Source: Aureococcus anophagefferens (Eukaryota > Sar > Pelagophyceae > Pelagomonadales > Pelagomonadaceae). From it: 64,000 nucleotides of DNA. Position numbers and translations under genes: made by a program. This document shows, piece by piece, positions 1 to 64,000 of this stretch (positions within the stretch are counted from its first letter, which is position 1; each line of letters starts with the position of its first letter). Under the pieces are notes generated by a model. The model was not told the DNA's origin and did not search any database. It worked only from the letters and a program-made list of their open reading frames with translations. The DNA is taken from the NCBI RefSeq assembly GCF_000186865.1, contig NW_008705563.1, positions 2,770,003-2,834,002 on the forward strand. The letters run 5' to 3'.

Positions 1-1216
1 TCGGCAGGCGCTCAAGCGCGGCGCGGGGCCCGGCGCGCTCGCGAAGCGCGCGGCGGTCCTCGCCGAGGCGCGGCCCGCCGCGGCGCTCGCGGACGTCGCC
101 GCCGCCTGCGGCGCGGGCGCCTGCGACGGCGCGGCCGCGGCGGCGCTCCTCGACGGGCTCGACGCGGCCGACGCGGCCGCGGCCGCCGCCGCGCGCGCGC
201 TCCTCGGCCTCGACGACGACGTCCTCGACGACGGCGCGCGGCGCCGCGCCGCGGCCCTCGTCGCGGCCCACGGCGGCGACGACGCGGCGGCCGCCGCGCG
301 CGTCGCCGGCGCGCTCTCGCGCGACGCGGCCGCCGCGTGCGCCGTCTGGCGGCGCCTCGGCGAGCTCGCGCTCCGCGACGCCGACGAGGCCGCGGCGCGC
401 GTCGCGCGCGCGGCGGCGCACGGCCACCGCTGCCTGCCGCCGCGGGACGCGGCCCTCGAGGCCGTCTTCCGCGAGATCGCCGAGGTCCTCGCGGACGAAG
501 GCGACGCCGACGGCGCGCGCGCGGCCCTCGCCGCCGCCGACGAGCTCCGCGCCGAAAAGGAAGCCGCGGAGGCGGAGGCCGCGGCGGCCGCCGAGGCCGA
601 GGCGCTCGCCTTCGCCGAGGCCGAGGCCGAGGCCGAGGCGCTCGCCGCCGCGGAGGCGGCCGAGGCCGAGGCGCTGGCCGCGGCCGAGGCCGAGGCGCTG
701 GCCGCGGCCGAGGCCGCGGCGCTGGCCGCGGCCGAGGCCGAGGCGCTGGCCGCGGCCGAGGCCGCGGCGCTGGCCGCGGAGGCCTCGACGAGCGTCGCCG
801 ACGCGCCCCTCGACGACGCGGCGCCCGAGGAAGCGGCGATCTTCGAGTTCCACCCGGAGGCCGCCGCCGCGGACGACGAGGACGCGGCGCTCGCGGCCCT
901 CGCGGCCGACGACGGCGGCGCCGCCGCCGACGAGGCCGACGACGACGACGACGCCGCGACGGACGACCTCATCGCCGAGGCGCTGCGCAAGCTCGCGGGC
1001 CTCCCGGCGGACGAGGCCGCCGCCTCGCCGGAGGCGCCGGAGGCGCCGGAGGCCGCCGCGGCGCCGGTCGAGGCGGCTCGCGCGGCGGCCGCCGCGCCGG
1101 GCCCGGAGGGCCTCGTCGCGTCCGAGGAGACCGTCGCGGAGCTGCGGCGGACGCTGCCACCGCCGCGGTGGATGCTGCCCCACCGCAAGCGGCCGCCCCC
1201 GAGCGACGCCGACTAA
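1..1216 (+). CDS. Ala-rich coiled-coil protein, 3' part (start outside window)
   Basis: The reading frame is open from base 2 to a TAA at 1214-1216, so about 404 C-terminal residues are visible and the start lies upstream of the window. It starts with Ala/Asp-rich helical sequence, passes through Ala/Glu heptad-like repeats (units close to LAAAEAEA, encoded by near-identical 24-bp DNA repeats at about 600-780), and ends in an acidic region and a short basic tail (RKRPPPSDAD). The composition suggests a long helical or coiled-coil segment. I recognise no catalytic domain. The gene converges on the sulfotransferase, with only 14 bp between the stops. Frame choice rests on protein-like composition (FEFHPEAAA, LIAEALRKLAGLP) and the clean stop; neighbouring frames are Arg-rich shadows. 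Confidence 0.7.
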   Translation, partial: RQALKRGAGPGALAKRAAVLAEARPAAALADVAAACGAGACDGAAAAALLDGLDAADAAAAAAARALLGLDDDVLDDGARRRAAALVAAHGGDDAAAAARVAGALSRDAAAACAVWRRLGELALRDADEAAARVARAAAHGHRCLPPRDAALEAVFREIAEVLADEGDADGARAALAAADELRAEKEAAEAEAAAAAEAEALAFAEAEAEAEALAAAEAAEAEALAAAEAEALAAAEAAALAAAEAEALAAAEAAALAAEASTSVADAPLDDAAPEEAAIFEFHPEAAAADDEDAALAALAADDGGAAADEADDDDDAATDDLIAEALRKLAGLPADEAAASPEAPEAPEAAAAPVEAARAAAAAPGPEGLVASEETVAELRRTLPPPRWMLPHRKRPPPSDAD

Positions 1217-1230
1217 AAAACAGCGCCGCG

Positions 1231-2268
1231 TTACGCCGCGAGGAACGGGAACGCCGGCGCGCGCCCCGCGCAGACGTCCGCCCCCAGGTGCGCGCGGCAC
1301 CGCGCGTCGTGGATGGCGACGGCCGCGCCGTAGACGGCGTACTCCCACGCGAGCGTCGCGTTCGCGGCCTGGAGGGCGGCCATGCCGACGCGGGCGCGCA
1401 CGGCCGCCGTGCTGTGGGGCGCCGGGTTCTCGTGGCGCTTGAGCTCCGCGGCCCAGAAGTCGCCGCCGGCGGCCGGCAGGAGCGCCGCGAGCTGCGCGTA
1501 GAAGAGCGCGTACCGCTCCGTCAGCCCGACGATCGCGAAGGTCTCGTCGAGGGCCCTCGTCGCCCGCGCCGCCGCGGCGCGCGCGACGTCGGCGGAGATG
1601 GGCCCGTGGAAGCTGTTCTTCGGGCCCGGCGCGCCGACGCGCTTGAGCACGTTGTCGTAGATGGGCTCGCTCGCGGCCTTCTTCAGGAGGCTCGCGGCGA
1701 CGTCGGCGGCGGCGGCCGTCAGCTCCATCTTCTTGTACTTGGCGTTGCCCGTGTAGAGCAGCGCGGAGATGCGGAGGTTCAGCGGGTCGCGCAGGCAGGT
1801 CACGTAGATCGTCGGCCGGGGCGTCTGGAAGGTGTTGTACCAGACGTGGCCCGCGACGACGTCGAGGCTCGACCCGATGGGCTGGGGCCGCCCGTTGCGC
1901 GTGCAGAGCTTGCTGGAGCCGCCGCGGCGCCGCCGCTTGCCCGCGAGGCCCCGCGCGAGCGTCCGGCCGAACGCCGCGAGCGTGAGCCGCCGCCGCCGGC
2001 AGCCGCCCGCGGCGGCGAAGGCGCAGGCCGCGTGCGCGCCGCGCCGCCGCGCGCACCAGGCCTTGAGCGTCGCGCGCGTCGTGGAACCGGCGCTCTTGAA
2101 GATGTGGACGAAGACGAGCATGGGCGGAGGCTGCCCGGCGGTGCCGTTGCAGAGCGCCGGCGCCGCGGCCCAGGCCCGCTTCTGCGTGAGCGGGCCGCCG
2201 CCGCTCATGGCGCTCGCGCCGCGGAGCAAAGCTACACACGCGATGGCGAGCGCGAACGAGCAGCCCAT
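1231..2268 (-). CDS. Secreted/Golgi sulfotransferase-like protein
   Basis: 345 residues from ATG 2268. I chose this start because it begins a signal-anchor-like segment (MGCSFALAIACVALLRGASA); the frame extends further upstream, but only into the neighbouring divergent gene. LVFVHIFKSAGSTTR at about residue 51 matches the 5'-phosphosulfate-binding loop of PAPS-dependent sulfotransferases, which normally has hydrophobic-HxxKxGGT/S. CLRDPLNLRISALLY at about 165 matches the 3'-phosphate-binding RDPxxRxxS element. Family knowledge predicts transfer of sulfate from PAPS to a carbohydrate in the Golgi or outside the cell; the substrate cannot be read. It is divergent from the glycosidase at 2342, with a 73-bp gap, so a polysaccharide-modifying role for both is possible but is inference. 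Confidence 0.72.
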   Translation of the reverse strand: MGCSFALAIACVALLRGASAMSGGGPLTQKRAWAAAPALCNGTAGQPPPMLVFVHIFKSAGSTTRATLKAWCARRRGAHAACAFAAAGGCRRRRLTLAAFGRTLARGLAGKRRRRGGSSKLCTRNGRPQPIGSSLDVVAGHVWYNTFQTPRPTIYVTCLRDPLNLRISALLYTGNAKYKKMELTAAAADVAASLLKKAASEPIYDNVLKRVGAPGPKNSFHGPISADVARAAAARATRALDETFAIVGLTERYALFYAQLAALLPAAGGDFWAAELKRHENPAPHSTAAVRARVGMAALQAANATLAWEYAVYGAAVAIHDARCRAHLGADVCAGRAPAFPFLAA

Positions 2269-2341
2269 CGATCGCAAAAAAGGCGGGTGCTTGAAGTCGT
2301 GGAATTGTCGTGGTGCCGCTTCGCAAATTGCCACAGAGAGC
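2269..2341. promoter_or_regulatory. 73-bp divergent upstream region
   Basis: This interval separates the start codons of the sulfotransferase and the glycosidase and must hold both promoters unless transcription starts inside a gene. It contains AAATTGCCACAG at 2325-2336. Close variants of that string occur upstream of several other genes in the window. No TATA box is evident. Confidence 0.35.
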
Positions 2342-4729
2342 ATGACCATCATGCGACAGTGCGCCGCGGCGCTGCTCGTCGCCCTCGCCGCCGCCGAGCG
2401 CAGCGACATCCCGAGCGTGCGGACGCTGGGCGCGCAATGGGAGGTCATGCCCCTGCGCGCCATGCCGCTGATCGTCAATTTTGTCGGCGGCGTCAACCTC
2501 CAGCGCAGCGTCGTCGGCCTCGGCCCGCTGACGCTGGCGCCCTACCTCGGTAACTTCGTCAACTCGACGTTCCGCGTCGGCGGCGAGGCGGTCGTCGCGG
2601 AGGACACGGGCTGGGCCTGGTGCGAGGGGACGCGCCGCGGCCGGACGCGCGCGGGCGCAACCGTCGAGAACGCCGTGCGCGCGCCCTTCGCGGCGCACGG
2701 CGTGCTCCAGACCTGGGACGTCGAGGCCGCTGGGTCCAACGTGTCCGTCGACGCGTGGCTCGACGGGCCGCTCTTCCGGCGCTGCGACCTCGGCGCGGCG
2801 TCGTCGGAGTGCGGCTGGAACGAGGCGCTACCCATCAACCGGAGCGAGTTTAAGCGGTCCGTCGTCGGCGGCGTCGCCCTGTCGGAGGATTCGCTGTCGC
2901 CGGCCGTCGCCGCGACGGCGGTCTTCGCCGAGGGCGGCTCGTCGTCCGTCGCCGTCGACGGCGACGGCTTCCGCCTCGTCGCCGGCGGCGGCGCGCGGCT
3001 CCGGCTCTTCTCGGCGACGGCCGTCGCGGCGACGGCGGCCGAGGCGCGCCTCCTGCTCGCGGGCCTCGCGCGCGACCGCGCCGCGTTCCGCGCGTCCTGG
3101 GACGCCGCGTGCGACGACTGGGACGCGCGGTGGCGCGGCGCCTTCGACGGGGGCTTTTTCGGCGGCAATCTCCCGGCGCTGGCCACGTCGGAGCCGGCGC
3201 TCGACCGCCTCTACCACTGGGCCGCCCTGAGCCTCGTCGCGCTCGACCGCGTGGACTACGCGGCGAAGGACGAGTTCGTCATCAGCGAGGGCCCGTCGAA
3301 CGCGTACGACGGCGACGCGAACATGGGCGGCAGCGGCCAGTTCCTCTGGGACCTGTCCTTTTCGCCCGTGTCCCTGACGCTCCTCGCGCCGGCGTCGACG
3401 CGGCGCCTCGTCGACTTCGTCGTCGCGAACTCGCGGCTCGACGCGACGCCCGTCGCCATCCCGCAGACCTGGGACGCCTACGACCTCGCGCCGCCGGGCA
3501 ACGCGACCTACTGCTTCGACTACGCGGCCGCGTTCTTCCTCGTGTCGCAGTACGCGACCTACGCCGGCGACGTCGACTTTCTGACGACGAACGCGACGGG
3601 CGGCGGCGCGACGCCGCTGCAGTACCTCAAAGCCGTCGCCTGGGCCTGGACGGCCTTCGACGAGAGCGCCGCGTCGCCCTACCTCCGCGACTACGGCAGC
3701 GACAAGCGCCTCTTCCTCGAGGCCGTGCCGACGTACCGCGACGTCGTCCCCGCGCTGCAACTTTCGAACGCGGGCATGCTGCTGAGCTACGCGCGCTTGC
3801 TGGAGACGCTCGACCTCGGGAGCGACCCCGCGGAGATCGCCGACGCGCGGGGCAACGCCTCGGCCATCGTCGACGCGGCCCTGCGCCACCAGTACGTGGC
3901 CGGCGAGGGCTTCTGGCGCTGCCTCGACGTCAACGGCTCCGCCGTCGAGGTGCGGTCGCTCGCGGACTTCGTCTACGCCGCCTTCGGCGTCGGCCTCGTC
4001 GGCGGCGACGCGGCGCGCTTGTTCCCGGAGGCCGTGCGCCGGGAGATGGCCGACTTTTTCTTCCGCGAGCTCGCGACGGACGGCTGGGCGCGCGCGCTGT
4101 CGCTCGAAGACGCCGTCATGCGAAACGTCGACGCGAAAGACCCGTCGACGACGCAGAAGCTCGCGTTCCGCCCGGACTGGACGGGCACGGGCGCCTACGG
4201 GGGCCTGCCCGGCTTCGCCGTCGACGCGCTGGCGGACCTCACGCAGGCCCTCGACGCGCCGCTAGCGCTCCTCCGGAACCTCACCAAGGCCGCGACGGCG
4301 ACGATGCCCGCGCAGGGCGTCGCGGTGACGACGCCGCCCTACGTCGCCGCGTTCCTCGACGGCGGCAGCGGCGAGCCCAACGGCGGCAAGCCCGTGCCTC
4401 AGGGGCCCTACGCGCCCGCGTGGCCCGAGTGGTTCGACGGCGAGGAGGCCTGGGAGCCGCCGTTCTGGCCCAACACGGAGCGCGCGCTGTCGAGCCCGCC
4501 GGCGTCCATCGCCGACGCCTTCGTGCGGTCCGTGTTTGGCTGGCGGCCCGACTGGGCGTTTTTGAAGGCGGGCGTCGACGCGGCGGCCGCCATCGACGGC
4601 GCGCTCTTCCTGCCGCGCGCGCCGCGCCGCGGCTTTTCCGGCACGCTCCGCGCCATCCGCACGCCCTTCGGGCCCATCGATATCACGGCCTCGGAGGCGG
4701 GGCTCGCCTGGGCGTTTTCTGAGGCGTAG
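2342..4729 (+). CDS. Secreted six-hairpin glycosidase-like protein
   Basis: 795 residues from ATG 2342; a second ATG at 2351 is equally possible. The N-terminus (MTIMRQCAAALLVALAAAERS) is a signal peptide. There are N-glycosylation sequons such as NST, NVS and NAT. The middle has GQFLWDLSFSP at about residue 340, then many short helix-like segments (YHWAALSLVALDRV, YCFDYAAAFFLVSQYA, AVAWAWTAFDE). This resembles the alpha/alpha six-barrel glycosidases (GH15/37/63-type), where the W-D motif lines the sugar site. A role in hydrolysing extracellular or vacuolar oligosaccharide is inferred; the exact GH family is not certain. The gene is intronless and converges on the exostosin gene. Confidence 0.6.
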   Translation: MTIMRQCAAALLVALAAAERSDIPSVRTLGAQWEVMPLRAMPLIVNFVGGVNLQRSVVGLGPLTLAPYLGNFVNSTFRVGGEAVVAEDTGWAWCEGTRRGRTRAGATVENAVRAPFAAHGVLQTWDVEAAGSNVSVDAWLDGPLFRRCDLGAASSECGWNEALPINRSEFKRSVVGGVALSEDSLSPAVAATAVFAEGGSSSVAVDGDGFRLVAGGGARLRLFSATAVAATAAEARLLLAGLARDRAAFRASWDAACDDWDARWRGAFDGGFFGGNLPALATSEPALDRLYHWAALSLVALDRVDYAAKDEFVISEGPSNAYDGDANMGGSGQFLWDLSFSPVSLTLLAPASTRRLVDFVVANSRLDATPVAIPQTWDAYDLAPPGNATYCFDYAAAFFLVSQYATYAGDVDFLTTNATGGGATPLQYLKAVAWAWTAFDESAASPYLRDYGSDKRLFLEAVPTYRDVVPALQLSNAGMLLSYARLLETLDLGSDPAEIADARGNASAIVDAALRHQYVAGEGFWRCLDVNGSAVEVRSLADFVYAAFGVGLVGGDAARLFPEAVRREMADFFFRELATDGWARALSLEDAVMRNVDAKDPSTTQKLAFRPDWTGTGAYGGLPGFAVDALADLTQALDAPLALLRNLTKAATATMPAQGVAVTTPPYVAAFLDGGSGEPNGGKPVPQGPYAPAWPEWFDGEEAWEPPFWPNTERALSSPPASIADAFVRSVFGWRPDWAFLKAGVDAAAAIDGALFLPRAPRRGFSGTLRAIRTPFGPIDITASEAGLAWAFSEA

Positions 4730-4872
4730 GGTGCGCTCGGCGCCTAGGTCTCGTCGCGCTGCCCGCATGCGGGACCGACACGTACGTGGGCGCGGCTGGA
4801 TGGCGAATCGAACGGACTCCGGAGGCTGGGAGGGAGAGGGTCCTTCGACGCGGACGATCGCGACGTGAAAAG

Positions 4873-6351
4873 TTACCGCACGACCACACACCCGCAGGCC
4901 ATCGGCGTGCGCGTGGAGCAGTTCCACGTCGTCCCGTGGAGCGAATAGGCGCACGACTCGCCGTCGTCCGCGCAGGCGTAGGCGACGTCCGCGCGCGCGG
5001 CGCGCGCGCGGCCGCGCGCGGGCGCGCCGTCCGCGGCGACGAGGGCCGCGACGACGCCCGGCCGGCCGTCGCGGCCCGCGTAGCGGTCGCCGCCGCGCGC
5101 GCGCGCGCGGGCCCGGCGCCACATCTCGAAGACCGCGAGCGGCAGCGCGCCGCCCGCGCCGCCCGCGTCGACGTGGAACGCGAACAGGTCCCGCACCTTG
5201 AGCAGGTTCGCGTGGAGCGCGGCGTGGTCCAGCTTCGCGAGCGCGTCGCGCAGGTTGCCCACGTCGTCGCGGCGGAGCGTCGCCGAGAACGCGGGCCAGT
5301 CGAGCACGTCCGCGAACGGCGGGCGGTACGCGGGCGAGAGGAAGGCGGGGACGCAGCCCGCGGCGATGGCCTCGGCGAGGCGCGGCGTCCAGGGCGCGAA
5401 GCCCTCGACGACGAGGCAGAACTTGGACGCGAAGAGCGCCTCCGCGTGCTCGGGCCGCGCCATCTTCTTCCGGACGTAGAGTTCGTCGCCAAAGGGCGGG
5501 ACCTTGCCCTTGTTCTCCCACCAGTCCGGCGCGTAGAGCGTCGAGAGCGCCCGGCGCAGGTCGTACTCCGGCGGGCTCACGCCGCCCTCCGCGTGCATCG
5601 CGAGCCACCGCCGGCTCGCGTTGCGCGCGCGCGCGGTCGCGGCCGCCGCGGCCCGTTCGTCGCCGCGGCGCCGGAGGAACGCCGGCGGCGGCAGGGCCAC
5701 GTCCATGGCGTTGTCGAAGCAGCGCACGCGGGGCGCCGTGTCCCGCGTCGGCGGCGCGCGCCACGCGTGCCGCTCCGAGTGCTCGCGGAAGAGCCACTCG
5801 CCCGTCGCTCGCTCGCCGGCGACGACGAGGAAGTGGTGGCGCAGCAGGCCCGGGTCCCGGAGCTGGCCCCCGTCGCAGCAGCGGCCCCGGTCCGTCATCG
5901 CCACGAACCAGAGGTCCGTCCGGTCGTTCCGCGGGTCGACGGCGGCGCGGCACCGGCTCAGGTCGCTCCGCGCGTGGGCCCGGGGCCGGAAGACGACGAG
6001 CGACGCGTTCGCTCGCTCGCCGGGCCGGGCGAACCAGGGGCTCGACGCGACCATGAGCGGCAGCGAGCTCTCGAGGCCCCACTTGCTGTCGAGGAGGTCG
6101 TGGTCCGCGGGCTTCCGCCACTGGCGGCTCGCCGCGGTGCCGAGGCGCTGGCCGCCCTCGACGCAGCCGAGCTCGAGGCCGATCCGGAAGCGCGACCCGG
6201 GCCCGCCGGACGCGAAGAAGGTCCGCAGCTGCGCGAGCACGCGCCCGCTCTTCAGCACGCTCGACGCCTTCGCCAGCGCCGCCGGCAGCGCCGCGTCGGC
6301 GCGCGCCGCGAGCGCCGCGGTCGCGAGCAGCCGCAGCGTCGCGGCGCGCAT
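4873..6351 (-). CDS. Exostosin-like (GT47) glycosyltransferase
   Basis: 492 residues from ATG 6351, which starts a hydrophobic leader (MRAATLRLLATAALAARADA) fitting a signal anchor for the Golgi. The C-terminal half has the exostosin signature: KFCLVVEGFAPWTPRLAEA, then GCVPAFLSPAYRPPFADVLDW, followed by a line rich in Leu that closes the GT-B fold. Exostosin-family enzymes transfer sugars from UDP-sugars to growing polysaccharide. A divergent N-terminal region has several cysteines (RCCDGG). The C-terminal tail is also Cys-rich (YACADDGESCAYS), unusual for the family and possibly disulfide-bonded in the lumen. The frame continues upstream to 6546, but no good start lies there. Confidence 0.72.
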   Translation of the reverse strand: MRAATLRLLATAALAARADAALPAALAKASSVLKSGRVLAQLRTFFASGGPGSRFRIGLELGCVEGGQRLGTAASRQWRKPADHDLLDSKWGLESSLPLMVASSPWFARPGERANASLVVFRPRAHARSDLSRCRAAVDPRNDRTDLWFVAMTDRGRCCDGGQLRDPGLLRHHFLVVAGERATGEWLFREHSERHAWRAPPTRDTAPRVRCFDNAMDVALPPPAFLRRRGDERAAAAATARARNASRRWLAMHAEGGVSPPEYDLRRALSTLYAPDWWENKGKVPPFGDELYVRKKMARPEHAEALFASKFCLVVEGFAPWTPRLAEAIAAGCVPAFLSPAYRPPFADVLDWPAFSATLRRDDVGNLRDALAKLDHAALHANLLKVRDLFAFHVDAGGAGGALPLAVFEMWRRARARARGGDRYAGRDGRPGVVAALVAADGAPARGRARAARADVAYACADDGESCAYSLHGTTWNCSTRTPMACGCVVVR

Positions 6352-6587
6352 GTTGGTGCCGCGCGTCGTTCGTCGTGTCCGTATGCGCGACGACGACGAC
6401 GCGTTAGAGGGGCAGCCCGCTAGGGCGCTGCGCGATGAGCCATCGCGATGGCCTTCAGGACCACCACCTTGCCTGCACCTTTGGTCGGCAGCGACAAGGT
6501 GTGGCTGCTTTTCAGCTCTCGTCGCGCTCGCACGCTCGGCCCGCACCGCTCGCGCCCGCGCCCGCGCCGCACGCCCTCGCCCGCGCC

Positions 6588-6975
6588 ATGTTCCTGAGCC
6601 GGACCCTGCCCCTGGCCCGCGCCGCGCCGGCGTGGGCGTCGTCCTTGACCGCGGCGCCGAAACGACGGATGGGCGGCCTGACGAACGTGAAGAAGAACTA
6701 CTGGGTCGAGGAGTGGAACGGCAAGCGCGAGATCACGGAGAAGACCTTCGAGCTCAACGGGAAGTCGCTCACGAAGATCTTCGCGCGCGGCCCGCGCCCG
6801 CGGCGGACGCGCCCGACGCGAACGCCCCCGAGCGCGCGCGCCGAGCGGCCCGACCCCCCCGCAGGTGTGGATCGTCCTCTTCCCCGTCTTCATCCACTCC
6901 GTCGTCAAGGACGAGCTCGACAACTCGCACAACAACTGCATCAACCCCGTCACGAAGAAGCCGGGCACCGCGTAG
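6588..6975 (+). CDS. Small mitochondrial-type single-pass protein, one intron
   Basis: Two exons, 6588-6782 and 6865-6975, give 101 residues. Exon 1 starts MFLSRTLPLARAAPAWASSL, a basic, Ser/Ala-rich presequence of mitochondrial type, followed by VKKNYWVEEWNGKREITEKTFE. Exon 2 reads VWIVLFPVFIHSVVKDELDN, one membrane segment followed by a polar tail ending KKPGTA. This layout fits an accessory subunit of a respiratory complex, but I cannot name it. The join is forced by frame: the CAG acceptor at 6862-6864 is phase 0 and the only workable donor in phase is GC at 6783. Confidence 0.6.
6783..6864 (+). other. 82-nt GC-AG intron
   Basis: It begins GCGCGCGGCC and ends CCCCCCGCAG. No GT lies between the two coding parts, so a GC donor is required. 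Phase 0. The last 12 bases are almost all pyrimidine. It is similar in size and start to the intron at 21556. Confidence 0.6.
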
Positions 6976-7178
6976 GAGGCCGTTTTTACGAAGGTGACTC
7001 TACGTGGGGTTGGGGAACACGGGGCGGGGGAGTGGGGGGGAAGCGCATCGCCATTCTTCGGAAGGGCCGTCGCCGCGACGGACGCCCTGGGCCTCGCGCT
7101 CGAGCTCTGGGCAGCTCGACAACCGGGGCGCGACGACGCACGCCGTTCCTCCGCGCGGCGTCGCGGGACGTCACAGTA
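6976..7178. other. Intergenic, convergent genes
   Basis: 203 bp between two convergent stops. It holds a G-rich stretch (about 7009-7040) and nothing I can identify as a gene or structured RNA. Confidence 0.5.
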
Positions 7179-8867
7179 CTAACAGAGGCCCTGCGCCTCG
7201 AGCATCTCGAGGACGCGGAACGCGGCGCCCGGGTCCTCGGGCTCCGGCGGCGGCGGCGCCTGCGGCGCCTGCGGCGGCGGCGCCGCCTGCCGCGGCGCCG
7301 GCGCGGCGTTGCGCCTCGCGAGCGCGCCCCCGAGGAGCGACGCGAGCGAGCCGCCCGCGGGCGCGGCCGCCGGCGGCTGCACGACCTCGTAGGCCGGCTC
7401 CGGCGGTCGATACGGCGGCTGCCACGGCGGCTGCGCGCCGCCGGGCGGCGGCGGGCCGGCGAACTGGCCGGCGCCGGCGCCGGCGCCGGGGCAGTCGCGC
7501 GCCTGGTGCCCGGGCTGGCCGCAGCGGTAGCAGGTCCCGCCGAACTGGCCGCCGCCGCCCTTGGGCGGCTGCGGGCAGTCGCGCGCCATGTGGCCGGGCA
7601 TGCCGCAGCGGTAGCAGTTGCCGCCGCCGCCGCCGAAGCCCGGGCCGCCCGGGCCGCCGGCGGCGGCCTGGGGGCAGTCGCGCGCCTGGTGGCCGCCCAT
7701 GCCGCAGCGGAAGCACTTGTCGCCGTTGGGGCACTCGCGCGCCTGGTGGCCCGGCTGGCCGCAGCGGAAGCAGTTGCCGCCCGGGGCGCCGCCGAAGCCG
7801 GCGCCGAAGCCCGGGCCGGGGCCGAAGCCCGGGCCGAAGCCCGGCGGCGGGCCGGGGCCGAAGCCCGGCGGCGCGCCGTAGCCCGGCGGCGGCGGGCCGC
7901 CGAAGCCCGGCCCGCCGGCGGCCCCGGGGCAGTCGCGGGCCTGGTGGCCGCCCATGCCGCAGCGGAAGCAGCGGTCGCCGTTCGGGCACTCGCGCGCCTG
8001 GTGGCCCGGCTGGCCGCAGCGGAAGCAGTTGCCGCCGGATCCGCCCGGCGCGCCGCCGCCGCGCTGCTGGGGGCAGTCGCGCGCGATGTGGCCCGGCATG
8101 CCGCAGCGGAAGCAGCCTCCGCCGTTCGCCGGTCGCCGCGACCGGTCGTCGTCGCCGCCGCGGCGCCGCTTCTTCGGGATGGCCGGCTCCGCCGCGGGCG
8201 GCGGCACAACGCCCTCGGCGGAGAAGCCGTTGGCCTCCGGTTCCTCGGCGTCGACGTCGACGACGTCCGCGGCGTCCGGCGCCGGCCGCTTCCGCGCGCG
8301 CCGGAGCTCGTCGCGCGCGGCCTCGCCGGGCCGGTAGTCGTCGTCGCTGCCGTCGCCGCCCTCGTCGTCGTCGACGGCGATGATCGCCGCCGTGCGCCGC
8401 CGCGCGAGCAGCGACTTGTCGAGTACGGGGAGCACGTCTTTTACGTGCGAGACGCACTTCATGACCTCGACGGTGATGAGCACGGACGCGCCCGGCCGGC
8501 AGCCCCGGCAGAAGGCCTTGGGGCAGCGCACGCACTTGACCGTCGACGCGCCCCGGCCCAGCGCCGCGCCGCACGCGCCGCACGCGTGGCCGCCGCAGTC
8601 GAAGGCGCCGTCGGCGGGCGCGCACCGCGAGCACGCCGCGCGCGCGCAGCCCGCCGTGAGGCACCGGTCCGCGCTCTCCTCGAGCTCGAACTCGCCGCAG
8701 AGCGCGCAGCGCACGACCTTGAGGGCGCAGCTCGGGCAGGTCCACCGCGCCGACGCGCCCGTCTCGCCGACGCAGTCCCGGTGGAACGTCGCGCCGCAGG
8801 GGCCGGCGCAGGCCACCGTCGCCTCGCCCTCGCAGGACACCTCGCACTCGCGGCACACGTTGTCCAT
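7179..8867 (-). CDS. PHD-finger protein with seven CCHC zinc knuckles
   Basis: 562 residues from ATG 8867. The first 130 residues have PHD/RING-like Cys-His pairs (CRECEVSCEGEATVAC, FHRDC, WTCPSCALKV, CALCGEFELEE, CVRCPKAFCRGC). An acidic linker with KKRRR follows. The second half has seven CCHC knuckles of the form C-[FY]-R-C-G-x-x-G-H-x-A-R-[DE]-C, spaced by Gly/Pro loops. The C-terminus is Pro/Ala-rich. Such knuckles bind single-stranded RNA or DNA (CNBP/GIS2 type), and PHD fingers read histone tails. The combination suggests a nuclear nucleic-acid-binding regulator. The knuckles are near-identical at DNA level, a sign of recent tandem expansion. It is divergent from the gene at 9028. Confidence 0.78.
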   Translation of the reverse strand: MDNVCRECEVSCEGEATVACAGPCGATFHRDCVGETGASARWTCPSCALKVVRCALCGEFELEESADRCLTAGCARAACSRCAPADGAFDCGGHACGACGAALGRGASTVKCVRCPKAFCRGCRPGASVLITVEVMKCVSHVKDVLPVLDKSLLARRRTAAIIAVDDDEGGDGSDDDYRPGEAARDELRRARKRPAPDAADVVDVDAEEPEANGFSAEGVVPPPAAEPAIPKKRRRGGDDDRSRRPANGGGCFRCGMPGHIARDCPQQRGGGAPGGSGGNCFRCGQPGHQARECPNGDRCFRCGMGGHQARDCPGAAGGPGFGGPPPPGYGAPPGFGPGPPPGFGPGFGPGPGFGAGFGGAPGGNCFRCGQPGHQARECPNGDKCFRCGMGGHQARDCPQAAAGGPGGPGFGGGGGNCYRCGMPGHMARDCPQPPKGGGGQFGGTCYRCGQPGHQARDCPGAGAGAGQFAGPPPPGGAQPPWQPPYRPPEPAYEVVQPPAAAPAGGSLASLLGGALARRNAAPAPRQAAPPPQAPQAPPPPEPEDPGAAFRVLEMLEAQGLC

Positions 8868-9027
8868 GGCGGCGGCGCCGCTTCGGCCCGCGGACCCGGC
8901 GGGGCGACGCGCAGGCGACACCTGAGTTTCGTCGTCGGCCGCGTCGAGCCTCGGGCGCGGCTCCGCGGGCTCACGCGATCGCGCGCGATCGCTCGACGCG
9001 ACCGCCGTGGCGAAACGCGTCGGCGCG

Positions 9028-9903
9028 ATGCGCCGACCGCTCGCATGGCTTGTGCTCTGCGTTGCGTTGTCGAACGCGCTCGACGAGGTTGGCGAGCGCG
9101 GCTTCCTCCTCGTCGCGACGTCCACGACGTTGGAACGCCTCTGGACCTACGAAGCGCGAGCAAAGACCGGCCAGATCGACCGCTACGACGACCTCGGCCC
9201 GGTGCTGCGCGACATCTGCCGCACGTCGTTCCGCGCGCGACTCATCGTGGGCACTGGGAAAGAGGCGGCGAAGGCGGAGCGCGTCCTGCCCTGCGATTCG
9301 ATTTCCGTCGCGCCGCTCGAGGTCGAGGAGCACCGCCGGCTCACGGACATCGAGCTCCGCTTCTTCAAGGTCGACGCGATCCTGAAGGGGTTGGACTATG
9401 CGTTTTCGGGCGGCACGCTCTACATCGACAACGACGTCGCGATCCGGCGCAGCGGCGTCGACGACCTCTTTGCGATGTTCGACGCCATGCGCAAGGAGAA
9501 AAAGGCCGTGGGCCTGCAAACCTCGCACATTTGTCTCCCGAAGAACCACAAGACGAAGATCCCGAAGAGCTTCTGCGAGCGCAACGGCGGCGTGATGTTC
9601 CTCGGAGACGCGGGAAAGGCGCGCGAGATCCTCGAGCGATGGAGCGAGGAGATCCGCGCGCACCCGAGCAAGGACGGCCACGACCAGGTGTCGCTTCGGA
9701 CCGTGCTCTTCGATTTCCGGGATGACCTTTACGACCTGCACCCCGTCGTCCAGCGCCGCGGGACGAGCGCGGACCCCTGCAAGCGCGTCGACACGAGCAA
9801 GGGACCGACGCTGCCGCATCTCTGGCACGACCACCACCTCGGCCGCCTCAAATACGCGCGGAGGCGCAAGGCGCAAGGCACCATCTGCGGCTTCGTGCCC
9901 TAA
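9028..9903 (+). CDS. Secretory-pathway nucleotide-sugar transferase-like protein
   Basis: 291 residues from ATG 9028; the in-frame GTG at 9007 is not a plausible eukaryotic start. The leader MRRPLAWLVLCVALSNALDE is a signal peptide. Around residue 130, GGTLYIDNDVAIRR has the hydrophobic-DxD-type metal/nucleotide-sugar site of GT-A glycosyltransferases. GGVMFLGDAGKAREILERW and GHDQVSLRTVLFDFRDDLYDLHP match the later acceptor region of nucleotide-diphospho-sugar transferases. A Golgi sugar transferase is likely; donor and acceptor are unknown. It converges on the sulfotransferase at 9920, with 16 bp between stops. Confidence 0.62.
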   Translation: MRRPLAWLVLCVALSNALDEVGERGFLLVATSTTLERLWTYEARAKTGQIDRYDDLGPVLRDICRTSFRARLIVGTGKEAAKAERVLPCDSISVAPLEVEEHRRLTDIELRFFKVDAILKGLDYAFSGGTLYIDNDVAIRRSGVDDLFAMFDAMRKEKKAVGLQTSHICLPKNHKTKIPKSFCERNGGVMFLGDAGKAREILERWSEEIRAHPSKDGHDQVSLRTVLFDFRDDLYDLHPVVQRRGTSADPCKRVDTSKGPTLPHLWHDHHLGRLKYARRRKAQGTICGFVP

Positions 9904-9919
9904 GAGTTTTTGATCACCG

Positions 9920-10725
9920 TTACACGACGTCGCCGCGGAGTGCGCGCGGCCGCGGCCCGTCCGGGTGGGCGACGGGCTCGGGCCGGAGGGCGCCGTCGGG
10001 CCAGGCCGTCGCCTTGAGGTCGAGCATCCACGCGTAGGGCGTCCCCGCGAGCGCGTCCTCGACGAGCCGCGCCGCGGAGGGCCCGACGCGGCCCGCGAGG
10101 CCCTCGTGGCGCTTCGACGCGGCCATGTGGGAGACCTGCTCGACGCAGGTCGACGTCGCGCCGGGCACGAGCGCGACGAGCGCCGCCGCGACGGCGGCGC
10201 ACACGTGCGCGACGACGTCGACGAAATCCAACTCCACGGCCGCCATGCCCAGCCGCGCCATCTCCGCGTGGCCCCGCTCGAGGATCGCCGCCTCCCACTC
10301 CATCGTGCGCAACGGCGCCGCGAAGAACTTGAGCGCGCGCCGCTCGACTTTCGAGTGGTTCCGCGGCTCGTCGCGCAAGCCCCACTCGGCGACGCGGTTC
10401 TCGAAGCTCGACACGAGCCGCGCGAGGTGGTTCTGTCTTCGGATCGTCACGACGCCGTGGAAGCCCGCGGCCTTGAGCGCCCGCGCGAAGGCCTCGGGCG
10501 TCCGGAGCCGCGACTGCGGGATCACCAGGTGCTGCGGCTTCACGTGCGTCAGCGCGGCCGTGCGGCGCCGCGCCGCGCGCGCGAGGCACCGCTCGAGCTG
10601 GTCCGGCGACAGGCCCACGAAGCCGAAGCCCTCCTTGCGGTTGTTGCAGTAGACCAGACCCGCCGACTCCTTGACGGAGTCGGCGAACGTGCCCGTCGCG
10701 CACCGGCCGAGCGACCAGATCGCGA

Positions 10726-10767
<42 letters not shown>

Positions 10768-11011
10768 GCGGCTCGCGGCTCGCGACCTCCTCCTTGAGGT
10801 CCGCGAGCAGGCGCAGGCGCCGCGGCTCCCAGGCGCTCGCGTTCGTCGGCCGCATGGACATCTCGAGCTTGGAGATGCGCTCGTCGAGCTGCGCGTCGCT
10901 GAGGTGCGCGAAGGACGAGCGCCGCTCGGTTTTTTTTTCGCCGAAGCCGAAGAGGCCGTCGACGGTTGCTGCCGTGGCGAGCAGCGCGAGCACGGCGGCG
11001 CTGCGAGCCAT
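9920..11011 (-). CDS. Secreted sulfotransferase-like protein
   Basis: 363 residues from ATG 11011, which opens a signal peptide (MARSAAVLALLATAATVDG). The frame runs up to 11050, but that codon is GTG. A polyglycine run of 13 residues, encoded by a CCG/GCC repeat at about 10728-10770, precedes VAIWSLGRCATGTFADSVKE, a PAPS-binding-loop-like segment. VVTIRRQNHLARLVSSFENR matches the RxNxxxxxxS element of NodH/Stf0-like sulfotransferases. Later helices fit the fold (YAWMLDLKATAWPDGAL). Sulfation of an extracellular glycan is a family-based guess. It is the second sulfotransferase in 10 kb; sequence similarity to the first is limited to the motifs. Confidence 0.6.
10728..10771. repeat. GCC trinucleotide repeat inside a gene
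   Basis: Uninterrupted GCC/CCG triplets coding for the polyglycine linker of the sulfotransferase at 9920-11011. It is likely polymorphic in length because triplet runs slip in replication. Confidence 0.8.
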
Positions 11012-11084
11012 CCTCGCGCCGCGCGCGGCAGCGTCGCGCAGCTTTGCCACAGTATCTCATACAGTGCGGTGCAGCGAGTCAGCG
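11012..11084. promoter_or_regulatory. 73-bp divergent upstream region with TTGCCACAG
   Basis: Lies between the ATG at 11011 (minus) and the ATG at 11085 (plus). TTGCCACAG sits at 11044-11052, midway between both starts. No other promoter element is visible. Confidence 0.35.
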
Positions 11085-13181
11085 ATGTCGTCTCGAGGCG
11101 ATATGGGCGGCAGTTGTGGATCACGTGGCGGCCGCGGCGGCCGCGGGAGCGGCCACCGGTCGCAGCACGGCGGCAACAACGGCCACCGCTCGCAGCACGG
11201 CGGCAGGGGCTCCGACCGCGACCGCTCGCCGCGCTCCTTGCGCGGCGCCGCGAGCAGCGGCGGCCGGTCGCGGTCGCCGCGCGACGACGGCAAGCGGCGG
11301 CGCGACGGCGGCGACCGGTCGCCGCGCGACCGCGACCGCGCGCGCGACGACGGCAAGCGCGCGCGCGGCTCCGGCGCCGAGCGGCCCGCGGCGCCGCCGG
11401 CGAAGCCGCAGCAGCGCGGCGCGAAGCGGGGCCGCGGCGGCGAGCCCGCGCCCCCGTCCGTCGCGGACGCGCTCGAGAAGAGCGACGCGGAGATCGGCCG
11501 GCTCGAGGGCGAGCTCGAGGCCCGGACGCGCGCGCACGCGCGGGAGACCGAGGCCGAGGCGGCCGGCAACGAGCGCATCGACGGCGAGCTCGCGGCGTTG
11601 GAGAAGCGGCGCCGCGCGCTCGAGGCGGAGCGGGGCGCGCTCAAGGTGAGGGTCATCGAGGCGGACCGCGACCGCGAGAAGTGCGCGCGCGAGCTCGACG
11701 TCGAGCGGAAGGCGCGCGAGGAGCTCGCGAAACTGCCGCCGCGCGCGCCGAGCCCGCCGCCGCGGAAGCGCGACCGCGCGGACACGGCCCCGCGTCGACG
11801 CGAGCCCCGGGGCCGCGGGGCCGGCCGCCGGCGCGACGCCCGCGGCGCCCGCGGCCGCGCCGCGGCGGGCCGCGTCGACGTCGAAGCGCGCGGCGCCGCG
11901 CGCGGACCGCGTCGTCGAGGCGAGCCGCCGCGGCGGCATGCAGAAGATTCGGGACGTCTTCGTCGAGGGCGACGGGTCCCTGCTGCTCGCGACGATCAAG
12001 GGCGACGTCGGCCGCGTGGCCCGCGACGCGTCGACGGACGACGAGGACGCCGAGGAGTCGCGCGTCGCGTTCGCGCCGGACGTCGCGTGGTTCGACGGCT
12101 GGGAGCCGACGACGTCGACGTCCGTCGCCGCGGCGGCCTACTCCGGGTCCGACGTCGTCCTCGCCTACGGCGACCGGGGCCTGGACGTCGTCGACGCCGC
12201 GACGGGCGCGCGGACCGCGTGCCTCGAAAAATCCTTCCGCAAGGGCGCGTCCGCCGTCGCCTGGCTCCCGGGCGGCGCCGGTTTGGTCGCCGGCGGCCAC
12301 GACCACGAGGTCGTCTTCGCGCGCCACACGGGCGGCGCCTGGCGCTTCGTCCACGCGCTCGGGAGCCCCCACCAGGGCAGGAAAAGAGTGCGAAATTCCC
12401 AACTTCAAAGGCTCCTCTCTCGGCCGTTTTCCACTCGTTTCGGCTGATTTTTGGACGAGCGATGATCTCTCGGAACGGTCTCGAAGCGTGGATGCTTTTC
12501 CCGGAACGCGCGCGCGCGGAACACTCACGTTGAAGCGACGTTGAATCACCCGCTTCCTGCCCAGGCCCCCACACGGCCAAGGTGTCGTGCGTCGGGTGCT
12601 TCGACGACGCGACGGCGCTGAGCGGGGGCGTGGACTGCCGCCTCGCGCTTTATGATTTGCACGAGGGCCGGCAGACCATGGCGCCGGAGCTCTACGGCTC
12701 CTTCAGCGAGCGGCGCCGCAAGTTCCACGCGCTCCGGCGCGTGCCGCGGTCCTCAGACGTCTTGGCCGTCGCGTCGCAGCCCTACGACCTCGTCTCGGAG
12801 GAGAAGTACAAGGTCGACTTCCTCGACAGGCGCTGCCAGCGCGTGTTGCCCGGCCTCGAGGCGTCCGCGGCCAAGTACTCCGAGTTCTGCGAGCCGCGGT
12901 TCTCCGACGACGGCGTCTACGTGTCGCTCGGGTCGTGCGACGGCGCGGTCAAGATCTGGGACCTGCGGCGGCTCCAGGGCAAGGACCGGCCCATGGAGTC
13001 GCACGCTGTCCCCCACGGCGAGGTCCTTGTCGACCGGGCCGCGGTCTCCCACGCGACGCTCCTCCAGCATGGGCCGCGCGGCGTCACCTTCGCCGCCGCG
13101 TGCGCCTCGCGCCTCGTCGTCCGCGCCTGGCGCCCGGAGCCGGCGTCGCCGGCGCCGCGGCCGCGCGCGAAGACGCGGTAA
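11085..13181 (+). CDS. SR/RGG-coiled-coil protein joined to WD40 repeats; contains an introner
   Basis: The N-terminal part from ATG 11085 is Arg/Gly/Ser/Asp-rich (SRGGRGGRGSG, RSPRDDGKRRRD), followed by a charged coiled coil (ALEKSDAEIGRLEGELEA) and a Pro/Arg tail. WD40-type sequence is in another frame from about 11806 (ASTSKRAAPRADRVVEASRRGG, then MQKIRDVFVEGDG at 11938) to TAA 13181. Repeats include AVAWLPGGAGLVAGGHDHEV and ALSGGVDCRLALYDL. A frame change between 11650 and 11938 must be an unmapped short intron or an assembly slip; alternatively the WD40 gene starts alone at ATG 11938. In the WD40 part, removing 12365-12564 joins ALGS to PHTAKVSCVGCF in frame. WD40 domains scaffold complexes; the SR-like N-terminus hints at RNA processing (inference). 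Confidence 0.6.
12373..12564 (-). mobile_element. Introner element copy A (192 bp), acting as a GC-AG intron
   Basis: An element of exactly 192 bp flanked by the 8-bp target-site duplication GCCCCCAC (12365-12372 and 12565-12572). Ends: CAGGGCAGGAAAAGAGTG on the left and CACCCGCTTCCTGCCCAG on the right, an imperfect inverted repeat. The intron is 12365-12564, 200 nt: GC of the left duplication is the donor and the element's terminal CAG is the acceptor. Removal restores the uninterrupted target and the WD40 reading frame (phase 1). Its internal sequence is the reverse complement of copies at 23098 and 46742. It encodes no protein. Confidence 0.9.
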
Positions 13182-13202
13182 GGGCGCTCGAGAAGCGTGC
13201 GC

Positions 13203-14729
13203 TTAGCGGCCCGCGCGCTCGTAGCGGGGCGGGCTCCGGCGGTCGTAGGCGTAGTCGCGGCCCCGGTCGTAGCGGTCGTCGCGGTAGCCGCCGCCGCCCC
13301 GGTCGTCGCCGCGGTAGCCGCCGCCGCGGTCGTCGCCGCGGTAGCCGCCGCCGCGGTCGTCGCCGCGGTAGCCGCCGCCGCGGTCGTCGCGGTAGGGGCC
13401 GCGGTCGTCGCGGTAGGCGCCGCGGTCGTCGCGGTAGGCGCCGCGGTCGTCGCGGTAGGGGCCGCGGTCGTCGCGGCGGTCGTCGCGGCGGTCGTCGTAG
13501 CGGGGGCGCGGCGGCGGCGGTTGCTCGCGCGGCGGGAGGTCGCGGGGCCGGTCGCCGACGGCGCGCCGGAGCCGCTCGTCGAGGTCGCGCGCGTCGACGG
13601 CGCGGCCGCGGTCGCCGCGGTCGTCGCGGTCGCGGTCGCCGACGCGGACGCGGTCGAGGTGGTCGTAGCCGCCGCGGACGGGCCGGTCGTCGCGGTGCCC
13701 GCCGCCGCCGTAGCCGCCCCGGTCGCGGCGGCCCGTCTGGACGTTGGGCCGCGGCGGGGAACGGCCGCTGACGGACGGCCGCGGCGGGCTCCGGGACCGG
13801 CTCCGCGACGACGAGCTCCGGCTCTCGGAGCGGCGCTTGCACATGCCCCAGGCCGTGCCCAGCATCTGGCCGCGGTGGCGCGCCTCGACCTCGGCGCGCC
13901 GCTGCGCCGGGTTCATCTCCGTGCACCGCGCGTCGGACGTGATCGGCGGCGCCTTGCCGCGCTCGTCGCCGCCGCGGCGGAGCGCGGCGAGCGCCGCGGG
14001 CGACGTGATGGACGCGAGGGCCGTGAGCTGCGTCGGGCCGACGACGCCGAGGCCCGCCGTGATCGTCGACGGCAGCTCGCGCTGGAGCGCGTCCGCGGCC
14101 TCGTGGAGCGCCGCGACGCGCTCGATTGTCGACGCGTCGAGCTCCTTGGCCTTGGCGGGGCGCACGGCGATGCGCTGGCCCGCGATGTCCGTGCCGTCCA
14201 TGGCCGCCGCGGCCTCGGCGGCCTCGGCGTCGCGGAACTCGACGAACGCGAACGCGCCGGACCCGTCGACGCGCGCGTCGGTCACGGGCCCGATGCACCC
14301 GAAGATCTCCGCGAGCACGTCCGCCGCGACGCAGCCGCCGAGCTTGCCGACGTAGATGGTCTTCGCCGGGTCGCCGTGGCCCGCGACGTTCGCCTTCGGC
14401 CCGTCGCCGCGGTTCCGCATTCCCCCCCGGCCCGCCTCCTGCTTGAAGCGGCTGATGACGCCGACCATGAACCCGCTCTTGTTCCGGATCTGGAAGAGGT
14501 TCGAATTGAGGAACCGCTCGACGCAGACGAGCGCGCTCTCCTCGGGCATGTTGCAGAGGTCGATGATGAGCTTCGGGTCCAGGTCCGCGGGGCCCAAGGC
14601 GCCCGTCTGCACCATGTCCTTGAGCCGCAGCTGGCAGCAGAGCGGCAGGTGCGACAGGTGGCCGCTCAGCACGGAGCCCGGCACGGGCTGCCGCGTGAAG
14701 ACGCTCGCGGCGCTCGCGCCGCTGCTCAT
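13203..14729 (-). CDS. RRM protein of hnRNP Q type with RS and RGG/YRDDRG tail
   Basis: 508 residues from ATG 14729. Residues about 40-100 (LIIDLCNMPEESALVCVERF, then FQIRNKSGFMVGVISRFKQE) match the acidic helical domain at the N-terminus of hnRNP Q/R-type proteins. KTIYVGKLGG (RNP2) and GAFAFVEFRD (RNP1) at about 125-165 define one RRM. The tail has an SR stretch (SESRSSSSRSRSRSPPRP) and long Asp/Arg/Gly/Tyr repeats with YRDDRG units. The protein should bind RNA and act in splicing or mRNA handling in the nucleus. The repeat DNA at 13260-13500 has units of about 15-24 bp, so copy number may vary between strains. It converges on the WD40 gene. Confidence 0.82.
   Translation of the reverse strand: MSSGASAASVFTRQPVPGSVLSGHLSHLPLCCQLRLKDMVQTGALGPADLDPKLIIDLCNMPEESALVCVERFLNSNLFQIRNKSGFMVGVISRFKQEAGRGGMRNRGDGPKANVAGHGDPAKTIYVGKLGGCVAADVLAEIFGCIGPVTDARVDGSGAFAFVEFRDAEAAEAAAAMDGTDIAGQRIAVRPAKAKELDASTIERVAALHEAADALQRELPSTITAGLGVVGPTQLTALASITSPAALAALRRGGDERGKAPPITSDARCTEMNPAQRRAEVEARHRGQMLGTAWGMCKRRSESRSSSSRSRSRSPPRPSVSGRSPPRPNVQTGRRDRGGYGGGGHRDDRPVRGGYDHLDRVRVGDRDRDDRGDRGRAVDARDLDERLRRAVGDRPRDLPPREQPPPPRPRYDDRRDDRRDDRGPYRDDRGAYRDDRGAYRDDRGPYRDDRGGGYRGDDRGGGYRGDDRGGGYRGDDRGGGGYRDDRYDRGRDYAYDRRSPPRYERAGR
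13260..13500. repeat. Short tandem repeats coding YRDDRG units
   Basis: Tandem 24-, 21- and 18-bp variants of CGGTCGTCGCGGTAG-like sequence on the + strand. They code, in reverse, for the low-complexity tail of the RRM protein. They are protein-coding repeats and have no spacer structure of a CRISPR array. Confidence 0.8.
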
Positions 14730-14906
14730 CGTCGTCGCGCGGGTCGGCGCTTCGGGTGTTTCGCTACCGAGACGCTACAATTGGTGCACCACCATCGTGT
14801 GGTGAAATCAGGCGCTCGCCGACCGAGCCGGCCGAGCTCGATCGAAGCCGGGGGGCGGCCCGTCACCGACAGCGTCGCTGCGAGTGGGCTTCGACGCGTC
14901 GACGCG
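14730..14906. promoter_or_regulatory. Divergent upstream region
   Basis: 177 bp between the RRM gene and the TPR-Aha1 gene starts. It contains an AT-richer patch around 14770-14810 with the imperfect palindrome GGTGCACCACC. No known element recognised. Confidence 0.25.
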
Positions 14907-17045
14907 ATGGCCGACACCGACGACGTGGGCGTCACCGCCTCGGACGCGAAGCCGTGGTACGCGGCGGAGTCGTCCGGCGCCAAGGACGCGCCGCCCGACG
15001 GCCTCGCCGTCGTCGCCGAGGCGCTGGCCTTCAAGGAGACGGGCAACCAGCTCTTGAAGGACGGCGTCTACACGGACGCCGTGTCCGAGTACGCCAAGGG
15101 CATCGACGTGCTCGTCGCCTTCGAGAAGGCGCAGAAGAAGGCCGACGACGCGCTCGTCAAGGACAGCGACGACGACGACGACGACGCCAAAAAGGACGAC
15201 GCGCCGGACCTCGCGGCCGTCGAGCTCCGCGAGGTGCGCGTGTCGCTGCACCTCAACAGCGCCATGGCGCTCCTCAAGCTCGAGCGCTGGGAGGACGCCA
15301 TCGGCAGCGCCGACGGCGCGCTGGCCGTGCAACCCGAGTGCGTCAAGGCGCTCTACCGCCGCGGCTGCGCGCGCGCGAAGCTCCTCCAGATCGAGTCCGC
15401 GGCGTCCGACCTCAAGCGCTGCGTCGAGCTCGAGCCGGGCAACCGCGACGCGAAGCGCGAGCTCGCCAAGCTCACCGCGGGTTTGCGGGAGAAGCGCGCG
15501 GCCGAGAAGAAGCGCTTCGGCGGCGCGCTCAACGCCGGCAAGGGCCTCTACGGCGACAAGGAGGCGGAGAAGGAGAAGAAGAAGCGCGACGAGCAGCTCG
15601 CATCCGCGAAGAAGCGGCGGCGCCACGAGGACGAGAACAAGGAGCGCGAGGCGCGCGGCGAGGACGCCATCTCCTACGCCGACTGGGAGAAGGCCGAGAA
15701 GGCCGAGGAGAAGAAGAAGGAGGACGCGGCGAAGAAGGAGCGGGACCGCGTCCAGAAGCTCCGCGACGAGATGCGCCGCAAGGAGCGCGCCGAGCGCGGC
15801 GACGACCGCGTCGTCGTCGACGACGAATTGGACCTCAAGTCGTGCAAGGGCTACAAGACGCTGCCCAACGGCCGGCGCACGTCCTACTTCACGAACGTGC
15901 CCGACGCGACGACGGCGGACCTGCTCAAGCAGGAGCAGGCGCCGAAGAAGATCGACTCGAGCGACGCGCTCGAGCGCGTGAATTCGGACGGGTCCGCGTG
16001 GAACGCCGCGGGCACGACGTTCGAGGAGCGCGACATGAAGAGCTGGTGCGACGACGCGCTCAAGAAGCACCTCAAGACCGCCGCGGCGAACGTCGACGGC
16101 TGCGCCCTCCTCGTCACGGCCGTGAAGAACTGCAAGGGCGAGGCGTCGATCGTCGTCTCGCGCGGCCGCGCGCGCCACGTCTTCGAGTACGCGGCGGACC
16201 TGGCCTTCGAGGCGTCCTTCCCCGCCGAGCCCTTGCCGGGGCCCGGCCCCGTGACCGTCAAGGGCACGATCCACCTCCCCGAGATCTCGTCGACCGTCAA
16301 CGACGGCAACTACGACTCCACCGTCAGCCGGAAGCCGACCTCGGCGAAGCTCAGCCGACCACGGGCCGACGCCCTCGACGCGGGCATCGCGAAGCTCCAG
16401 GACATGGCGAACCGCGCCATCGGCGACTTCGTCGCCGAGTACCAGGCGAAGAAGCTCGACGCGGAACGGCCCGCGCCCTTTAACATTTGCACCGCATACG
16501 CGTTCGCTCGGGCACTAGCTTCCGGGCACCGCATCTTCTTATGTTCCCCCCGCGCGCGAGCCGCTCATCGGTGGCTCGGGCGGCTCGACTTTGATCACCG
16601 GCGCACCAGATGCTTTCTTCGGCACTTTCTTCGGCGGCGCTTCTCCTTCGGTGCGCGCCCTCTTCATCGGTGGTTCATGAGACTCAACTTCGATGACCTG
16701 GCCGGATGCTCGGGCCTCCTCGAGCCGAGTGGTCGCCGCCTCTGCGGCGCTGCGGCTCCCGAGCACGCGCGGCTCGTCGTCGGCTTCTCGCGCTCGCTCG
16801 GCTTCTCTCCGCCGCTCGGCGCCGAGGACGCGAGCGACTACGACGCTCTCACCGAAGTTCTTGACGGCGACGACGGATGGAACGCCATCAACGCGCTCCT
16901 CGGCCAAGGCTTCAGCTCGATCCAGCTCGTCCTCTCTCTGCCGCTCGGCCTCCAAAACTTCTTCTTGCTGCCGCTCGGCCTCCAAGGCGGCTGCGTCTCG
17001 CTCCCGCCGGATCTCCAACGCTTCATCATCCGCGCTCTCCAGTAA
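14907..17045 (+). CDS. TPR co-chaperone with Aha1-type domain; 3' end doubtful
   Basis: From ATG 14907 (MADTDDVGVTASDAKPW). Residues about 35-190 form TPR repeats (FKETGNQLLKDGVYTDAVSE, VSLHLNSAMALLKLERWEDA, VKALYRRGCARAKLLQIESA), with an acidic insert. A long Lys/Glu coiled coil follows (about 190-310). WNAAGTTFEERDMKSWCDDA at about 365 starts an Aha1-type N-terminal domain, which in its family binds Hsp90 and stimulates its ATPase. TPR domains dock on the Hsp90/Hsp70 tail, so this should be a cytosolic Hsp90 co-chaperone. The uninterrupted frame ends at 17045, but beyond about 16490 it loses protein character and runs antisense to the gene at 16539-17153. The true end is probably near 16490 through an unseen splice or a base error. 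Confidence 0.72.
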   Translation: MADTDDVGVTASDAKPWYAAESSGAKDAPPDGLAVVAEALAFKETGNQLLKDGVYTDAVSEYAKGIDVLVAFEKAQKKADDALVKDSDDDDDDAKKDDAPDLAAVELREVRVSLHLNSAMALLKLERWEDAIGSADGALAVQPECVKALYRRGCARAKLLQIESAASDLKRCVELEPGNRDAKRELAKLTAGLREKRAAEKKRFGGALNAGKGLYGDKEAEKEKKKRDEQLASAKKRRRHEDENKEREARGEDAISYADWEKAEKAEEKKKEDAAKKERDRVQKLRDEMRRKERAERGDDRVVVDDELDLKSCKGYKTLPNGRRTSYFTNVPDATTADLLKQEQAPKKIDSSDALERVNSDGSAWNAAGTTFEERDMKSWCDDALKKHLKTAAANVDGCALLVTAVKNCKGEASIVVSRGRARHVFEYAADLAFEASFPAEPLPGPGPVTVKGTIHLPEISSTVNDGNYDSTVSRKPTSAKLSRPRADALDAGIAKLQDMANRAIGDFVAEYQAKKLDAERPAPFNICTAYAFARALASGHRIFLCSPRARAAHRWLGRLDFDHRRTRCFLRHFLRRRFSFGARPLHRWFMRLNFDDLAGCSGLLEPSGRRLCGAAAPEHARLVVGFSRSLGFSPPLGAEDASDYDALTEVLDGDDGWNAINALLGQGFSSIQLVLSLPLGLQNFFLLPLGLQGGCVSLPPDLQRFIIRALQ

Positions 17046-17153
17046 CTCCTCGTACGCGCGCGCGCCATCCCACTCGCCGTTCGAGTCGTAGCCGTAGCCG
17101 TCCATCTGCATCTCCAATTCGAAGTCCGCTGCAGACCCGCGTCCCTTGCCCAT
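16539..17153 (-). CDS. Acidic coiled-coil protein, unknown function
   Basis: 204 residues from ATG 17153. The N-terminus is acidic and aromatic (DGYGYDSNGEWDGARAYEEL). A long Glu/Arg/Ala helix follows (EIRRERDAAALEAERQQEEV), which should form a coiled coil. The C-terminus has a basic, nuclear-localisation-like patch (PPMKRARTEGEAPPKKVPKK) and two similar motifs, EVESHEPPMKRA and KVEPPEPPMSGS, that resemble SUMO-type psi-K-x-E sites (IKVEPPEP). I do not recognise a family. The frame is better than the plus frame it overlaps because charged heptads and low-complexity tails are retained. Confidence 0.6.
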   Translation of the reverse strand: MGKGRGSAADFELEMQMDGYGYDSNGEWDGARAYEELLESADDEALEIRRERDAAALEAERQQEEVLEAERQREDELDRAEALAEERVDGVPSVVAVKNFGESVVVARVLGAERRREAERAREADDEPRVLGSRSAAEAATTRLEEARASGQVIEVESHEPPMKRARTEGEAPPKKVPKKASGAPVIKVEPPEPPMSGSRAGGT

Positions 17154-17353
17154 CTTGTCAATCGCTTGGGTCGAGCGTCCCAGCCCGCCTCCACGAGCGC
17201 CTCCAGCGCTCCGGCGGCAGCCCCGTCAAAGGTTTGCGATGCTCAAATCATGCACCTCTGAGTTTCGGACGTCCACGCATCATCCAAATTACCACAGATA
17301 GAAGACGCCATCCACGCGTCGCCGCAGCCCGTAGCGAGCCAGCACAGCACACC

Positions 17354-19162
17354 ATGAGCGAGGCCGACGCCGCCGCGGTCCTCGCGGCCCTCGACGCCGG
17401 CGAGACGGACATCAACAACCTGCTGGGGTCGCTCTACAACAAGGGCAAGTCGCCGGAGATCACCATCCCGCGCGGCAACAAGAACCCGGCGTGCGTCGCG
17501 CCGGAGTACGCCATGGGCCCGGCGGACTGCGAGCACGTCGTCTCCGCCGTCGCCCACGTCGGCCCCAAGGCCCACTTCCCCAAGCTCAAGGAGAAGTACG
17601 ATTTAGTGGTCATCGGCGCGGGCGTCGCCGGCCTCCTCTCCGTCATCGTCGCCAAGAGCCTCGGCAAGAAGGCGCTGCTCATCGAGAAGCACTACATGGG
17701 CGGCGACTGCCTCAACGTGGGCTGCTTCCCGTCCAAGGCCCTCATCGCCTGCGCGCGCAAGTGCCACGAGCTCAAGCACGCGGCCGACTTCGGCGTCACC
17801 GTCTCCGGCGACGTCACCGTCGACTTCGGCTTCGTCATGAAGCGCATGCGCGCGCTGCGCGCGGGCATCGCGCCCCACGACGGCGTCGAGCGCTACGGCC
17901 GCGACTTCTGCGACGACGTCTGCGTCGGCGTGGCGAAATTCGCGAGCCCGACGGAGGTCGTCATCACGTCGCACGGGGGCGAGACGCAGTCCGTGGCCTT
18001 CGACAAGTGCATGATCGCCACGGGCGCGTCCGCGGCCGTCGTGCCCGTGCCGGGCCTGCGGGACTGCCCCCACCTGACGAACGGCAACTTCTTCAATCTA
18101 GAAGCTTTGCCGCCGCGCGCGTGCCTCATCGGCGCGGGCCCCATCGGCATCGAGATGGCCCAGTCGCTCCAGCGCTTCGGCTGCGCCGTGACCATCTTCG
18201 AGGTGGCGCCCCAGCTCCTGCCCCGCGAGGACCCGGACGCCGCGAAGCTCGTCACGGAGGCGTTGATCGCGGACGGCGTCGAGGTCCACTACGCCGTGAA
18301 GATCACGGGCATCAAGCTCGCGGGCGAGCTCGCCATGAAGGCGCCCTGGCCGACCTACGACGTCTCCGTGACGCTGAGCGACGGCACGGCCAAGGTCTTC
18401 CAGTGCGAGGCGCTGTTGAACGCGACGGGCCGCGCGCCGAACGTCTCCGGGATCGGGTTGGACGAGGCGGGCGTCGACTACGACACGCGCACGGGCGTCC
18501 ACATCTCGGACCTCTACGAGACGTCGGCGCCGAACATCTATTCCTGCGGCGACTGCGCGTCGCCCTACAAGTTCACGCACGCGGCGGACTGGCAGGCGCG
18601 GTGCGCGGTGCGGAACATGTTCCTCCAGGCGAACTCGAAGCACTCGGACCTGCTCGTGCCCTGGGCGACGTACACGGACCCGGAGATCGCCCACGTCGGC
18701 CTCTACGAGAAGGAGATGGACGACAAGGGCATCGCCTACGACACCTACGTGCGCCAGTTCAAGGACGTCGACCGCTGCAAGTGCGAGGGCGTCACGTCGG
18801 GCTTCGTGAAGATCTCCTGCGCCAAGGGCAGCGACCAGATCCTGGGGTCGACGATCGTCGGGCCCTGCGCCGGCGACCTGATCTCGGAGATCACGGTCTG
18901 CATGCAGAACGGCATCGGCTGCAAGGACATCGCGGGCGTCATGCACCCGTACCCGACGACGGCGGAGGCCGTCCGCCAGTGCGCGGCCCAGTACTTCCCC
19001 AAGCTCCGCACGCCGGCGGTCAACGCGGCCATCGAGAAGCGCCTCGAGCAGGTCGCGACCGGCACCGTGCCCGAGAAGACGGACATGATGGCCGGCGCGG
19101 CGGAGAGCCTCAACAAGGCCGTCGGCGACGTGACCGCGTCCGTCACCGCCATGTTCAAGTGA
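17354..19162 (+). CDS. Class I pyridine nucleotide-disulfide oxidoreductase (lipoamide dehydrogenase/mercuric reductase-like)
   Basis: 602 residues from ATG 17354. VVIGAGVAG at about 85 is the FAD-binding Rossmann motif. GGDCLNVGCFPSKALI places the redox-active disulfide at C119 and C124. CLIGAGPIGIEMAQS at about 260 is the NAD(P)H-binding fold. YSCGDCASPYKFTHAA is the second FAD motif, and HPYPTTAEAV (His about 531) supplies the catalytic base of the partner subunit. The family transfers electrons between NAD(P)H, FAD and a disulfide substrate. The protein is longer than the usual 470 residues: an 80-residue N-terminal extension without clear targeting signal, and a 45-residue C-terminal tail. 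No clustered cysteines typical of a metal-delivery domain are present, so the true substrate is unknown. Confidence 0.82.
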   Translation: MSEADAAAVLAALDAGETDINNLLGSLYNKGKSPEITIPRGNKNPACVAPEYAMGPADCEHVVSAVAHVGPKAHFPKLKEKYDLVVIGAGVAGLLSVIVAKSLGKKALLIEKHYMGGDCLNVGCFPSKALIACARKCHELKHAADFGVTVSGDVTVDFGFVMKRMRALRAGIAPHDGVERYGRDFCDDVCVGVAKFASPTEVVITSHGGETQSVAFDKCMIATGASAAVVPVPGLRDCPHLTNGNFFNLEALPPRACLIGAGPIGIEMAQSLQRFGCAVTIFEVAPQLLPREDPDAAKLVTEALIADGVEVHYAVKITGIKLAGELAMKAPWPTYDVSVTLSDGTAKVFQCEALLNATGRAPNVSGIGLDEAGVDYDTRTGVHISDLYETSAPNIYSCGDCASPYKFTHAADWQARCAVRNMFLQANSKHSDLLVPWATYTDPEIAHVGLYEKEMDDKGIAYDTYVRQFKDVDRCKCEGVTSGFVKISCAKGSDQILGSTIVGPCAGDLISEITVCMQNGIGCKDIAGVMHPYPTTAEAVRQCAAQYFPKLRTPAVNAAIEKRLEQVATGTVPEKTDMMAGAAESLNKAVGDVTASVTAMFK

Positions 19163-19253
19163 GCGGCTTTTTTCTCGGCGGGTGGCGCGTCTCCCCCCCG
19201 CCGGCGCCGCCGCGACGCCGGCCCCCGGGAGGCTAAAATGGCGCTTACCGGAG

Positions 19254-19850
19254 TCACGCGAGCTGGCCGCACTCGATGATGGTGATGGGCTCGCTGGGCG
19301 TGCCGTCGGGGTTGCCGAGCATCTCGACCTGCTTGAGGACGTCCATGCCCCGGACGACCTGGCCGAAGACGACGTGCTTGCCGTCGAGCCAGGGCGCGGC
19401 GGCCGTGCAGAGGAAGAACTGCGAGCCGTTCGTGTTCGGGCCCGCGTTCGCCATGGACAGCACGCCCGCGCCGCCGTGCTTGAGGTGGAAGTTCTCGTCG
19501 GCGAACTTCATGCCGAAGATGGACTCGCCGCCCGTGCCGTTGTTCCGCGTGAAGTCGCCGCCCTGGACCATGAAGTTGGGCACGACGCGGTGGATGCGGC
19601 TGCCCTTGTAGTGCAGCGCCTTGCGGTTGCGGCCCGTGCCCTTCTCGCCCGTGCAGAGCGCGCGGAAGTTCTCGCAGGTCAACGGGCAGACGTCGGCCCG
19701 CAGCTCGACGACGATGCGCCCCAGGGGCAGGGTCGACGCGGCGACGTCGAAGAAGACCACGGGCAGGTTGTTCTGCTTCACCTCGCCGGTCGTGCCGAAC
19801 ATGCGCTCGATCTTCTCCTTGGACAGCTCCGTCGGCGCGTAGCCCGCCAT
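19254..19850 (-). CDS. Cyclophilin-type peptidyl-prolyl isomerase
   Basis: 198 residues from ATG 19850 ([18 protein letters not shown]). The frame runs to 19979, but the extra 43 codons are not protein-like. The cyclophilin core is complete: [51 protein letters not shown] with the catalytic Arg, [22 protein letters not shown] with the cyclosporin-site Phe and Trp. It catalyses proline cis-trans isomerisation and helps folding, probably in the cytosol or nucleus as no targeting leader is seen. A 30-residue N-terminal extension precedes the core. AAATTGCCACAG-type sequence (reverse of 19934-19945) lies about 85 bp upstream of the start. Confidence 0.92.
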
Positions 19851-20034
19851 GGCGGCCGCGGCGCGGGTCCGGCGGCGCGAGGCTGCGCGGTGAGACGACT
19901 TCCACCTCGATTGGCCACAGAGCTCTGCAGGGGCTGTGGCAATTTGATCTGCGATCGCGATGTGCTGTGCAAGTTGCACCGCGTTTGATCCGCAGATAAT
20001 CGACGAGAGATACCCAGCGACGCGCCGTTACCAC

Positions 20035-21240
20035 CTACTTCTTCTTCCCGAAGAGGGGCGTGCCGACGCCGACGGCGTCGGCGTCGGGCGCGTCGGCCGT
20101 CCGCTCCGCGGCCGGCGCGGCCGCCTTCATGGCCGCGGTGGGCGCCTTGGCGAAGATGGTCGTGTAGGGGTCGTACTCCTGGCCGTCCTTGGCGACCTGC
20201 TTGTAGTGCTCCTTGAGGCTCATCTTGCCGTACTTCTCCGCGGGCGCCGTCGTGAGCATGTCCTCGACGGCGTAGTAGCGGCCGATCTGGCCGAGCTCCC
20301 AGGCGTCCTTGACCTTGGGCGAGCCCGTCAGGTCGTAGGCCCACTTGATGGCGCCGACGATGCCGTCGAAGACGCCGATGGGCACGCCCAGCAGCCAGGG
20401 CTCCTTCCGCGGCTCGCCGTCGACCTCGGCGATCGCCGTCGCGATCAACTCGCCCTGCTCCTTCATGGAGATGCCCGCGTCGGGCCCGCCGACGTTCCAG
20501 ATGGGCTCGCCGCCCTTGGAGGACCGCGCCGGGTCCGCGACGCAGTCGACGATGGCCATGGCGAGGTCCGCCTCGGAGATGGGGTTGCACGTCGCCGACC
20601 GGTCGCCGCCGAGGTCGAAGTACACAAAGGGCCCGCCGCCCTTCAAGATCTCGACCTGGCCGCTCAACGACTTGAAGAAGGCCGTCGGGCGCACGACGCT
20701 GTAGGTCACGTCGCCCTGGCCCGCGAGCGCGGCCTCGGTCTTGAGCTTGGCCGCCTGGAACGACAGGTCGGGCTTCGCGACGCAGAACGCGGAGAGCAGC
20801 ACGTAGTGGCGCGCGCCGCACTTCCGCGCCGCCTCGAGGCAGTTCACGGAGGCCTCGTAGTCCACGAGGAGCGAGTCGGCCTCCGTGCCGGACCGGCTCG
20901 CGAGGCAGCAGACGACAACGTCCGTCTTGGCCGTCTCGAACGCGCGCGAGATGCCGCCGAGGTCACCGCACTCGGCGCCCACGATCGTCGCGCCGTCGAA
21001 GGAGGCCCTGCTCGCGTCGCGCACGACGGCCGTCGTCTCGTAGCCGCGGCGCACGCACTCGCGCACGACGGCCTTGCCGATGTAGCCGCTGGCGCCGACG
21101 ACGGTCACGCGCTCGTCCGTCTTCGTCACGCCGGGCTCGAAGGCAGACATGCGGATCGATGAGATCCGCGCCGTTCTCGGCATCACGAGAGCGGTGGCGG
21201 ACCAGGCCGCCGCCAAGGCGATGATCCCGCGGAGCACCAT
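20035..21240 (-). CDS. DVR: Divinyl chlorophyllide a 8-vinyl-reductase, plastid
   Basis: 401 residues from ATG 21240; the frame continues two codons to a TTG. The leader MVLRGIIALAAAWSATALVMPR is a signal peptide with a plastid-type junction. VTVVGASGYIGKAVVRECVRRG at about 45 is the NAD(P)-binding glycine-rich motif of an atypical short-chain dehydrogenase. Further matches to the NAD(P)H-dependent divinyl reductase family: HYVLLSAFCVAKPDLSFQAA, YSVVRPTAFFKSLSGQVE, GPFVYFDLGGDRSATCNPIS. It reduces the 8-vinyl group during chlorophyll synthesis in the plastid stroma. The C-terminus ends in an Ala-rich stretch and GKKK. This gene fits a photosynthetic host and is divergent from the L27 gene (76-bp gap). 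Confidence 0.88.
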   Translation of the reverse strand: MVLRGIIALAAAWSATALVMPRTARISSIRMSAFEPGVTKTDERVTVVGASGYIGKAVVRECVRRGYETTAVVRDASRASFDGATIVGAECGDLGGISRAFETAKTDVVVCCLASRSGTEADSLLVDYEASVNCLEAARKCGARHYVLLSAFCVAKPDLSFQAAKLKTEAALAGQGDVTYSVVRPTAFFKSLSGQVEILKGGGPFVYFDLGGDRSATCNPISEADLAMAIVDCVADPARSSKGGEPIWNVGGPDAGISMKEQGELIATAIAEVDGEPRKEPWLLGVPIGVFDGIVGAIKWAYDLTGSPKVKDAWELGQIGRYYAVEDMLTTAPAEKYGKMSLKEHYKQVAKDGQEYDPYTTIFAKAPTAAMKAAAPAAERTADAPDADAVGVGTPLFGKKK

Positions 21241-21316
21241 CGTCAAGCTGAGATCCTGAGCTGATCAGCCACTCCACGGCAGCGAGAGCGCGCGCGCGCA
21301 CCCACCGCAAGGCGCG

Positions 21317-21819
21317 ATGTTCGCGTCTCTCGCGCGCACCGTCATCGCTGCGCGGCCCACGAGCGCTGGAGCGGTCCGCTTCGCTACAAAAAAGGCCGGA
21401 GGCTCGAGTAAAAATGGACGCAAGTCGCCGGGCCAGCGCCTCGGCGTGAAGCGCTTCGGCGGCCACCCGGTCAGCGCGGGCGAGGTCCTCGTGCGGCAGC
21501 GCGGCACGAAATTCCACCCGGGCAACCTCGTCAAGCGCGGGCGCGACGACACGCTGCGCGCGGCCGCGTCCCGCGCGCGCGCCGCCGCCGGCTCGGGCCG
21601 CGCGCCGCGGGTCCGGCGCGACGCGAGCCCCGCAGGTACGCGCTGGCGGCGGGCACCGTCGAGTTCACCGAGTCGGGACGACGAGTCGGATCGAAGGGCG
21701 TCTGGAAGATGCGCCAGGCGCGTCGCGCGGCGTCTCCGTTTCGGCCCTCGCGCGCGCGGGGACGCGTGCCGCCCCCCTCGCAGTACGTCCACATTCGGCC
21801 AGCCGCCGCGAGCGCGTAG
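21317..21819 (+). CDS. MRPL27: Mitochondrial ribosomal protein bL27m, one intron
   Basis: Exons 21317-21555 and 21636-21819 give 140 residues. [20 protein letters not shown] is a mitochondrial presequence. [40 protein letters not shown] and GTKFHPGN are diagnostic of L27. Splicing the 80-nt intron joins GRDDTL to [14 protein letters not shown], restoring the conserved GRDxTLxAL block. The C-terminus is longer than in bacteria. L27 helps position tRNA at the peptidyl-transferase centre; the presequence places this copy in mitochondria rather than the plastid. Confidence 0.9.
21556..21635 (+). other. 80-nt GC-AG intron in L27
   Basis: Starts GCGCGCGGCC and ends GAGCCCCGCAG. Phase 2: CT at the exon end plus G form a Leu codon. 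Strong support because family conservation spans the join. The donor begins with the same ten bases as the intron at 6783. Confidence 0.85.
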
Positions 21820-22021
21820 ACCACCCCCCCGAGGCTGTTTCGCGCGCGTCGCGTGCGTAAATTTCGATGGAAAAATGGTTCAACATCGGCATGTTACTAC
21901 TGTGGCAAAATCGATCGTGATGGGAGGCCCATCGTAAGCGTGGCCGCGCCGCTGGTGATCGGTGTACGGCACCGTGGAGGAGCTCGAGCCGTGCACCGTC
22001 TGCGGTGCCGTCGCGCCTCGG

Positions 22022-25000
22022 ATGGTCGACATCGAGGTCGTCGACGCCGGCGCGCCGCCCTGGCCGCTCGTGCCCGACCCGGCGTGGACGAGCACGGTGG
22101 CGCCGAGCCTGCCGTTCCTCCAGTGGCACGAGCACGTGGCGCTGCGGCTCGTGGGCATGACGACGCTCGAGATGCCCGCGTCGCCGTTCTTCTCCCTCTT
22201 CCTGCGCACGGGCGGCGGCCACGCGAAGCGGTACAACGCCGCCCGCGGCATCACGAAATACGACGAGGGCGACTGGCGGGACGACCGCGCCGCGGCGGGC
22301 AAGGTGCGGCGCGTCACCTACGAGGTCGACGTCGTCGACGACGCGTCGCGGTCGCGGCGCGTCGCCGTCCACGAGACGCAAAGCATCGTGCCGACGGCCG
22401 ACGGCTACGTCTACGAGGCGCGGACCGTGGAGGCCGGCTGCGAGGCCGTCGCGCGCGCGGCGGCGCCGGCGGCGCCGACGTCGCCCTACGGCCGGCGGTC
22501 CGACGGCGGGCCGGCCTACTACACCGCGGAGCGCTGGGTCGTCGCGGAGCAGCGGGGCCTGCTGCGCGCGCACGCCAAGGTCAGCGTCTACGCCGCCGCG
22601 CCGCCGTCGCCCGACGGGCCCGGCGGCGGCTGGACCGACGAGGCCCACCGGCGCTTCGACGCCTGGCACGCCGTCGCGACGCGCGAGACCTACGCGAACG
22701 CCGTCGGCGCGATGGTGAGCGACTCCGTCTTCGGCACGGCCGTCGGCGGCGGCGAGAAGCGGAAGCAGGGAGACGCCGAGCCGCGGCCCTTCGTCGCGCC
22801 CGTGCCGCCGAGCCGCGTCGACTTCATGACCCAGCTCGAGGAGCCGCCACTCGTCCGCGAGCGCGCGCCCGCGACGGGCCCGGCGGACGAGCCGTCGCCG
22901 CGCGCGCGCGGGGTTTCGACCGTCGTCTGCGTCGACGTCGAGGAGGTCGAGGCGCGCGGCGACGCGGCGAAACCGGCGAAGAAGAGCGGCCTCGGCTGCG
23001 GCGAGGCGCCCTGGGCGGCCGGCGCCGTGCCCGTCCTGGAGAAGGCGGCGACGCCGTCGAAGCGCGCGTCGTGGCTCGGGGGCTACGCGGCATCGCTCAG
23101 GGCAGGAAAAGGGTGATTCAACGTCGCTTCAACGTGAGTGTTCCGCGCGCGCGCGTTTCGGAAACAGCACCCACGCTTCGAGAGCGCTCCGAGAGATGAT
23201 CGCTCGTCCAAAAATCAGCCGAAACGAGCGGAAAACGACCGAGATAGGAGCCTTTGAAGTTGGGAATTTCGCACCCTTTTCCTGCCCAGGCGTCGCTCCT
23301 GTCGCCGAAGCGCGCGTCCGGCTCGACCTACGAGATCGTCTTTGATGGTGTTGTGGGCCTCCAGTTCGCCGATTTAGGAACAGGCGCCCTCGTCGACGGC
23401 CACGAGGGCTACGGAGCGGCCGACGCCCCTCCTGGGGTCGGATCGGCGCTCACGTCCGTCAACGGCGTCCGCGTGGGCGGCCTCACCTTCCAGAGCGCCA
23501 TGGCCCTCGCGGGCCAGCGCAAGCGGCCGCTCGCGCTGGGCTTCCTCGAGGCGACGCCCGACGCGCTCGTCGACACGTTACTCGTGGAGCGCGCGGCCGG
23601 CGGCTGCGATGCTCGCGCCGTCGACGCCGCGCTCGCGGCGCCCGGGGCCAAGGACCTGCGGGCCCAGCTCGACGCCTTCGTGGCCAACTTCAACGCCGCG
23701 GACCTGCGCCGGTGCGCCTACGTCGGCGGCGACCAGCGGCCCGGGGCCATGTTCCGACGGGCCGTCGACTTCGCCGTCGACCAGCTCCGGGAGAAGCGGC
23801 TCCTCGCGAGCGGGTCCCCCCAACCCCAGCAGAACAAGACGGCGGCGCTGCGCGTGAGCCGGCGCGACGACGACGCCGAGGAGCGCGACGACGCGTACTG
23901 GGCGTCGTGCCGGAAAGTCGTCGAAACGCGGCTCGCGGCGCGCGTCGCCGACGCCGCGTGGGGCCTCTCGCCCGAGGCCGGCGCCGGCGACGACGAGCTG
24001 CGCGTCCACTTCCACTCGCTGCGGTTCCTACGGCTGGAGCACCTCGGCGTCGTCGTCCCCGCGGGGAAGGCGCGGGGCCAGACGTCGGCGCCGGGGCGGG
24101 AAAAGAACGCGACATGCCCAACTTCACAGGCTCCTCTCTCGGCCGTGTTCCACTCGTTTCGGCTGATTTTTGGACGAGCGATCATCCCTCGGGACGGTCT
24201 CGACGCGTGCATGCGTTCTCCGGAACGCGCGCGCGCGGATCGCTCACGTTGAAGCGACGTCGAATCACTCGTTTCCCGCCCAGGTCGGCGCCCGAAGACG
24301 GCGCGGAGTGGCGCGTCGCGCAGCTCGAGGTCGAGGCCGCCTGCGCCGCGAGGACCGCCGGCGACGCCGTGGACCGCTTCGCGACGGCCGTGCGCTTCAT
24401 CGCGTCCGCCGTCGAGGCCTGCAGCAACCGGGGGAGGACGCTCCAGTGCTACTCGGCGATCGGCGCGGACGAGCTGCTCCCGGCCATCACCTGGACGCTC
24501 ATCCAGGCCGACGCGCGGACGCTGGCGTCGACGCTCTGGTTCGTCGACGAGTTCGCGGGGGCCGACGACCTCCGGGGGGAGCGGGGCTACGCGTTCGCGA
24601 ACGTCCAGGCGGCGTCCGACTTCGCGCGGAAGACTCTGACGTCCGCGGCGCCCCTCGAGGGTCTGATCGCCCCCGACGCCTTCGACCAGGGCGTGCGGCG
24701 GGCCGTGCTCACGGACGAGGCCGTCGCCGCGGCGACGCGCGGCGACGGCTCGAAGCTCGGGCTGGTTCTAGCCGCGGGCGCGGACCCGCTCGGTCTGGGC
24801 TCCGGCCTCGACGCGACGCCCCTGTCCGCGGCCATCGTCTCGCGGGACCGCGACGCCATCGCGAAATGTTTGGGGCGGCTGTCCATCGAGGGCGCGTCGA
24901 ACGGCGCCGACGACCGCGTGGAGTTGGAGTGCCACGACGTCGACAACGCTCGGCCGTCCGACGGCGCGACGGCCCTGATGGTCGCGGCGTCCGTGGGCGA

Positions 25001-27311
25001 TCTAGACGTCGTATTAGCGCTCCTCGCCCTGGGCGCCGACGGCAACCGGCGCGCCGACGCGACGGGGCGCACGGCCGCGCGGCGCGCGCGCGACGGCGGG
25101 CACGACGCCGTGGCGGAGGTCCTGGCCTGCGCGGCGCCGACGCCGGCGGCGCTGCTCCGGGCCTGCGCCGTCGGCGACGCGGCGGCCGTGCGCGGGCTGC
25201 TTCTACGGGGCGCGGACCCGGCGGCGAAGGTCGGGGGCTGCCCGCCGCTCGTCGCGGCCGCGGCCGCGGGGAGCGGCGCGTGCGTCGCCGCCCTGCTCGC
25301 CGCGGACGGCGTCGACGTCGACGCGACCTGCGCCAAGGGGTCGACGGCGCTCATGCGCTGCGTGGGCTTCGACGAGCGCTGCGCGGCCAGGCACGGCGCG
25401 CCCGCCGCGGCGCCGGCGAAGCAGGCCGCCGCGGCGATCGCGCTCCTGAGGAAGGGCGCGGACCGCGGCCTCCAGGACCGCTTCGGCAAGTCGGCCCTGA
25501 CCTGGTGCCGCACCCAGGGCGGGTCCAAGGCCCTCGAGTCGGTGCTGCGCAACGACCCGGCGAAGAAGAAATTGTGCGAGGCCTGCCGCGACAAGCGGCC
25601 CGACGACGCGCGCGCGTTGCTCCTCCAGGGCGCGGACGCGGACGCGCCCTGCGAGGCCAAGGGCTACACGCCCCTCGTGGCCGCGGTCTACAACGACGAC
25701 GTCGCCATGGCGACGATCCTGCTCGACCCGCCCGTCGAGCCCGACGGGTCGCGGGCGTTCGCGGCCGCGGCCGTCGACGGCCGCGGCCGCGGCGGCCTGA
25801 CGCCCCTCATGTACGCGGCGCAGCGGCGGAGCGCCGCGACGTCGAGCCTCCTGCTCCGCTTCGGCGCCGCGCGGGACGCCGTCGACGACCGGGGCCGGTC
25901 GCCGCGGGACCACGCGGCGTCCGGCAACTGGCCCGCGGGCTCCGAGGCCGCGAAAGCCGAGCTGCTCGAGCTGCTCTCCACGGACCCGCGCAAATTGCTC
26001 CTCGTGGAGGCGGCGGCGCGCGACGACGCCGCCAAGGTTTTGGCGCTCCTGGGCCACGGCGTGTCGCCGAACGAGTGCCGCCGGCTCCGGTCCGCGCGGC
26101 GCGCGCCGCCGCGCGCGCCCCCGCGCGGCGGCCGGCCCCCGGCCAAGGCGCCGCCGCCGCTGCCCTGCTGGCACCTCGAGCTCTGCACGCCGCTCATGGC
26201 CGCCTGCTGCTACGACGCGGCCGCGGCCGCGCGCGCGCTCCTCCGGAGCGGCGGCTGCCGCGTCGACCTCGCGAACCCGCTGGGCCTCACGGCGCTCCAC
26301 TACGCTGCTTTACGCGGCCGCGCGTCGACGATATTGTTGCTGCTGGAGTGCGGCGCGGACCGGACGCTCGCGGACCGCGCGGGCCGGACGCCGCTCGACT
26401 GGGCGGAGCGGCGCGCGGCGATGGACAGCGCCGCGTTCCGCCGCGCGGACCGCGCGCCGGACGAGCCGGCGTCCTTCGAGGCGGCCCTCACGACCACGGG
26501 CGGCGTGGACCGCGCCGACGAGCTCGCGGTCCACGTGCTCCGCTACTCGCCCGAGACGCACGGCGCGACGGCGCTCGCCGCGGACGGCGACGACCGCGGC
26601 GTCGTGGCCCTCGTCATGCAGGGCGTCGACGTCAATGGCTTCGACGACGGCGGCGCGACGCCCCTCATCGCCGCCTGCGGCCACGGCAGGCTAAACGTCG
26701 TGCGGCGGCTCCTCGCGCACCGCGACGTCGCCGTGGACCTCGCGGGCAAGCGGGGCGTGACGCCGCTCATGCACGCGGCGGCGGCGGGCTTTGACGACGG
26801 CGTGCTCGCGTTGCTGCGCAAGGGCGCGGACCGGCGAAAACGGACGGACCAGGGCCGCCGCGCGGCGGACTACGCCGCGGAGCACGGCCACGTCGCGCTA
26901 GGGGCGCTCCTCGAGGCGGACCCGGACGTCGTGTCCGTGCACGACGTCGCGACGGAGGGCAGGCTGCTCGCCCTCGACGGCCTCATCCGCCAGCGGCCCG
27001 ACCTGCTGAACGCGCGCGACGCCGCGCGCGGCGACGCGCCGCTGCTCCTCGCCGCGAAGCACAGGAAGCTGAAGGCCGTCGAGCTCCTGCTCGCCAAGGA
27101 CAAGGTCAAGGTCGACTGCCCGAACGCGAACCGCGAGACGCCGCTCATGCACGCGGCCAAGGCCGGCGCGCTCGACATCTGCTCGCGGCTCCTGGCCAAG
27201 GGCGCGGACCCGAACGCCAAGGACGCGGACGGCCGCACGGCGACGTCCTGGGCGTCGTCGAAGTCCTACGCCAACATGATGCTCTACATGGGCGTCGCCG
27301 CCCTGTCCTAA
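22022..27311 (+). CDS. VPS9-domain protein with PDZ and ankyrin repeats; two introners
   Basis: Exons 22022-23089, 23290-24083 and 24284-27311 give 1629 residues. The first ATG in frame is 22022; the frame is open from 21959, so an upstream exon is possible. The N-terminal region (RVTYEVDVVDD, ETQSIVPTADGYVYE, YTAERWVVAEQRG) resembles a VASt/StART-like fold, weakly. After intron 1, IVFDGVVGLQFADLG, VNGVRVGGLTFQSAMALA form a PDZ domain. After intron 2, LQCYSAIGADELLPAITWTL, LASTLWFVDEFAG and GYAFANVQAASDFARKTL match VPS9, the guanine-nucleotide exchange domain for Rab5-type GTPases in endosome traffic. About fifteen ankyrin repeats follow to the C-terminus (TPLMHAAKAGALDICSRLLA). A Rab5-family exchange factor on endosomes is inferred. 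Confidence 0.82.
23098..23289 (+). mobile_element. Introner element copy B (192 bp), GC-AG intron
   Basis: Flanked by GCATCGCT (23090-23097) and GCGTCGCT (23290-23297), an 8-bp target duplication with one mismatch. The intron is 23090-23289, 200 nt, phase 0, donor GC from the left copy, acceptor CAG. Inverted ends GGCAGGAAAAGGGTG and CACCCTTTTCCTGCC are perfect complements over 15 bases. The mismatch lies in the copy that becomes intron, where drift is free. Confidence 0.92.
24092..24283 (-). mobile_element. Introner element copy C (192 bp), GT-AG intron
   Basis: Flanked by perfect 8-bp copies of GTCGGCGC (24084-24091 and 24284-24291). The intron is 24084-24283, 200 nt, phase 2, donor GT from the duplication, acceptor CAG. 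Ends GGCGGGAAA and TTTCCCGCC are complementary but differ from copies A and B. Internal sequence has the orientation of copy A and is the most diverged of the four. Confidence 0.92.
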
Positions 27312-27312
27312 T

Positions 27313-27348
27313 CGTGGGCGTCGCTGCCATCGTGGGCGTCGCTGCCAT
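27313..27348. repeat. 18-bp tandem duplication just after a stop codon
   Basis: CGTGGGCGTCGCTGCCAT occurs twice in direct succession, two bases after the VPS9 gene stop. A third, imperfect relative (ATGGGCGTCGCCGCC) is the last coding stretch. It looks like local slippage copying the gene end. Confidence 0.75.
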
Positions 27349-27368
27349 TGTCCCTAATTCGATGCCGC

Positions 27369-27887
27369 TTACGCCTCCTCCGCCGCCGCGGGCGCAGCGG
27401 GTCGCGAGAACTGGAGGAAGACGTCCTTGCACTTCCACTCCTCCTTGTTGCTGCCGATGCCCTCGACGACCGTGTCGAAGTCCATCTTCGTCGCGGGGAA
27501 CATGTTGCGCTCGAACTTGGCGCCGCTGAAGCGCACGGCCGAGAGGCCCACGAGCACGTCGTCGACGGCGACGGCGCCCGACGCCTCGGCGTTGCCGCCC
27601 TCGACGAGGTCGATGACCTTGACGCCCTTCGGGTCGCCCGGCGTGCCGATCTCCTCGAAGACGATGCCGCACGGCTTCTTCAGGCACACCTCGAAGGTGC
27701 CCTCGGGGAGCTCGCCGCTGAGGCCATTGGGCGGCGCGTACTCGTAGCCCATGTAGAAGACGTCGCCGAAGTTGCCGCCGTCGCCGAGCATGCGCCGCGC
27801 GACGAGCGATCCTTTCGGCGCATGGCTCGGCGCGACGAGCGCCGAGGCCGATGCAATGACGAGGGCCACAGCGGAGATCGATCGCAT
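27369..27887 (-). CDS. Plastid-targeted PDZ-like protein
   Basis: 172 residues from ATG 27887; upstream codons to 27998 are not protein-like. MRSISAVALVIASASALVAPSH is a signal peptide with an ASA-LVAP junction, the heterokont plastid-import motif. The mature part has FEVCLKKPCGIVFEEIG, GVKVIDLVEGGNAEASGAVA and DDVLVGLSAVRFSGAKFER, which follow a PDZ carboxylate-loop, beta-strand and helix pattern. The tail ends PAAPAAAEEA. It may tether or present partners in the plastid; no catalytic domain is present. Confidence 0.75.
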   Translation of the reverse strand: MRSISAVALVIASASALVAPSHAPKGSLVARRMLGDGGNFGDVFYMGYEYAPPNGLSGELPEGTFEVCLKKPCGIVFEEIGTPGDPKGVKVIDLVEGGNAEASGAVAVDDVLVGLSAVRFSGAKFERNMFPATKMDFDTVVEGIGSNKEEWKCKDVFLQFSRPAAPAAAEEA

Positions 27888-28060
27888 GCTGTATGACGCA
27901 GCCTCTCGATCGATGCGGCACTTTGTGGATGCTGCAGATACACGACGGCAAACTGGCGTGCAAACTGCACGGCAATAACTGGAACGGATGAGTTCCATAG
28001 GACCTGGTTTTTATAGCCAGCCCGCGCCAAAAAGCCACACCGCCTTCTGCGTGTTCCCTG

Positions 28061-28092
28061 GAATCCCGGCGCCCCGCGCGGCGCCGGGATTC
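28061..28092. other. 13-bp perfect inverted repeat before the SIAH gene
   Basis: GAATCCCGGCGCC (28061-28073), six-base loop CCGCGC, then GGCGCCGGGATTC (28080-28092), ending seven bases before the start codon. A transcript covering it would form a strong hairpin in the 5' leader. Confidence 0.8.
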
Positions 28093-28099
28093 GCCGACC

Positions 28100-29446
28100 A
28101 TGGAGGCGCGGAAGCGGTCGCGCGACTCGAGCGCCGAGCCGTCGAACTCGACGCGGGCGCTGCGGGAGATGCTCCAGTGCCCCGTGTGCTACTGCATGAT
28201 GGCCCCGCCCATCACGCAGTGCCAGCAGGGCCACGCGCTCTGCTCGAGCTGCTACGCCTGCGTGGGCAAGTGCCCGACGTGCCGCGTGGAGCTGCCCGAG
28301 GCGCCGATCCGGAGCCTGGCCCTCGAGCAGCTCGCGGCGAGTTTGCGCGTGCCGTGCAAGCACGCGGCGCGCGGCTGCGGCCTCGAGCTCGAGTACGCGG
28401 CCTTCGCGGGCCACGTGGCCTGCTGCGAGCACCGGCCCTTCCGCTGCCCGTTCCAGCGGTCGACGTCGCGGCGGGCCGCGGCCGCGGCGCCCGCGGCCGC
28501 GGCGGCGCCCGCGGCCGACGACGACGCCGACGCGGACATGACGGGCGGCGACGCGCCCCCGCCGGAGGACCATCTCCCGTCGAACGCGCCGAGGGACGAC
28601 GGCGAGGACCTGGCGCCCATCGACGAGGCCCACGTCGTGCGCGAGATGGAGCGCTACATCGCCGAGGTCGAGCGCGCGCAGGAGGCCGCGCGCGCGCCGG
28701 GCCCGCGCGAGCCGCCCGTCACGCGGCCCAACGACCCGAGCCTGGAGACGTCCGAGGACGCCTGCGCCTGGGAGGGCGGCGTCGACGAGATCGTCGACCA
28801 CCTCGTCCACTGCCACGGCGTCCACGTGGAGCGGAGCCGCGACGTGCTCGACGACGGCGTCCGCTACCTCCTCGAGGACGCGGAGGGCTCCGGCGAGTGC
28901 ACCTGGGGCCCCTGGCTCGCGCGCGACGCCGCGGGCCGGGCCTACCTGCTGCGCGTCGAGCAGCGCAACGGCGCCATCTTCGCCGCGGGGCAGCTCGTCG
29001 CGAGCGACGAGGACTCGCGGCGCGCGGCGGACGAGGGCCTCGTGCTCAAGCTCACGGCGTTCTCGCCGAAGCGCAACGTGTCCTACGAGTCGCCGCCGAC
29101 GTCGCTCCGCTCCGACTTCCGCCACCTGCGGCGCACGGGCGACGGCCTCTGGCTGAGCCGCGGCCAGGTCCAGCTCCTCGGCGAGCGGCCGCCGGCCCGC
29201 GGCCGGCCGCCGCCGCCGGGCGCCAAGCCCGTGCGCCTCACGCTCTGGTTCGAGATCGTCGGCGCGGGCGACGGCGACGACGCGAGCCTCGAGGGGACGA
29301 ACGCGACGCACTACGCCGACGAAACCCGCGGCGCGCGCTGCGACACGGACGCGGACCTGGAGCGGGCCCTCGCGCCCATGCACGTCTCCGCGGCCCGCGA
29401 GGCCGACGACGCGGCGGCGGCGCCGAAGCGCGGGGAGCTCGCCTAA
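28100..29446 (+). CDS. SIAH-type RING E3 ubiquitin ligase
   Basis: 448 residues from ATG 28100. A basic/Ser start precedes LQCPVCYCMMAPPITQCQQG, HALCSSCYACVGKCPTCRVE, a C3HC4 RING of the SINA/SIAH kind, at about residues 26-65. VPCKHAARGCGLELEYAAFA, GHVACCEHRPFRCPF is the adjoining SIAH zinc finger. An acidic insert separates this from a second Cys/His stretch (CAWEGGVDEIVDHLVHCHGVH) and a TRAF-like beta C-terminus. The family passes ubiquitin from E2 to substrates held by the C-terminal domain. The Ala/Asp insert (about 135-200) is longer than usual. A strong hairpin lies directly upstream. Confidence 0.88.
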   Translation: MEARKRSRDSSAEPSNSTRALREMLQCPVCYCMMAPPITQCQQGHALCSSCYACVGKCPTCRVELPEAPIRSLALEQLAASLRVPCKHAARGCGLELEYAAFAGHVACCEHRPFRCPFQRSTSRRAAAAAPAAAAAPAADDDADADMTGGDAPPPEDHLPSNAPRDDGEDLAPIDEAHVVREMERYIAEVERAQEAARAPGPREPPVTRPNDPSLETSEDACAWEGGVDEIVDHLVHCHGVHVERSRDVLDDGVRYLLEDAEGSGECTWGPWLARDAAGRAYLLRVEQRNGAIFAAGQLVASDEDSRRAADEGLVLKLTAFSPKRNVSYESPPTSLRSDFRHLRRTGDGLWLSRGQVQLLGERPPARGRPPPPGAKPVRLTLWFEIVGAGDGDDASLEGTNATHYADETRGARCDTDADLERALAPMHVSAAREADDAAAAPKRGELA

Positions 29447-29588
29447 ATTAGCATTTTAAACGGAAGGACTTGCGGGACGTCGACCCGCGGGGGAACCCCG
29501 TCGACGTCGTCAACCCCCAACTAAAAGGCGCGCGAACCTCACGACCAGTCGCTTACGTCGACGAGGCGACCGATATTTACGCGCGAAC

Positions 29589-30263
29589 CTACGCGGCCGT
29601 CTCCTGCTTCGTCTCGTTGATGAGCAGGGAGAGGATGATGACCCAGAAGAAGAAGACGACGTTGATGAACAGCACCCGGAGCTCCAACGGCACGAAGCCC
29701 AGGTTGATGACCGTCGCGGGCAGAAAGATGAGCCAGTTTTTCAGGAGCGTCGGCTGGAGCTCGTCCCGCACCTGCGCCGCGCCCGCCTCGACGCCCCGGC
29801 CCTCGATGACCGCGAAGAAGACGAAGATCAGGGCCGTGAAGATGGGCGCCTGGATGCCCTGGTCGATGGCGACCTTCAAGGCCGTCGTCGTCGTCCAGGG
29901 CTCGGGCGTCGACGGCAGCAGCGCCTCGAGGGAGTTCTGGAAGTAGTGGTTCCACGGCGCCTGCAACACCAAGCCGAAGAACGCCCAGCGGCCGACGCGC
30001 GCGACGTCCAGCGGCACCTTCGTCTTCAGGCCCTCGATGGCCTGCGCCGCGGCGTCGCCGGCGCCGATGATGCACGTCGCCGTCGCGCACTTGACGGGCA
30101 GCGGCGTCGCCTCGAGGGCCTGCAGGTAGCCGTCCCAGAGCTCCGGCGCGCCGCGCCGCCGCGTGGCGCTCTTCGCGTCGGCGCGGAGGGGCGACGGGCC
30201 CGGCGCGACGAAGCCCGACGTGCGCGTGGCGCAGGCGAGCGCGAGCAGGAATCGCATGCTCAT
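29589..30263 (-). CDS. Mpv17/PMP22-family membrane protein, plastid-type leader
   Basis: 224 residues from ATG 30263 (another ATG two codons in). MSMRFLLALACATRTSGFVAPG has the signal plus SGFVAP junction of plastid import. WDGYLQALEATPLPVKCATA, GDAAAQAIEG, RVGRWAFFGLVLQAPWNHYF, DQGIQAPIFTALIFVFFAVI and NWLIFLPATVINLGFVPLEL are the order of Mpv17-family blocks with four membrane segments. Family members form small channels or solute passages in organelle membranes. The usual C-terminal RVLFINVVFFFWVIILS is present. Leader suggests a plastid envelope site instead of mitochondrial or peroxisomal. Confidence 0.87.
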   Translation of the reverse strand: MSMRFLLALACATRTSGFVAPGPSPLRADAKSATRRRGAPELWDGYLQALEATPLPVKCATATCIIGAGDAAAQAIEGLKTKVPLDVARVGRWAFFGLVLQAPWNHYFQNSLEALLPSTPEPWTTTTALKVAIDQGIQAPIFTALIFVFFAVIEGRGVEAGAAQVRDELQPTLLKNWLIFLPATVINLGFVPLELRVLFINVVFFFWVIILSLLINETKQETAA

Positions 30264-30348
30264 AGCTGTCGACGAACCGAGTCAGCGTCAACATCGTCAA
30301 CAATGTGATGTTGCAGCTCAAGAGCAGTCCCTTAGACGTCACCAGCCC

Positions 30349-31752
30349 CTAGCTGATCGCGCAGTCGTCGTCGGCGGGCCGCTCGTGGTGGTGGTCGGCC
30401 CGCGGCGACGACGCCGGCGGCGGGGGCCGCGGCGGCGCGTCCGCGCGGCGCGGCGGCGCGGCGCCGTCGGCCGGCGCGCCCTTGCCCGCCCACGCGTCCG
30501 CGATCTCCGCGTCGTTGGCCCGCGGCGCGTCGCCCGGCACGAGGACCTGGGCGTGGCCGCCGTGGGACCGGTGGTGCGTGCGGCTGCTCGAGCTGTAGCT
30601 CAGGACCTTCTCGATGATCTCGCCCGTGTTCCAGTCCTCGTCGTCGATCGCGGGGATCTCGAGGGGCTTCGACATGAGGCTCGGCGGCGACTCGCGGATC
30701 TCGTCGTCGATCTCCGCGACGCAGGACACGGTGAAGTGGTAGGACACGGACGGCGTCAGGCCGTGGATGAGCGTCGACGCCGTGTCGGGCACGGGCAGCC
30801 CGAGGTTCTGCCGCAGCGCGATGCCGCGGTCGATGACGGGATTCGCGCAGAAGTCGCGGCGGTGCCGCCGCGCGACGGCGGGGCCCACGGCGTTGTGCTT
30901 GACCTCGATCTCCTCGCCCTTGACGTAGCCCCGCACGACGTAGCGCTGGATGTCGCCGCCGCGCTTCGTGAACGCGCGCTGCGGCGGGATGCGCCACCGG
31001 ACCTCGACGGAACGTTCCCGCTCCTCGCCCTCCAGATACTCGAGGAGCCGCGCGGACACGTCCAGCGGCGACCGCGGCAGCAGGCGCGGCGGGTCGTCGA
31101 GGACGTCGAGCACGAGCTTGCGGTGGCCCTCGCCGAAGCGCGCCTTCCGCGCGGCGTCGTGCGGCGTCTCGACGGCGCGCCGCTCGCCGCCCTCGTCGAC
31201 CGCGGGCTCCTCCTCGGACCGCACGGACGCCGTGACCCGCGCGCCGGCCTGCAGCAGGAGCCGGCAGCACTCCGCGTCGCCGCTGAGGCACGCGCCGATG
31301 AGGGGCGTGTACTCGAACTGCTTCGACCGCACGTTCGGGTCCGCGCCCGCCGCCAGCAGCAGGCTCACGCACGTCGCGAAGCCGTTGGGGCAGTCGGGCT
31401 CGGGCCGCGTGCGGTACGTCAACGAGCTCGACGTCGTCAGCCCGCCCATCAAAGCGCAGCCCGTCGCGAGGTGGAGCAGGCTCCAGCCCATGTGGTGGAG
31501 GCGAGACACCGACATCGGGTCGCCGCCCGCGTGCAGGTAGGCCGCCAGGATGTCGCTGTTCCCGTGCTCCGCGGCCTTGAGCGCGTCCTGCGTGCTCAGC
31601 ACGCCCCGGGGCCGCGGGCCCCGCCGCGGCACGGCCTTGTCGCCCGTGATGGCCGCGTGCTGCTCGACCTGGTCCACGTGGAGCTGGTGGAGCCGCGCGT
31701 CGGCCCGCCCGCCCTCGTCCTCCGTGATGAGGTCGCTCAGGGACGAGAGCAT
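30349..31752 (-). CDS. Ankyrin-repeat protein with fibronectin-III-like region
   Basis: 467 residues from ATG 31752 (MLSSLSDLITEDEGGRADAR). Ankyrin repeats span about 50-190: DALKAAEHGNSDILAAYLHA, SLLHLATGCA, CVSLLLAAGADPNVRSKQFE, TPLIGACLSGDAECCRLLLQ. A beta-rich stretch follows (VEVRWRIPPQRAF, GLTPSVSYHFTVSCVAEIDD) that looks like a fibronectin type III domain. The tail is disordered and His/Pro-rich. It is probably a cytoplasmic scaffold. The frame extends far upstream to 32664, but that part is a shadow of the kinase gene. Confidence 0.7.
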   Translation of the reverse strand: MLSSLSDLITEDEGGRADARLHQLHVDQVEQHAAITGDKAVPRRGPRPRGVLSTQDALKAAEHGNSDILAAYLHAGGDPMSVSRLHHMGWSLLHLATGCALMGGLTTSSSLTYRTRPEPDCPNGFATCVSLLLAAGADPNVRSKQFEYTPLIGACLSGDAECCRLLLQAGARVTASVRSEEEPAVDEGGERRAVETPHDAARKARFGEGHRKLVLDVLDDPPRLLPRSPLDVSARLLEYLEGEERERSVEVRWRIPPQRAFTKRGGDIQRYVVRGYVKGEEIEVKHNAVGPAVARRHRRDFCANPVIDRGIALRQNLGLPVPDTASTLIHGLTPSVSYHFTVSCVAEIDDEIRESPPSLMSKPLEIPAIDDEDWNTGEIIEKVLSYSSSSRTHHRSHGGHAQVLVPGDAPRANDAEIADAWAGKGAPADGAAPPRRADAPPRPPPPASSPRADHHHERPADDDCAIS

Positions 31753-32003
31753 GGTCGGAGACGTGTGTTTCGAGGTGCGGCGGGGGGCTCGGCGGCGGTG
31801 GTGTGGATGCGCGGCCGCGGAGCACCAGATCGCCCTATATTTTTTGCCACGCTCTGCAACTTGGCGACAACTAGGCTTGGTTGAAGCCGGCTCGACGGGA
31901 CGGCGCGGGCCGGCCCGCCTCAGGATGCCGCGGTCCGCGGGCTCTGCGGCGAGAGAAACGGGACCGCCGCGGGGTAAGAACAAAGCTATCGCGAGCGGGT
32001 CCT

Positions 32004-35000
32004 TTACGACGGCGCCGCGCCGGCGAGGTCCTCCTCCGGCACGATGGACGCGTAGTGGGACTCGGCCCAGAAGGCGAGCCAGATGGTGGGCGGCGCGGTC
32101 GGCGGCGTCCGGTGCTGCGGCGTCGCCGCCGGCGGCGGCGGCGGCGGCGTCGATTCCAAAGCACTCACGACGTGGGCGACCTCCTCGTCGAATTCCCGAG
32201 ACCCCAGCGACCGCGGCGGCGGCGCGTTCGGAATGGGCGGCGCGTCCGGCCGCGGCGCCTCCAGCCGCGCGCGCGGCTCGACGCGGAAGATGCCGCGCTC
32301 GGCGTAGGACGTCACGAGGCACACGACGACGCCGTAGACGTCCGCGGCGGCCTGGAGCGTCACGGCGTCGCCCCATTCCCCGTCGTCGGCCATGCGGCGC
32401 ACGAAGCTCTCGAAGTCGGCGTCTTCCGCGTCCTCGACCATGCAGAACTCGGCGTACCGCTCGGGCTCGAGGGCGAGCTGGCCGACGACGCGCTTCCGGA
32501 CGGCGTCGTGGCGCTCGTCGTTGCCGCAGAGCTGGTGGGCGATGGCGCGGAACTGGCAGTTGCCGTCCCCGGCGACGGCGTGCTCTCGGAGCCCGAAATC
32601 CCGCAGGCGGTCGCGCAGCCTCCGGCGCTCGACGCCGAGGTTCTCGCTCCCGCCGCTGGAGCACCGGCTCAGGGTCGAGCGGGAGGAATCCCCGTGCAGC
32701 AGTTCCGCGGACTCAAGCACGCGCTTCAGGACCGTCGAGCGCTCGTAGGTCCGCATCGGCCGGACGTGGGCGTCGCCCTCCAAGAGCGGCACGTGGTCCC
32801 ACGGGCCTTTGGTGCGCGGCCGCGGCGTCGAGGCGTCGAGGCTCGTCACGATGTCTTTGAAGCTCGGCCGGACCGACGCGTCGTGCGCCCAGCAGGCGGT
32901 CATGCGCGCGCGCATGTCCCGCGGAATCGACGGCGGCACCTCCGGCCGCAGCCGCTGGACGACGACCTTGGCGATGATTTGGGGCGGCGAGAGACCCTCC
33001 CACGGAAATCCCCGCGTCCAGATCTCGTAGAGCACCATGGCGTAGGAGTAGACGTCACACTTCTGGTGGAACATGGCGCCGTCGAGGTACTCCGGCGCCA
33101 TGAACGCGGGCGTGCCGCAGAGTCCGGCCGTCGCGCGCGTCGCCGCGAGGTCGTCGCACTTGCTCAGGCCGAAGTCGCAGACTTTCCCGCGGCCGTCGTG
33201 GGTCAGGAGGCAGTTGAGGCTCTTGAGGTCCCGATGCTCGATGCGCGACTTGTAGAGGTAGGCCATGCCGCGCGCGACGTCCGCGGACCAGACGCGCTGG
33301 CGCTCCGCGTCGACGGCGCCCTCGGCGTCGAGCGCGTCCCGCAGCGAGCCGCCCGGCAGGTATTCGAGGACGAGCCCGAGGTACGACGGGTCGGTCGTCA
33401 CGACGCCTAAAACGAGGACGATCCGCGGCGACCGGAGCCGGACCATGATCGCGAGCTCCCTGGAGAACTGGGAGAACATCCGCTGGCGGTCCGCCGCGCT
33501 CATGCCGAGTTGCGACATTTTCTTCAGGCAGACCGCCTCGCCCTGGTACTCGGCGAGATGCACGGTGCCCTGGCCGCCTCGCGCGAACGGCTCGTCCTCG
33601 ACGTGGCGCAGCTCGACCTCGAATTCGGCGATGGTGCAGCTCGGCGCCCGCAGGCCCGCGCCGTAGGATTCGATGTCCTTCGTCTCCTCCGTCTTGAGGA
33701 TCTCCAGCGCTGTCGCCTCATCCTCGAATGCCTCTTGCTTCTCGGCGTCTCTTCGTCGCCTCACGACGACGAGCGCGACGACTGCAAAGAACAAACACGC
33801 TGCCGCGGCGGCACCGCCGCCAATGGTCGCCGCGTCCATATCTCCGCTCGAAGAGCTCGTCCCGGATTCCGGCGCCTCTTCCGATTCTCCCGCGAGTGAC
33901 TCGAGCGACATTTCCGGCTCTGGCGACGAAGGCACGGACGTTGGCGTCAGCGTCGGCGTTGGCGAGACCGTTGGCGTCGGCGTTACTTTGAAGGTCGGCC
34001 GCGGCGTCACCGGTGAAACGCTCGGGGTCCGCGTGGGCATTGCCGTCGGCCTCGGCGTCGGCGTGGGCGACGGTCCGGGCGTCGGCTCGAGCGTCGGCTC
34101 GGGTCGCTTCGGCGTGGGTTCCGCGATTGGATCTGGCGTCTCCGAGACGGGCTCCAGCGAAGGCGTCGGCGTCGGTTTTGGCGTCGGATCGGGGCTTGGC
34201 TCGAGCGAAGGCCCCGGCGTTGGTGCCGATGAGGGCTCGGGCGTCTCGATCGTTGGACCTGGGGTCGGCTCGGGCGAAGGCTCCGGCGTTGGTGCCGATG
34301 AGGGCTCGGGCGTCTCGATCGTTGGACCTGGGGTCGGCTCGGGCGACGTCGGTTCTGGCGTCGGTTCCGGTTCCGTAAAGTATGCGAGGTACGTCTCGTA
34401 GTAGGAGTCGCCGCTGAAGACGACGACGACCGCGACGCGTCCATCGCCGGTCGCGTGGATCGCCGTACCCTCGGGGTCGCCGCCATCTTCCGGGCTCAGC
34501 GCCACGAGATCGGCGCTGTCGGCGTAGTAGTCCCAGTCGTAGACCGCGGCGCCCGTGTCCGTCGCGCTCATTCGCAGCGTCGTACCGTCGACGGACCAGA
34601 GGCAGTCCCGAGCGGGGTCGTAGGCCGCTTGCGCGGCCGAATCCTCGGGCAGCCACCGCCCGTCGGTGTCGTCGGCGTGCAGTAGAACGCCGTCGGCCGC
34701 GTCCACGCGCGCGTAAAAGTACTTGGAGACGAGCAAGACCTCGCTCGCCGCAGAGTCGCCTGACGCGCGGCGCAGGTGGAGCTGCGGCGTCCCCTCGTCG
34801 AGACCGAGGCTCGTCGTCCACGTGCTGTTGAGGCTATCCTCGAAGATGTCGACGCGTGCCAAGGCCCGGGCGCCGCCGTCGTCGAGGGTGCCCGCCACAT
34901 AGATCGCGGCCCGGGCCGGGTCCAGAATCATCTTTTTCCCCGCCAGGTCGCCCAGGTCCAAGCGGTCCACCTCCTCGAGAGATCCAGCGCCGTCGGACGC

Positions 35001-35501
35001 AAGGAGGCGCAGCGCACCGTACTCCTCGAATGCGACGACGCGCCCGTCGACGTCCAGTGGCGCGAGGTGGTCCACCGGCGCGTCGCCGAGGGCTCCGCCC
35101 TCCAAGGTCACCAGCGAGCCGCCCGCCTCCCCGACGACCGTGAGCGCGCCGTCGCTGTCCAAAAGCGCTGCAGCACCCGCGGCTCCGTTCGCCGCCACCA
35201 GCGCCGGCGTCACATCGTCCCGCGCGGCGACGGAGACCTCCTCGCCGTCGCGGAAGACGCCGAACCACGTCTTCGCGTCCTCCAAGCACCCGGCGCCCGT
35301 CTCGGTCCCCGAGACGACGATGAGGCCTGCGTCACCGGCCGACGGCCCCGGGTCGCCGCACCCGTCGCTGTCTTCGCCGGCTAAATCGACCGCGTCGAGG
35401 CTGAGCTGCCCCACGGACTGGCCATCGAGCTGCCGCCCTTGGGCGCCGGCGGAGACGACCGCGTGGAAGACCCACGCCTGGAGACCCATGATCGCGAGCA
35501 T
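32004..35501 (-). CDS. Single-pass membrane protein kinase fused to an OTU deubiquitinase
   Basis: 1165 residues from ATG 35501 (MLAIMGLQAWVFHAVVSAGA, signal peptide); the frame's extra five codons start at TTG. Residues about 20-370 are an extracellular, acidic beta-rich region. A Pro/Thr/Glu stalk with repeated PTPEPSPEP-like units follows (about 375-535), then a membrane segment (AAAAACLFFAVVALVVVRRRR). The kinase (about 630-890) is TKL-like and looks active: GGQGTVHLAEYQGEAVCLKK, HRDLKSLNCLL, CDFGLSK, FMAPEYLDG, DVYSYAMVLYEIW. After a Ser/Arg linker comes an OTU cysteine protease: GDGNCQFRAIAHQLCGN (Cys about 980) and WAESHYASIV (His about 1145). This couples ligand sensing, phosphorylation and ubiquitin removal in one chain. 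The frame is unbroken. Confidence 0.87.
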   Translation of the reverse strand: MLAIMGLQAWVFHAVVSAGAQGRQLDGQSVGQLSLDAVDLAGEDSDGCGDPGPSAGDAGLIVVSGTETGAGCLEDAKTWFGVFRDGEEVSVAARDDVTPALVAANGAAGAAALLDSDGALTVVGEAGGSLVTLEGGALGDAPVDHLAPLDVDGRVVAFEEYGALRLLASDGAGSLEEVDRLDLGDLAGKKMILDPARAAIYVAGTLDDGGARALARVDIFEDSLNSTWTTSLGLDEGTPQLHLRRASGDSAASEVLLVSKYFYARVDAADGVLLHADDTDGRWLPEDSAAQAAYDPARDCLWSVDGTTLRMSATDTGAAVYDWDYYADSADLVALSPEDGGDPEGTAIHATGDGRVAVVVVFSGDSYYETYLAYFTEPEPTPEPTSPEPTPGPTIETPEPSSAPTPEPSPEPTPGPTIETPEPSSAPTPGPSLEPSPDPTPKPTPTPSLEPVSETPDPIAEPTPKRPEPTLEPTPGPSPTPTPRPTAMPTRTPSVSPVTPRPTFKVTPTPTVSPTPTLTPTSVPSSPEPEMSLESLAGESEEAPESGTSSSSGDMDAATIGGGAAAAACLFFAVVALVVVRRRRDAEKQEAFEDEATALEILKTEETKDIESYGAGLRAPSCTIAEFEVELRHVEDEPFARGGQGTVHLAEYQGEAVCLKKMSQLGMSAADRQRMFSQFSRELAIMVRLRSPRIVLVLGVVTTDPSYLGLVLEYLPGGSLRDALDAEGAVDAERQRVWSADVARGMAYLYKSRIEHRDLKSLNCLLTHDGRGKVCDFGLSKCDDLAATRATAGLCGTPAFMAPEYLDGAMFHQKCDVYSYAMVLYEIWTRGFPWEGLSPPQIIAKVVVQRLRPEVPPSIPRDMRARMTACWAHDASVRPSFKDIVTSLDASTPRPRTKGPWDHVPLLEGDAHVRPMRTYERSTVLKRVLESAELLHGDSSRSTLSRCSSGGSENLGVERRRLRDRLRDFGLREHAVAGDGNCQFRAIAHQLCGNDERHDAVRKRVVGQLALEPERYAEFCMVEDAEDADFESFVRRMADDGEWGDAVTLQAAADVYGVVVCLVTSYAERGIFRVEPRARLEAPRPDAPPIPNAPPPRSLGSREFDEEVAHVVSALESTPPPPPPAATPQHRTPPTAPPTIWLAFWAESHYASIVPEEDLAGAAPS
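34214..34350. repeat. 69-bp direct repeat in the stalk region
   Basis: Two near-identical 69-bp copies (starting about 34214 and 34283) code for 23-residue Pro/Thr/Ser/Glu stalk units of the kinase-OTU gene. Being a multiple of three, gain or loss changes stalk length but not frame. Confidence 0.8.
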
Positions 35502-35646
35502 CGCTCCCCAGCGCAATCAGCGCCTACAAGATGGAATGCATAGCATGCTGCGAAATTCGGGTTTTACACAATTTCATCCTTGAACTTAATTAATAAAACA
35601 CTGTGAGCTGAACTTGTACTTGACACGACTCGAAGAAAATTCCACC
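35502..35646. promoter_or_regulatory. AT-rich divergent upstream region
   Basis: 145 bp between the kinase-OTU start and the MTFP1-like start. It is the most AT-rich interval of the area (35560-35640, with AACTTAATTAATAAAACA). It is a probable two-way promoter; no defined motif. Confidence 0.35.
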
Positions 35647-36372
35647 ATGTGCTGCCCATCCGGCGCTGCGAGGATAGCCATGGCCCTGCTTTTGTTTGTC
35701 TCTGCGAGCGCGCTCCGATCGCCGCTGAGGATCCAAGCGCGGGGTCCGAGGAAAACCACCCCAACGATGGTCATGGACTTTGGCGTGCTGACCACAGTGT
35801 CCGCCGACGCGGCAGCCCCGACGGCGCTCCTCGTCGCCGGCCACCACTTCATGGCGCGCCCGAGCCACCACGCGGCGCCCGCGGCGGAGGCAAAGCCGTC
35901 CGAGATCGACGTCTACAGGGAAACATTTCTGAGATACGCGGGCTACTCCAACGAGCTCGGCGAGGCGTTCGGCCCGCTGCTGCCGCGGGCCGTGCCGTTC
36001 TCGTACGTCGTCGCGATCATTTACGTCGTCGCCGACACGATCGATAAGTCGCGCAAGGCCTACGGCGGCGCCAAGTACGAGGAGGACGCGCTCACGGCCT
36101 GCGCCTTGATCGAGGGCCTCGACGCGCTCATCTGGCAGCTCGCGGCGTCCGTGGCCCTGCCGGGGTTCACCATTCACCAGGTCGTCGCCATTACGGTGAC
36201 GCTTCTGGAGAGCTTCGAGCGCGCGGGCGGCGCCTACGACGTCGTCCCGACGCTCGTCGGCCTCGCGGCGATCCCGATGATCGTCGAGCCGCTCGACGAG
36301 CTCGCGGAGGTCCTTATGGAGGCCGGCCCGCGGAAGCTCTGGGGCCCCTACCTCGACGCGTGCCGCCTCTAA
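35647..36372 (+). CDS. MTFP1/MTP18-like inner-membrane fission protein, possibly plastid
   Basis: 241 residues from ATG 35647 (MCCPSGAARIAMALLLFVSA); an internal ATG at 35680 would start the hydrophobic part directly. ETFLRYAGYSNELGEAFGPL, PRAVPFSYVVAIIYVVADTI, DKSRKAYGGAKYEEDALTAC, ALIEGLDALIWQLAASVALP and GFTIHQVVAI are the signature order of mitochondrial fission process protein 1. The leader FVSASALRSPLRIQARG resembles the plastid junctions elsewhere in the window more than a mitochondrial presequence. It could act in organelle-membrane dynamics of either organelle. The stop overlaps that of the opposing gene (36369-36372). Confidence 0.78.
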   Translation: MCCPSGAARIAMALLLFVSASALRSPLRIQARGPRKTTPTMVMDFGVLTTVSADAAAPTALLVAGHHFMARPSHHAAPAAEAKPSEIDVYRETFLRYAGYSNELGEAFGPLLPRAVPFSYVVAIIYVVADTIDKSRKAYGGAKYEEDALTACALIEGLDALIWQLAASVALPGFTIHQVVAITVTLLESFERAGGAYDVVPTLVGLAAIPMIVEPLDELAEVLMEAGPRKLWGPYLDACRL

Positions 36373-38486
36373 TTCGAGGACCCCCGGATGTCGCAGACGC
36401 CGTCGATGCAGCGCCGGAAGCGGTAGGGCGCGCCCGAGTCCGGCGACCGCGGCGGGATCGCCGCGCCCGCGGCGTAGGCGCGCCGCTTCGTGAGGATGAC
36501 GCAGTTGTGGGCGAAGGTGACCGTGTCGACGGCGTCGGTCCAGTCGCCGCGCGGCCCGCCGTGGACGTGGCGGTTCACGGCGTCCGCGAGGTCCTTCAAA
36601 TCCTCGACGACGCGCGTCGCGCCGGAGATCTCGTTGCCGAAGAGCTTCGAGCCGCGCCGCCAGTAGGACGTCTCGACGTCCTCGACGATGTAGGTCGCGC
36701 CGGGCTTGAGGAAGCCCGGCGCGCCGAAGGCGAAGGCGACGGCGGCCATCTGGTGCTCGGGCCAGTGGCTCCCGTCGTCGACGACCAGGTCGAAGGGCCC
36801 ATCGAGCCCCGCGCGCGCGAGGTCCCGTGCGTCGCCGCCGTCGCCCCGGACCACGACCGTGCGCGCCGACCGGTCCGCGCCCGCGTACCAGCGCGTCTCC
36901 GTAAATCCGTCGGGCATGAGCGCGCCGAAGTCGAGGCCCACGAGATGCGCGTCGGGGTAGAGCGCGCGCCACATCGCGAGGCTCCGGCCGCGCTCGACGC
37001 CGATCTCGAAGATCGACGGCGCGGAGCCCCGCGGCGGCAGGTAGCGCCAGTAGACCCGCTCGTAGCCGTGCTCGACGACCTTGTCCGTCTCGTACGCGCC
37101 GCCGGCCGCCGTCATCGCCGACGCGGCGTGCAACCGCACGACGTCCTCCTCGACGACGGCGTCGCCGTCGGCGGCGGCGGCCGGCTCGACGACTGCGGCT
37201 TCTCGCCCTTCTCTGAGGCACGCCTTCCGCGCCTCGACGGCGGCGCCCATGACGAGGCGCGTCGTGCCCTCGAGGTCCACGCCGTCGAAGCCCCGGATGA
37301 GCGGGTAGACCGTCGGCATCCAGAGCCGCGCGGCCTCCGAGACCTGTACCTCGTCCAGCGCCCGGTCGAAGTACATCGCGCCCTCCCCGAGGCCGAAGCC
37401 CGGGTCGAGGACGCAGAGCGCGTCCGACGCTCCAAAGGCCTCGGCCCGCGGCAGGAGCGCCGCCGCGCCGCCCGTCGCGTAGCGCCGGCTCAAGTCACGA
37501 ACGGGCGCCACGCCTTCGCGGTCGTAGGTGAAGGAGCACGCCGTGGCCCGCACCGTCCGGGCGTCGAGCACGGCGACGTCGAAGGTCGAGAGCCGCGGGT
37601 AGCCGACGAAATACGCCGCGTCGCGGCACAGATAAAAGTCGACGACGCCGCCGACGAAGTTCGCCGCCGCCGCCGGCACGGCCATCTCCCAGCCCGTGCG
37701 ATGCGGCGGCGTCGCCGTCGCCGGGAACTCGCGGTCGTAGAGCGCGGCCGCGGCTCGGGAATGCACGGCGTCGGCGACGAGGCCGTTCGCCGACGACGCG
37801 AGCGCCGTGCCGGCCCAGGGCGTCGTGCCGTTGCCGAGGAGCCGCGCGTCGTCGTCGTCGTCGACGAGCGCGAAATTCGCGGCGACGTAGAGCTGCTCCG
37901 CGCCCGCGCGGCACGCGTCGAGGTCCTCGCTCGCCGCCATCATGCCGTAGAGATCGCGGAGGCCCACGCGCGCTTCCTGCATCTCCGGCCAGCGGTCGTG
38001 TCGCACGTCGCGCTCGAGCCGCGCGTGCGCGGCGCCGTACGGCTGTTTCGGCGCGCTCCGGTCGATGAGATCCACGATAAATTCCGCGGGCCGCAACGCG
38101 GCGTAGAAGGCGGCGACGCGGTCGATCTGCGCCTGCGCGCGCGCGCCCCCCCTAAAGCCCTTGTTGTGGAGGAAGAGCGCGGCGTCCGGCGGGTCGACGA
38201 AGCTCAGCGGCGCCCAGCGCTCCACGGCCGCGTCCGGCGCGTCGACGAGGCGCGGCAGGAGGCCCGCGTGCGCCTCCGCGACGGCGTTCCAGTGGTCCAC
38301 GTCCCAGAGCGCCGCGTGCGGGAAGTGGGCGATGGGCCAGCCCAGCGGGTGGCCGAGCCAGCGCACGCTGGGGTGGGAGATGGACGCGTTCAGCGACGCC
38401 GCCAGCAGGACGAACTCGTAGAACCCGACGAGCTGGTTCGTCAGGCCGCCCCAGTTGTAGCCCGGCGCCGCCGCGCCGACGATCAT
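36369..38486 (-). CDS. Sugar-transferase-like domain fused to class I methyltransferase
   Basis: 705 residues from ATG 38486. The N-terminal half starts GYNWGGLTNQLVGFYEFVLL, like the GG-x-x-NQ loop of O-fucosyltransferase/GT65-68-type enzymes, with N-glycosylation sites. The C-terminal third (from about 490) has SIFEIGVERGRSLAMWRALY, PDAHLVGLDFG, DLVVDDGSHWPEHQ and KPGATYIVEDVETSYW, the SAM-binding and metal-site pattern of sugar O-methyltransferases related to CmcI/rhamnosyl methyltransferases. The enzyme could add a deoxysugar and then methylate it. No signal peptide is visible, so an upstream exon or a cytosolic site remains open. Confidence 0.68.
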   Translation of the reverse strand: MIVGAAAPGYNWGGLTNQLVGFYEFVLLAASLNASISHPSVRWLGHPLGWPIAHFPHAALWDVDHWNAVAEAHAGLLPRLVDAPDAAVERWAPLSFVDPPDAALFLHNKGFRGGARAQAQIDRVAAFYAALRPAEFIVDLIDRSAPKQPYGAAHARLERDVRHDRWPEMQEARVGLRDLYGMMAASEDLDACRAGAEQLYVAANFALVDDDDDARLLGNGTTPWAGTALASSANGLVADAVHSRAAAALYDREFPATATPPHRTGWEMAVPAAAANFVGGVVDFYLCRDAAYFVGYPRLSTFDVAVLDARTVRATACSFTYDREGVAPVRDLSRRYATGGAAALLPRAEAFGASDALCVLDPGFGLGEGAMYFDRALDEVQVSEAARLWMPTVYPLIRGFDGVDLEGTTRLVMGAAVEARKACLREGREAAVVEPAAAADGDAVVEEDVVRLHAASAMTAAGGAYETDKVVEHGYERVYWRYLPPRGSAPSIFEIGVERGRSLAMWRALYPDAHLVGLDFGALMPDGFTETRWYAGADRSARTVVVRGDGGDARDLARAGLDGPFDLVVDDGSHWPEHQMAAVAFAFGAPGFLKPGATYIVEDVETSYWRRGSKLFGNEISGATRVVEDLKDLADAVNRHVHGGPRGDWTDAVDTVTFAHNCVILTKRRAYAAGAAIPPRSPDSGAPYRFRRCIDGVCDIRGSSN

Positions 38487-38591
38487 CGCGCACTAGTGCG
38501 GCTTTGAGACAGCTTTTGGGCTGCCCATATTAGTGCCCATATGCCGTGAGCTAGGCAACGTGAGCTTCAACGAGGGACGGCCAAGCGCACG

Positions 38592-40123
38592 ATGTCCATT
38601 GCCGGGAGTGAAGACAGCTTCGAAGAGATGGTCCCCGAGCTCGTCGCCATGCCCCCGCCGCCCCCCGCCGACGCCGAGGTCGCCGAGGCCAAGGCCCCGG
38701 AGAGCGGCGACGACGACGACGGCGAGGCGCTGAGCGACAGCGAGAGCGACATGCCCAACCTCGTGTCGGCGTCGTCCGGGTCGTCGAGCGAGGACGACGA
38801 CGAGGGCCCCGGGCCGGCGGCCTTCGCGGAGATGCGCCCCCCGCGCGACTCCGACTCGGAGTCCGACGACGACGGCGGCGAGGGCCAGCGCTTCGTGCGC
38901 ATCGGGCGCCACGTGCTGCTCTTGGGCGACGAGGGCGGCGGCGACGAGGGCCTGGGCGGGCGGCCCGTGCGCCTGCGGACGGCGCTCGCGCTCGTGCGCC
39001 ACATGATGCTCGCGAACCGGGGCTCGGAGACGCTCGAGGCCATGGTCGACATGCTCGTGAGGGAGCGGTCGGTGTCTTCCCCGCCGGTCGTCGCCGCGTT
39101 CCGCGCCGTCGACCGCGCGGCGTTCCTGCCCGCGGCCGTGCGCGACGAGGCCTACGTGAACATGCCCGTGCGCCACGGCCTCGTGCACCAGAGCTCGCCG
39201 TCGGTCTACGGGTCCGCGCTCGAGGCCTTGGATCTGAAACCGGGCCTCTCGTTCCTCAACGTGGGGAGCGGCACGGGCTACTTCTCGGCGCTGGCGGCGC
39301 AGCTGCTGGGCCCCGACGCCGTCCACGTGGGCCTCGAGCGCCACGCGGACCTCGTCCGCCACGCGCGGGAGCGCTGCGCGGCCGCGGGCGTCGTAGGGGT
39401 CTGCTTCGAGGTCGGCGACGTCTACGACCTCGACGCGGCCGCGTGCCCCAGGTTCGACCGCATCTACGTCGGCGCGGGCGCGCGGCGCGACGCGCGGGAT
39501 CTCCTGTTCCGGCTCCTGCGGCCCGGCGGCGTCGTCGTGGGGCCCTTCGAGACGTCGGGCGGCTCGCCGCGGTCCGATTCGCAGAAGCTGCTGCGCGCGA
39601 CGTGCCGCGGCGGCGGCGCCTTCGCGCTCGCCTACACGACGGCCGTGTCCTTCGCCTGGCTCCACCGCGAGCCGCGGCGCTTCCGGCGGCCGGCGCCCCT
39701 GGCGCTCCGGGGGCCGCCGTGGGACGCGCGGCGCCGCGCGTTCCCGCCGTCGTTCCGCCGCGCCGTCGGCCGCCTCGGCGCGGACCTCGCGCGGGACCCG
39801 GGCAAGCCGGCGTCGTCCGTGCCCTGGGCCGACGTCTGGGAGGACCTGATCCTGGCGCACCTGCCCTTCCACGCCTTCGACGCGCCCGCGCCGCCGGCGC
39901 CGTGCGCCGCGTGCGGCGCGCCCGCGGCCGCCGCGTGCCTCTGCGGGGGCGTCGCCTACTGCTCGCGCGCCTGCGCATTGGGCGCCTTCCCGGCCCACGC
40001 CGCGACCTGCGCCGCGCGGCCCGAAACGGCCCGCGGCGACGACGCGGACGACGCGTCGACGGCGGACGCGTCGCGCGCGGCGACGCCGCCGCCGCCGCCC
40101 GGCGGCGCGCCGCCGCCGGACCC

Positions 40124-40157
<34 letters not shown>

Positions 40158-40571
40158 ATCGCGGCGCTCTCCGCGCGGCTCCAGGACGCGCTCGACGGCG
40201 GCGGCCGCGACTCCGACGACGGCGCGGAGGCGCGCGAGGCCGCGTTCCTGTCCTGGTGGTGGTGGGAGGACGGCGCCGAGGAGCTCGAGGAGGCGCGCCG
40301 GAAGCGCGCCTACGCGCGGGACCGCCGCTACCGCCGGCTCCCCGTGCGCCGCGCGGACCCGGCCGACGACGCCGGCGACGCCGCCGGCGACGCCGCGGAC
40401 GCCGCGGGCGACGAGACCGCCCGCCTCGCCGCCGCCGCGGCCTCCCAGGCCCGCTACGACCGCGGCGACGGCGGCGACGACGACGCGTCGTCCGCGGCCG
40501 ACTCCATGCCGGGCCTCGCGGGCTCGTCGTCGTCCTCCGACGACTCCGACGACTCGGGCGTCGACATGTGA
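38592..40571 (+). CDS. Protein-isoaspartate methyltransferase-like (PCMT) with MYND finger
   Basis: 659 residues from ATG 38592. An acidic Ser/Asp-rich N-terminus leads to a PCMT fold: VVAAFRAVDRAAFLPAAVRD, PVRHGLVHQSSPSVYGSALE, LKPGLSFLNVGSGTGYFSAL (SAM motif I), FDRIYVGAGA, LLRPGGVVVGPF. This resembles the PCMTD branch, where methyl-transfer ability is uncertain. A MYND-type zinc finger follows at about 435: PCAACGAPAAAACLCGGVAY, CSRACALGAFPAHAATC. The C-terminal third is acidic low complexity with (GAC)n DNA around 40120-40160 and ends in a Ser/Asp stretch. MYND fingers bind Pro-rich partners, so the finger could choose substrates. Confidence 0.8.
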
Positions 40572-40617
40572 GCGCGTTTTCTTGTAAGTATATGCCCACA
40601 CGAGGGTCTTCTGCGTC

Positions 40618-41567
40618 TTAGAGGACGAGCAGCGCGGCCGCCGCCGCCGCCGCCGCCGCCGCGAGGCGGCGGGCGGCGGGCGCGGCGTCTACGGTGCTGC
40701 TGCCGCAGCCGCCGTCGTCGCCCGCGTCCGGAAGGCAGGTGAGGTCGCAGTTGAGGCCGTAGAAGGCGTTCGCCATGCTCTCGAAGACGCACTCGAGGTA
40801 GGCGTCGAAGTGCGCGTCGCACAGGCCGTAGGGGTTCGGCGTCGTGCAGCCGTCGATGAAGCCGGGGAAGTTGGCGAAGCTGTCGCAGGTGCCCTGGAAG
40901 GCGTAGTCGTCGCTGCCGCCGTCGTCGCCGCAGCCGTCGTCGCCGCCGTCGCCGTCGTCGTCTTGGTTGAAGATGTCGCAGTCGCCGTAGGTGTCGCAGG
41001 CGCAGTCGACGAGCGGCTCGATGAGGGGGTCGCAATAGTCGTAGGAGTAGGAGTAGACGCCGCAGTTGGTGTCGTCGTGGGCGCCTCCGTTGCCCACGTA
41101 GACGCTCAGGTCGACGTCGCCGTCGCCGTCCGCGTTTATACCCGTGTAGCACATCCAATAATCGCCCCCCGGACTGGAACTCGGGAAGGCGTTATAATCC
41201 CAGTACATGCCCCCGGGGACGTTCGTCAGTAGGTCGCTGGTGATATCTTCGATGGCGACGGCCGCGCTCAGCGGCTCCTCGCACGAGGCGTAGATCCCGA
41301 GCTTGCAACGGCAATAGAGGGACCCGTCCGTGTCGTAGCCCATCTCCGCGGCCCTATAACCATCACTCGTAGAACTGAGGTCGTGGCACGCGTCGTAGCA
41401 CTCCTGCGCCGTCGTCCGGTCGCGGCAAAGGTCGTGCTATTCTCATGCAGCCATTCGGGGCCGAAACTGTAGCAGTACCCCGCCTTCGCGCACAGCGTCG
41501 CCGGCCCGTCGCACGCCGCCCTGGCGCCCGAGAGCCCGGCCACGAGCAGCAGAGCGCGCGCTGTCAT
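40618..41567 (-). CDS. Cys-rich secreted protein with possible GPI tail; frameshift
   Basis: Two overlapping frames make one protein. From ATG 41567: MTARALLLVAGLSGARAACD (signal peptide), then CAKAGYCYSFGPEWLHENST. From about 41430 the other frame continues CRDRTTAQECYDACHDLSST, SDGYRAAEMGYDTDGSLYCR, to TAA near 40618. One missing base near ACGACCTTTGCC would join them; no splice sites fit well, so a real frameshift or assembly error is likely. About 25 cysteines and many Asp/Gly residues suggest a disulfide-rich, perhaps calcium-binding, extracellular fold. The end ARRLAAAAAAAAAALLVL looks like a GPI-attachment signal. I know no family. Confidence 0.6.
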
Positions 41568-41702
41568 GCTCTACGCAACGGCAGCCCCTGGCGGCACAAG
41601 ATGGCGGCCAGGCAAAGCCAAGCCTTCAACCAAACCAACAAATCTGCAACGACGCCTTCAACAAAAGACCCCGCCGCTCCGCCGACACGTCCACACGCGC
41701 CG

Positions 41703-42734
41703 TTAGTAGCCGAGGAAGGTCGTCGGGTCCGTGTCCGCGCGCGCGAAGGCGCGGAGGTAGGGCGGCCAGTCGTCGGGCTGCTTGGGGACCTTGTCCCCGT
41801 GGCCGAGGCGCTCGAGGAGGTAGGTGACCTGGACCTGCTTGGTCAGGGGGATGATCATGTTGCGGTAGATGGACGCGACGAGCGTGGGCTCGACCTTGTA
41901 GCCCGGGTCCATGCCGGAGAACGCGTCCTGGCCGAAGGTCACGGCCTTGAGCATCGCGCGGCGGACGACGTTGTCCTCGACGGCGACGTTCTCGAGGAGC
42001 GCGTGGATGCCCGGCACGTCGCCGCGCGCCGCGAGGTCCCGGAAGGCGTCGGCGTCCGCCGCGAACTTGGACTCGGCGACGAACTTCCCGAAGTGGACGC
42101 GGCGGCTCAGCGCCTGGAGGCACGCGATGTCCGCGATGGCCGTGGACCCGTGCTGGCCGTCGTCGCCCGGCGCGCAGCCCCGGGGCACGACGAAGTCGAG
42201 GTAGGCGGCGAGGATCTGGTCGTTGATGTTCTGGCCGTCGTCGCGGATGATCTCGGGGTACGCGAGCGGCGGCAGCGCGGGCGGCGCGACGTCGCCGGGG
42301 AAGAAGGGGTACTCCTCGGGGCTCAGGTAGCGCCGCGCGCGCGCGTGGCACTGCTCCGTCTCGTAGAGCATCATGTCGAGGAAGGAGCAGCCCGCGGGGT
42401 TGCTCTTGAGCGCGTCGGCGATGTCGCCCTCCGCGAACGTCGCGCCGCGCTTGTCGTAGACCTCGCCGTTGACGGCGAACTGCGTGCGCTCGATGAGGCT
42501 GTAGATGATCGTCTCCTCCTGGCGGATCAGCGACGCGCGCACGCTGTCGAGCGTGAAGGCGCTCGCGTCGGCGCTGGGCGCCGCGCGCGTCGTCGTCGTC
42601 GAGCCGCGCGACCGGTAGGCCGGCGCCGGCCGGCCGGGGGACCGCCGGTCGCCGTAGGCGAGCGACGGCTGCGGCCGGAGCGCGCAGACGCACGCGACGA
42701 GGCGCGCGACGGCGCTCGATCTCGTTGGCCTCAT
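41703..42734 (-). CDS. Chorismate mutase, plastid-targeted
   Basis: 343 residues from ATG 42734. The leader MRPTRSSAVARLVACVCALR and following Arg/Pro/Ser stretch fit plastid import. LDSVRASLIRQEETIIYSLI, ERTQFAVNGEVYD is the start of the eukaryotic AroQ-type enzyme. NINDQILAAYLDFVVPRGCA, STAIADIACLQALSRRVHFG, KFVAESKF, VTFGQDAFS and EPTLVASIYRNMIIPLTKQV supply the active-site Arg/Lys/Glu residues and the helix bundle. It converts chorismate to prephenate for Phe and Tyr synthesis in the plastid. Length is near that of plant and fungal enzymes plus a leader. Confidence 0.9.
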   Translation of the reverse strand: MRPTRSSAVARLVACVCALRPQPSLAYGDRRSPGRPAPAYRSRGSTTTTRAAPSADASAFTLDSVRASLIRQEETIIYSLIERTQFAVNGEVYDKRGATFAEGDIADALKSNPAGCSFLDMMLYETEQCHARARRYLSPEEYPFFPGDVAPPALPPLAYPEIIRDDGQNINDQILAAYLDFVVPRGCAPGDDGQHGSTAIADIACLQALSRRVHFGKFVAESKFAADADAFRDLAARGDVPGIHALLENVAVEDNVVRRAMLKAVTFGQDAFSGMDPGYKVEPTLVASIYRNMIIPLTKQVQVTYLLERLGHGDKVPKQPDDWPPYLRAFARADTDPTTFLGY

Positions 42735-42921
42735 AGCTCAACTACGCGTGCATGCACTCAGCCGAGCGCTGTGGAGATCGTGCCGGCGAGCGTCGACCTC
42801 AACACCAAGGAGCTGCCCCGTTGACCGGTCGGCGCTCGTGCGGGGCAGCTCCCGGTATGGCGTCGTGAACAGCCCCCGTTCCCCTGGTGCACCGTCGGCG
42901 CCGACTCGTCGCGGCCGCCGC

Positions 42922-44610
42922 ATGGCGTCCGGCGTCATGATGCGCATCAACGCGACGGTGGAGTACGGCGTCCAGCGGCGGCGCATCGTCGTGCCCTGCG
43001 GCGACGGCCGCAAGTCCGTCAAGTGGCTCGGCCTCGTCGCCGCCCAGCGCTTCATCATGGACGCGGCGGCCAGGGGCAAGACGCGATTGCGGGACCGGCG
43101 CAGCGTCGCGCCGGCGGCGACGCAGCTCATCCCGAGCGGCGTGCGCACGGCCGACGAGCCCTTCTTCCACCCGGCCGCGCTCCTCTGCGACGTCTTCGAG
43201 GACGGCGCGGAGGTCGCCGTCGCCCTGGAGCCCAAGGTCGCCGTGGGCGCGTCCGGGCGGCCCCTGCGGAGCAACTGGGCCGTCGTCGCGTTCTCGACGG
43301 CGCCCGCGTCGGAGCCCGCGCGGCGCGCGGCGCTCGAGGACGAGTACCGGAAAAGGGAGGCGCGCCTGGCCAAGATGAAGCGGGAAACGAAGGAAAAGCA
43401 GGAGCTGGACAACTACGAGAAGGGCAGCGCCATGCGCAAGATGATCGGGCCCCAGTTGCTCCAGATGGAGAACCTCGACCCCGCCGTCGACGGCGCGTGG
43501 GCGGAGATGAACCGCCAGGGCCTCATGGACCAGTTCATCCGGAACCCGCGGGACCAGGACAAGGTGCGAAGAATCCTGCGGGACCATTTCCTGGAGTTGT
43601 CGGAGCTCTTCAAGTTCTACAGCGCGGGCACGCAGAATCTGGCGGACGCGCACCAGCTCGAGTTCAGCGAGTTCTGCGCCTTCGCGCGCGACGTCGGCGT
43701 CTTCGGCCCGGGCGGCTTCGCGGACCACGCGCTGCTCAACGTGTGCTTCGCCGAGGCCTGCGAGATCCCGCCGCAGCAGGTCAAGGGCGGCCACATGGAG
43801 CTCTACCAGTTCCTGACGTCGCTCATCTGGCTCGCGCAGGTCGCGCAGCAGGCGACGGCCGAGGCGTCCAAGGCCAAGAAGGGCGCGCTCGCGCTCATCG
43901 CGGGCGGCGGCCACGAGCGCAAAAAGAGCATGATCACGCGGCAAGGCGTCGCGAAGCACGGCTTCATGTCGACGGCGGAGATGCTCCGGACCTTCGTCGA
44001 CACGCGCGTCGCGCTGGCTCTGAAGAAGCAGGCGACGCAACTGATCGGCATCGTCACGAAGGAGTGCCTCAACACGGACGCGGTGCTCGCGCGCTTCTAC
44101 GAGCACCACGACGCACTGTTGGGCGTCTATATGACGTACCTGCCCTCGAAGCCGCCGGGCAAGGCCGAGAAGATGGACCTGCTCGAGGGCTACATGACCA
44201 TGGCCGAATTCCAGGTCCTCATCGAGGACTCGACGCTCCTCCGGTCCCAGGGCGACGACGACGAGCTCACGCTCAAGGAGGTGCGCCAGGCCTTCGCGGG
44301 CGCCCAGACGGACATCGACCTCGACTCGGGGGACCTCGCGCCGAAGAAGGCGCCGAAGCGCAAGGACGCGCCGAAGGGCAACCTCAGCTCCGCGCAGCTC
44401 ATGTCCTACGCGGAGTTCCTCGAGGCCGTGCTGCGCCTCGCCATGCTCAAGTGGGAGGCCGACGAGCACGACGCGGACGCCGTCACCGAGAAGTGCGCGA
44501 CGGCCATCGACATGATCCTCAAGCACAGCCACAACAACAACGAGAAGCGCGCGCGCCGCGGCACGCGCGCGGGCCTCCAGCGCGGCGCGTCGAACTTCAA
44601 CCGCGGGTAG
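42922..44610 (+). CDS. Conserved-looking protein of unknown function
   Basis: 562 residues from ATG 42922; the frame extends to 42748 but through a GTG start and basic non-protein-like sequence. The first 170 residues are beta-like (NATVEYGVQRRRIVVPCGDG). A long central helical part (LEDEYRKREARLAKMKRETK, DQFIRNPRDQDKVRRILRDH, FSEFCAFARDVGVFGPGGF) contains repeats of about 180 residues that recall EF-hand-like pairs without full calcium loops. The C-terminal half repeats a similar plan (MAEFQVLIEDSTLLRS, LTLKEVRQAFAGAQTDIDLD, SYAEFLEAVLRLAMLKWE). This plan recalls large cytoskeletal or flagellar proteins, but I cannot assign one. It is intronless. Confidence 0.6.
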   Translation: MASGVMMRINATVEYGVQRRRIVVPCGDGRKSVKWLGLVAAQRFIMDAAARGKTRLRDRRSVAPAATQLIPSGVRTADEPFFHPAALLCDVFEDGAEVAVALEPKVAVGASGRPLRSNWAVVAFSTAPASEPARRAALEDEYRKREARLAKMKRETKEKQELDNYEKGSAMRKMIGPQLLQMENLDPAVDGAWAEMNRQGLMDQFIRNPRDQDKVRRILRDHFLELSELFKFYSAGTQNLADAHQLEFSEFCAFARDVGVFGPGGFADHALLNVCFAEACEIPPQQVKGGHMELYQFLTSLIWLAQVAQQATAEASKAKKGALALIAGGGHERKKSMITRQGVAKHGFMSTAEMLRTFVDTRVALALKKQATQLIGIVTKECLNTDAVLARFYEHHDALLGVYMTYLPSKPPGKAEKMDLLEGYMTMAEFQVLIEDSTLLRSQGDDDELTLKEVRQAFAGAQTDIDLDSGDLAPKKAPKRKDAPKGNLSSAQLMSYAEFLEAVLRLAMLKWEADEHDADAVTEKCATAIDMILKHSHNNNEKRARRGTRAGLQRGASNFNRG

Positions 44611-44623
44611 GACAGGTTTCTCG

Positions 44624-46003
44624 CTAATTACAGACAATGGAGTTCGCGTCCCCGGGCCCGCAGACGGAGGACGCGTTGCACCAGTCGTACTCGTCGAGGC
44701 TCCCGGGCGCGAACGTCGCGTAGTCGAACATGCCGCCGTACTCGATCGCCAGGGACCCGATGCCCGACGCCCAGATGGAGCCCTCGGCGGCCATGCCCAA
44801 TGCTTGCACGTGGGCGTGCCACTCGGCGCCCGTGGCGTCGAGCGTCGCCACCATGGCGTCCAACGCCCAGCCGTTCGGCAAATCGAATTTCACGTGATCA
44901 TCCAGCACGCGCGACCAGCCCGTGCCGGCGCCCATGAGCGCGGCCCGCGTCGACGCGACGTCGGCCTCGTAGGCCGCGACGCCGTAGGCCAGCGCGTCGT
45001 CGCGCGCCTCGACGAGGGACAACCGAACCATGGGCGCGTCGTCCGTGCTCAGGCTCTCGCAGTCGATGGTCACCTCCGTGGACAGGTAGGCGCACGCGTC
45101 GCTCGTCGCGACGTCGACGTCGCCCCAGGGCAGGCTCGTCCAGGCGTCGGCGAAGTAGGCGTTCGCCGCGGAGACGTCGCTCGTCGGCGCGGAGACCTTG
45201 AACAGGAGCGGCGCGACGAGGGCGCCCGGGGACGTCTCCTGGGTCGCGTTGAGCGCGCGCCACCACGCGAGCATCTGCTTCGCCGACCGCGCGGGGCCGA
45301 AGGCCGGCTCGCAGGCCCGCGCGTCGTCCGCGAGCGGCGAGAACTCCGGCAGGAGCCGTTCGTCGACGTGCGGGCCGTGGACCTCCCAGACGCGGCCCGT
45401 CGCCGCATCGACGCGCACGACGGCGTACATGGGCTCGCCGTCGACGCCGGAGTAGGACCGGAGCGCCGCGTCGCCGCCGAGGCGCGCGTGCGCGGACACG
45501 TCGGGGACCCAGAAGCCCGTGGACGAGAAGAGGTAGGGATCCCAGGCGCTCAGGTTGCTGAGCACGGGGTGGAGCCCATTCCAGTAGTCGACCCAGCTCG
45601 CCACCCAGGCGTGGCCCGGGAGCGACACGTTCGATCGGATCATGTGGTAGGCCACGGACGGGCCCGACGAGAGCGTCGCCCGGTCCATGCAGCACGCCTT
45701 ATCCCGGCCGCAGCCGCTCGCCACGGCGCCGTCGATGGACGAGAAGTTCTTGGATGTGACGTCCACGAAATCCGTGCTGTCGAGCGTGATGCCGACGTAG
45801 TTCTTTAAAAAGTGGCCCGAGGCGTAGGGGTCCGTGGAAAAGAGCGTGCGCTTGTTGAGGCACATGCGCTTCTCGGAATCCATGGACGGCCCGTCGAGCG
45901 CGACGAACGTCGCCGCGTCGCGCGACCGCGACGCCAGGCCGGCGAAGAGCGCCACGGCGCAGACGCTGGCGACGGCCAGGCGAATCGTCGGGCTGCCCAT
46001 CAT
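44624..46003 (-). CDS. Secreted or signal-anchored protein of unknown function
   Basis: 459 residues from ATG 46003 (second ATG directly after). MMGSPTIRLAVASVCAVALF is a signal anchor. The rest is lumenal in character: several N-glycosylation sequons (NFS, NVS, NLS, NAT, NAS), Cys pairs (CGRDKACCMD), and aromatic blocks (AWVASWVDYWNGLHPVLSNL). An acidic C-terminus ends CNASSVCGPGDANSIVCN. I see no catalytic motif. It converges on the unknown gene at 42922, with 13 bp between stops. Confidence 0.6.
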   Translation of the reverse strand: MMGSPTIRLAVASVCAVALFAGLASRSRDAATFVALDGPSMDSEKRMCLNKRTLFSTDPYASGHFLKNYVGITLDSTDFVDVTSKNFSSIDGAVASGCGRDKACCMDRATLSSGPSVAYHMIRSNVSLPGHAWVASWVDYWNGLHPVLSNLSAWDPYLFSSTGFWVPDVSAHARLGGDAALRSYSGVDGEPMYAVVRVDAATGRVWEVHGPHVDERLLPEFSPLADDARACEPAFGPARSAKQMLAWWRALNATQETSPGALVAPLLFKVSAPTSDVSAANAYFADAWTSLPWGDVDVATSDACAYLSTEVTIDCESLSTDDAPMVRLSLVEARDDALAYGVAAYEADVASTRAALMGAGTGWSRVLDDHVKFDLPNGWALDAMVATLDATGAEWHAHVQALGMAAEGSIWASGIGSLAIEYGGMFDYATFAPGSLDEYDWCNASSVCGPGDANSIVCN

Positions 46004-46089
46004 GTTGTCACTCAACCCGGTGCTTGCACGAACTCTTGGAGCTCCGAGGGTGCACCAGAAGGTGCTGCTGTTACCGAGGCTCTCACGAG

Positions 46090-48005
46090 ATGGGGGATGC
46101 CATGCCGCCCTCTCCAGAAGCGTCGACGACGCGCTTCGAGGACGTCGACCTCGCATCTACAGAGTACCTGCGCGGGTCGTCGCCCATGGCCGACGTCGAG
46201 TCGCCGCTGAGCAAGACGGAGCCCGCGGGCACGAGCCACGTGCGCGGCCTGTCGTCGGTGACGGGGCTGCCCCTGGGCGAGTGTGCGACGGCGCCGAGCA
46301 AGCCGAAGACGCCGAAGAAATCGAAGGCGCACGTCAAGGCCGCCTGGGTCGGCCGGCGCACGCTCGCCGCCGGCTTCTTCCCCTTCAAGCCGGAGGAAAA
46401 CGACCGCGCCGGCGGCGCGCGGTCGTCGCTCGCGGAGTTCCAGGCGCGGCGGGCGACGCAGGTCCGCGCGGCCGCGCACGCCCGGGTGCCCCGGGGCGCC
46501 CACAGCGCCGCCTGGGGGGACCGGGCCTGGGCGGGCCTGCCGGCCGTGCTCGACGGCTTCGCGACGCCGAGAGTCCCGCTGTGGCACGCGGCCGCGCACG
46601 ACCCGGGCCCGGACGTCGTCCGCGACGCCAAGGTGCGCCTGCTGGACCCGGAGGGCACGCGCCACGGCGCCGTCGGCCGGCGCGTGCGCGCGCTCCAGCT
46701 CGCGCGCGCGCGCCTCGCGCGCCTCGGCTTCTGGTCCGACCTCGGGCAGCAAAAGGGTGATTCAACGTCGCTTCAACGTGAGTGTTCCGCGCGCGCGCGT
46801 TTCGGAAACAGCACCCACGCTTCGAGAGCGCTCCGTGAGATGATCGCTCGTCCAAAAATCAGCCGAAACGAGCGGAAAACGGCCGAGATCGGAGCCTTTG
46901 AAGTTGGGAATTTCGCACCCTTTTGCTGCCCAGGTCCGACCTCGCGGTCGTCGAGGAGCAGCTCGCGGCCGCGAGCGCGGCGCTGGACGCGCGCTGCGCG
47001 GCGGAGATCGAGGAGGACCACGCCTGCCGCGTCGCGGCGCTCGAGGAGAAGCAGGCCGCGCGGCGGAAGTTGCACGCGGCGCGCGTCGCGCGCGCGGAGC
47101 TCCGGCGGACGCAGACGGCCGCGATCATCGCGGAGCAGCGCAAGAACGCCGAGGCGCTCGCCGTCATCAACGACATCCCGCTCTTGAAGCCGAGCGCCGA
47201 GCTCGAGAAGAACGAGCTCGCGGAGCTCCTCGAGGTGAAGCCCTTCGCGGACGGCGCTCTCATCATCCAGGAGGGCGAGGTCGCGGCGCCGCCGGAGCTC
47301 ATCATCGTGGCCAGGGGGTCCGTCGACGTGCTCACGGCGTCCATGGCCGTCGTCGCGAGCCTGGACGCGCCCTTCTACGTCGGCGAGGGGCGCCTCATCA
47401 CTGGCGAGGCCGCGTCGGCGTCCGTCCGCGCGCGCGGGCCCGTCGAGGCCCTCATCCTCAGCGCGACGAACTTCCGCATGCTGGCGAACTCGCCGAACAT
47501 GCGCTACATGATCCCCATGATGAAGCGCGAGATCGAGATCCGCAACTTCGAGCGCGCGTCGAAGCAGCGCGGCGGCAGCCTGTGGAACCAGCTCAAGCGC
47601 GACGCGCGCTTCATCCGCCACGTGAAGACGCACGCGTCGTCGCTCCAGCTCGACATCCACGTCGCCTTCTACCAGGCCGTGGAGCACTACCGGAGCGTGT
47701 CCGGCAGCGACGACGTCCTCGAGCGCAACGCCGCGGCCAAGGCGACGACGCGCCTCGTCGACAACGCGGACCACCTCCTCTGCGCGACGCCCCAGGAGAA
47801 GCACGCCATGCTCCACACGCTCGAGTCCATCCGCGGCACGAAGGACGCGCCCCACGCCGCCTTCGACAGCCTCAAGAAGGACTCGGAGCGCGTCATCGAG
47901 GACACGATCATGGCGTCCTTCAAGGGCTGCGGCGCCTACCGCCGCTTCGTCGAGGAGGTCTTCCCCGTCGTCCCCGTCACGCCCACGGGGCGCGACTCGT
48001 ACTGA
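46090..48005 (+). CDS. Cyclic-nucleotide-binding plus RGS-like protein; contains an introner
   Basis: Exons 46090-46733 and 46934-48005 give 571 residues from ATG 46090 (MGDAMPPSPEASTTRFEDVD). The N-terminal third is disordered with a WD/basic segment. After the intron a coiled coil (VVEEQLAAASAALDARCAAE) leads to LLEVKPFADGALIIQEGEVA, PPELIIVARGSVDVLTA and SVRARGPVEALILSATNFRM, a cyclic-nucleotide-binding-type beta roll; the phosphate-binding Arg motif is not obvious. The C-terminal part (RFIRHVKTHASSLQLDIHVA, FYQAVEHYRS, HAAFDSLKKDSERVIEDTIM, ASFKGCGAYRRF) matches an RGS helix bundle, which speeds GTP hydrolysis on G-alpha. It probably links a second messenger or crippled ligand site to G-protein control. 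Confidence 0.75.
46742..46933 (+). mobile_element. Introner element copy D (192 bp), GT-AG intron
   Basis: Flanked by perfect 8-bp copies GTCCGACC (46734-46741 and 46934-46941). The intron is 46734-46933, 200 nt, phase 2. Ends GGCAGCAAAAGGGTG and CACCCTTTTGCTGCC are perfect complements, with C/G at the sixth position where copy B has G/C. The interior differs from copy B at only a handful of bases and has the same orientation. Confidence 0.92.
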
Positions 48006-48233
48006 CCCGGTGTGTTGTGGAGGGAGCGCGTGGACGCGCGATGCGATCTGATGCGGACGGATGCGGAGGCCATCGCGCCGCGGGTCGCCGCGGGTCGCCG
48101 TGGGTCGCCGTCGAAGCGTGCAGCGGATTAATCGATGGCAGCTTGCGCCCGCCGCGCCGCGTCGTAGCTGAGGCCCTGGGCAGCGGCGGCAGCACCGTCG
48201 CGCCTGCCCGCGCGCGCCGCCAGTGCGACCCGG
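48006..48233. other. Intergenic with 10-bp tandem repeat
   Basis: 228 bp before the DMT transporter. It holds about three copies of GCCGCGGGTC/GCCGTGGGTC at 48078-48110 and no clear promoter motif. Confidence 0.5.
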
Positions 48234-49463
48234 ATGGCGTTGCTCATCGAGGCGCACTGGCTCATCCCCACGGTCTTTGCGACGTCCTGCTGGGCGCTGT
48301 CGGACGTCTGCTGCGACTGCGCCATCGCCGGCGGCGGCGACGACGAGAGCGCTGCAGCGCCGCCGCCGGTGGAAAAAAAGCCGACCCGGGGCGACGCGGG
48401 CCCCGACGCGGCCGCGGGCCCCGTCGCGTCGTTGTCGTCGTCGTCGCCGTCGAAGGGCGACCGGCCGGAGCGGTGGGGCGCGCAGCTGACGCCGGAGCAG
48501 AACGCCATCGTGTCGGCGCTCGTCTCCCTGTGCGCCTGCGGCGCATCGCTGCGCCTGGGCTTCGGGTCCCTCGGCGACGTGAGCAAGACGACGGACGGCG
48601 CCGTCGCCGTCTTCGCGGGCGCCGTGCACTTCGTGGCCTACGCCGTGGAGCTGCGGGCCTACCGCACGGCGAGCAGCACGGTGATCACGCCCCTGCTGCA
48701 GCTCTCCGCCGTGTGGATGACGCTGCTGCGGGCCGCGCAGCCGCTGCTCCTGTCGACGCTCTTCTTCGACGTGAGCGCGGCCGAGGAGGAGGAGGTCGCG
48801 CTCGACGGCGCGTCGCTCTACGTGGCGTCGTCGGCCATGCACCCGGCGCACCTGCTGGCCATCTTCTGCATCTTCGTCGGCGGGTTCCTGCCGGCCGCGC
48901 GCGGCCGCGTGTCGCGGTTCTGCGAGGCCAAATTCTACGCCGAGGACGCGGTGCGCTTCTGCATCGTCGGCGAATTGCTCATCTGCGTCTACAACGCGCT
49001 GCTGCACGCCTGCACCTTCGAGGCCGGCGCGGCGGCCGCGGACCGCGGCGACGTGCTCCGCTTCTTCGCCCTGAGTCGGCTGGGCAACGCGCTCGCGTGT
49101 GCGTGCATCGTTCTGTGCGGCCTGAGCGACGGCTTCCGGTGGGACGACGTCCGCGCGCTGCGGCGCGCGGACCGGCGCTACCTCGGCGTCGCGGCCGCGG
49201 GCGAGCTGCTCTCGGTGACGGGCGTCTGCGTGGTCATGTTCTCCTACGCGAACTTCCACGAGCCCGCCGTCGTCAACGCCGCCGAGGGCGGCGTCCAGCA
49301 GCTCCTCAACCTCGTCTTCGCCATCGCGCTGCGGGCTTTCGCGGGCTTCGGGCGCGAGGTCGACGACCGGAGGACCAAGCTCGTGTCCTTCGCCCTCGTC
49401 TCCATGGGCCTCTACCTGTCGACCATCGAGGCCGCGCCCCTGCCGCCGCCGACCCACCGCTAG
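48234..49463 (+). CDS. EamA/DMT-type multi-span transporter
   Basis: 409 residues from ATG 48234. About ten membrane segments are visible: WLIPTVFATSCWALSDVCCD, AVAVFAGAVHFVAYAVEL, TVITPLLQLSAVWMTLLRAA, HLLAIFCIFVGGFLPAA, FCIVGELLICVYNALLHACT, GNALACACIVLCGLSDG, GELLSVTGVCVVMFSYANFH, VVNAAEGGVQQLLNLVFAIA and LVSFALVSMGLYLSTI. The arrangement and the loop Ala/Gly patterns suggest a drug/metabolite transporter. A 70-residue hydrophilic Asp/Pro/Ser insert after the first helix is unusual. Substrate unknown. Confidence 0.6.
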   Translation: MALLIEAHWLIPTVFATSCWALSDVCCDCAIAGGGDDESAAAPPPVEKKPTRGDAGPDAAAGPVASLSSSSPSKGDRPERWGAQLTPEQNAIVSALVSLCACGASLRLGFGSLGDVSKTTDGAVAVFAGAVHFVAYAVELRAYRTASSTVITPLLQLSAVWMTLLRAAQPLLLSTLFFDVSAAEEEEVALDGASLYVASSAMHPAHLLAIFCIFVGGFLPAARGRVSRFCEAKFYAEDAVRFCIVGELLICVYNALLHACTFEAGAAAADRGDVLRFFALSRLGNALACACIVLCGLSDGFRWDDVRALRRADRRYLGVAAAGELLSVTGVCVVMFSYANFHEPAVVNAAEGGVQQLLNLVFAIALRAFAGFGREVDDRRTKLVSFALVSMGLYLSTIEAAPLPPPTHR

Positions 49464-49587
49464 TCTTTTCGCTCCGCCTAACCGGTCGCTTCGTCCGAGT
49501 GCGCAAGCACCCCGGCCGGGATCATCAGCTCTTTGTGAGACACCCATTTCTCAAGCGCGATGGTCGACCGCCGCGCGCGTCGATGAG

Positions 49588-51103
49588 ATGGTGGCGAAGC
49601 AGCAGTCCTACGTGTCGCGCAGCGCCTGGTGCGCGTCGGTGAACGCCTGGCGCAAGCGCCATGCAAAGTTCGAGGAGGCGGCCCTCTTCTGGTGCGGGCT
49701 CGAGACGTCGACCATCGAGGCTGCCCCCCACGGCGCCGCGCGCAGGTTCTGCTCCCTGGGCTACATGGCGCCCTGGACCTTCATCGGGTCGCTCATCGCC
49801 TTCTTCAAGGCGAGCCGGAACGCGAACTTTTACGCGCGCGGCCCGCGTCCCTCGAACGGTCGCCGCGGCGAACCGGCGCGGCCTTTAGGTCGAGCTCTAC
49901 GGCATCTACTACATCATGGGCCTGCCCGTGAGCTTCCTCCAGCAGCGCTACGACACGTACTGGGACATGAAGTTCGGCAGCTCGAAGATGTACCTCTTCC
50001 GGGGCCAGATGAACTTCCTCGTCATCCTGGTCGTCGTGCTGCTCATGCCGATGATGCTGCTGCAGCGCGGCGCGATGCTCGCCCTCATGGCCGCGCTGGG
50101 CGTGTCGAGCTGGATGCTCCACGGCACGGCGTGCATGCTCGCGTCCATGGTGTCGACGAGCGCGATCTCCGCGCTGCAGACGGGCTTCCGGACGCCGGAG
50201 CTCCTCGCGATCGTCGCGTGCTACTACCTCAACATCGGCTCGACGGCGTCGCCGGCGTCGATTAGAGTGTTCTTCATCTTGATGGCGACGCTGGCCGTGA
50301 GCGGCCTCGTCGCCTGGACCATGCTCGTGCTGTCGCCGAAGATCCAGGCGCTTTTGGCGGACAAGGACCGCTGCGTCGACGAGCTCGACATGACCAAGGC
50401 GCCCCTCATCGAGGACAAGGCCAAGGCGCCGGTGTCCGGCTCGGGGGCGACGGCGGCCTTCCGGCGGAACTCGAGCGCCGAGGACGTGTCCGCGGCGCCG
50501 GGCGACGACGAGGCGCCGGGCAGGCTCGAGGGCGACGAGGCCGCGGCCGAAACGCCGGCGGACGGCGACGACGACAAGCCGACCTTCGACGCGCTGAGCG
50601 GCAACGACATGGAGGCCATCGCCAAGCAGGTCTGGCCCTGCCGCGTCGCCCTCTTCTGGACCATGTTCGGCTCCATCTTCACGGCCGCGTTCTTCGCCTA
50701 CGCGAACTCGAACTCCGGCATCGACATCGAGCAGGTGCTCTACTTCACGCGCCTCTTCGGCGATTTGTTCGGCCGGCCCTTCACGTCCCTGCCCCGGCCC
50801 AAGTGCCTCCAGACGGGGCAACAGCTCGCGACCTTTGCCATCTCGCGGCTCATCTTCTCCGTGATCTTCTTCGTCTACATCTTCGTGCCGGGCATCCCGT
50901 CGTCGGACCTCTTCGTCATCGCGGACATCGGCATCTTCTCCGTGTCGTCGGGCTACCTCGGCATCATCTCCTACGAGTACGCCGCGCGCGACTTCAAGTC
51001 CACCGCGGCCAAGTCCTACGCGGCGACGCTCATGAACACGACCTTCCAGATCTCCATGTTCCTCGCCGTCCTCCTCGGCATCATCATCTCCGAGTGCCTG
51101 TGA
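49588..51103 (+). CDS. Equilibrative nucleoside transporter (SLC29-like), one intron
   Basis: Exons 49588-49809 and 49889-51103 give 478 residues from ATG 49588. YMAPWTFIGSLIAFF resembles the LPWN-type first helix of ENT proteins. Eleven membrane segments can be marked, with a large acidic cytosolic loop after the sixth (SSAEDVSAAPGDDEAPGRLE). FTRLFGDLFGRPFTSL matches the conserved FDxxGR motif at the start of the C-terminal half, followed by RLIFSVIFFVYIFVPGI and GYLGIISYEYAARDF. ENT carriers move nucleosides or nucleobases down gradient. The plasma membrane or an endomembrane is likely. Confidence 0.78.
49810..49888 (+). other. 79-nt GC-AG intron
   Basis: Exon AAG, then GCGAGCC as donor, and GCCTTTAG as acceptor; phase 0. 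It joins IAFFK to VELYGIYYIMG and restores the frame for the nucleoside transporter. Confidence 0.8.
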
Positions 51104-51418
51104 CCCGTCGATCCGCGCCCCCCGGAGCGACCCGCGCGCGCCTCGCATCGCATCCCCCCCCTCGCTCGCCCGCAACGGCTGGCCATCGCCGCGCGCTCCG
51201 GTAACACCTGTGTCCCTTCAGCGTTTACCGCAACGTCGACCTGCGTAAACCGCCGCGCTCTGCGGAGCTCGATGGAGAAGTTTAGACGTCTCGGGCTGTG
51301 CGAAGCGGACGCCGCCTGTGGCCCCGGTGACATGGGCTAGGACACAAAACGCCAAGGGCTGCCCACCTCGGACACCGCGCTGCCCGCCTCCCGTACGCCG
51401 CTGCCCGCCTCCCGTACC
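51104..51418. other. Intergenic region, 315 bp
   Basis: Lies between the nucleoside transporter and the basic unknown gene, both on the plus strand. It contains a C-rich stretch (51140-51170), a 19-bp direct repeat (GCTGCCCGCCTCCCGTAC, at about 51378 and 51397) directly before the downstream ATG, and nothing gene-like. Confidence 0.55.
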
Positions 51419-52294
51419 ATGGCCGGCGGGCGCCACGGGAACCTCTATAGAAAGGAGTTCGACCTCTTGAACTCGAGCTTCGACTCGCCGAGCTCGGTGA
51501 AGAAGCTCAGCGAGGAGGAGAAGTGGGACGACACGCGGAAGATGAACCGGCTCCTCGGCTACAACACGCCGCCGGCGAAGCAGGCGACGAGCCCGAAGGA
51601 GCAGTACATGATGGACTGGACGAAGCTCCACACGTCCCAGGAGATGCTCGACTACGAGCAGCGCATGAAGAAGTACGTGCGCAAGGAGCTCCAGACGCCC
51701 TACGAGCAGGACTACCACGACGTCCACAAGCCCATCACGGGCTATATAGCCGCGAAGACGCCGCTCCACGACGACATCAACCGGCGGAACTGCCGCGTCC
51801 CCGACGAGACCAAGGAGCTCAGCTTCAACACCTACATCCCGCAGAAGCGCCAGGCCATGCGCAAGATCCTCGCGGCGAAGGCCGCGGACGCCGTCAAGGC
51901 CCTCGCGCGCAAGGGCGCCCGCGTGTCGACGTACGCGGCCGGCGGCGTCCGCGCGACCATCTCCGGCGGCGCGCGCGTGCCCCTCCCGCCGGCCCTCGAC
52001 GGCTCGGCGCGGCCGCAGATGGAGACGCGGCGCTTCAAGCGCACGTTCTTCGCCCTGCCGGGCAACCGGCCGGAGCCGAAGCGGACGCCGGAGCTCGAGT
52101 CCGTCGGCGACGCGCTCAAGCACGGCAAGGGCGCGCGCACGTCCGTCGCGAAGCGGCTCTTCGGCCGGTCCCTCGCGCGGACCAAGCCCGTCGCGCCCGC
52201 GGGCTCCGGGGACCTCGACGCGCTCGGCGGCGCGCTCGTGCCCGCGGCGCGGCGCGACGACGCGCCGACCTACACACCCGTCGAGGCGTTCTAA
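51419..52294 (+). CDS. Basic protein of unknown function
   Basis: 291 residues from ATG 51419 (MAGGRHGNLYRKEFDLLNSS). The protein is Lys/Arg-rich with mixed helix and polar loops (LSEEEKWDDTRKMNRLLGYN, DWTKLHTSQEMLDYEQRMKK, YVRKELQTPYEQDYHDVHKP). The middle has SFNTYIPQKRQAMRKILAAK. The C-terminus is Ala/Arg-rich. No domain is recognised. The stop codon lies inside a 28-bp tandem duplication. Confidence 0.65.
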   Translation: MAGGRHGNLYRKEFDLLNSSFDSPSSVKKLSEEEKWDDTRKMNRLLGYNTPPAKQATSPKEQYMMDWTKLHTSQEMLDYEQRMKKYVRKELQTPYEQDYHDVHKPITGYIAAKTPLHDDINRRNCRVPDETKELSFNTYIPQKRQAMRKILAAKAADAVKALARKGARVSTYAAGGVRATISGGARVPLPPALDGSARPQMETRRFKRTFFALPGNRPEPKRTPELESVGDALKHGKGARTSVAKRLFGRSLARTKPVAPAGSGDLDALGGALVPAARRDDAPTYTPVEAF

Positions 52295-52335
52295 TGCCAC
52301 TGTGTGTGTCGAGGCGTTCTAATGCCCTGTGTGTG
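52280..52335. repeat. 28-bp tandem duplication spanning a stop codon
   Basis: GTCGAGGCGTTCTAATGCC plus a TG-rich tail occurs at 52280 and again at 52308. The first copy holds the stop codon of the basic protein; the second lies in the gap before the opposing gene's stop. Confidence 0.85.
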
Positions 52336-53163
52336 TTATGAGTCCGGTCTCCGCGCCACGAACATGGAGAGTCGGCGGCCGTCGTCGATCTCGGCGACGT
52401 CGTCCCGGAGGATGTCCAAGTCCGGGAACGCGGCCCGCAGCTCGCCCGGGCGGAGCAGGACGGCGGGATCCGTCGGGTGCGCGCAGCCCTCCATGAACGT
52501 ATGGTACAGCAACAAACCGCCGGGGGCGAGCGCGTCGCCGAGCTCCCTCAGCGTCGGCCGGTGCAGGAACCGCGCGACCGTGACGACGTCGAAGGGCCCC
52601 GGCGCCGCGGCCGCGACGTCGCCGGCTTTCTCGAGCGTCGCGCGGACGGCCTCGGCGCGATAGCCCTGGCGCGCGCAGAGCCGCTCGAAGCGCGCGAGCG
52701 CGGCCGCGTCGCGGTCGACCGCGACGACGCGCAGGCCGAAGCGGAAAAGCGTCGCCGCGTCGCGGCCCGAGCCCGCGCCGACGTCGAGCGCGCGGCCACA
52801 TCGCGGCAAAAGGTCCGCGCTCGCGGCGAGCAGGGGCGACGCGTCGAAGAGGAAGCGGCCCGCGGGCGACGGGCCGCGCTCCGGGCCGCCGCCGGCGGAG
52901 ACGCCGACGACGTTCCAGCGGCAGCGCTCGCTGCGCGTCGCGAACCAGGCGCGGACCTCCGCGACGAACGGCGCGTCGCAGTGCACGAGCAGTTTCGTCG
53001 CGCGGCTCGGCATCTCGAAGCCCCGGTCCCGCAGCTCCTCCCAGGGAATGTTGTAGGCGCCGGCCGCGTGGCCCGCCTCGAAGCGCGCGGCGTCGCGCAC
53101 GTCGAGGATGCGCGTTGCAGCGCGCTGCAGCTCGTCCGAAGCAGCTAGGTCTAGCTGAGCCAT
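52336..53163 (-). CDS. Rhodanese-like domain fused to SAM methyltransferase
   Basis: 275 residues from ATG 53163. Residues 1-75 form a rhodanese-type fold (ATRILDVRDAARFEAGHAAG, AYNIPWEEL), with CDAPFVAEVR at the active-site loop, so the catalytic Cys may be C62. From about 115, GRALDVGAGSGRDAATLFRF is SAM motif I of a class I methyltransferase, followed by VVAVDRDAAALARF, FDVVTVARFLHRPTL and LAPGGLLLYHTF. This resembles TehB/thiopurine-type small-molecule methyltransferases. A role in methylating a sulfur or metalloid compound is possible. It ends convergent with the basic unknown. Confidence 0.78.
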   Translation of the reverse strand: MAQLDLAASDELQRAATRILDVRDAARFEAGHAAGAYNIPWEELRDRGFEMPSRATKLLVHCDAPFVAEVRAWFATRSERCRWNVVGVSAGGGPERGPSPAGRFLFDASPLLAASADLLPRCGRALDVGAGSGRDAATLFRFGLRVVAVDRDAAALARFERLCARQGYRAEAVRATLEKAGDVAAAAPGPFDVVTVARFLHRPTLRELGDALAPGGLLLYHTFMEGCAHPTDPAVLLRPGELRAAFPDLDILRDDVAEIDDGRRLSMFVARRPDS

Positions 53164-53379
53164 GAGCTGCTACATGCCCTGGCTTGTAGGCAAAGCGCAA
53201 ATAATTTAATTGAACGGCAACATCTTCGACAACGCGCCGGTACCTGCCTCGGGGCTGCGGCATGGCCGCCGTCGTTACCGGCCTTGCGACCGGTCCCGGC
53301 GCCGCGCGGTGAGCGGCGGACCGCGCGCCGCCGGCGCGACCGGCGCCGCGCGCTGCGCCGCGAAACGTTCGACGAAACG

Positions 53380-56300
53380 ATGAGCGACGCCAAGAAGATG
53401 GAGGACACGAAGTTCTACACGGAGATGCAGCTCGCGACGAAGTCGCTGCTGCGCCAGGCGAACACGAAGCGCATCGCCCAGTCGCACTACACGGCGCCGT
53501 CCTTCTCGGACCAGGTGCGACCGCTCCCCCCGCGCGCGCGCGCCGGAAGACCGAACCCTCCGCCCCCGCAGCTCAACATGGACCTCGACGACCCCGGCAA
53601 GAAGCGGAAGAAGAAGGCGCGCCGGCCGCGCAAGGACGGCGAGGCCGAGGAGCCGCGGATGAGCGCGACGGCGTCGGGCAACATCGGCGGGTCCGACCGG
53701 TCGTCGCGGCTCTCGGGGCTGCTCGGCCTCCACCGCAAGAAGGCGAAGCGGGCCCAGAAGGAGCACATCGAGATGCCGCCGGACGTCTCCGAGGAGCGCT
53801 TCGCCCTCATGGCCGCGAGCGTGCCCCGGGGCACGGCCGGCGGCGACCACTCGCGGAGCCTGCCGCTGCTCGGCGTGCCCGCGCTCGAGGAGCACCAGAC
53901 CGCTCCCATGCGCGTGGGCGCGTCGCAGCCCATCCGCGTCGCCGCGGCGGTCTTAGCCGAGGAGGTCGCGAGCCAGGTCGACGCCAAGCTCACGCAGCGG
54001 CGCCAGCAGTCCTGGGGCGCCGAGCTCGAGGCGCTCGCCGTCGACAAGCGCGGCTCCGTGCCGAACAAGTACGACGAGCTGCCGTCGATCCAGTCCGTGG
54101 AGCACTCCCTGTCCCTCGCGCGCGAGACGGCGGCCCACGCGGCCAAGGTCGCCACGGCGGCCTTGGACGACGAGGCGGAGAAGGCCCAGGGCGCGTCGCG
54201 CGCGGGCGCGGGCGTCGCGACGGCGCGCGAGGCGGCCTACAAGACCATGGTCGACGACGACTCCGAGGACCCGCGAAGGCGGACGGGTCCGTCGCGCCAG
54301 CGGAGCCGCGAGCGCACGACCTTCGACCCGCGCAAGGGCCAGCGCCTCGCGCTCACGGCCAGGTCCGCGTATCTGGAGGACCAGGCCGCGTTTTTGGAGC
54401 CGCCGCGGAAGACCGTCGCCGAGGCGTCGACGGAGCGGCCCGTGGCCATTTCGCTCGACGAGCTCGTCACGTCGGCGGCGATCCGCTGGCGCCACCGCGA
54501 CGAGACGAACTGCGAGGAGAAGTACCGCGCGTACGCCGCGGAGCTCGCGGCGTTGGAGCTCGCGGCTTTAGAGACGGGCTCCGCGCCGCCGGAGATCCCC
54601 GTCGTGCGGCGCCACCCCGTCTTCCAGCGCATCGAGCACCTCGCCTGGTTCGAGATCTCCGCGGCCGTGACCAAGGCGCGCGACGTCGACGGCGTCGGGA
54701 AGATCTTCGCGACGGCGTTCGCGTCCTTCGGCGTTCTGCGGGTCGAGCTCTTCGCGCACGCGACGGTGGACCACGGCGAGCTGGCCTTAAAGGAGATCAC
54801 GGAGGGCCCGGACCTGTCCCACATCAAGTCCGCTCCCACGTTCATCCCCCCCACGGTCATCGCGCCGCCCGTGGCGCCGAAATTGCCCCAGATGGAGTGC
54901 ATCCTGGACGGCGTCGACTGCTTCGTCAAGGGCACGGCCATCGCGGACCTGGGCGTCCAGTGCAAGGTCTGGATCCACCGGCGGCGCTGCCGCTGGAGCC
55001 GGCGGAGCGACGACTTTCGGGCCTGGCGCTGGCGGTTCACGATCTACCACGTGGAGACGGGGCTCCTGCGGCGCCTCACGGTGTCCGAGGTCGCTTGTCT
55101 GGCCGCGGCGCGCAAGGAGTTGAAGACGGACAAGCGCTACGCCGAGAAGGTCGAGGAGGGCGAGGCCGCGGCCGCCGCGGCGACGGCGCGCGACGACGCG
55201 CTCGCGCGCGACGTCTTCTCCTTTTTCGAGGACGACAAGGGCAAGATCAAGCCCTTCGACGTGGAGGCCGGGCCGTCCTACGAGGCGCGGCGCCAGGTCG
55301 TCGAGGAGGACTACCGCTGCTCCCTGGTCGAGGGCGGCGAGGCGCGCGGGTCGAACGCGCGCGCGCAGGCGCTCGGCCCCGTCGCGATGGCGCTCCTGCC
55401 GCTCCTCAAGCTCGAGCGGCGGCTCCACACGACGAAGGAATTCCTCGCCATCGCGAAGAAGGTCTACGCCAAGGCGGACCCGAGCGGCAAGTCCAAGGCG
55501 ACCGCGTCGACGCTGCTCGACACGCTCCGGCGCGACGGCGGCAGTTTGGCCACGGAGCTGAACCTGCCGCCGGTCTTCAACCCGCCTTTGGACGGCTACA
55601 CGCGGCCGGACCCGAATCACGTGCTCTGCCGCCGCTTCTTCAACGGCTTGAAGGGCGTCGTGCACCGGCCGCGGTCCGCGCGCGTCCGGAGCGGCCGGTT
55701 CCCGAAACGGCGGACCAAGGACCAGGAGGCGCAGGACGTGCCGCTCCGCGACGGCGCCAAGCCCGGCAAGGTGCTGAAATTGGGCGACATGCCCCAGCGC
55801 TACTACGACGACCTCCGAAGCGTCGCGTCCGAGGCGACGCTCGCGAGCCAGCTCTTCGCGGAGGGCGTCCGCGAGTCGGGCCGCTTCGGCGACGACCTGC
55901 TGGAGCGGGCGCCCTGGCTCCTGAGACCGCCGGCGACGACGCAGCCCTTCCGGCCCTACAGCGCGCGCTACCGCCACGCGAAGACCGTGCCCAACACGAA
56001 CGAGCCCTACGTGCGGCGGAAGATGTGGCTCCGGTGGCTCGTCGACCGCGAGCGATCCGCGCGCGCCGCGTGCGTCGACGACATGCGCCTCGTGTTCGGC
56101 TACGGCCAGTTCTCGCGGGCCGAGTGGCAGTTCGGCCCGGACGTCGAGGACGGCCGCGACGGCGCCGCCTGCACGCAGGAGCCGGGCTACCTCGGCGTCG
56201 AGGGCCGCGGCGTCCTCGACGCGGACGGCGCGCTCGGCTCCGGCGGCGCGCCCTGGGAGGCCGAGGGCGACCCGGCGGACATGTCGCCGTTGAGTTTACG

Positions 56301-59070
56301 GATCTGCGAGATGGCCGGCGACGACGACGGCAAGGTGCCGGGCGTCATCCGCGTGGGCTGCCCGCCCGACTCGTCGCGGCCGCCGTGCACGGAGCCAAAG
56401 GTCGAGGCGCCGGCGCTGCCGCGGTCCCAGCCCGTGGGCATGTTCGTCAAGAGCGAGGCCTGCTCGTCGACGCAGTCCATCACCGTGAGCATCGTCCTCG
56501 CGCTCGACGAGCCGCGTCTGGCGCCGCGGTTCTGCGCGTGGCCCGTGGAATCCGCGGTGAGCCCGTCGCCGCCGCTGGAGCCCCACAACCCGCGCATCCC
56601 GCCCCTCGTGCCCATCGTCGTCGCCCGGGGCCACTTCGTCTACTACGACCACCGGCGGGACGACCGGGAGACGCGGACGCCGTCGCCCGCGGTCGTCACG
56701 GTCATGCCGTCGCCGCTCGTCCTCGTGCCCTCGGAGAGCACCGCGGACGCGCTGGCGGGCCGGCGCGCGGACGACGGCTTCCGGCGCCACATTTTGAATC
56801 CGCTGCGGTGCGCGTCCCTCGTGCACCCGGAGTCCTTCGCGCTGAAGCCGCGCGTCTTCGGCGTGCCCGAGCGGGCGTTCGCGGACGCCGCGGGGCCGGC
56901 CAAGCCCGCGGCGACGGAGCGGTCCGTCGCCCACAGCGTCCAGCGCTGCGTCGAGCAGCTCGTGCGCCACCGGGACCCCAAGGACTACGTGTACATTCTC
57001 GAGGTGACGGACTTCAAGGCCACGGGGTGCGGCGACGTCGTCGCGGGCACGGGCCAGGAGAAGGTGTCGCGGGGCCCCGAGCCCCACGTCGTCTGTTCGG
57101 CGCTCAAGGCCTGGAACGAGCACGACTACTCCCTCGACAAGATCAAGCGCCGGTCCAAGCGCGCCTTCGACGTCGAGTACGCGGCGGTCGGCCAGCGGCG
57201 GCTGCGGACGCAGCAGCGCGACGCGGTCAAGGCGCAGCTCGCGGCCATCGTCCACGGCGCCGCCTTCCACCAGGCCGCGGCGAAGATGACGAAGCGGAAG
57301 CTGCGGGCCAAGGTGCTGCGCCTGGTCGCGGCCGCGTCCATCGGCGGCCGGGGCATCGGCGACAGCGACCACCGGTGGGCGACGCGGCTCCAGGACTCCA
57401 TGGTCCTAGAGAAGCGCGGCGTCTGGGAGCGGCGCGAGCACGGCGAGACGGGCGACGTCTTCTACTACAACACGGACGCGCTCGCGGACCCGCCGCGGCT
57501 CACGTGGGACGCGCCGGACCTGTGGAGCTTGGTGCCGACGCCGCGGAAGTCGAGCAAGGTCGCGGGCAACACGCACGGCGGCCTCGAGCAGCGCTCGTCG
57601 CAGATGGACCTGGACGACGCCGTGGCCCGCGACATCGGCGGCGGCGGCGTCGTCACGGCCTTCGCGGGCAAACAGGTGACGTTCGAGCTCGGCGACGACG
57701 ACATGGAGTTCTCCGCGTCCTACTCGACGAAGTCGTCGGAGAAGCGGCGCGCCGCGCGGCGCGCGGGCGTCAGCGACAAGGGCGCCGCCGACGCCCAGGC
57801 GACGATGATGAACCTCGAGGCCATCGCGAACGAGAAGCGGAACGAGGCGTTCGTGGAGAAGCTCATCAAGGACGACAAGCTCATGACGAAGCTCGCGCTG
57901 CAGCTGGGCTACGCCGTGCAGGCGCCCGTGGACAAACGCCCGAAGGACCACGGGTCGGCCAAGGCGGTCCAGGAGCGCGCGGACGACCCGTGGCGTCGCG
58001 AGGTCGACGGCGACGCGCGCGACGGCGAGTGGTGGAGCGACGACAGCGACGAGGTCGGCGACTTCGAGGACTGGGAGGAGGACGTGTCGACGCGCGTCTT
58101 CCCCCAGGACCACAGCGACGCGCGCGACATGCGCATCACGGACATCGGCCACCGGCAGGACCAGGACGAGGCGCTGTCGCGGGCCGCCGTGCCGGCCTTC
58201 GTGCCGCCCGTGGACGGCGTCGGCGCCCAGGGCTGGCGCGCCGAGGCGCCGGAGTACGGCCACGAGTCCTGGCGGCGCCTCGAGTTCCACCTCCGGGGGC
58301 GCTACTGGATCCACCTGCCGCGCATCGCGCCGCGGCCCGACTTCGTGGAACGGCCGACGCGGCGCGTGACGTTGGCGTCGGACTCGGCGGGCTGGGCGAA
58401 CCGCGACATGAGCAACTCGTTGCCGGCGCACTTCCTCGTGGGCATCCACCGCCACAGCGCCGACGACCGGTCCTGGGGCGAGAACCCGACGGACTGGCGG
58501 CCGTCGTCGCAGCTGCCCGTCTTCTTCGTCAAGGACGGCCTCGACGACGTCGAGCGCGTGCTCGCGACGACGCGGCGGCGCATGGACCGCGAGGCCATCT
58601 TCCAGCAGCCCGTGCAGCTCGTGGAGGTCGTCGAGCGCGGGCCCCGCCAGATGACGATGGTCGACGAGGCCGTGCTCACGGACGAGCGCGAGGCCGTCCT
58701 CAAGGAGCACTCGCTCACCGAGGACGTCAAGGTGCTCCAGGAGCGCGCCATCTTCGCCGCGCGCACGTCGAACATGGCCGAGCTCGAGGCCTGCGTGGAC
58801 ACGAACGGCCTCGACATCGAGACGCGCGACGACGCGGGCAACACGCTCCTCTGCCTCGTCGTGCAGCAGAACGAGAAGGCCGTGGTCAAGTACCTCCTGC
58901 GCCGGGGCGCCGACATCAACGCCCAGAACTTCAAGGGCAACAGCTCGCTCCACTTCGCCTTCGGCTACCGCTACGAGGACCTCGGCAACTACCTCCTCTC
59001 CAAGGGCGCGAACGCGGAGCTCACGAACGAGGACGGCCACACGTGCTACGAGTTCCAGAGGACGGACTAA
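53380..59070 (+). CDS. Giant ankyrin-repeat protein with WW-like domain
   Basis: 1877 residues if the 57-nt intron at 53515 is removed (1896 if not), from ATG 53380 (MSDAKKMEDTKFYTEMQLAT). Long stretches are low in recognisable domains: Arg/Lys-rich start, then alternating helical and basic sequence. Around residue 1330, WERREHGETGDVFYYNTDAL resembles a WW domain with the two Trp and Tyr-Tyr-Asn pattern. The C-terminus has ankyrin repeats: AELEACVDTNGLDIETRDDA, GNTLLCLVVQQNEKAVVKYL, RRGADINAQNFKGNSSLHFA. It could be a scaffold in cytoskeleton or signalling; nothing catalytic is seen. It is the longest frame in the window. Confidence 0.75.
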   Translation: MSDAKKMEDTKFYTEMQLATKSLLRQANTKRIAQSHYTAPSFSDQVRPLPPRARAGRPNPPPPQLNMDLDDPGKKRKKKARRPRKDGEAEEPRMSATASGNIGGSDRSSRLSGLLGLHRKKAKRAQKEHIEMPPDVSEERFALMAASVPRGTAGGDHSRSLPLLGVPALEEHQTAPMRVGASQPIRVAAAVLAEEVASQVDAKLTQRRQQSWGAELEALAVDKRGSVPNKYDELPSIQSVEHSLSLARETAAHAAKVATAALDDEAEKAQGASRAGAGVATAREAAYKTMVDDDSEDPRRRTGPSRQRSRERTTFDPRKGQRLALTARSAYLEDQAAFLEPPRKTVAEASTERPVAISLDELVTSAAIRWRHRDETNCEEKYRAYAAELAALELAALETGSAPPEIPVVRRHPVFQRIEHLAWFEISAAVTKARDVDGVGKIFATAFASFGVLRVELFAHATVDHGELALKEITEGPDLSHIKSAPTFIPPTVIAPPVAPKLPQMECILDGVDCFVKGTAIADLGVQCKVWIHRRRCRWSRRSDDFRAWRWRFTIYHVETGLLRRLTVSEVACLAAARKELKTDKRYAEKVEEGEAAAAAATARDDALARDVFSFFEDDKGKIKPFDVEAGPSYEARRQVVEEDYRCSLVEGGEARGSNARAQALGPVAMALLPLLKLERRLHTTKEFLAIAKKVYAKADPSGKSKATASTLLDTLRRDGGSLATELNLPPVFNPPLDGYTRPDPNHVLCRRFFNGLKGVVHRPRSARVRSGRFPKRRTKDQEAQDVPLRDGAKPGKVLKLGDMPQRYYDDLRSVASEATLASQLFAEGVRESGRFGDDLLERAPWLLRPPATTQPFRPYSARYRHAKTVPNTNEPYVRRKMWLRWLVDRERSARAACVDDMRLVFGYGQFSRAEWQFGPDVEDGRDGAACTQEPGYLGVEGRGVLDADGALGSGGAPWEAEGDPADMSPLSLRICEMAGDDDGKVPGVIRVGCPPDSSRPPCTEPKVEAPALPRSQPVGMFVKSEACSSTQSITVSIVLALDEPRLAPRFCAWPVESAVSPSPPLEPHNPRIPPLVPIVVARGHFVYYDHRRDDRETRTPSPAVVTVMPSPLVLVPSESTADALAGRRADDGFRRHILNPLRCASLVHPESFALKPRVFGVPERAFADAAGPAKPAATERSVAHSVQRCVEQLVRHRDPKDYVYILEVTDFKATGCGDVVAGTGQEKVSRGPEPHVVCSALKAWNEHDYSLDKIKRRSKRAFDVEYAAVGQRRLRTQQRDAVKAQLAAIVHGAAFHQAAAKMTKRKLRAKVLRLVAAASIGGRGIGDSDHRWATRLQDSMVLEKRGVWERREHGETGDVFYYNTDALADPPRLTWDAPDLWSLVPTPRKSSKVAGNTHGGLEQRSSQMDLDDAVARDIGGGGVVTAFAGKQVTFELGDDDMEFSASYSTKSSEKRRAARRAGVSDKGAADAQATMMNLEAIANEKRNEAFVEKLIKDDKLMTKLALQLGYAVQAPVDKRPKDHGSAKAVQERADDPWRREVDGDARDGEWWSDDSDEVGDFEDWEEDVSTRVFPQDHSDARDMRITDIGHRQDQDEALSRAAVPAFVPPVDGVGAQGWRAEAPEYGHESWRRLEFHLRGRYWIHLPRIAPRPDFVERPTRRVTLASDSAGWANRDMSNSLPAHFLVGIHRHSADDRSWGENPTDWRPSSQLPVFFVKDGLDDVERVLATTRRRMDREAIFQQPVQLVEVVERGPRQMTMVDEAVLTDEREAVLKEHSLTEDVKVLQERAIFAARTSNMAELEACVDTNGLDIETRDDAGNTLLCLVVQQNEKAVVKYLLRRGADINAQNFKGNSSLHFAFGYRYEDLGNYLLSKGANAELTNEDGHTCYEFQRTD
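53515..53571 (+). other. Probable 57-nt GT-AG intron, multiple of three
   Basis: CAG, then GTGCGACC as donor, and CCGCCCCCGCAG as acceptor. Length is divisible by three and no stop lies inside, so reading through would add 19 Pro/Arg-rich residues (VRPLPPRARAGRPNPPPPQ) that look out of place. Phase 0. Confidence 0.55.
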
Positions 59071-59336
59071 CCTGTTGTGTCGTGTGAACTCGGTGCGTAG
59101 GGTGGGCGGCTTCGACACGCGAGGAGGAGGCGGAGGCGTCCACTTGTTTTTTGCTCGCCGACGCCCGATCCTCAGTTTTGACATTGCCAAATTTGAGCCT
59201 CGAGGCGCAGTGCGCGGCGACGTGCAGTCGCGCGCGGTGAACGCCAGTTCGCGGGTAATCGCGCGCGCGCTTCCGAGGCGACCCGCATGGTCCGCGTCCT
59301 GACGACGAGAACACCTGGCGAACCTAAGCGAACCTC
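59071..59336. other. Intergenic region, AT-richer
   Basis: 266 bp between the giant ankyrin gene and the small ankyrin gene. Contains GACATTGCCAAATTTG near 59182, a relative of the TTGCCACAG motif. No gene or RNA recognised. Confidence 0.45.
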
Positions 59337-60077
59337 ATGCCGGAATTCCTGCCAGCGGTCATCGCCGCCCACGCAAAATATAAGCGTTTGGCGCCGATCG
59401 AAACATGGTTGACCGAGGGTCACGATCCAGATCTGCGAGATGTTACTATGGCGACATTGATGCACTACGCACTGTGTGAGCCGACAGAAAGTAGTCCAGC
59501 GTCGCTCCCCATGGTCCGTCTTCTCCTCGCGCACGGTTCCGACCCGAATAATCAGCCGTTTACGGGAGTGTGGCATGCAGGATGGAGTGCGCTACACTAC
59601 GCTATCGCCAAATCTCGTCTGGATATTATGGTGGCACTGCTTGATTCCGGGGCCCGCGTCCACGCCAAATTTCTCGTGGCATGCGTGAAAGACGCGAGAT
59701 TAGATCATCCGTCACGGCTCGATGCGTTACGCCTGATTCTCAGCCGTGGCGCCAGAGACTACGAAGCCCGCAAGAGCACGGCGGAACGCTGTGCCTTACT
59801 CATCAGCGAACCATTCTCTGAATTCGATGACGCCCACATCCTGCTCCGCGATGTCCGTCTCGCGGGCGGCTGGAAACGCTACGCGAACGCCCCGCGCGCG
59901 AGCCTGCTCATTCTTCGCGAGCTGTGCAACCGCGGTCGAGCCGCGCCGCCGCCCGAGCTCGCGGCGCTCTTCTGCACGAGTTCCGACAACGCGCGGCGCA
60001 CGCGGAAAGCCCTGCCGACGCCGGTCTTCTGGCACGTCCTGGGCTATTGGCGCAGCGACCGCGACGCCATCGCCTAG
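59337..60077 (+). CDS. Small ankyrin-repeat protein with unusual base composition
   Basis: 246 residues from ATG 59337 (MPEFLPAVIAAHAKYKRLAP). Repeats: MATLMHYALCEPTESSPASL, PMVRLLLAHGSDPNNQPFTG, SALHYAIAKSRLDIMVALLD, SGARVHAKFLVACVKDARLD, and LDALRLILSRGARDYEARKS. The first two-thirds use A/T-ending codons far more than other genes here; the last third (from about 59860) returns to GC-rich codon use. The composition step hints at a recent arrival or a composite gene, but ankyrin families in large algal genomes also vary this way. Probable protein-protein interaction role. Confidence 0.75.
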   Translation: MPEFLPAVIAAHAKYKRLAPIETWLTEGHDPDLRDVTMATLMHYALCEPTESSPASLPMVRLLLAHGSDPNNQPFTGVWHAGWSALHYAIAKSRLDIMVALLDSGARVHAKFLVACVKDARLDHPSRLDALRLILSRGARDYEARKSTAERCALLISEPFSEFDDAHILLRDVRLAGGWKRYANAPRASLLILRELCNRGRAAPPPELAALFCTSSDNARRTRKALPTPVFWHVLGYWRSDRDAIA

Positions 60078-60170
60078 GACCCACATCATAAGCAACACTT
60101 CGTCGTACTCCCGGATCCGCAGTAGATACAAGGGAGTGGGTTACGAGCGAGCACAGGATCCTCGCCGCGC

Positions 60171-60965
60171 TCAAACGCGGAAGGAGGAGATGCCGAAGGC
60201 CGTGTCCATGACGTGCTGGAACCAGGGCATGTAGATGATGGGCGTGAAGAGGCCCTCGGAGAGGGCGACGATGGGCTCGCCCGTCGCCGCCTCCTGGGCG
60301 ACGTAGCACGCGACGGCGACCATGGCGAGGCGGCCGTTGTTGATCTCCTTGGCCTGCATGTTCTTGAAGGCGACGGGCGACGCGCCCTTGACGATGTTGA
60401 GGGGGTCGAAGCCGTAGTCGCCGGGGATCCACTTGTCGTAGCCCGTGCGCTCCTTGATGTCGATCGCGCGGATGTCGAGGAGGCCCGCCATGATCGCCGT
60501 GAAAGCCAAAGCGAGCGGGATGGGGCCGTCGCCGAGGCCGCCGTTGAGCACGGACGGCGAGCGGCCGTCGCTGAGGAGGTTCGGCGCGTCGAGGGCCTTG
60601 TTGAGCCAGGGGTGGACGAGCTCCTGCACGGGCCACGCCGCGGCGGCGAGCATCGCGAGGCGGCCGTGGCGGAGCTCGGCGTCGCGGTAGTTCTTCACGC
60701 GGAGGTAGTCGTCGTCGCCGCTCGAGAAGACGTCGATGGCCGCGACGCCGAGCGGGTCGAAGCCGTAGTCCGCGGGCATGGACTTGCCGGGGAAGACGCC
60801 GCGGATCTTGCTCAGGTCCGGCTCCTTGCCGTCCATGTACCAGGGGTCGACGGTCGGGCCCTCCATGGACTCCTGCGCCTTGAGCGTCGACGCGGAGGCC
60901 GTGGACGTGGGCGCGACGAAGGCCGAGGCCGTGGCGATGCTGGAGGCGATGATGAGCTTCTGCAT
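60171..60965 (-). CDS. Fucoxanthin-type chlorophyll a/c light-harvesting protein
   Basis: 264 residues from ATG 60965 (MQKLIIASSIATASAFVAPT). The leader has an ideal ASAFVAP junction for import through the four-membrane plastid envelope. Three thylakoid helices: the first with ELRHGRLAMLAAAAWPVQEL, the third with KEINNGRLAMVAVACYVAQE, each carrying the chlorophyll-binding Glu and Arg pair, and a middle helix around LALAFTAIMAGLLDIRAIDI. PADYGFDPLG and PGDYGFDPLNI before helices 1 and 3 are the usual entry motifs. It binds chlorophyll a/c and fucoxanthin-type carotenoids as antenna. The upstream reading frame to 61565 is not coding. Confidence 0.93.
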   Translation of the reverse strand: MQKLIIASSIATASAFVAPTSTASASTLKAQESMEGPTVDPWYMDGKEPDLSKIRGVFPGKSMPADYGFDPLGVAAIDVFSSGDDDYLRVKNYRDAELRHGRLAMLAAAAWPVQELVHPWLNKALDAPNLLSDGRSPSVLNGGLGDGPIPLALAFTAIMAGLLDIRAIDIKERTGYDKWIPGDYGFDPLNIVKGASPVAFKNMQAKEINNGRLAMVAVACYVAQEAATGEPIVALSEGLFTPIIYMPWFQHVMDTAFGISSFRV

Positions 60966-61304
60966 GGTGGACGTGGTTTGGCCTGCGAGGAGATGCGCGG
61001 TGTGGAGATGCGCGACGGCGCGCGCGTTGGCGCGCGGGCGGTGCTGGGCTCCAGGGGAGGCGCGGGGGAGGCGGAGGAGGTGCGCGGGTGCAACTGCATT
61101 GCAATGGACGCTGCGCGCTGACGGGTGTTGCTTGCGATTGCTTTGCGATGCGAACAGCTCGACGAGAGGCGGCCACGAAGCAGAGATTGAGGTGAGGTGG
61201 CCAGCAACATGAGCTAAGTGCAGTACATCTTCGACCGGGGGGCAGCCTCTCTCGTCTTCGGCCAGCCACACCCACACCAGCGCCGCTGGGCGCTGCCGCC
61301 AGCC
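60966..61304. promoter_or_regulatory. 339-bp divergent upstream region of the LHC gene
   Basis: Lies between the light-harvesting gene and the two-helix protein. It holds GA/GT-rich tracts near 60975-61080, TTGCATTGCAATGG (61095-61108, a short palindrome TTGCAATGCAA-like), and ends near the basic region at 61230. A light-responsive promoter is expected but no known element can be named. Confidence 0.3.
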
Positions 61305-61757
61305 ATGCGGCGCGGCGGCCGCGACGACGCGCAGGACTACTACGACGACGACGACGACGACTCGAAAGCCCGCCGCGGCTTCTTCCGGTCGGTGGACTGC
61401 GTCCGCATCCCCAAGTACTGGGTGAACTTCGTGGCCTCGGTCATGCACCAGAAGCCCGCGGCGCTGCTCGTCGTCGTGCTCATGGCCTTCTCCCTGGTCT
61501 ACCTCGTGCTCCACTGCATCCTGCCGCACCACACGCACAGCCGCTACGAGCGGTTCTCGCTCCACGGGCCGTGGGTCTGCTGCGGCGTCTTCCTCGCGTG
61601 CGTCGTCTGGCTCGTCCAGGACAACTCCAAGCCCTTCGTGGTCGTCGACTACACCGTGCGCCTGCGCCGGGGCAAGGACGAGGACGACGACGACGACGGC
61701 GCGTTCCGGTCTAGGGCCGACGACGCGGACCTCGACAAGATGGGCAAGTTCTGCTGA
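61305..61757 (+). CDS. Two-helix membrane protein with acidic ends
   Basis: 150 residues from ATG 61305 (MRRGGRDDAQDYYDDDDDDS). Acidic N-terminus, membrane helices AALLVVVLMAFSLVYLVLHC and VCCGVFLACVVWLVQD, then VDYTVRLRRGKDEDDDDDGA and a C-terminal Cys. The frame upstream of this ATG lacks a start. No family recognised. It could be an endomembrane or plasma-membrane protein with both ends cytosolic. Confidence 0.6.
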   Translation: MRRGGRDDAQDYYDDDDDDSKARRGFFRSVDCVRIPKYWVNFVASVMHQKPAALLVVVLMAFSLVYLVLHCILPHHTHSRYERFSLHGPWVCCGVFLACVVWLVQDNSKPFVVVDYTVRLRRGKDEDDDDDGAFRSRADDADLDKMGKFC

Positions 61758-61827
61758 CTAAGGGACAGAGCGACGTGCGTTTTAGAGCGCATCGGGGAAC
61801 GACAGAGAGAGACGTGCTTAGGGCGCC

Positions 61828-62910
61828 TCAGGGGAGGGGCGTCGCGACCTGGCAGGCGCCCGCGGGCACGAGACTTTCCGGCTTCGCCGGCGCGGCCGCG
61901 GCGCCGCGCAGCAGCCGGAGCTCCGCGGCCATCGCGGCCTTGTCGTCGTCGCTCTTCTGGAGCGCGAGCTTGAGGCTCGCGACCTCGTCCGTCAGGTCCT
62001 TGACCTGGGCCGTGAGCGTGTCGTGCTCCTCGCGGCGGCGGCGCCGCATGCGCTCCGCGGCCTCGCGGTTCTTCGCGCGGCGGATCTCGAGCTTGCCCAT
62101 CTTCGCCGGGTCCGCCTCGACGACGCGCGCGCGCCGCGCGGGCCGCGGCGGCGGCGGCGCCGCGGGCGCCTCCGCCGGCGCGCGGAGCGTCGCGTCGATG
62201 GCCGCGGCCGCGGCGTCGAACGCCGCGCGGCCCTCGGCCGAGTCGTCGGACCGGAGCCGCCGCTCGGCCACGGCGAGGGGCACGGCCTCGGCGACGATCT
62301 CGTGCTCGACCTCGTCGGCGACGGGCACGCGGGGCGCGACGCCGGGCGCGGACCGCGTCGCCTGCTGGTTGCACTGCGGGACCGCGCCGACGTGCGCGAG
62401 GTTCCGCGACACGGCCGACGCGTTCGAGAGCGGCGCGGGCTTCGGCGGCGCGCGCGGCGGGCCCGCGGGCGCCGGCGGCGCGCGGGGCGTCGCCTGGTTG
62501 CACTGGCGCACCATGCCCAGGTGCGCGAGCGAGTGCGACACCGCCGACATGTTGCCCAGCGGCTCCTCGTCGCAGTCCATGGCCGCCGGCTGCCGCCCCC
62601 GCACCTTGCGGCGCCGCACGGTCGCCGCCGGCGCCGACTCGTCGCCGGCGAAGGACCGCGACACGGCGCTCAGGTCCGTGAGCTCCGGGGCCGGCGTCGC
62701 GAGCGACCGCGACACCGACGACAGGTTCGGCAGGCCCTCGACGCCCCCGAAGGCGCACGGCTCGAGGCGGGGCCGCGCGCGCGGCGGCGACGTCGACGAC
62801 GGCCGCGGCGGCGCGACGGCCGGGGGGTCCTCCAAAATCCAGTCGAGGTCCATGGCGCCGCCGTCGTCTAAAAGGCTCAGCACCTCCTCGGGCACGTCGT
62901 CAAAGTCCAT
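61828..62910 (-). CDS. bZIP transcription factor with four VSRxLA repeats
   Basis: 360 residues from ATG 62910 (MDFDDVPEEVLSLLDDGGAM). The C-terminal bZIP has a basic region (LEIRRAKNREAAERMRRRRR) with the N-x-x-A-A-x-x-x-R core, then a leucine zipper (LTAQVKDLTDEVASLKLALQ). The N-terminus is acidic, activation-like. Four short motifs are spaced through the middle: LSSVSRSLA, LSAVSRSFA, MSAVSHSLAHLG and ASAVSRNLAHVG. The last two are each followed by CNQ (RQCNQATP, PQCNQQAT). They may bind a partner. A nuclear dimeric DNA-binding regulator is expected. The frame to 63024 is not supported. Confidence 0.88.
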   Translation of the reverse strand: MDFDDVPEEVLSLLDDGGAMDLDWILEDPPAVAPPRPSSTSPPRARPRLEPCAFGGVEGLPNLSSVSRSLATPAPELTDLSAVSRSFAGDESAPAATVRRRKVRGRQPAAMDCDEEPLGNMSAVSHSLAHLGMVRQCNQATPRAPPAPAGPPRAPPKPAPLSNASAVSRNLAHVGAVPQCNQQATRSAPGVAPRVPVADEVEHEIVAEAVPLAVAERRLRSDDSAEGRAAFDAAAAAIDATLRAPAEAPAAPPPPRPARRARVVEADPAKMGKLEIRRAKNREAAERMRRRRREEHDTLTAQVKDLTDEVASLKLALQKSDDDKAAMAAELRLLRGAAAAPAKPESLVPAGACQVATPLP

Positions 62911-63128
62911 GATGGTTGTCGGTGGGGCGGAGCGGGTCTCTTTGCGCGTCGCGGAGGCGCGCGGAGGCGGTGGGGCGTGGCGTGGCGCGCGGCGGCGGCG
63001 GCGCGCGCGAGGGCTGCGGCGCAAGCAGGGAGAGCGCCAAAGCAGGTGCGGGGGTCGAGGGCGCGCACGAGGCCCAAGGCCGCGCTGCTGGAGGCTTGCT
63101 GGGCTTCGTCAAGCCGCAGCTGCGTCAC

Positions 63129-63476
63129 CTAATGGCCGCGCTCCAGATCGACCAGGGCCGCGTCGGCAAGCTCGCCGCCGTCGGCTACGAGGCCGAGATC
63201 GGCCAGCCGGCAGAAGTCCGCAGCCTGCGTCGGGACGCGCGCGCGTTGCCCGTCGCCGCAGCGCCACTCTCCGTTGGGGTCGCGCGTGAAATGCAAGTTC
63301 GTATTTGGGGGCGCCGGTGCGCGCATGGCGAATACGGCCGCGTAGTACGGCTCCGGCGCCGTGCTCGTCGGCGCGTCGTCGCAGGGCCGGGGCGACTTCG
63401 ACGTGCCGCTCCGCGTGCTCGCGGCGGACCCCGGCGCGGCGTCGACGCGGCGTGTCGCGATGGCGGCCTTGCACAT
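63129..63476 (-). CDS. Possible small protein, unknown
   Basis: 115 residues from ATG 63476 (MCKAAIATRRVDAAPGSAAS). Middle reads EPYYAAVFAMRAPAPPNTNL and HFTRDPNGEWRCGDGQRARV, protein-like but with no family. The plus strand is also open here (RVGKLAAVGYEAEIGQPAEV), so the strand is uncertain. It may be one exon. Confidence 0.35.
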   Translation of the reverse strand: MCKAAIATRRVDAAPGSAASTRSGTSKSPRPCDDAPTSTAPEPYYAAVFAMRAPAPPNTNLHFTRDPNGEWRCGDGQRARVPTQAADFCRLADLGLVADGGELADAALVDLERGH

Positions 63477-63545
63477 GTAACCAGTGTCGTGCAGGATGTT
63501 CAAGAACGCGAGCTACGCGAAGCCTCGTGGACTCCGGAAGCCTGA

Positions 63546-63749
63546 GGGCGGCCGGGCCTGTACAGCAACGCCGGCGTCCACAAGCTCTCGCGGCAGATCG
63601 AGGAGCACCTGGGCGAGGCCAAGTTCGCGGAGAAAATTGGCAAGGCCGGGCTGCGCGCCGAGTTCGCGAAGAGCGTGACGAGAAGCCGCGCCGCGCCCGC
63701 CGCGCGTTCTCTCGACGGCACCTTGAAGGTCCTTGCATTGAACTTCTGA
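63546..63749 (+). CDS. Possible exon or small protein, unknown
   Basis: Frame without ATG, bounded by a stop at 63543-63545. It reads GLYSNAGVHKLSRQIEEHLG, EAKFAEKIGKAGLRAEFAKS, with amphipathic helices, and stops TGA at 63747. MFKNASYAKPRGLRKPEGGR in another frame from ATG 63496 could be the first exon. Unknown function. Confidence 0.35.
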   Translation, partial: GRPGLYSNAGVHKLSRQIEEHLGEAKFAEKIGKAGLRAEFAKSVTRSRAAPAARSLDGTLKVLALNF

Positions 63750-63799
63750 GCAGCGACGAGGGCAAGTCCATCGTCGTCGTCGGCGCCGCCTCGAGCACC

Positions 63800-64000
63800 A
63801 TGACGCCGCGGCTGCTCGCCTTCTCGTGCCTCGCCTGCGCGAGCGCATTGATCGCGCCGACGGCGAGACCGGCGAGCCGCGTCGTCGCCCGCGAGTACAC
63901 GCTCGACGACGTGCCCATCGGCAGCGCTCTGAGCCCCGTGGGCAACTACGCGCTCGTGAAGATCACGGAGGGGAAGGACGCGACGAAGGGCGGCGTGCTG
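63800..64000 (+). CDS. Plastid co-chaperonin (Cpn10/Cpn20-like), 5' part
   Basis: 67 codons from ATG 63800 to the window edge. MTPRLLAFSCLACASALIAP is a signal peptide with ASALIAP plastid junction. The mature part starts REYTLDDVPIGSALSPVGNY, ALVKITEGKDATKGGVL, matching the first beta strands of GroES-family subunits, which cap the Cpn60 chaperonin; the mobile loop should follow beyond the window. The rest is out of view, so one or two tandem domains cannot be told. Confidence 0.75.
   Translation, partial: MTPRLLAFSCLACASALIAPTARPASRVVAREYTLDDVPIGSALSPVGNYALVKITEGKDATKGGVL

Follow-up and report, generated by a model that had tools for sequence, protein, structure and literature searches.

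Introner elements of Aureococcus anophagefferens carry a predicted splice acceptor at one of two near-identical ends

The four 192-bp copies in the window, a 64,000-nucleotide stretch of Aureococcus anophagefferens DNA whose positions are used throughout, are very probably introner elements, each a short transposase-less DNA transposon that would create an intron on landing. They stand at 12373, 23098, 24092 and 46742, exactly where the original prediction had placed them, and every one ends in CAG and is preceded by a duplicated 8-mer beginning with GC or GT. The copies, their duplications and the host genes are arranged as follows.

11650..13181, plus strand: open region of the copy 1 host gene (WD40 protein)
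12365..12372, plus strand: left 8-bp duplication of copy 1, supplying GC as the predicted donor
12373..12564, plus strand: copy 1, 192 bp, internal orientation F, ends CAGGG...CCCAG (predicted intron 12365-12564)
12565..12572, plus strand: right 8-bp duplication of copy 1, opening the downstream exon
21959..27311, plus strand: open region of the gene hosting copies 2 and 3 (VPS9 domain)
23090..23097, plus strand: left 8-bp duplication of copy 2, GC donor
23098..23289, plus strand: copy 2, 192 bp, internal orientation R, ends CAGGG...CCCAG (predicted intron 23090-23289; by implication missing from a related allele)
23290..23297, plus strand: right 8-bp duplication of copy 2, differing from the left one by one mismatch
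24084..24091, plus strand: left 8-bp duplication of copy 3, GT donor
24092..24283, plus strand: copy 3, 192 bp, internal orientation F, ends CGGGG...CCCAG (predicted intron 24084-24283)
24284..24291, plus strand: right 8-bp duplication of copy 3
45859..48005, plus strand: open region of the copy 4 host gene (cyclic-nucleotide-binding domain)
46734..46741, plus strand: left 8-bp duplication of copy 4, GT donor
46742..46933, plus strand: copy 4, 192 bp, internal orientation R, ends TCGGG...CCCAG (predicted intron 46734-46933)
46934..46941, plus strand: right 8-bp duplication of copy 4

The flanking 8-mers bear out the duplications described earlier and are perfect for copy 1 (GCCCCCAC), copy 3 (GTCGGCGC) and copy 4 (GTCCGACC), with one mismatch for copy 2 (GCATCGCT/GCGTCGCT). 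GT stands as the donor in two of the four predicted introns and is corrected to GC in the other two. Copies 1 and 3 lie one way internally and copies 2 and 4 the opposite way, a feature unremarked previously; positions 12372-12562 and 23100-23290 are 93% complementary across 191 nt. Copy 3 is the most diverged of the four. The constant length that had been claimed holds for the window copies and becomes near-constancy in the genome sample, where 73/80 copies are 192 bp. We rejected a longer duplication, extended to the CA and AG adjoining the ends, because the bases outside the 8-mers of the window copies do not repeat. The end patterns also pick out a 207-bp stretch at window 42841, a chance hit with unmatched 8-mers and frames that fail to join.

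Removal of 200 nt joins 238 and 204 open codons at copy 1, 377 and 320 at copy 2, 278 and 1008 at copy 3 and 291 and 356 at copy 4, and the exon frames rejoin in the predicted phases 1, 0, 2 and 2, respectively, those of copies 2 and 3 being mutually consistent within their shared gene. Because long open frames come cheaply at 72% GC and an alternative frame around copy 3 is open even without any removal, open frames alone lend weak support, and the case therefore rests on relatives and on a test of GC content by codon position. At copies 1, 2 and 4, relatives at 53-60% identity align gaplessly over the join. The domains read earlier in the joined frames are retained in part, with WD40 and VPS9 above their Pfam cut-offs and PDZ not found at E <= 1e-3; the cyclic-nucleotide-binding domain of the copy 4 gene, above its Pfam cut-off, had been overlooked. 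A 98% identical protein, P0003, is continuous at the copy 2 site, where the unspliced frame of the window sequence hits a stop after 8 codons, yet it reads through copy 3 unspliced. This protein implies a related allele without copy 2, so that the insertion-free allele sought in the original prediction is seen at the protein level.

At least 1,230 such elements are present in the 49-Mb genome under strict end patterns, the counts being lower bounds because these patterns tolerate no mismatch at the specified bases. A 14-base end pattern has 2,962 genome-wide matches compared with 17 for the backwards control. The samples are non-random, with 30 loci taken as the best matches to copy 1 and 30 as the first ends on contig C1, together with the 6 CTG/CTG elements, 20 regions picked for R copies and 8 picked for unpaired ends. 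One unclassed row, taken as the 42841 chance hit, is omitted from the 80 sampled copies, and the 12 CTG rows of the sample table represent 6 elements, each seen on both strands. Unpaired ends inspected at full length are again introners in 6/7 cases, with a chance coding match in 1/7. The duplications are perfect in 66/80 sampled copies and have at most one mismatch in 74/80. In the codon-position test (n = 51, being 52 asymmetric rows minus the chance hit at window 42841), 47/51 copies have sense-coding sequence on either side that shares one frame once the 200 nt are taken out; three of the remaining four agree in frame and differ in strand call, and one agrees in neither. The two outcomes named beforehand as speaking against the prediction, copies lacking 8-bp duplications and copies lying mostly outside genes, thus did not appear. 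The elements occur, as introners do, as many similar copies at differing positions in unrelated genes, intron status being read from the frames, and they share with MITEs terminal inverted repeats, a target duplication and the lack of a transposase gene, for which 192 bp leaves no space.

The two ends of the element are not equivalent. The strict patterns define 1,029 asymmetric elements, 6 with CTG at both ends and 0 with CAG at both ends; copies occur in both internal orientations, but the acceptor is found on one end only. The acceptor A is changed in 0 cases beside 1,029 intact copies, whereas the matching base at the opposite end is changed in 201/1,230, to G or C in 195 (Fisher p 1e-55). 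Within the terminal repeat the two ends agree at position 9 in 73/80 copies and at position 11 in 70/80, and at position 2 in 0/80. The asymmetry forms an internal control, with two near-identical ends of which only one is an acceptor, and the invariant A set against its variable counterpart gauges splice-site selection without transcripts. A search for sister ends yielded only two plain elements, which read CAGGG at each end and one of which has a perfect 8-bp duplication. This suggests that the acceptor arose when position 2 of an end mutated once from A to T, and hints at how small a change may convert a transposon to an intron maker. The tree has 7 acceptor-end changes, 2 of them forced, and a single clade is not rejected; orientation shares within the tree sample are meaningless given the chosen, non-random sampling, and the R share of 30 in 100 is a hand count over the first places listed. 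A tentative reading, possible though somewhat doubtful as a whole, is that intron making began in a plain CAGGG...CCCTG transposon when the A at position 2 of one end turned to T, which put AG, as an acceptor, on the other strand. The change may have arisen or switched ends more than once to give mirror-image, one-way introners, which would keep a single changed end since a second would either impair transposition or hide the acceptor, and the donor would need only GC or GT.

The acceptor may be one-sided because transposition requires at least one CAGGG end, leaving doubly changed elements immobile, an explanation whose prospects fall just short of even. The sister element with CAGGG at both ends fits such a requirement, as do the lack of agreement between the ends at position 2 alongside their agreement at positions 9 and 11 and the scarcity of CTG/CTG elements relative to asymmetric ones, some of the six being irregular (two have an extra base that offsets the 8-mers by one, and one lies between converging coding flanks). 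Against it, G or C stands at position 2 of that end in 195 copies, perhaps by later mutation, and A-to-T occurs there (6/1,230, about 0.5%) about as often as elsewhere in the element (15/3,030 cells), so the six CTG/CTG elements may be mere later mutations. It is rather unlikely that the cause is instead a hairpin, in which perfectly matched ends would pair and hide the acceptor AG. Predicted RNA folds agree with a hairpin: across 73 copies of the CAG and CGG classes the acceptor A is unpaired with a mean probability of 0.90-0.98, against 0.0 in 4 CTG copies, but window copy 4 also folds with its AG paired (0.01), T at the opposite-end base is no rarer than the general A-to-T rate and only modestly low against C (12 of the first 100 listed by hand count, so about 23/195), and the CTG copies may still be spliced. 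Splicing as the only cause of the asymmetry was set aside, as avoidance of T is not clear in the mutation spectrum and window copy 4 is a counter-example.

Ordinary transposon insertions that are never exactly removed, with the genes broken, read through or spliced at other sites, are a very improbable account of the copies. The alternative frame that permits read-through of copy 3 would be compatible with it, as would the public gene models of this species, which use the AG of the element in 3/4 models covering copy 3 and 1/1 covering copy 4, and the duplication-borne donor in 0/5, choosing varied donors. However, GC or GT, together 20% of exon dinucleotides, opens 79/80 sampled left 8-mers (the exception, L093, begins with CG), and no donor signal beyond these dinucleotides was detected in them; the acceptor AG is constant in all 1,029 CAG-ended copies while its equivalent at the other end varies; and the flanks of 47/51 copies are in frame once 200 nt are removed. 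Spread as RNA, by reverse splicing of a spliced intron into another transcript and copying back to DNA, is equally improbable and was set aside: nearly all sampled copies are sense-oriented in coding sequence with boundaries that coincide with splice sites, but the left 8-mer belongs to each site and equals the right one, so that the copied unit is the 192-bp element and not the intron, and transposition as DNA is in keeping with the inverted terminal repeats and with the occurrence of both internal orientations.

For the introner elements favored here, a transposase supplied from elsewhere would insert the element at a target cut with an 8-bp stagger, which would duplicate the target 8-mer. 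The downstream terminal repeat contains a pyrimidine-rich stretch as well as CAG, which would act as the 3' splice site, and the 5' splice site would be merely the GC or GT opening the duplicated 8-mer, which raises the question of how the spliceosome locates 5' sites. Splicing of the left 8-mer and element (200 nt) would restore the original exon. The non-acceptor end retains CAGGG (or CGGGG) and, with the acceptor confined to one end, a given element would make an intron in one orientation only; two mirror versions exist, which differ in the side of the element middle on which the acceptor end lies. We infer both the exact splicing-out and the class of the transposase.

Transposons of the hAT and P superfamilies have an 8-bp duplication and ends beginning CA(G). 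The introners resemble them in both features and differ in that one introner end is CTGGG; the 8-bp duplication fits the hAT superfamily but is common to other superfamilies. The genome has no match to the hAT transposase families PF05699 or PF14372 at E <= 1e-3, and the control genomes are likewise without a match. One broken P-type match (PF21787, E 1.4e-9) with 3 internal TAG codons lies on C25, and the introner ends are absent from the approximately 2.4 kb of readable sequence around it. The hAT and P searches of the genome thus tie no mobiliser to the introner ends; a candidate kilobase-scale partner with an intact transposase gene would bear CAGGGCAGSAMAAG at both ends.

Both the introner class and the introners of A. 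anophagefferens are already known. The introner elements of this species were reportedly described by Huff, Zilberman and Roy in 2016 (Nature 538:533), which extends the earlier background statement that introners occur in such algae to published introners of the species itself. The portions of the literature on these introners available for comparison, with the 2016 description represented by citing papers, contain no mention of the one-letter end asymmetry. In the available descriptions, A. anophagefferens introners have constant-length direct and terminal inverted repeats, a length of ~210 bp and a co-opted splice site (PMC7789003, PMC9481584, PMC10228655). At the level of these descriptions the species (here recognized by near-identical A. 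anophagefferens proteins), the constant-length repeats and the combination of one carried and one co-opted splice site match, as does the approximate length (~210 bp reported against 200 here). Family 4 introners of the Aureococcus sp. MAG TARA_AOS_82_MAG_00129, as far as the available text describes them, have the genus and the 8-bp target duplication in common with the present family, but they carry both splice sites and lengthen the transcript by 12 bp (Gozashti et al. 2022, PMC9860276), whereas the family here brings one site and leaves the predicted reading frame unaltered. The introners of Amoebophrya, in the part of their description compared, likewise have direct and inverted repeats at the intron ends, for which an end-joining hairpin is proposed, and differ in having many non-canonical splice motifs and direct repeats of 3-5 nt (PMC7789003) compared with GC/GT-AG and 8 bp here.

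The four 192-bp copies of the original prediction were found again at the same coordinates, and on the gene strand all four share the layout 8-mer, 5′ end, middle, 3′ end and 8-mer. They are listed with their internal orientation (F or R).

12373-12564, F: copy 1, 192 bp, predicted donor GC, phase 1
23098-23289, R: copy 2, 192 bp, predicted donor GC, phase 0
24092-24283, F: copy 3, 192 bp, predicted donor GT, phase 2
46742-46933, R: copy 4, 192 bp, predicted donor GT, phase 2

The claimed 8-base direct repeats lie on both sides of each copy, the copy 2 pair having one mismatch. On the gene strand the 5′ ends read CAGGGCAGG or, in copies 3 and 4, the variants CGGGGCGGG and TCGGGCAGC, respectively, and the 3′ ends read CTGCCCAG or CCGCCCAG. 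Removal of 200 nt, comprising the left 8-mer and the element, joins the open frames at all four copies and reproduces phases 1, 0, 2 and 2; the predicted intron would have AG as its last two bases and GC (copies 1 and 2) or GT (copies 3 and 4) as its first two. Introners of A. anophagefferens were reportedly described by Huff et al. in 2016, so that the present finding is a correct rediscovery.

Pfam scans of the joined frames place WD40 in the host gene of copy 1, VPS9 in the host gene common to copies 2 and 3, and a cyclic-nucleotide-binding domain in the host gene of copy 4, all above cut-off. Of the three host domains first proposed, WD40 and VPS9 are retained, and PDZ is not found in these scans. 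Three related proteins at 53-60% identity, P0010, P0008, and P0002, show ungapped alignment over the joins at copies 1, 2, and 4, respectively, and no relative aligning across the copy 3 join was found. The most informative protein is P0003, which is 98% identical over 644 residues; it reads unspliced through copy 3 and so seems the product of a non-splicing gene call. P0003 is also unbroken at the copy 2 site, where the unspliced frame of the window ends after 8 codons. Because it runs through copy 3 yet is continuous at the copy 2 site, its source population most likely carries copy 3 and lacks copy 2, implying the insertion-free allele that had been proposed as a check. Public gene models of the species are less informative. 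They use the AG of copy 3 in three of four cases and the duplication donor in none of the four; the single model at copy 4 uses the AG of the element with a different donor. Mis-annotation may be widespread among introners that have GC donors. In the public A. anophagefferens models P0001, P0004, P0005, P0006, and P0007, introner donors are misplaced or varied and conserved coding sequence is lost or gained.

The genome searched comprises 49 Mb in 86 contigs, and the window has a GC content of 72% (a published strain is given as 49.9 Mb and 70.5% GC in PMC11237714). Near-identical proteins bear the species name Aureococcus anophagefferens in their annotation. A 14-base end pattern gives 2,962 genome matches versus 17 for its backwards control. 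Among 80 asymmetric copies sampled, the left 8-mer begins with GC (49) or GT (30) in 79, and the duplications expected genome-wide are perfect in 66 and have at most one mismatch in 74. The uniform length claimed for the family holds for the window copies and for 73 of these 80, the remainder departing from 192 bp. Placement within genes was assessed for 51 copies from the GC content of the codon positions, read over 240 bases of either flank. Both flanks are coding on the sense strand of the intron, in the same frame after removal of 200 nt, in 47 of the 51, as anticipated for insertions in genes (phases 0/1/2, 17/16/14); three others agree in frame only and one disagrees. On both sides of the 202-bp CTG/CTG element L061 (G000:C4:1761191-1761392) the coding direction is toward the element, which therefore probably lies outside coding sequence. 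In two further CTG/CTG elements, L065 and L066, the two 8-mers are offset from each other by one base and the frame is shifted by one base likewise; both elements are read as having one additional base at their 5′ end.

The pattern on the gene strand is constant, with CCCAG at the end facing the downstream exon and its mirror, CTGGG, almost never at the end facing the upstream exon. As judged from sequence, one end of each element therefore bears the acceptor, F and R being mirror forms that differ in which end does so. Both orientations are common (R accounts for 30 of the first 100 CAG...CCCAG elements listed, by hand count). Two-ended patterns find in the genome 1,029 CAG...CCCAG elements, 195 with a CG or CC 5′ end and 6 CTG...CCCAG elements. 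No match was obtained for CAG at both termini or for an acceptor A replaced by G or C. The acceptor A is thus changed in 0 beside 1,029 intact, and the matching 5′-end base is changed in 201/1,230 (Fisher p 1e-55 for G/C changes). Across the 80 copies the two ends agree at position 9 in 73 and at position 11 in 70, and at position 2 in none. On a tree of 80 inner sequences the orientation label has to change 7 times (bootstrap 6-9), and well supported branches force two of these changes, but a single R clade is not rejected (AU p 0.078), and repeated switching of the acceptor end is accordingly no more than likely. Among the titles and abstract openings searched, a set that does not extend to Huff et al. 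2016, no account of this end asymmetry was found, and no priority is claimed.

Two elements bear the introner end pattern with CAGGG at both ends.

G000:C1:618576-619054: L053, 479 bp, without an 8-bp duplication
G000:C32:77547-78048: L088, 502 bp, with the perfect 8-bp duplication CGCGCGAC

Both resemble ordinary transposons that belong to the introner end family, and no further such elements were found by sequence or end-pattern search. Their ends suggest that the acceptor was born of an A-to-T change at the second base of one end. In predicted RNA folds of the CAG and CGG classes the acceptor A is mainly open, and it is paired in the 4 CTG copies and in window copy 4. Such folding would account for a requirement that the two ends mismatch, but the mutation spectrum does not call for one, since T at the 5′ second base (6/1,230) is as frequent as A-to-T elsewhere in the element. 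A-to-G at this base occurs in ~14% of copies (extrapolated from a hand count) versus ~1% elsewhere, and CGGGG may represent another mobile form.

The predicted donor signal is GC or GT with nothing beyond, since matches to the usual donor consensus, counted at six positions besides these two, have a mean of 1.55 in 78 copies versus 1.54 for the 8,089 GC/GT dinucleotides in those exons (p 0.48). Between the two dinucleotides, GT is moderately preferred over GC (29/78 versus 22%, p 0.004). Positions 7-8 of the 8-mer, which the splicing machinery would not have to recognize, read RC in 32/78 versus 22% expected (p 1.5e-4, uncorrected for the 19 offsets examined), a hint that a palindromic target may be preferred. 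The hint is weak because GY is also enriched there (28/78, p 0.001), GC counting as both.

For the mobilizing enzyme, a genome domain search run without a positive control gave no match to a hAT domain. A broken P-type transposase match (L097, G000:C25:178372-178818; PF21787, E 1.4e-9) contains three TAG codons and lies in sequence less GC-rich than the window, and no introner ends were found near it. Elsewhere in the window, the coding-rich stretches 7474-8118 and 34182-34346 contain repeats of 57-bp units near 7671-8037 and of 69-bp units near 34198-34346, respectively.
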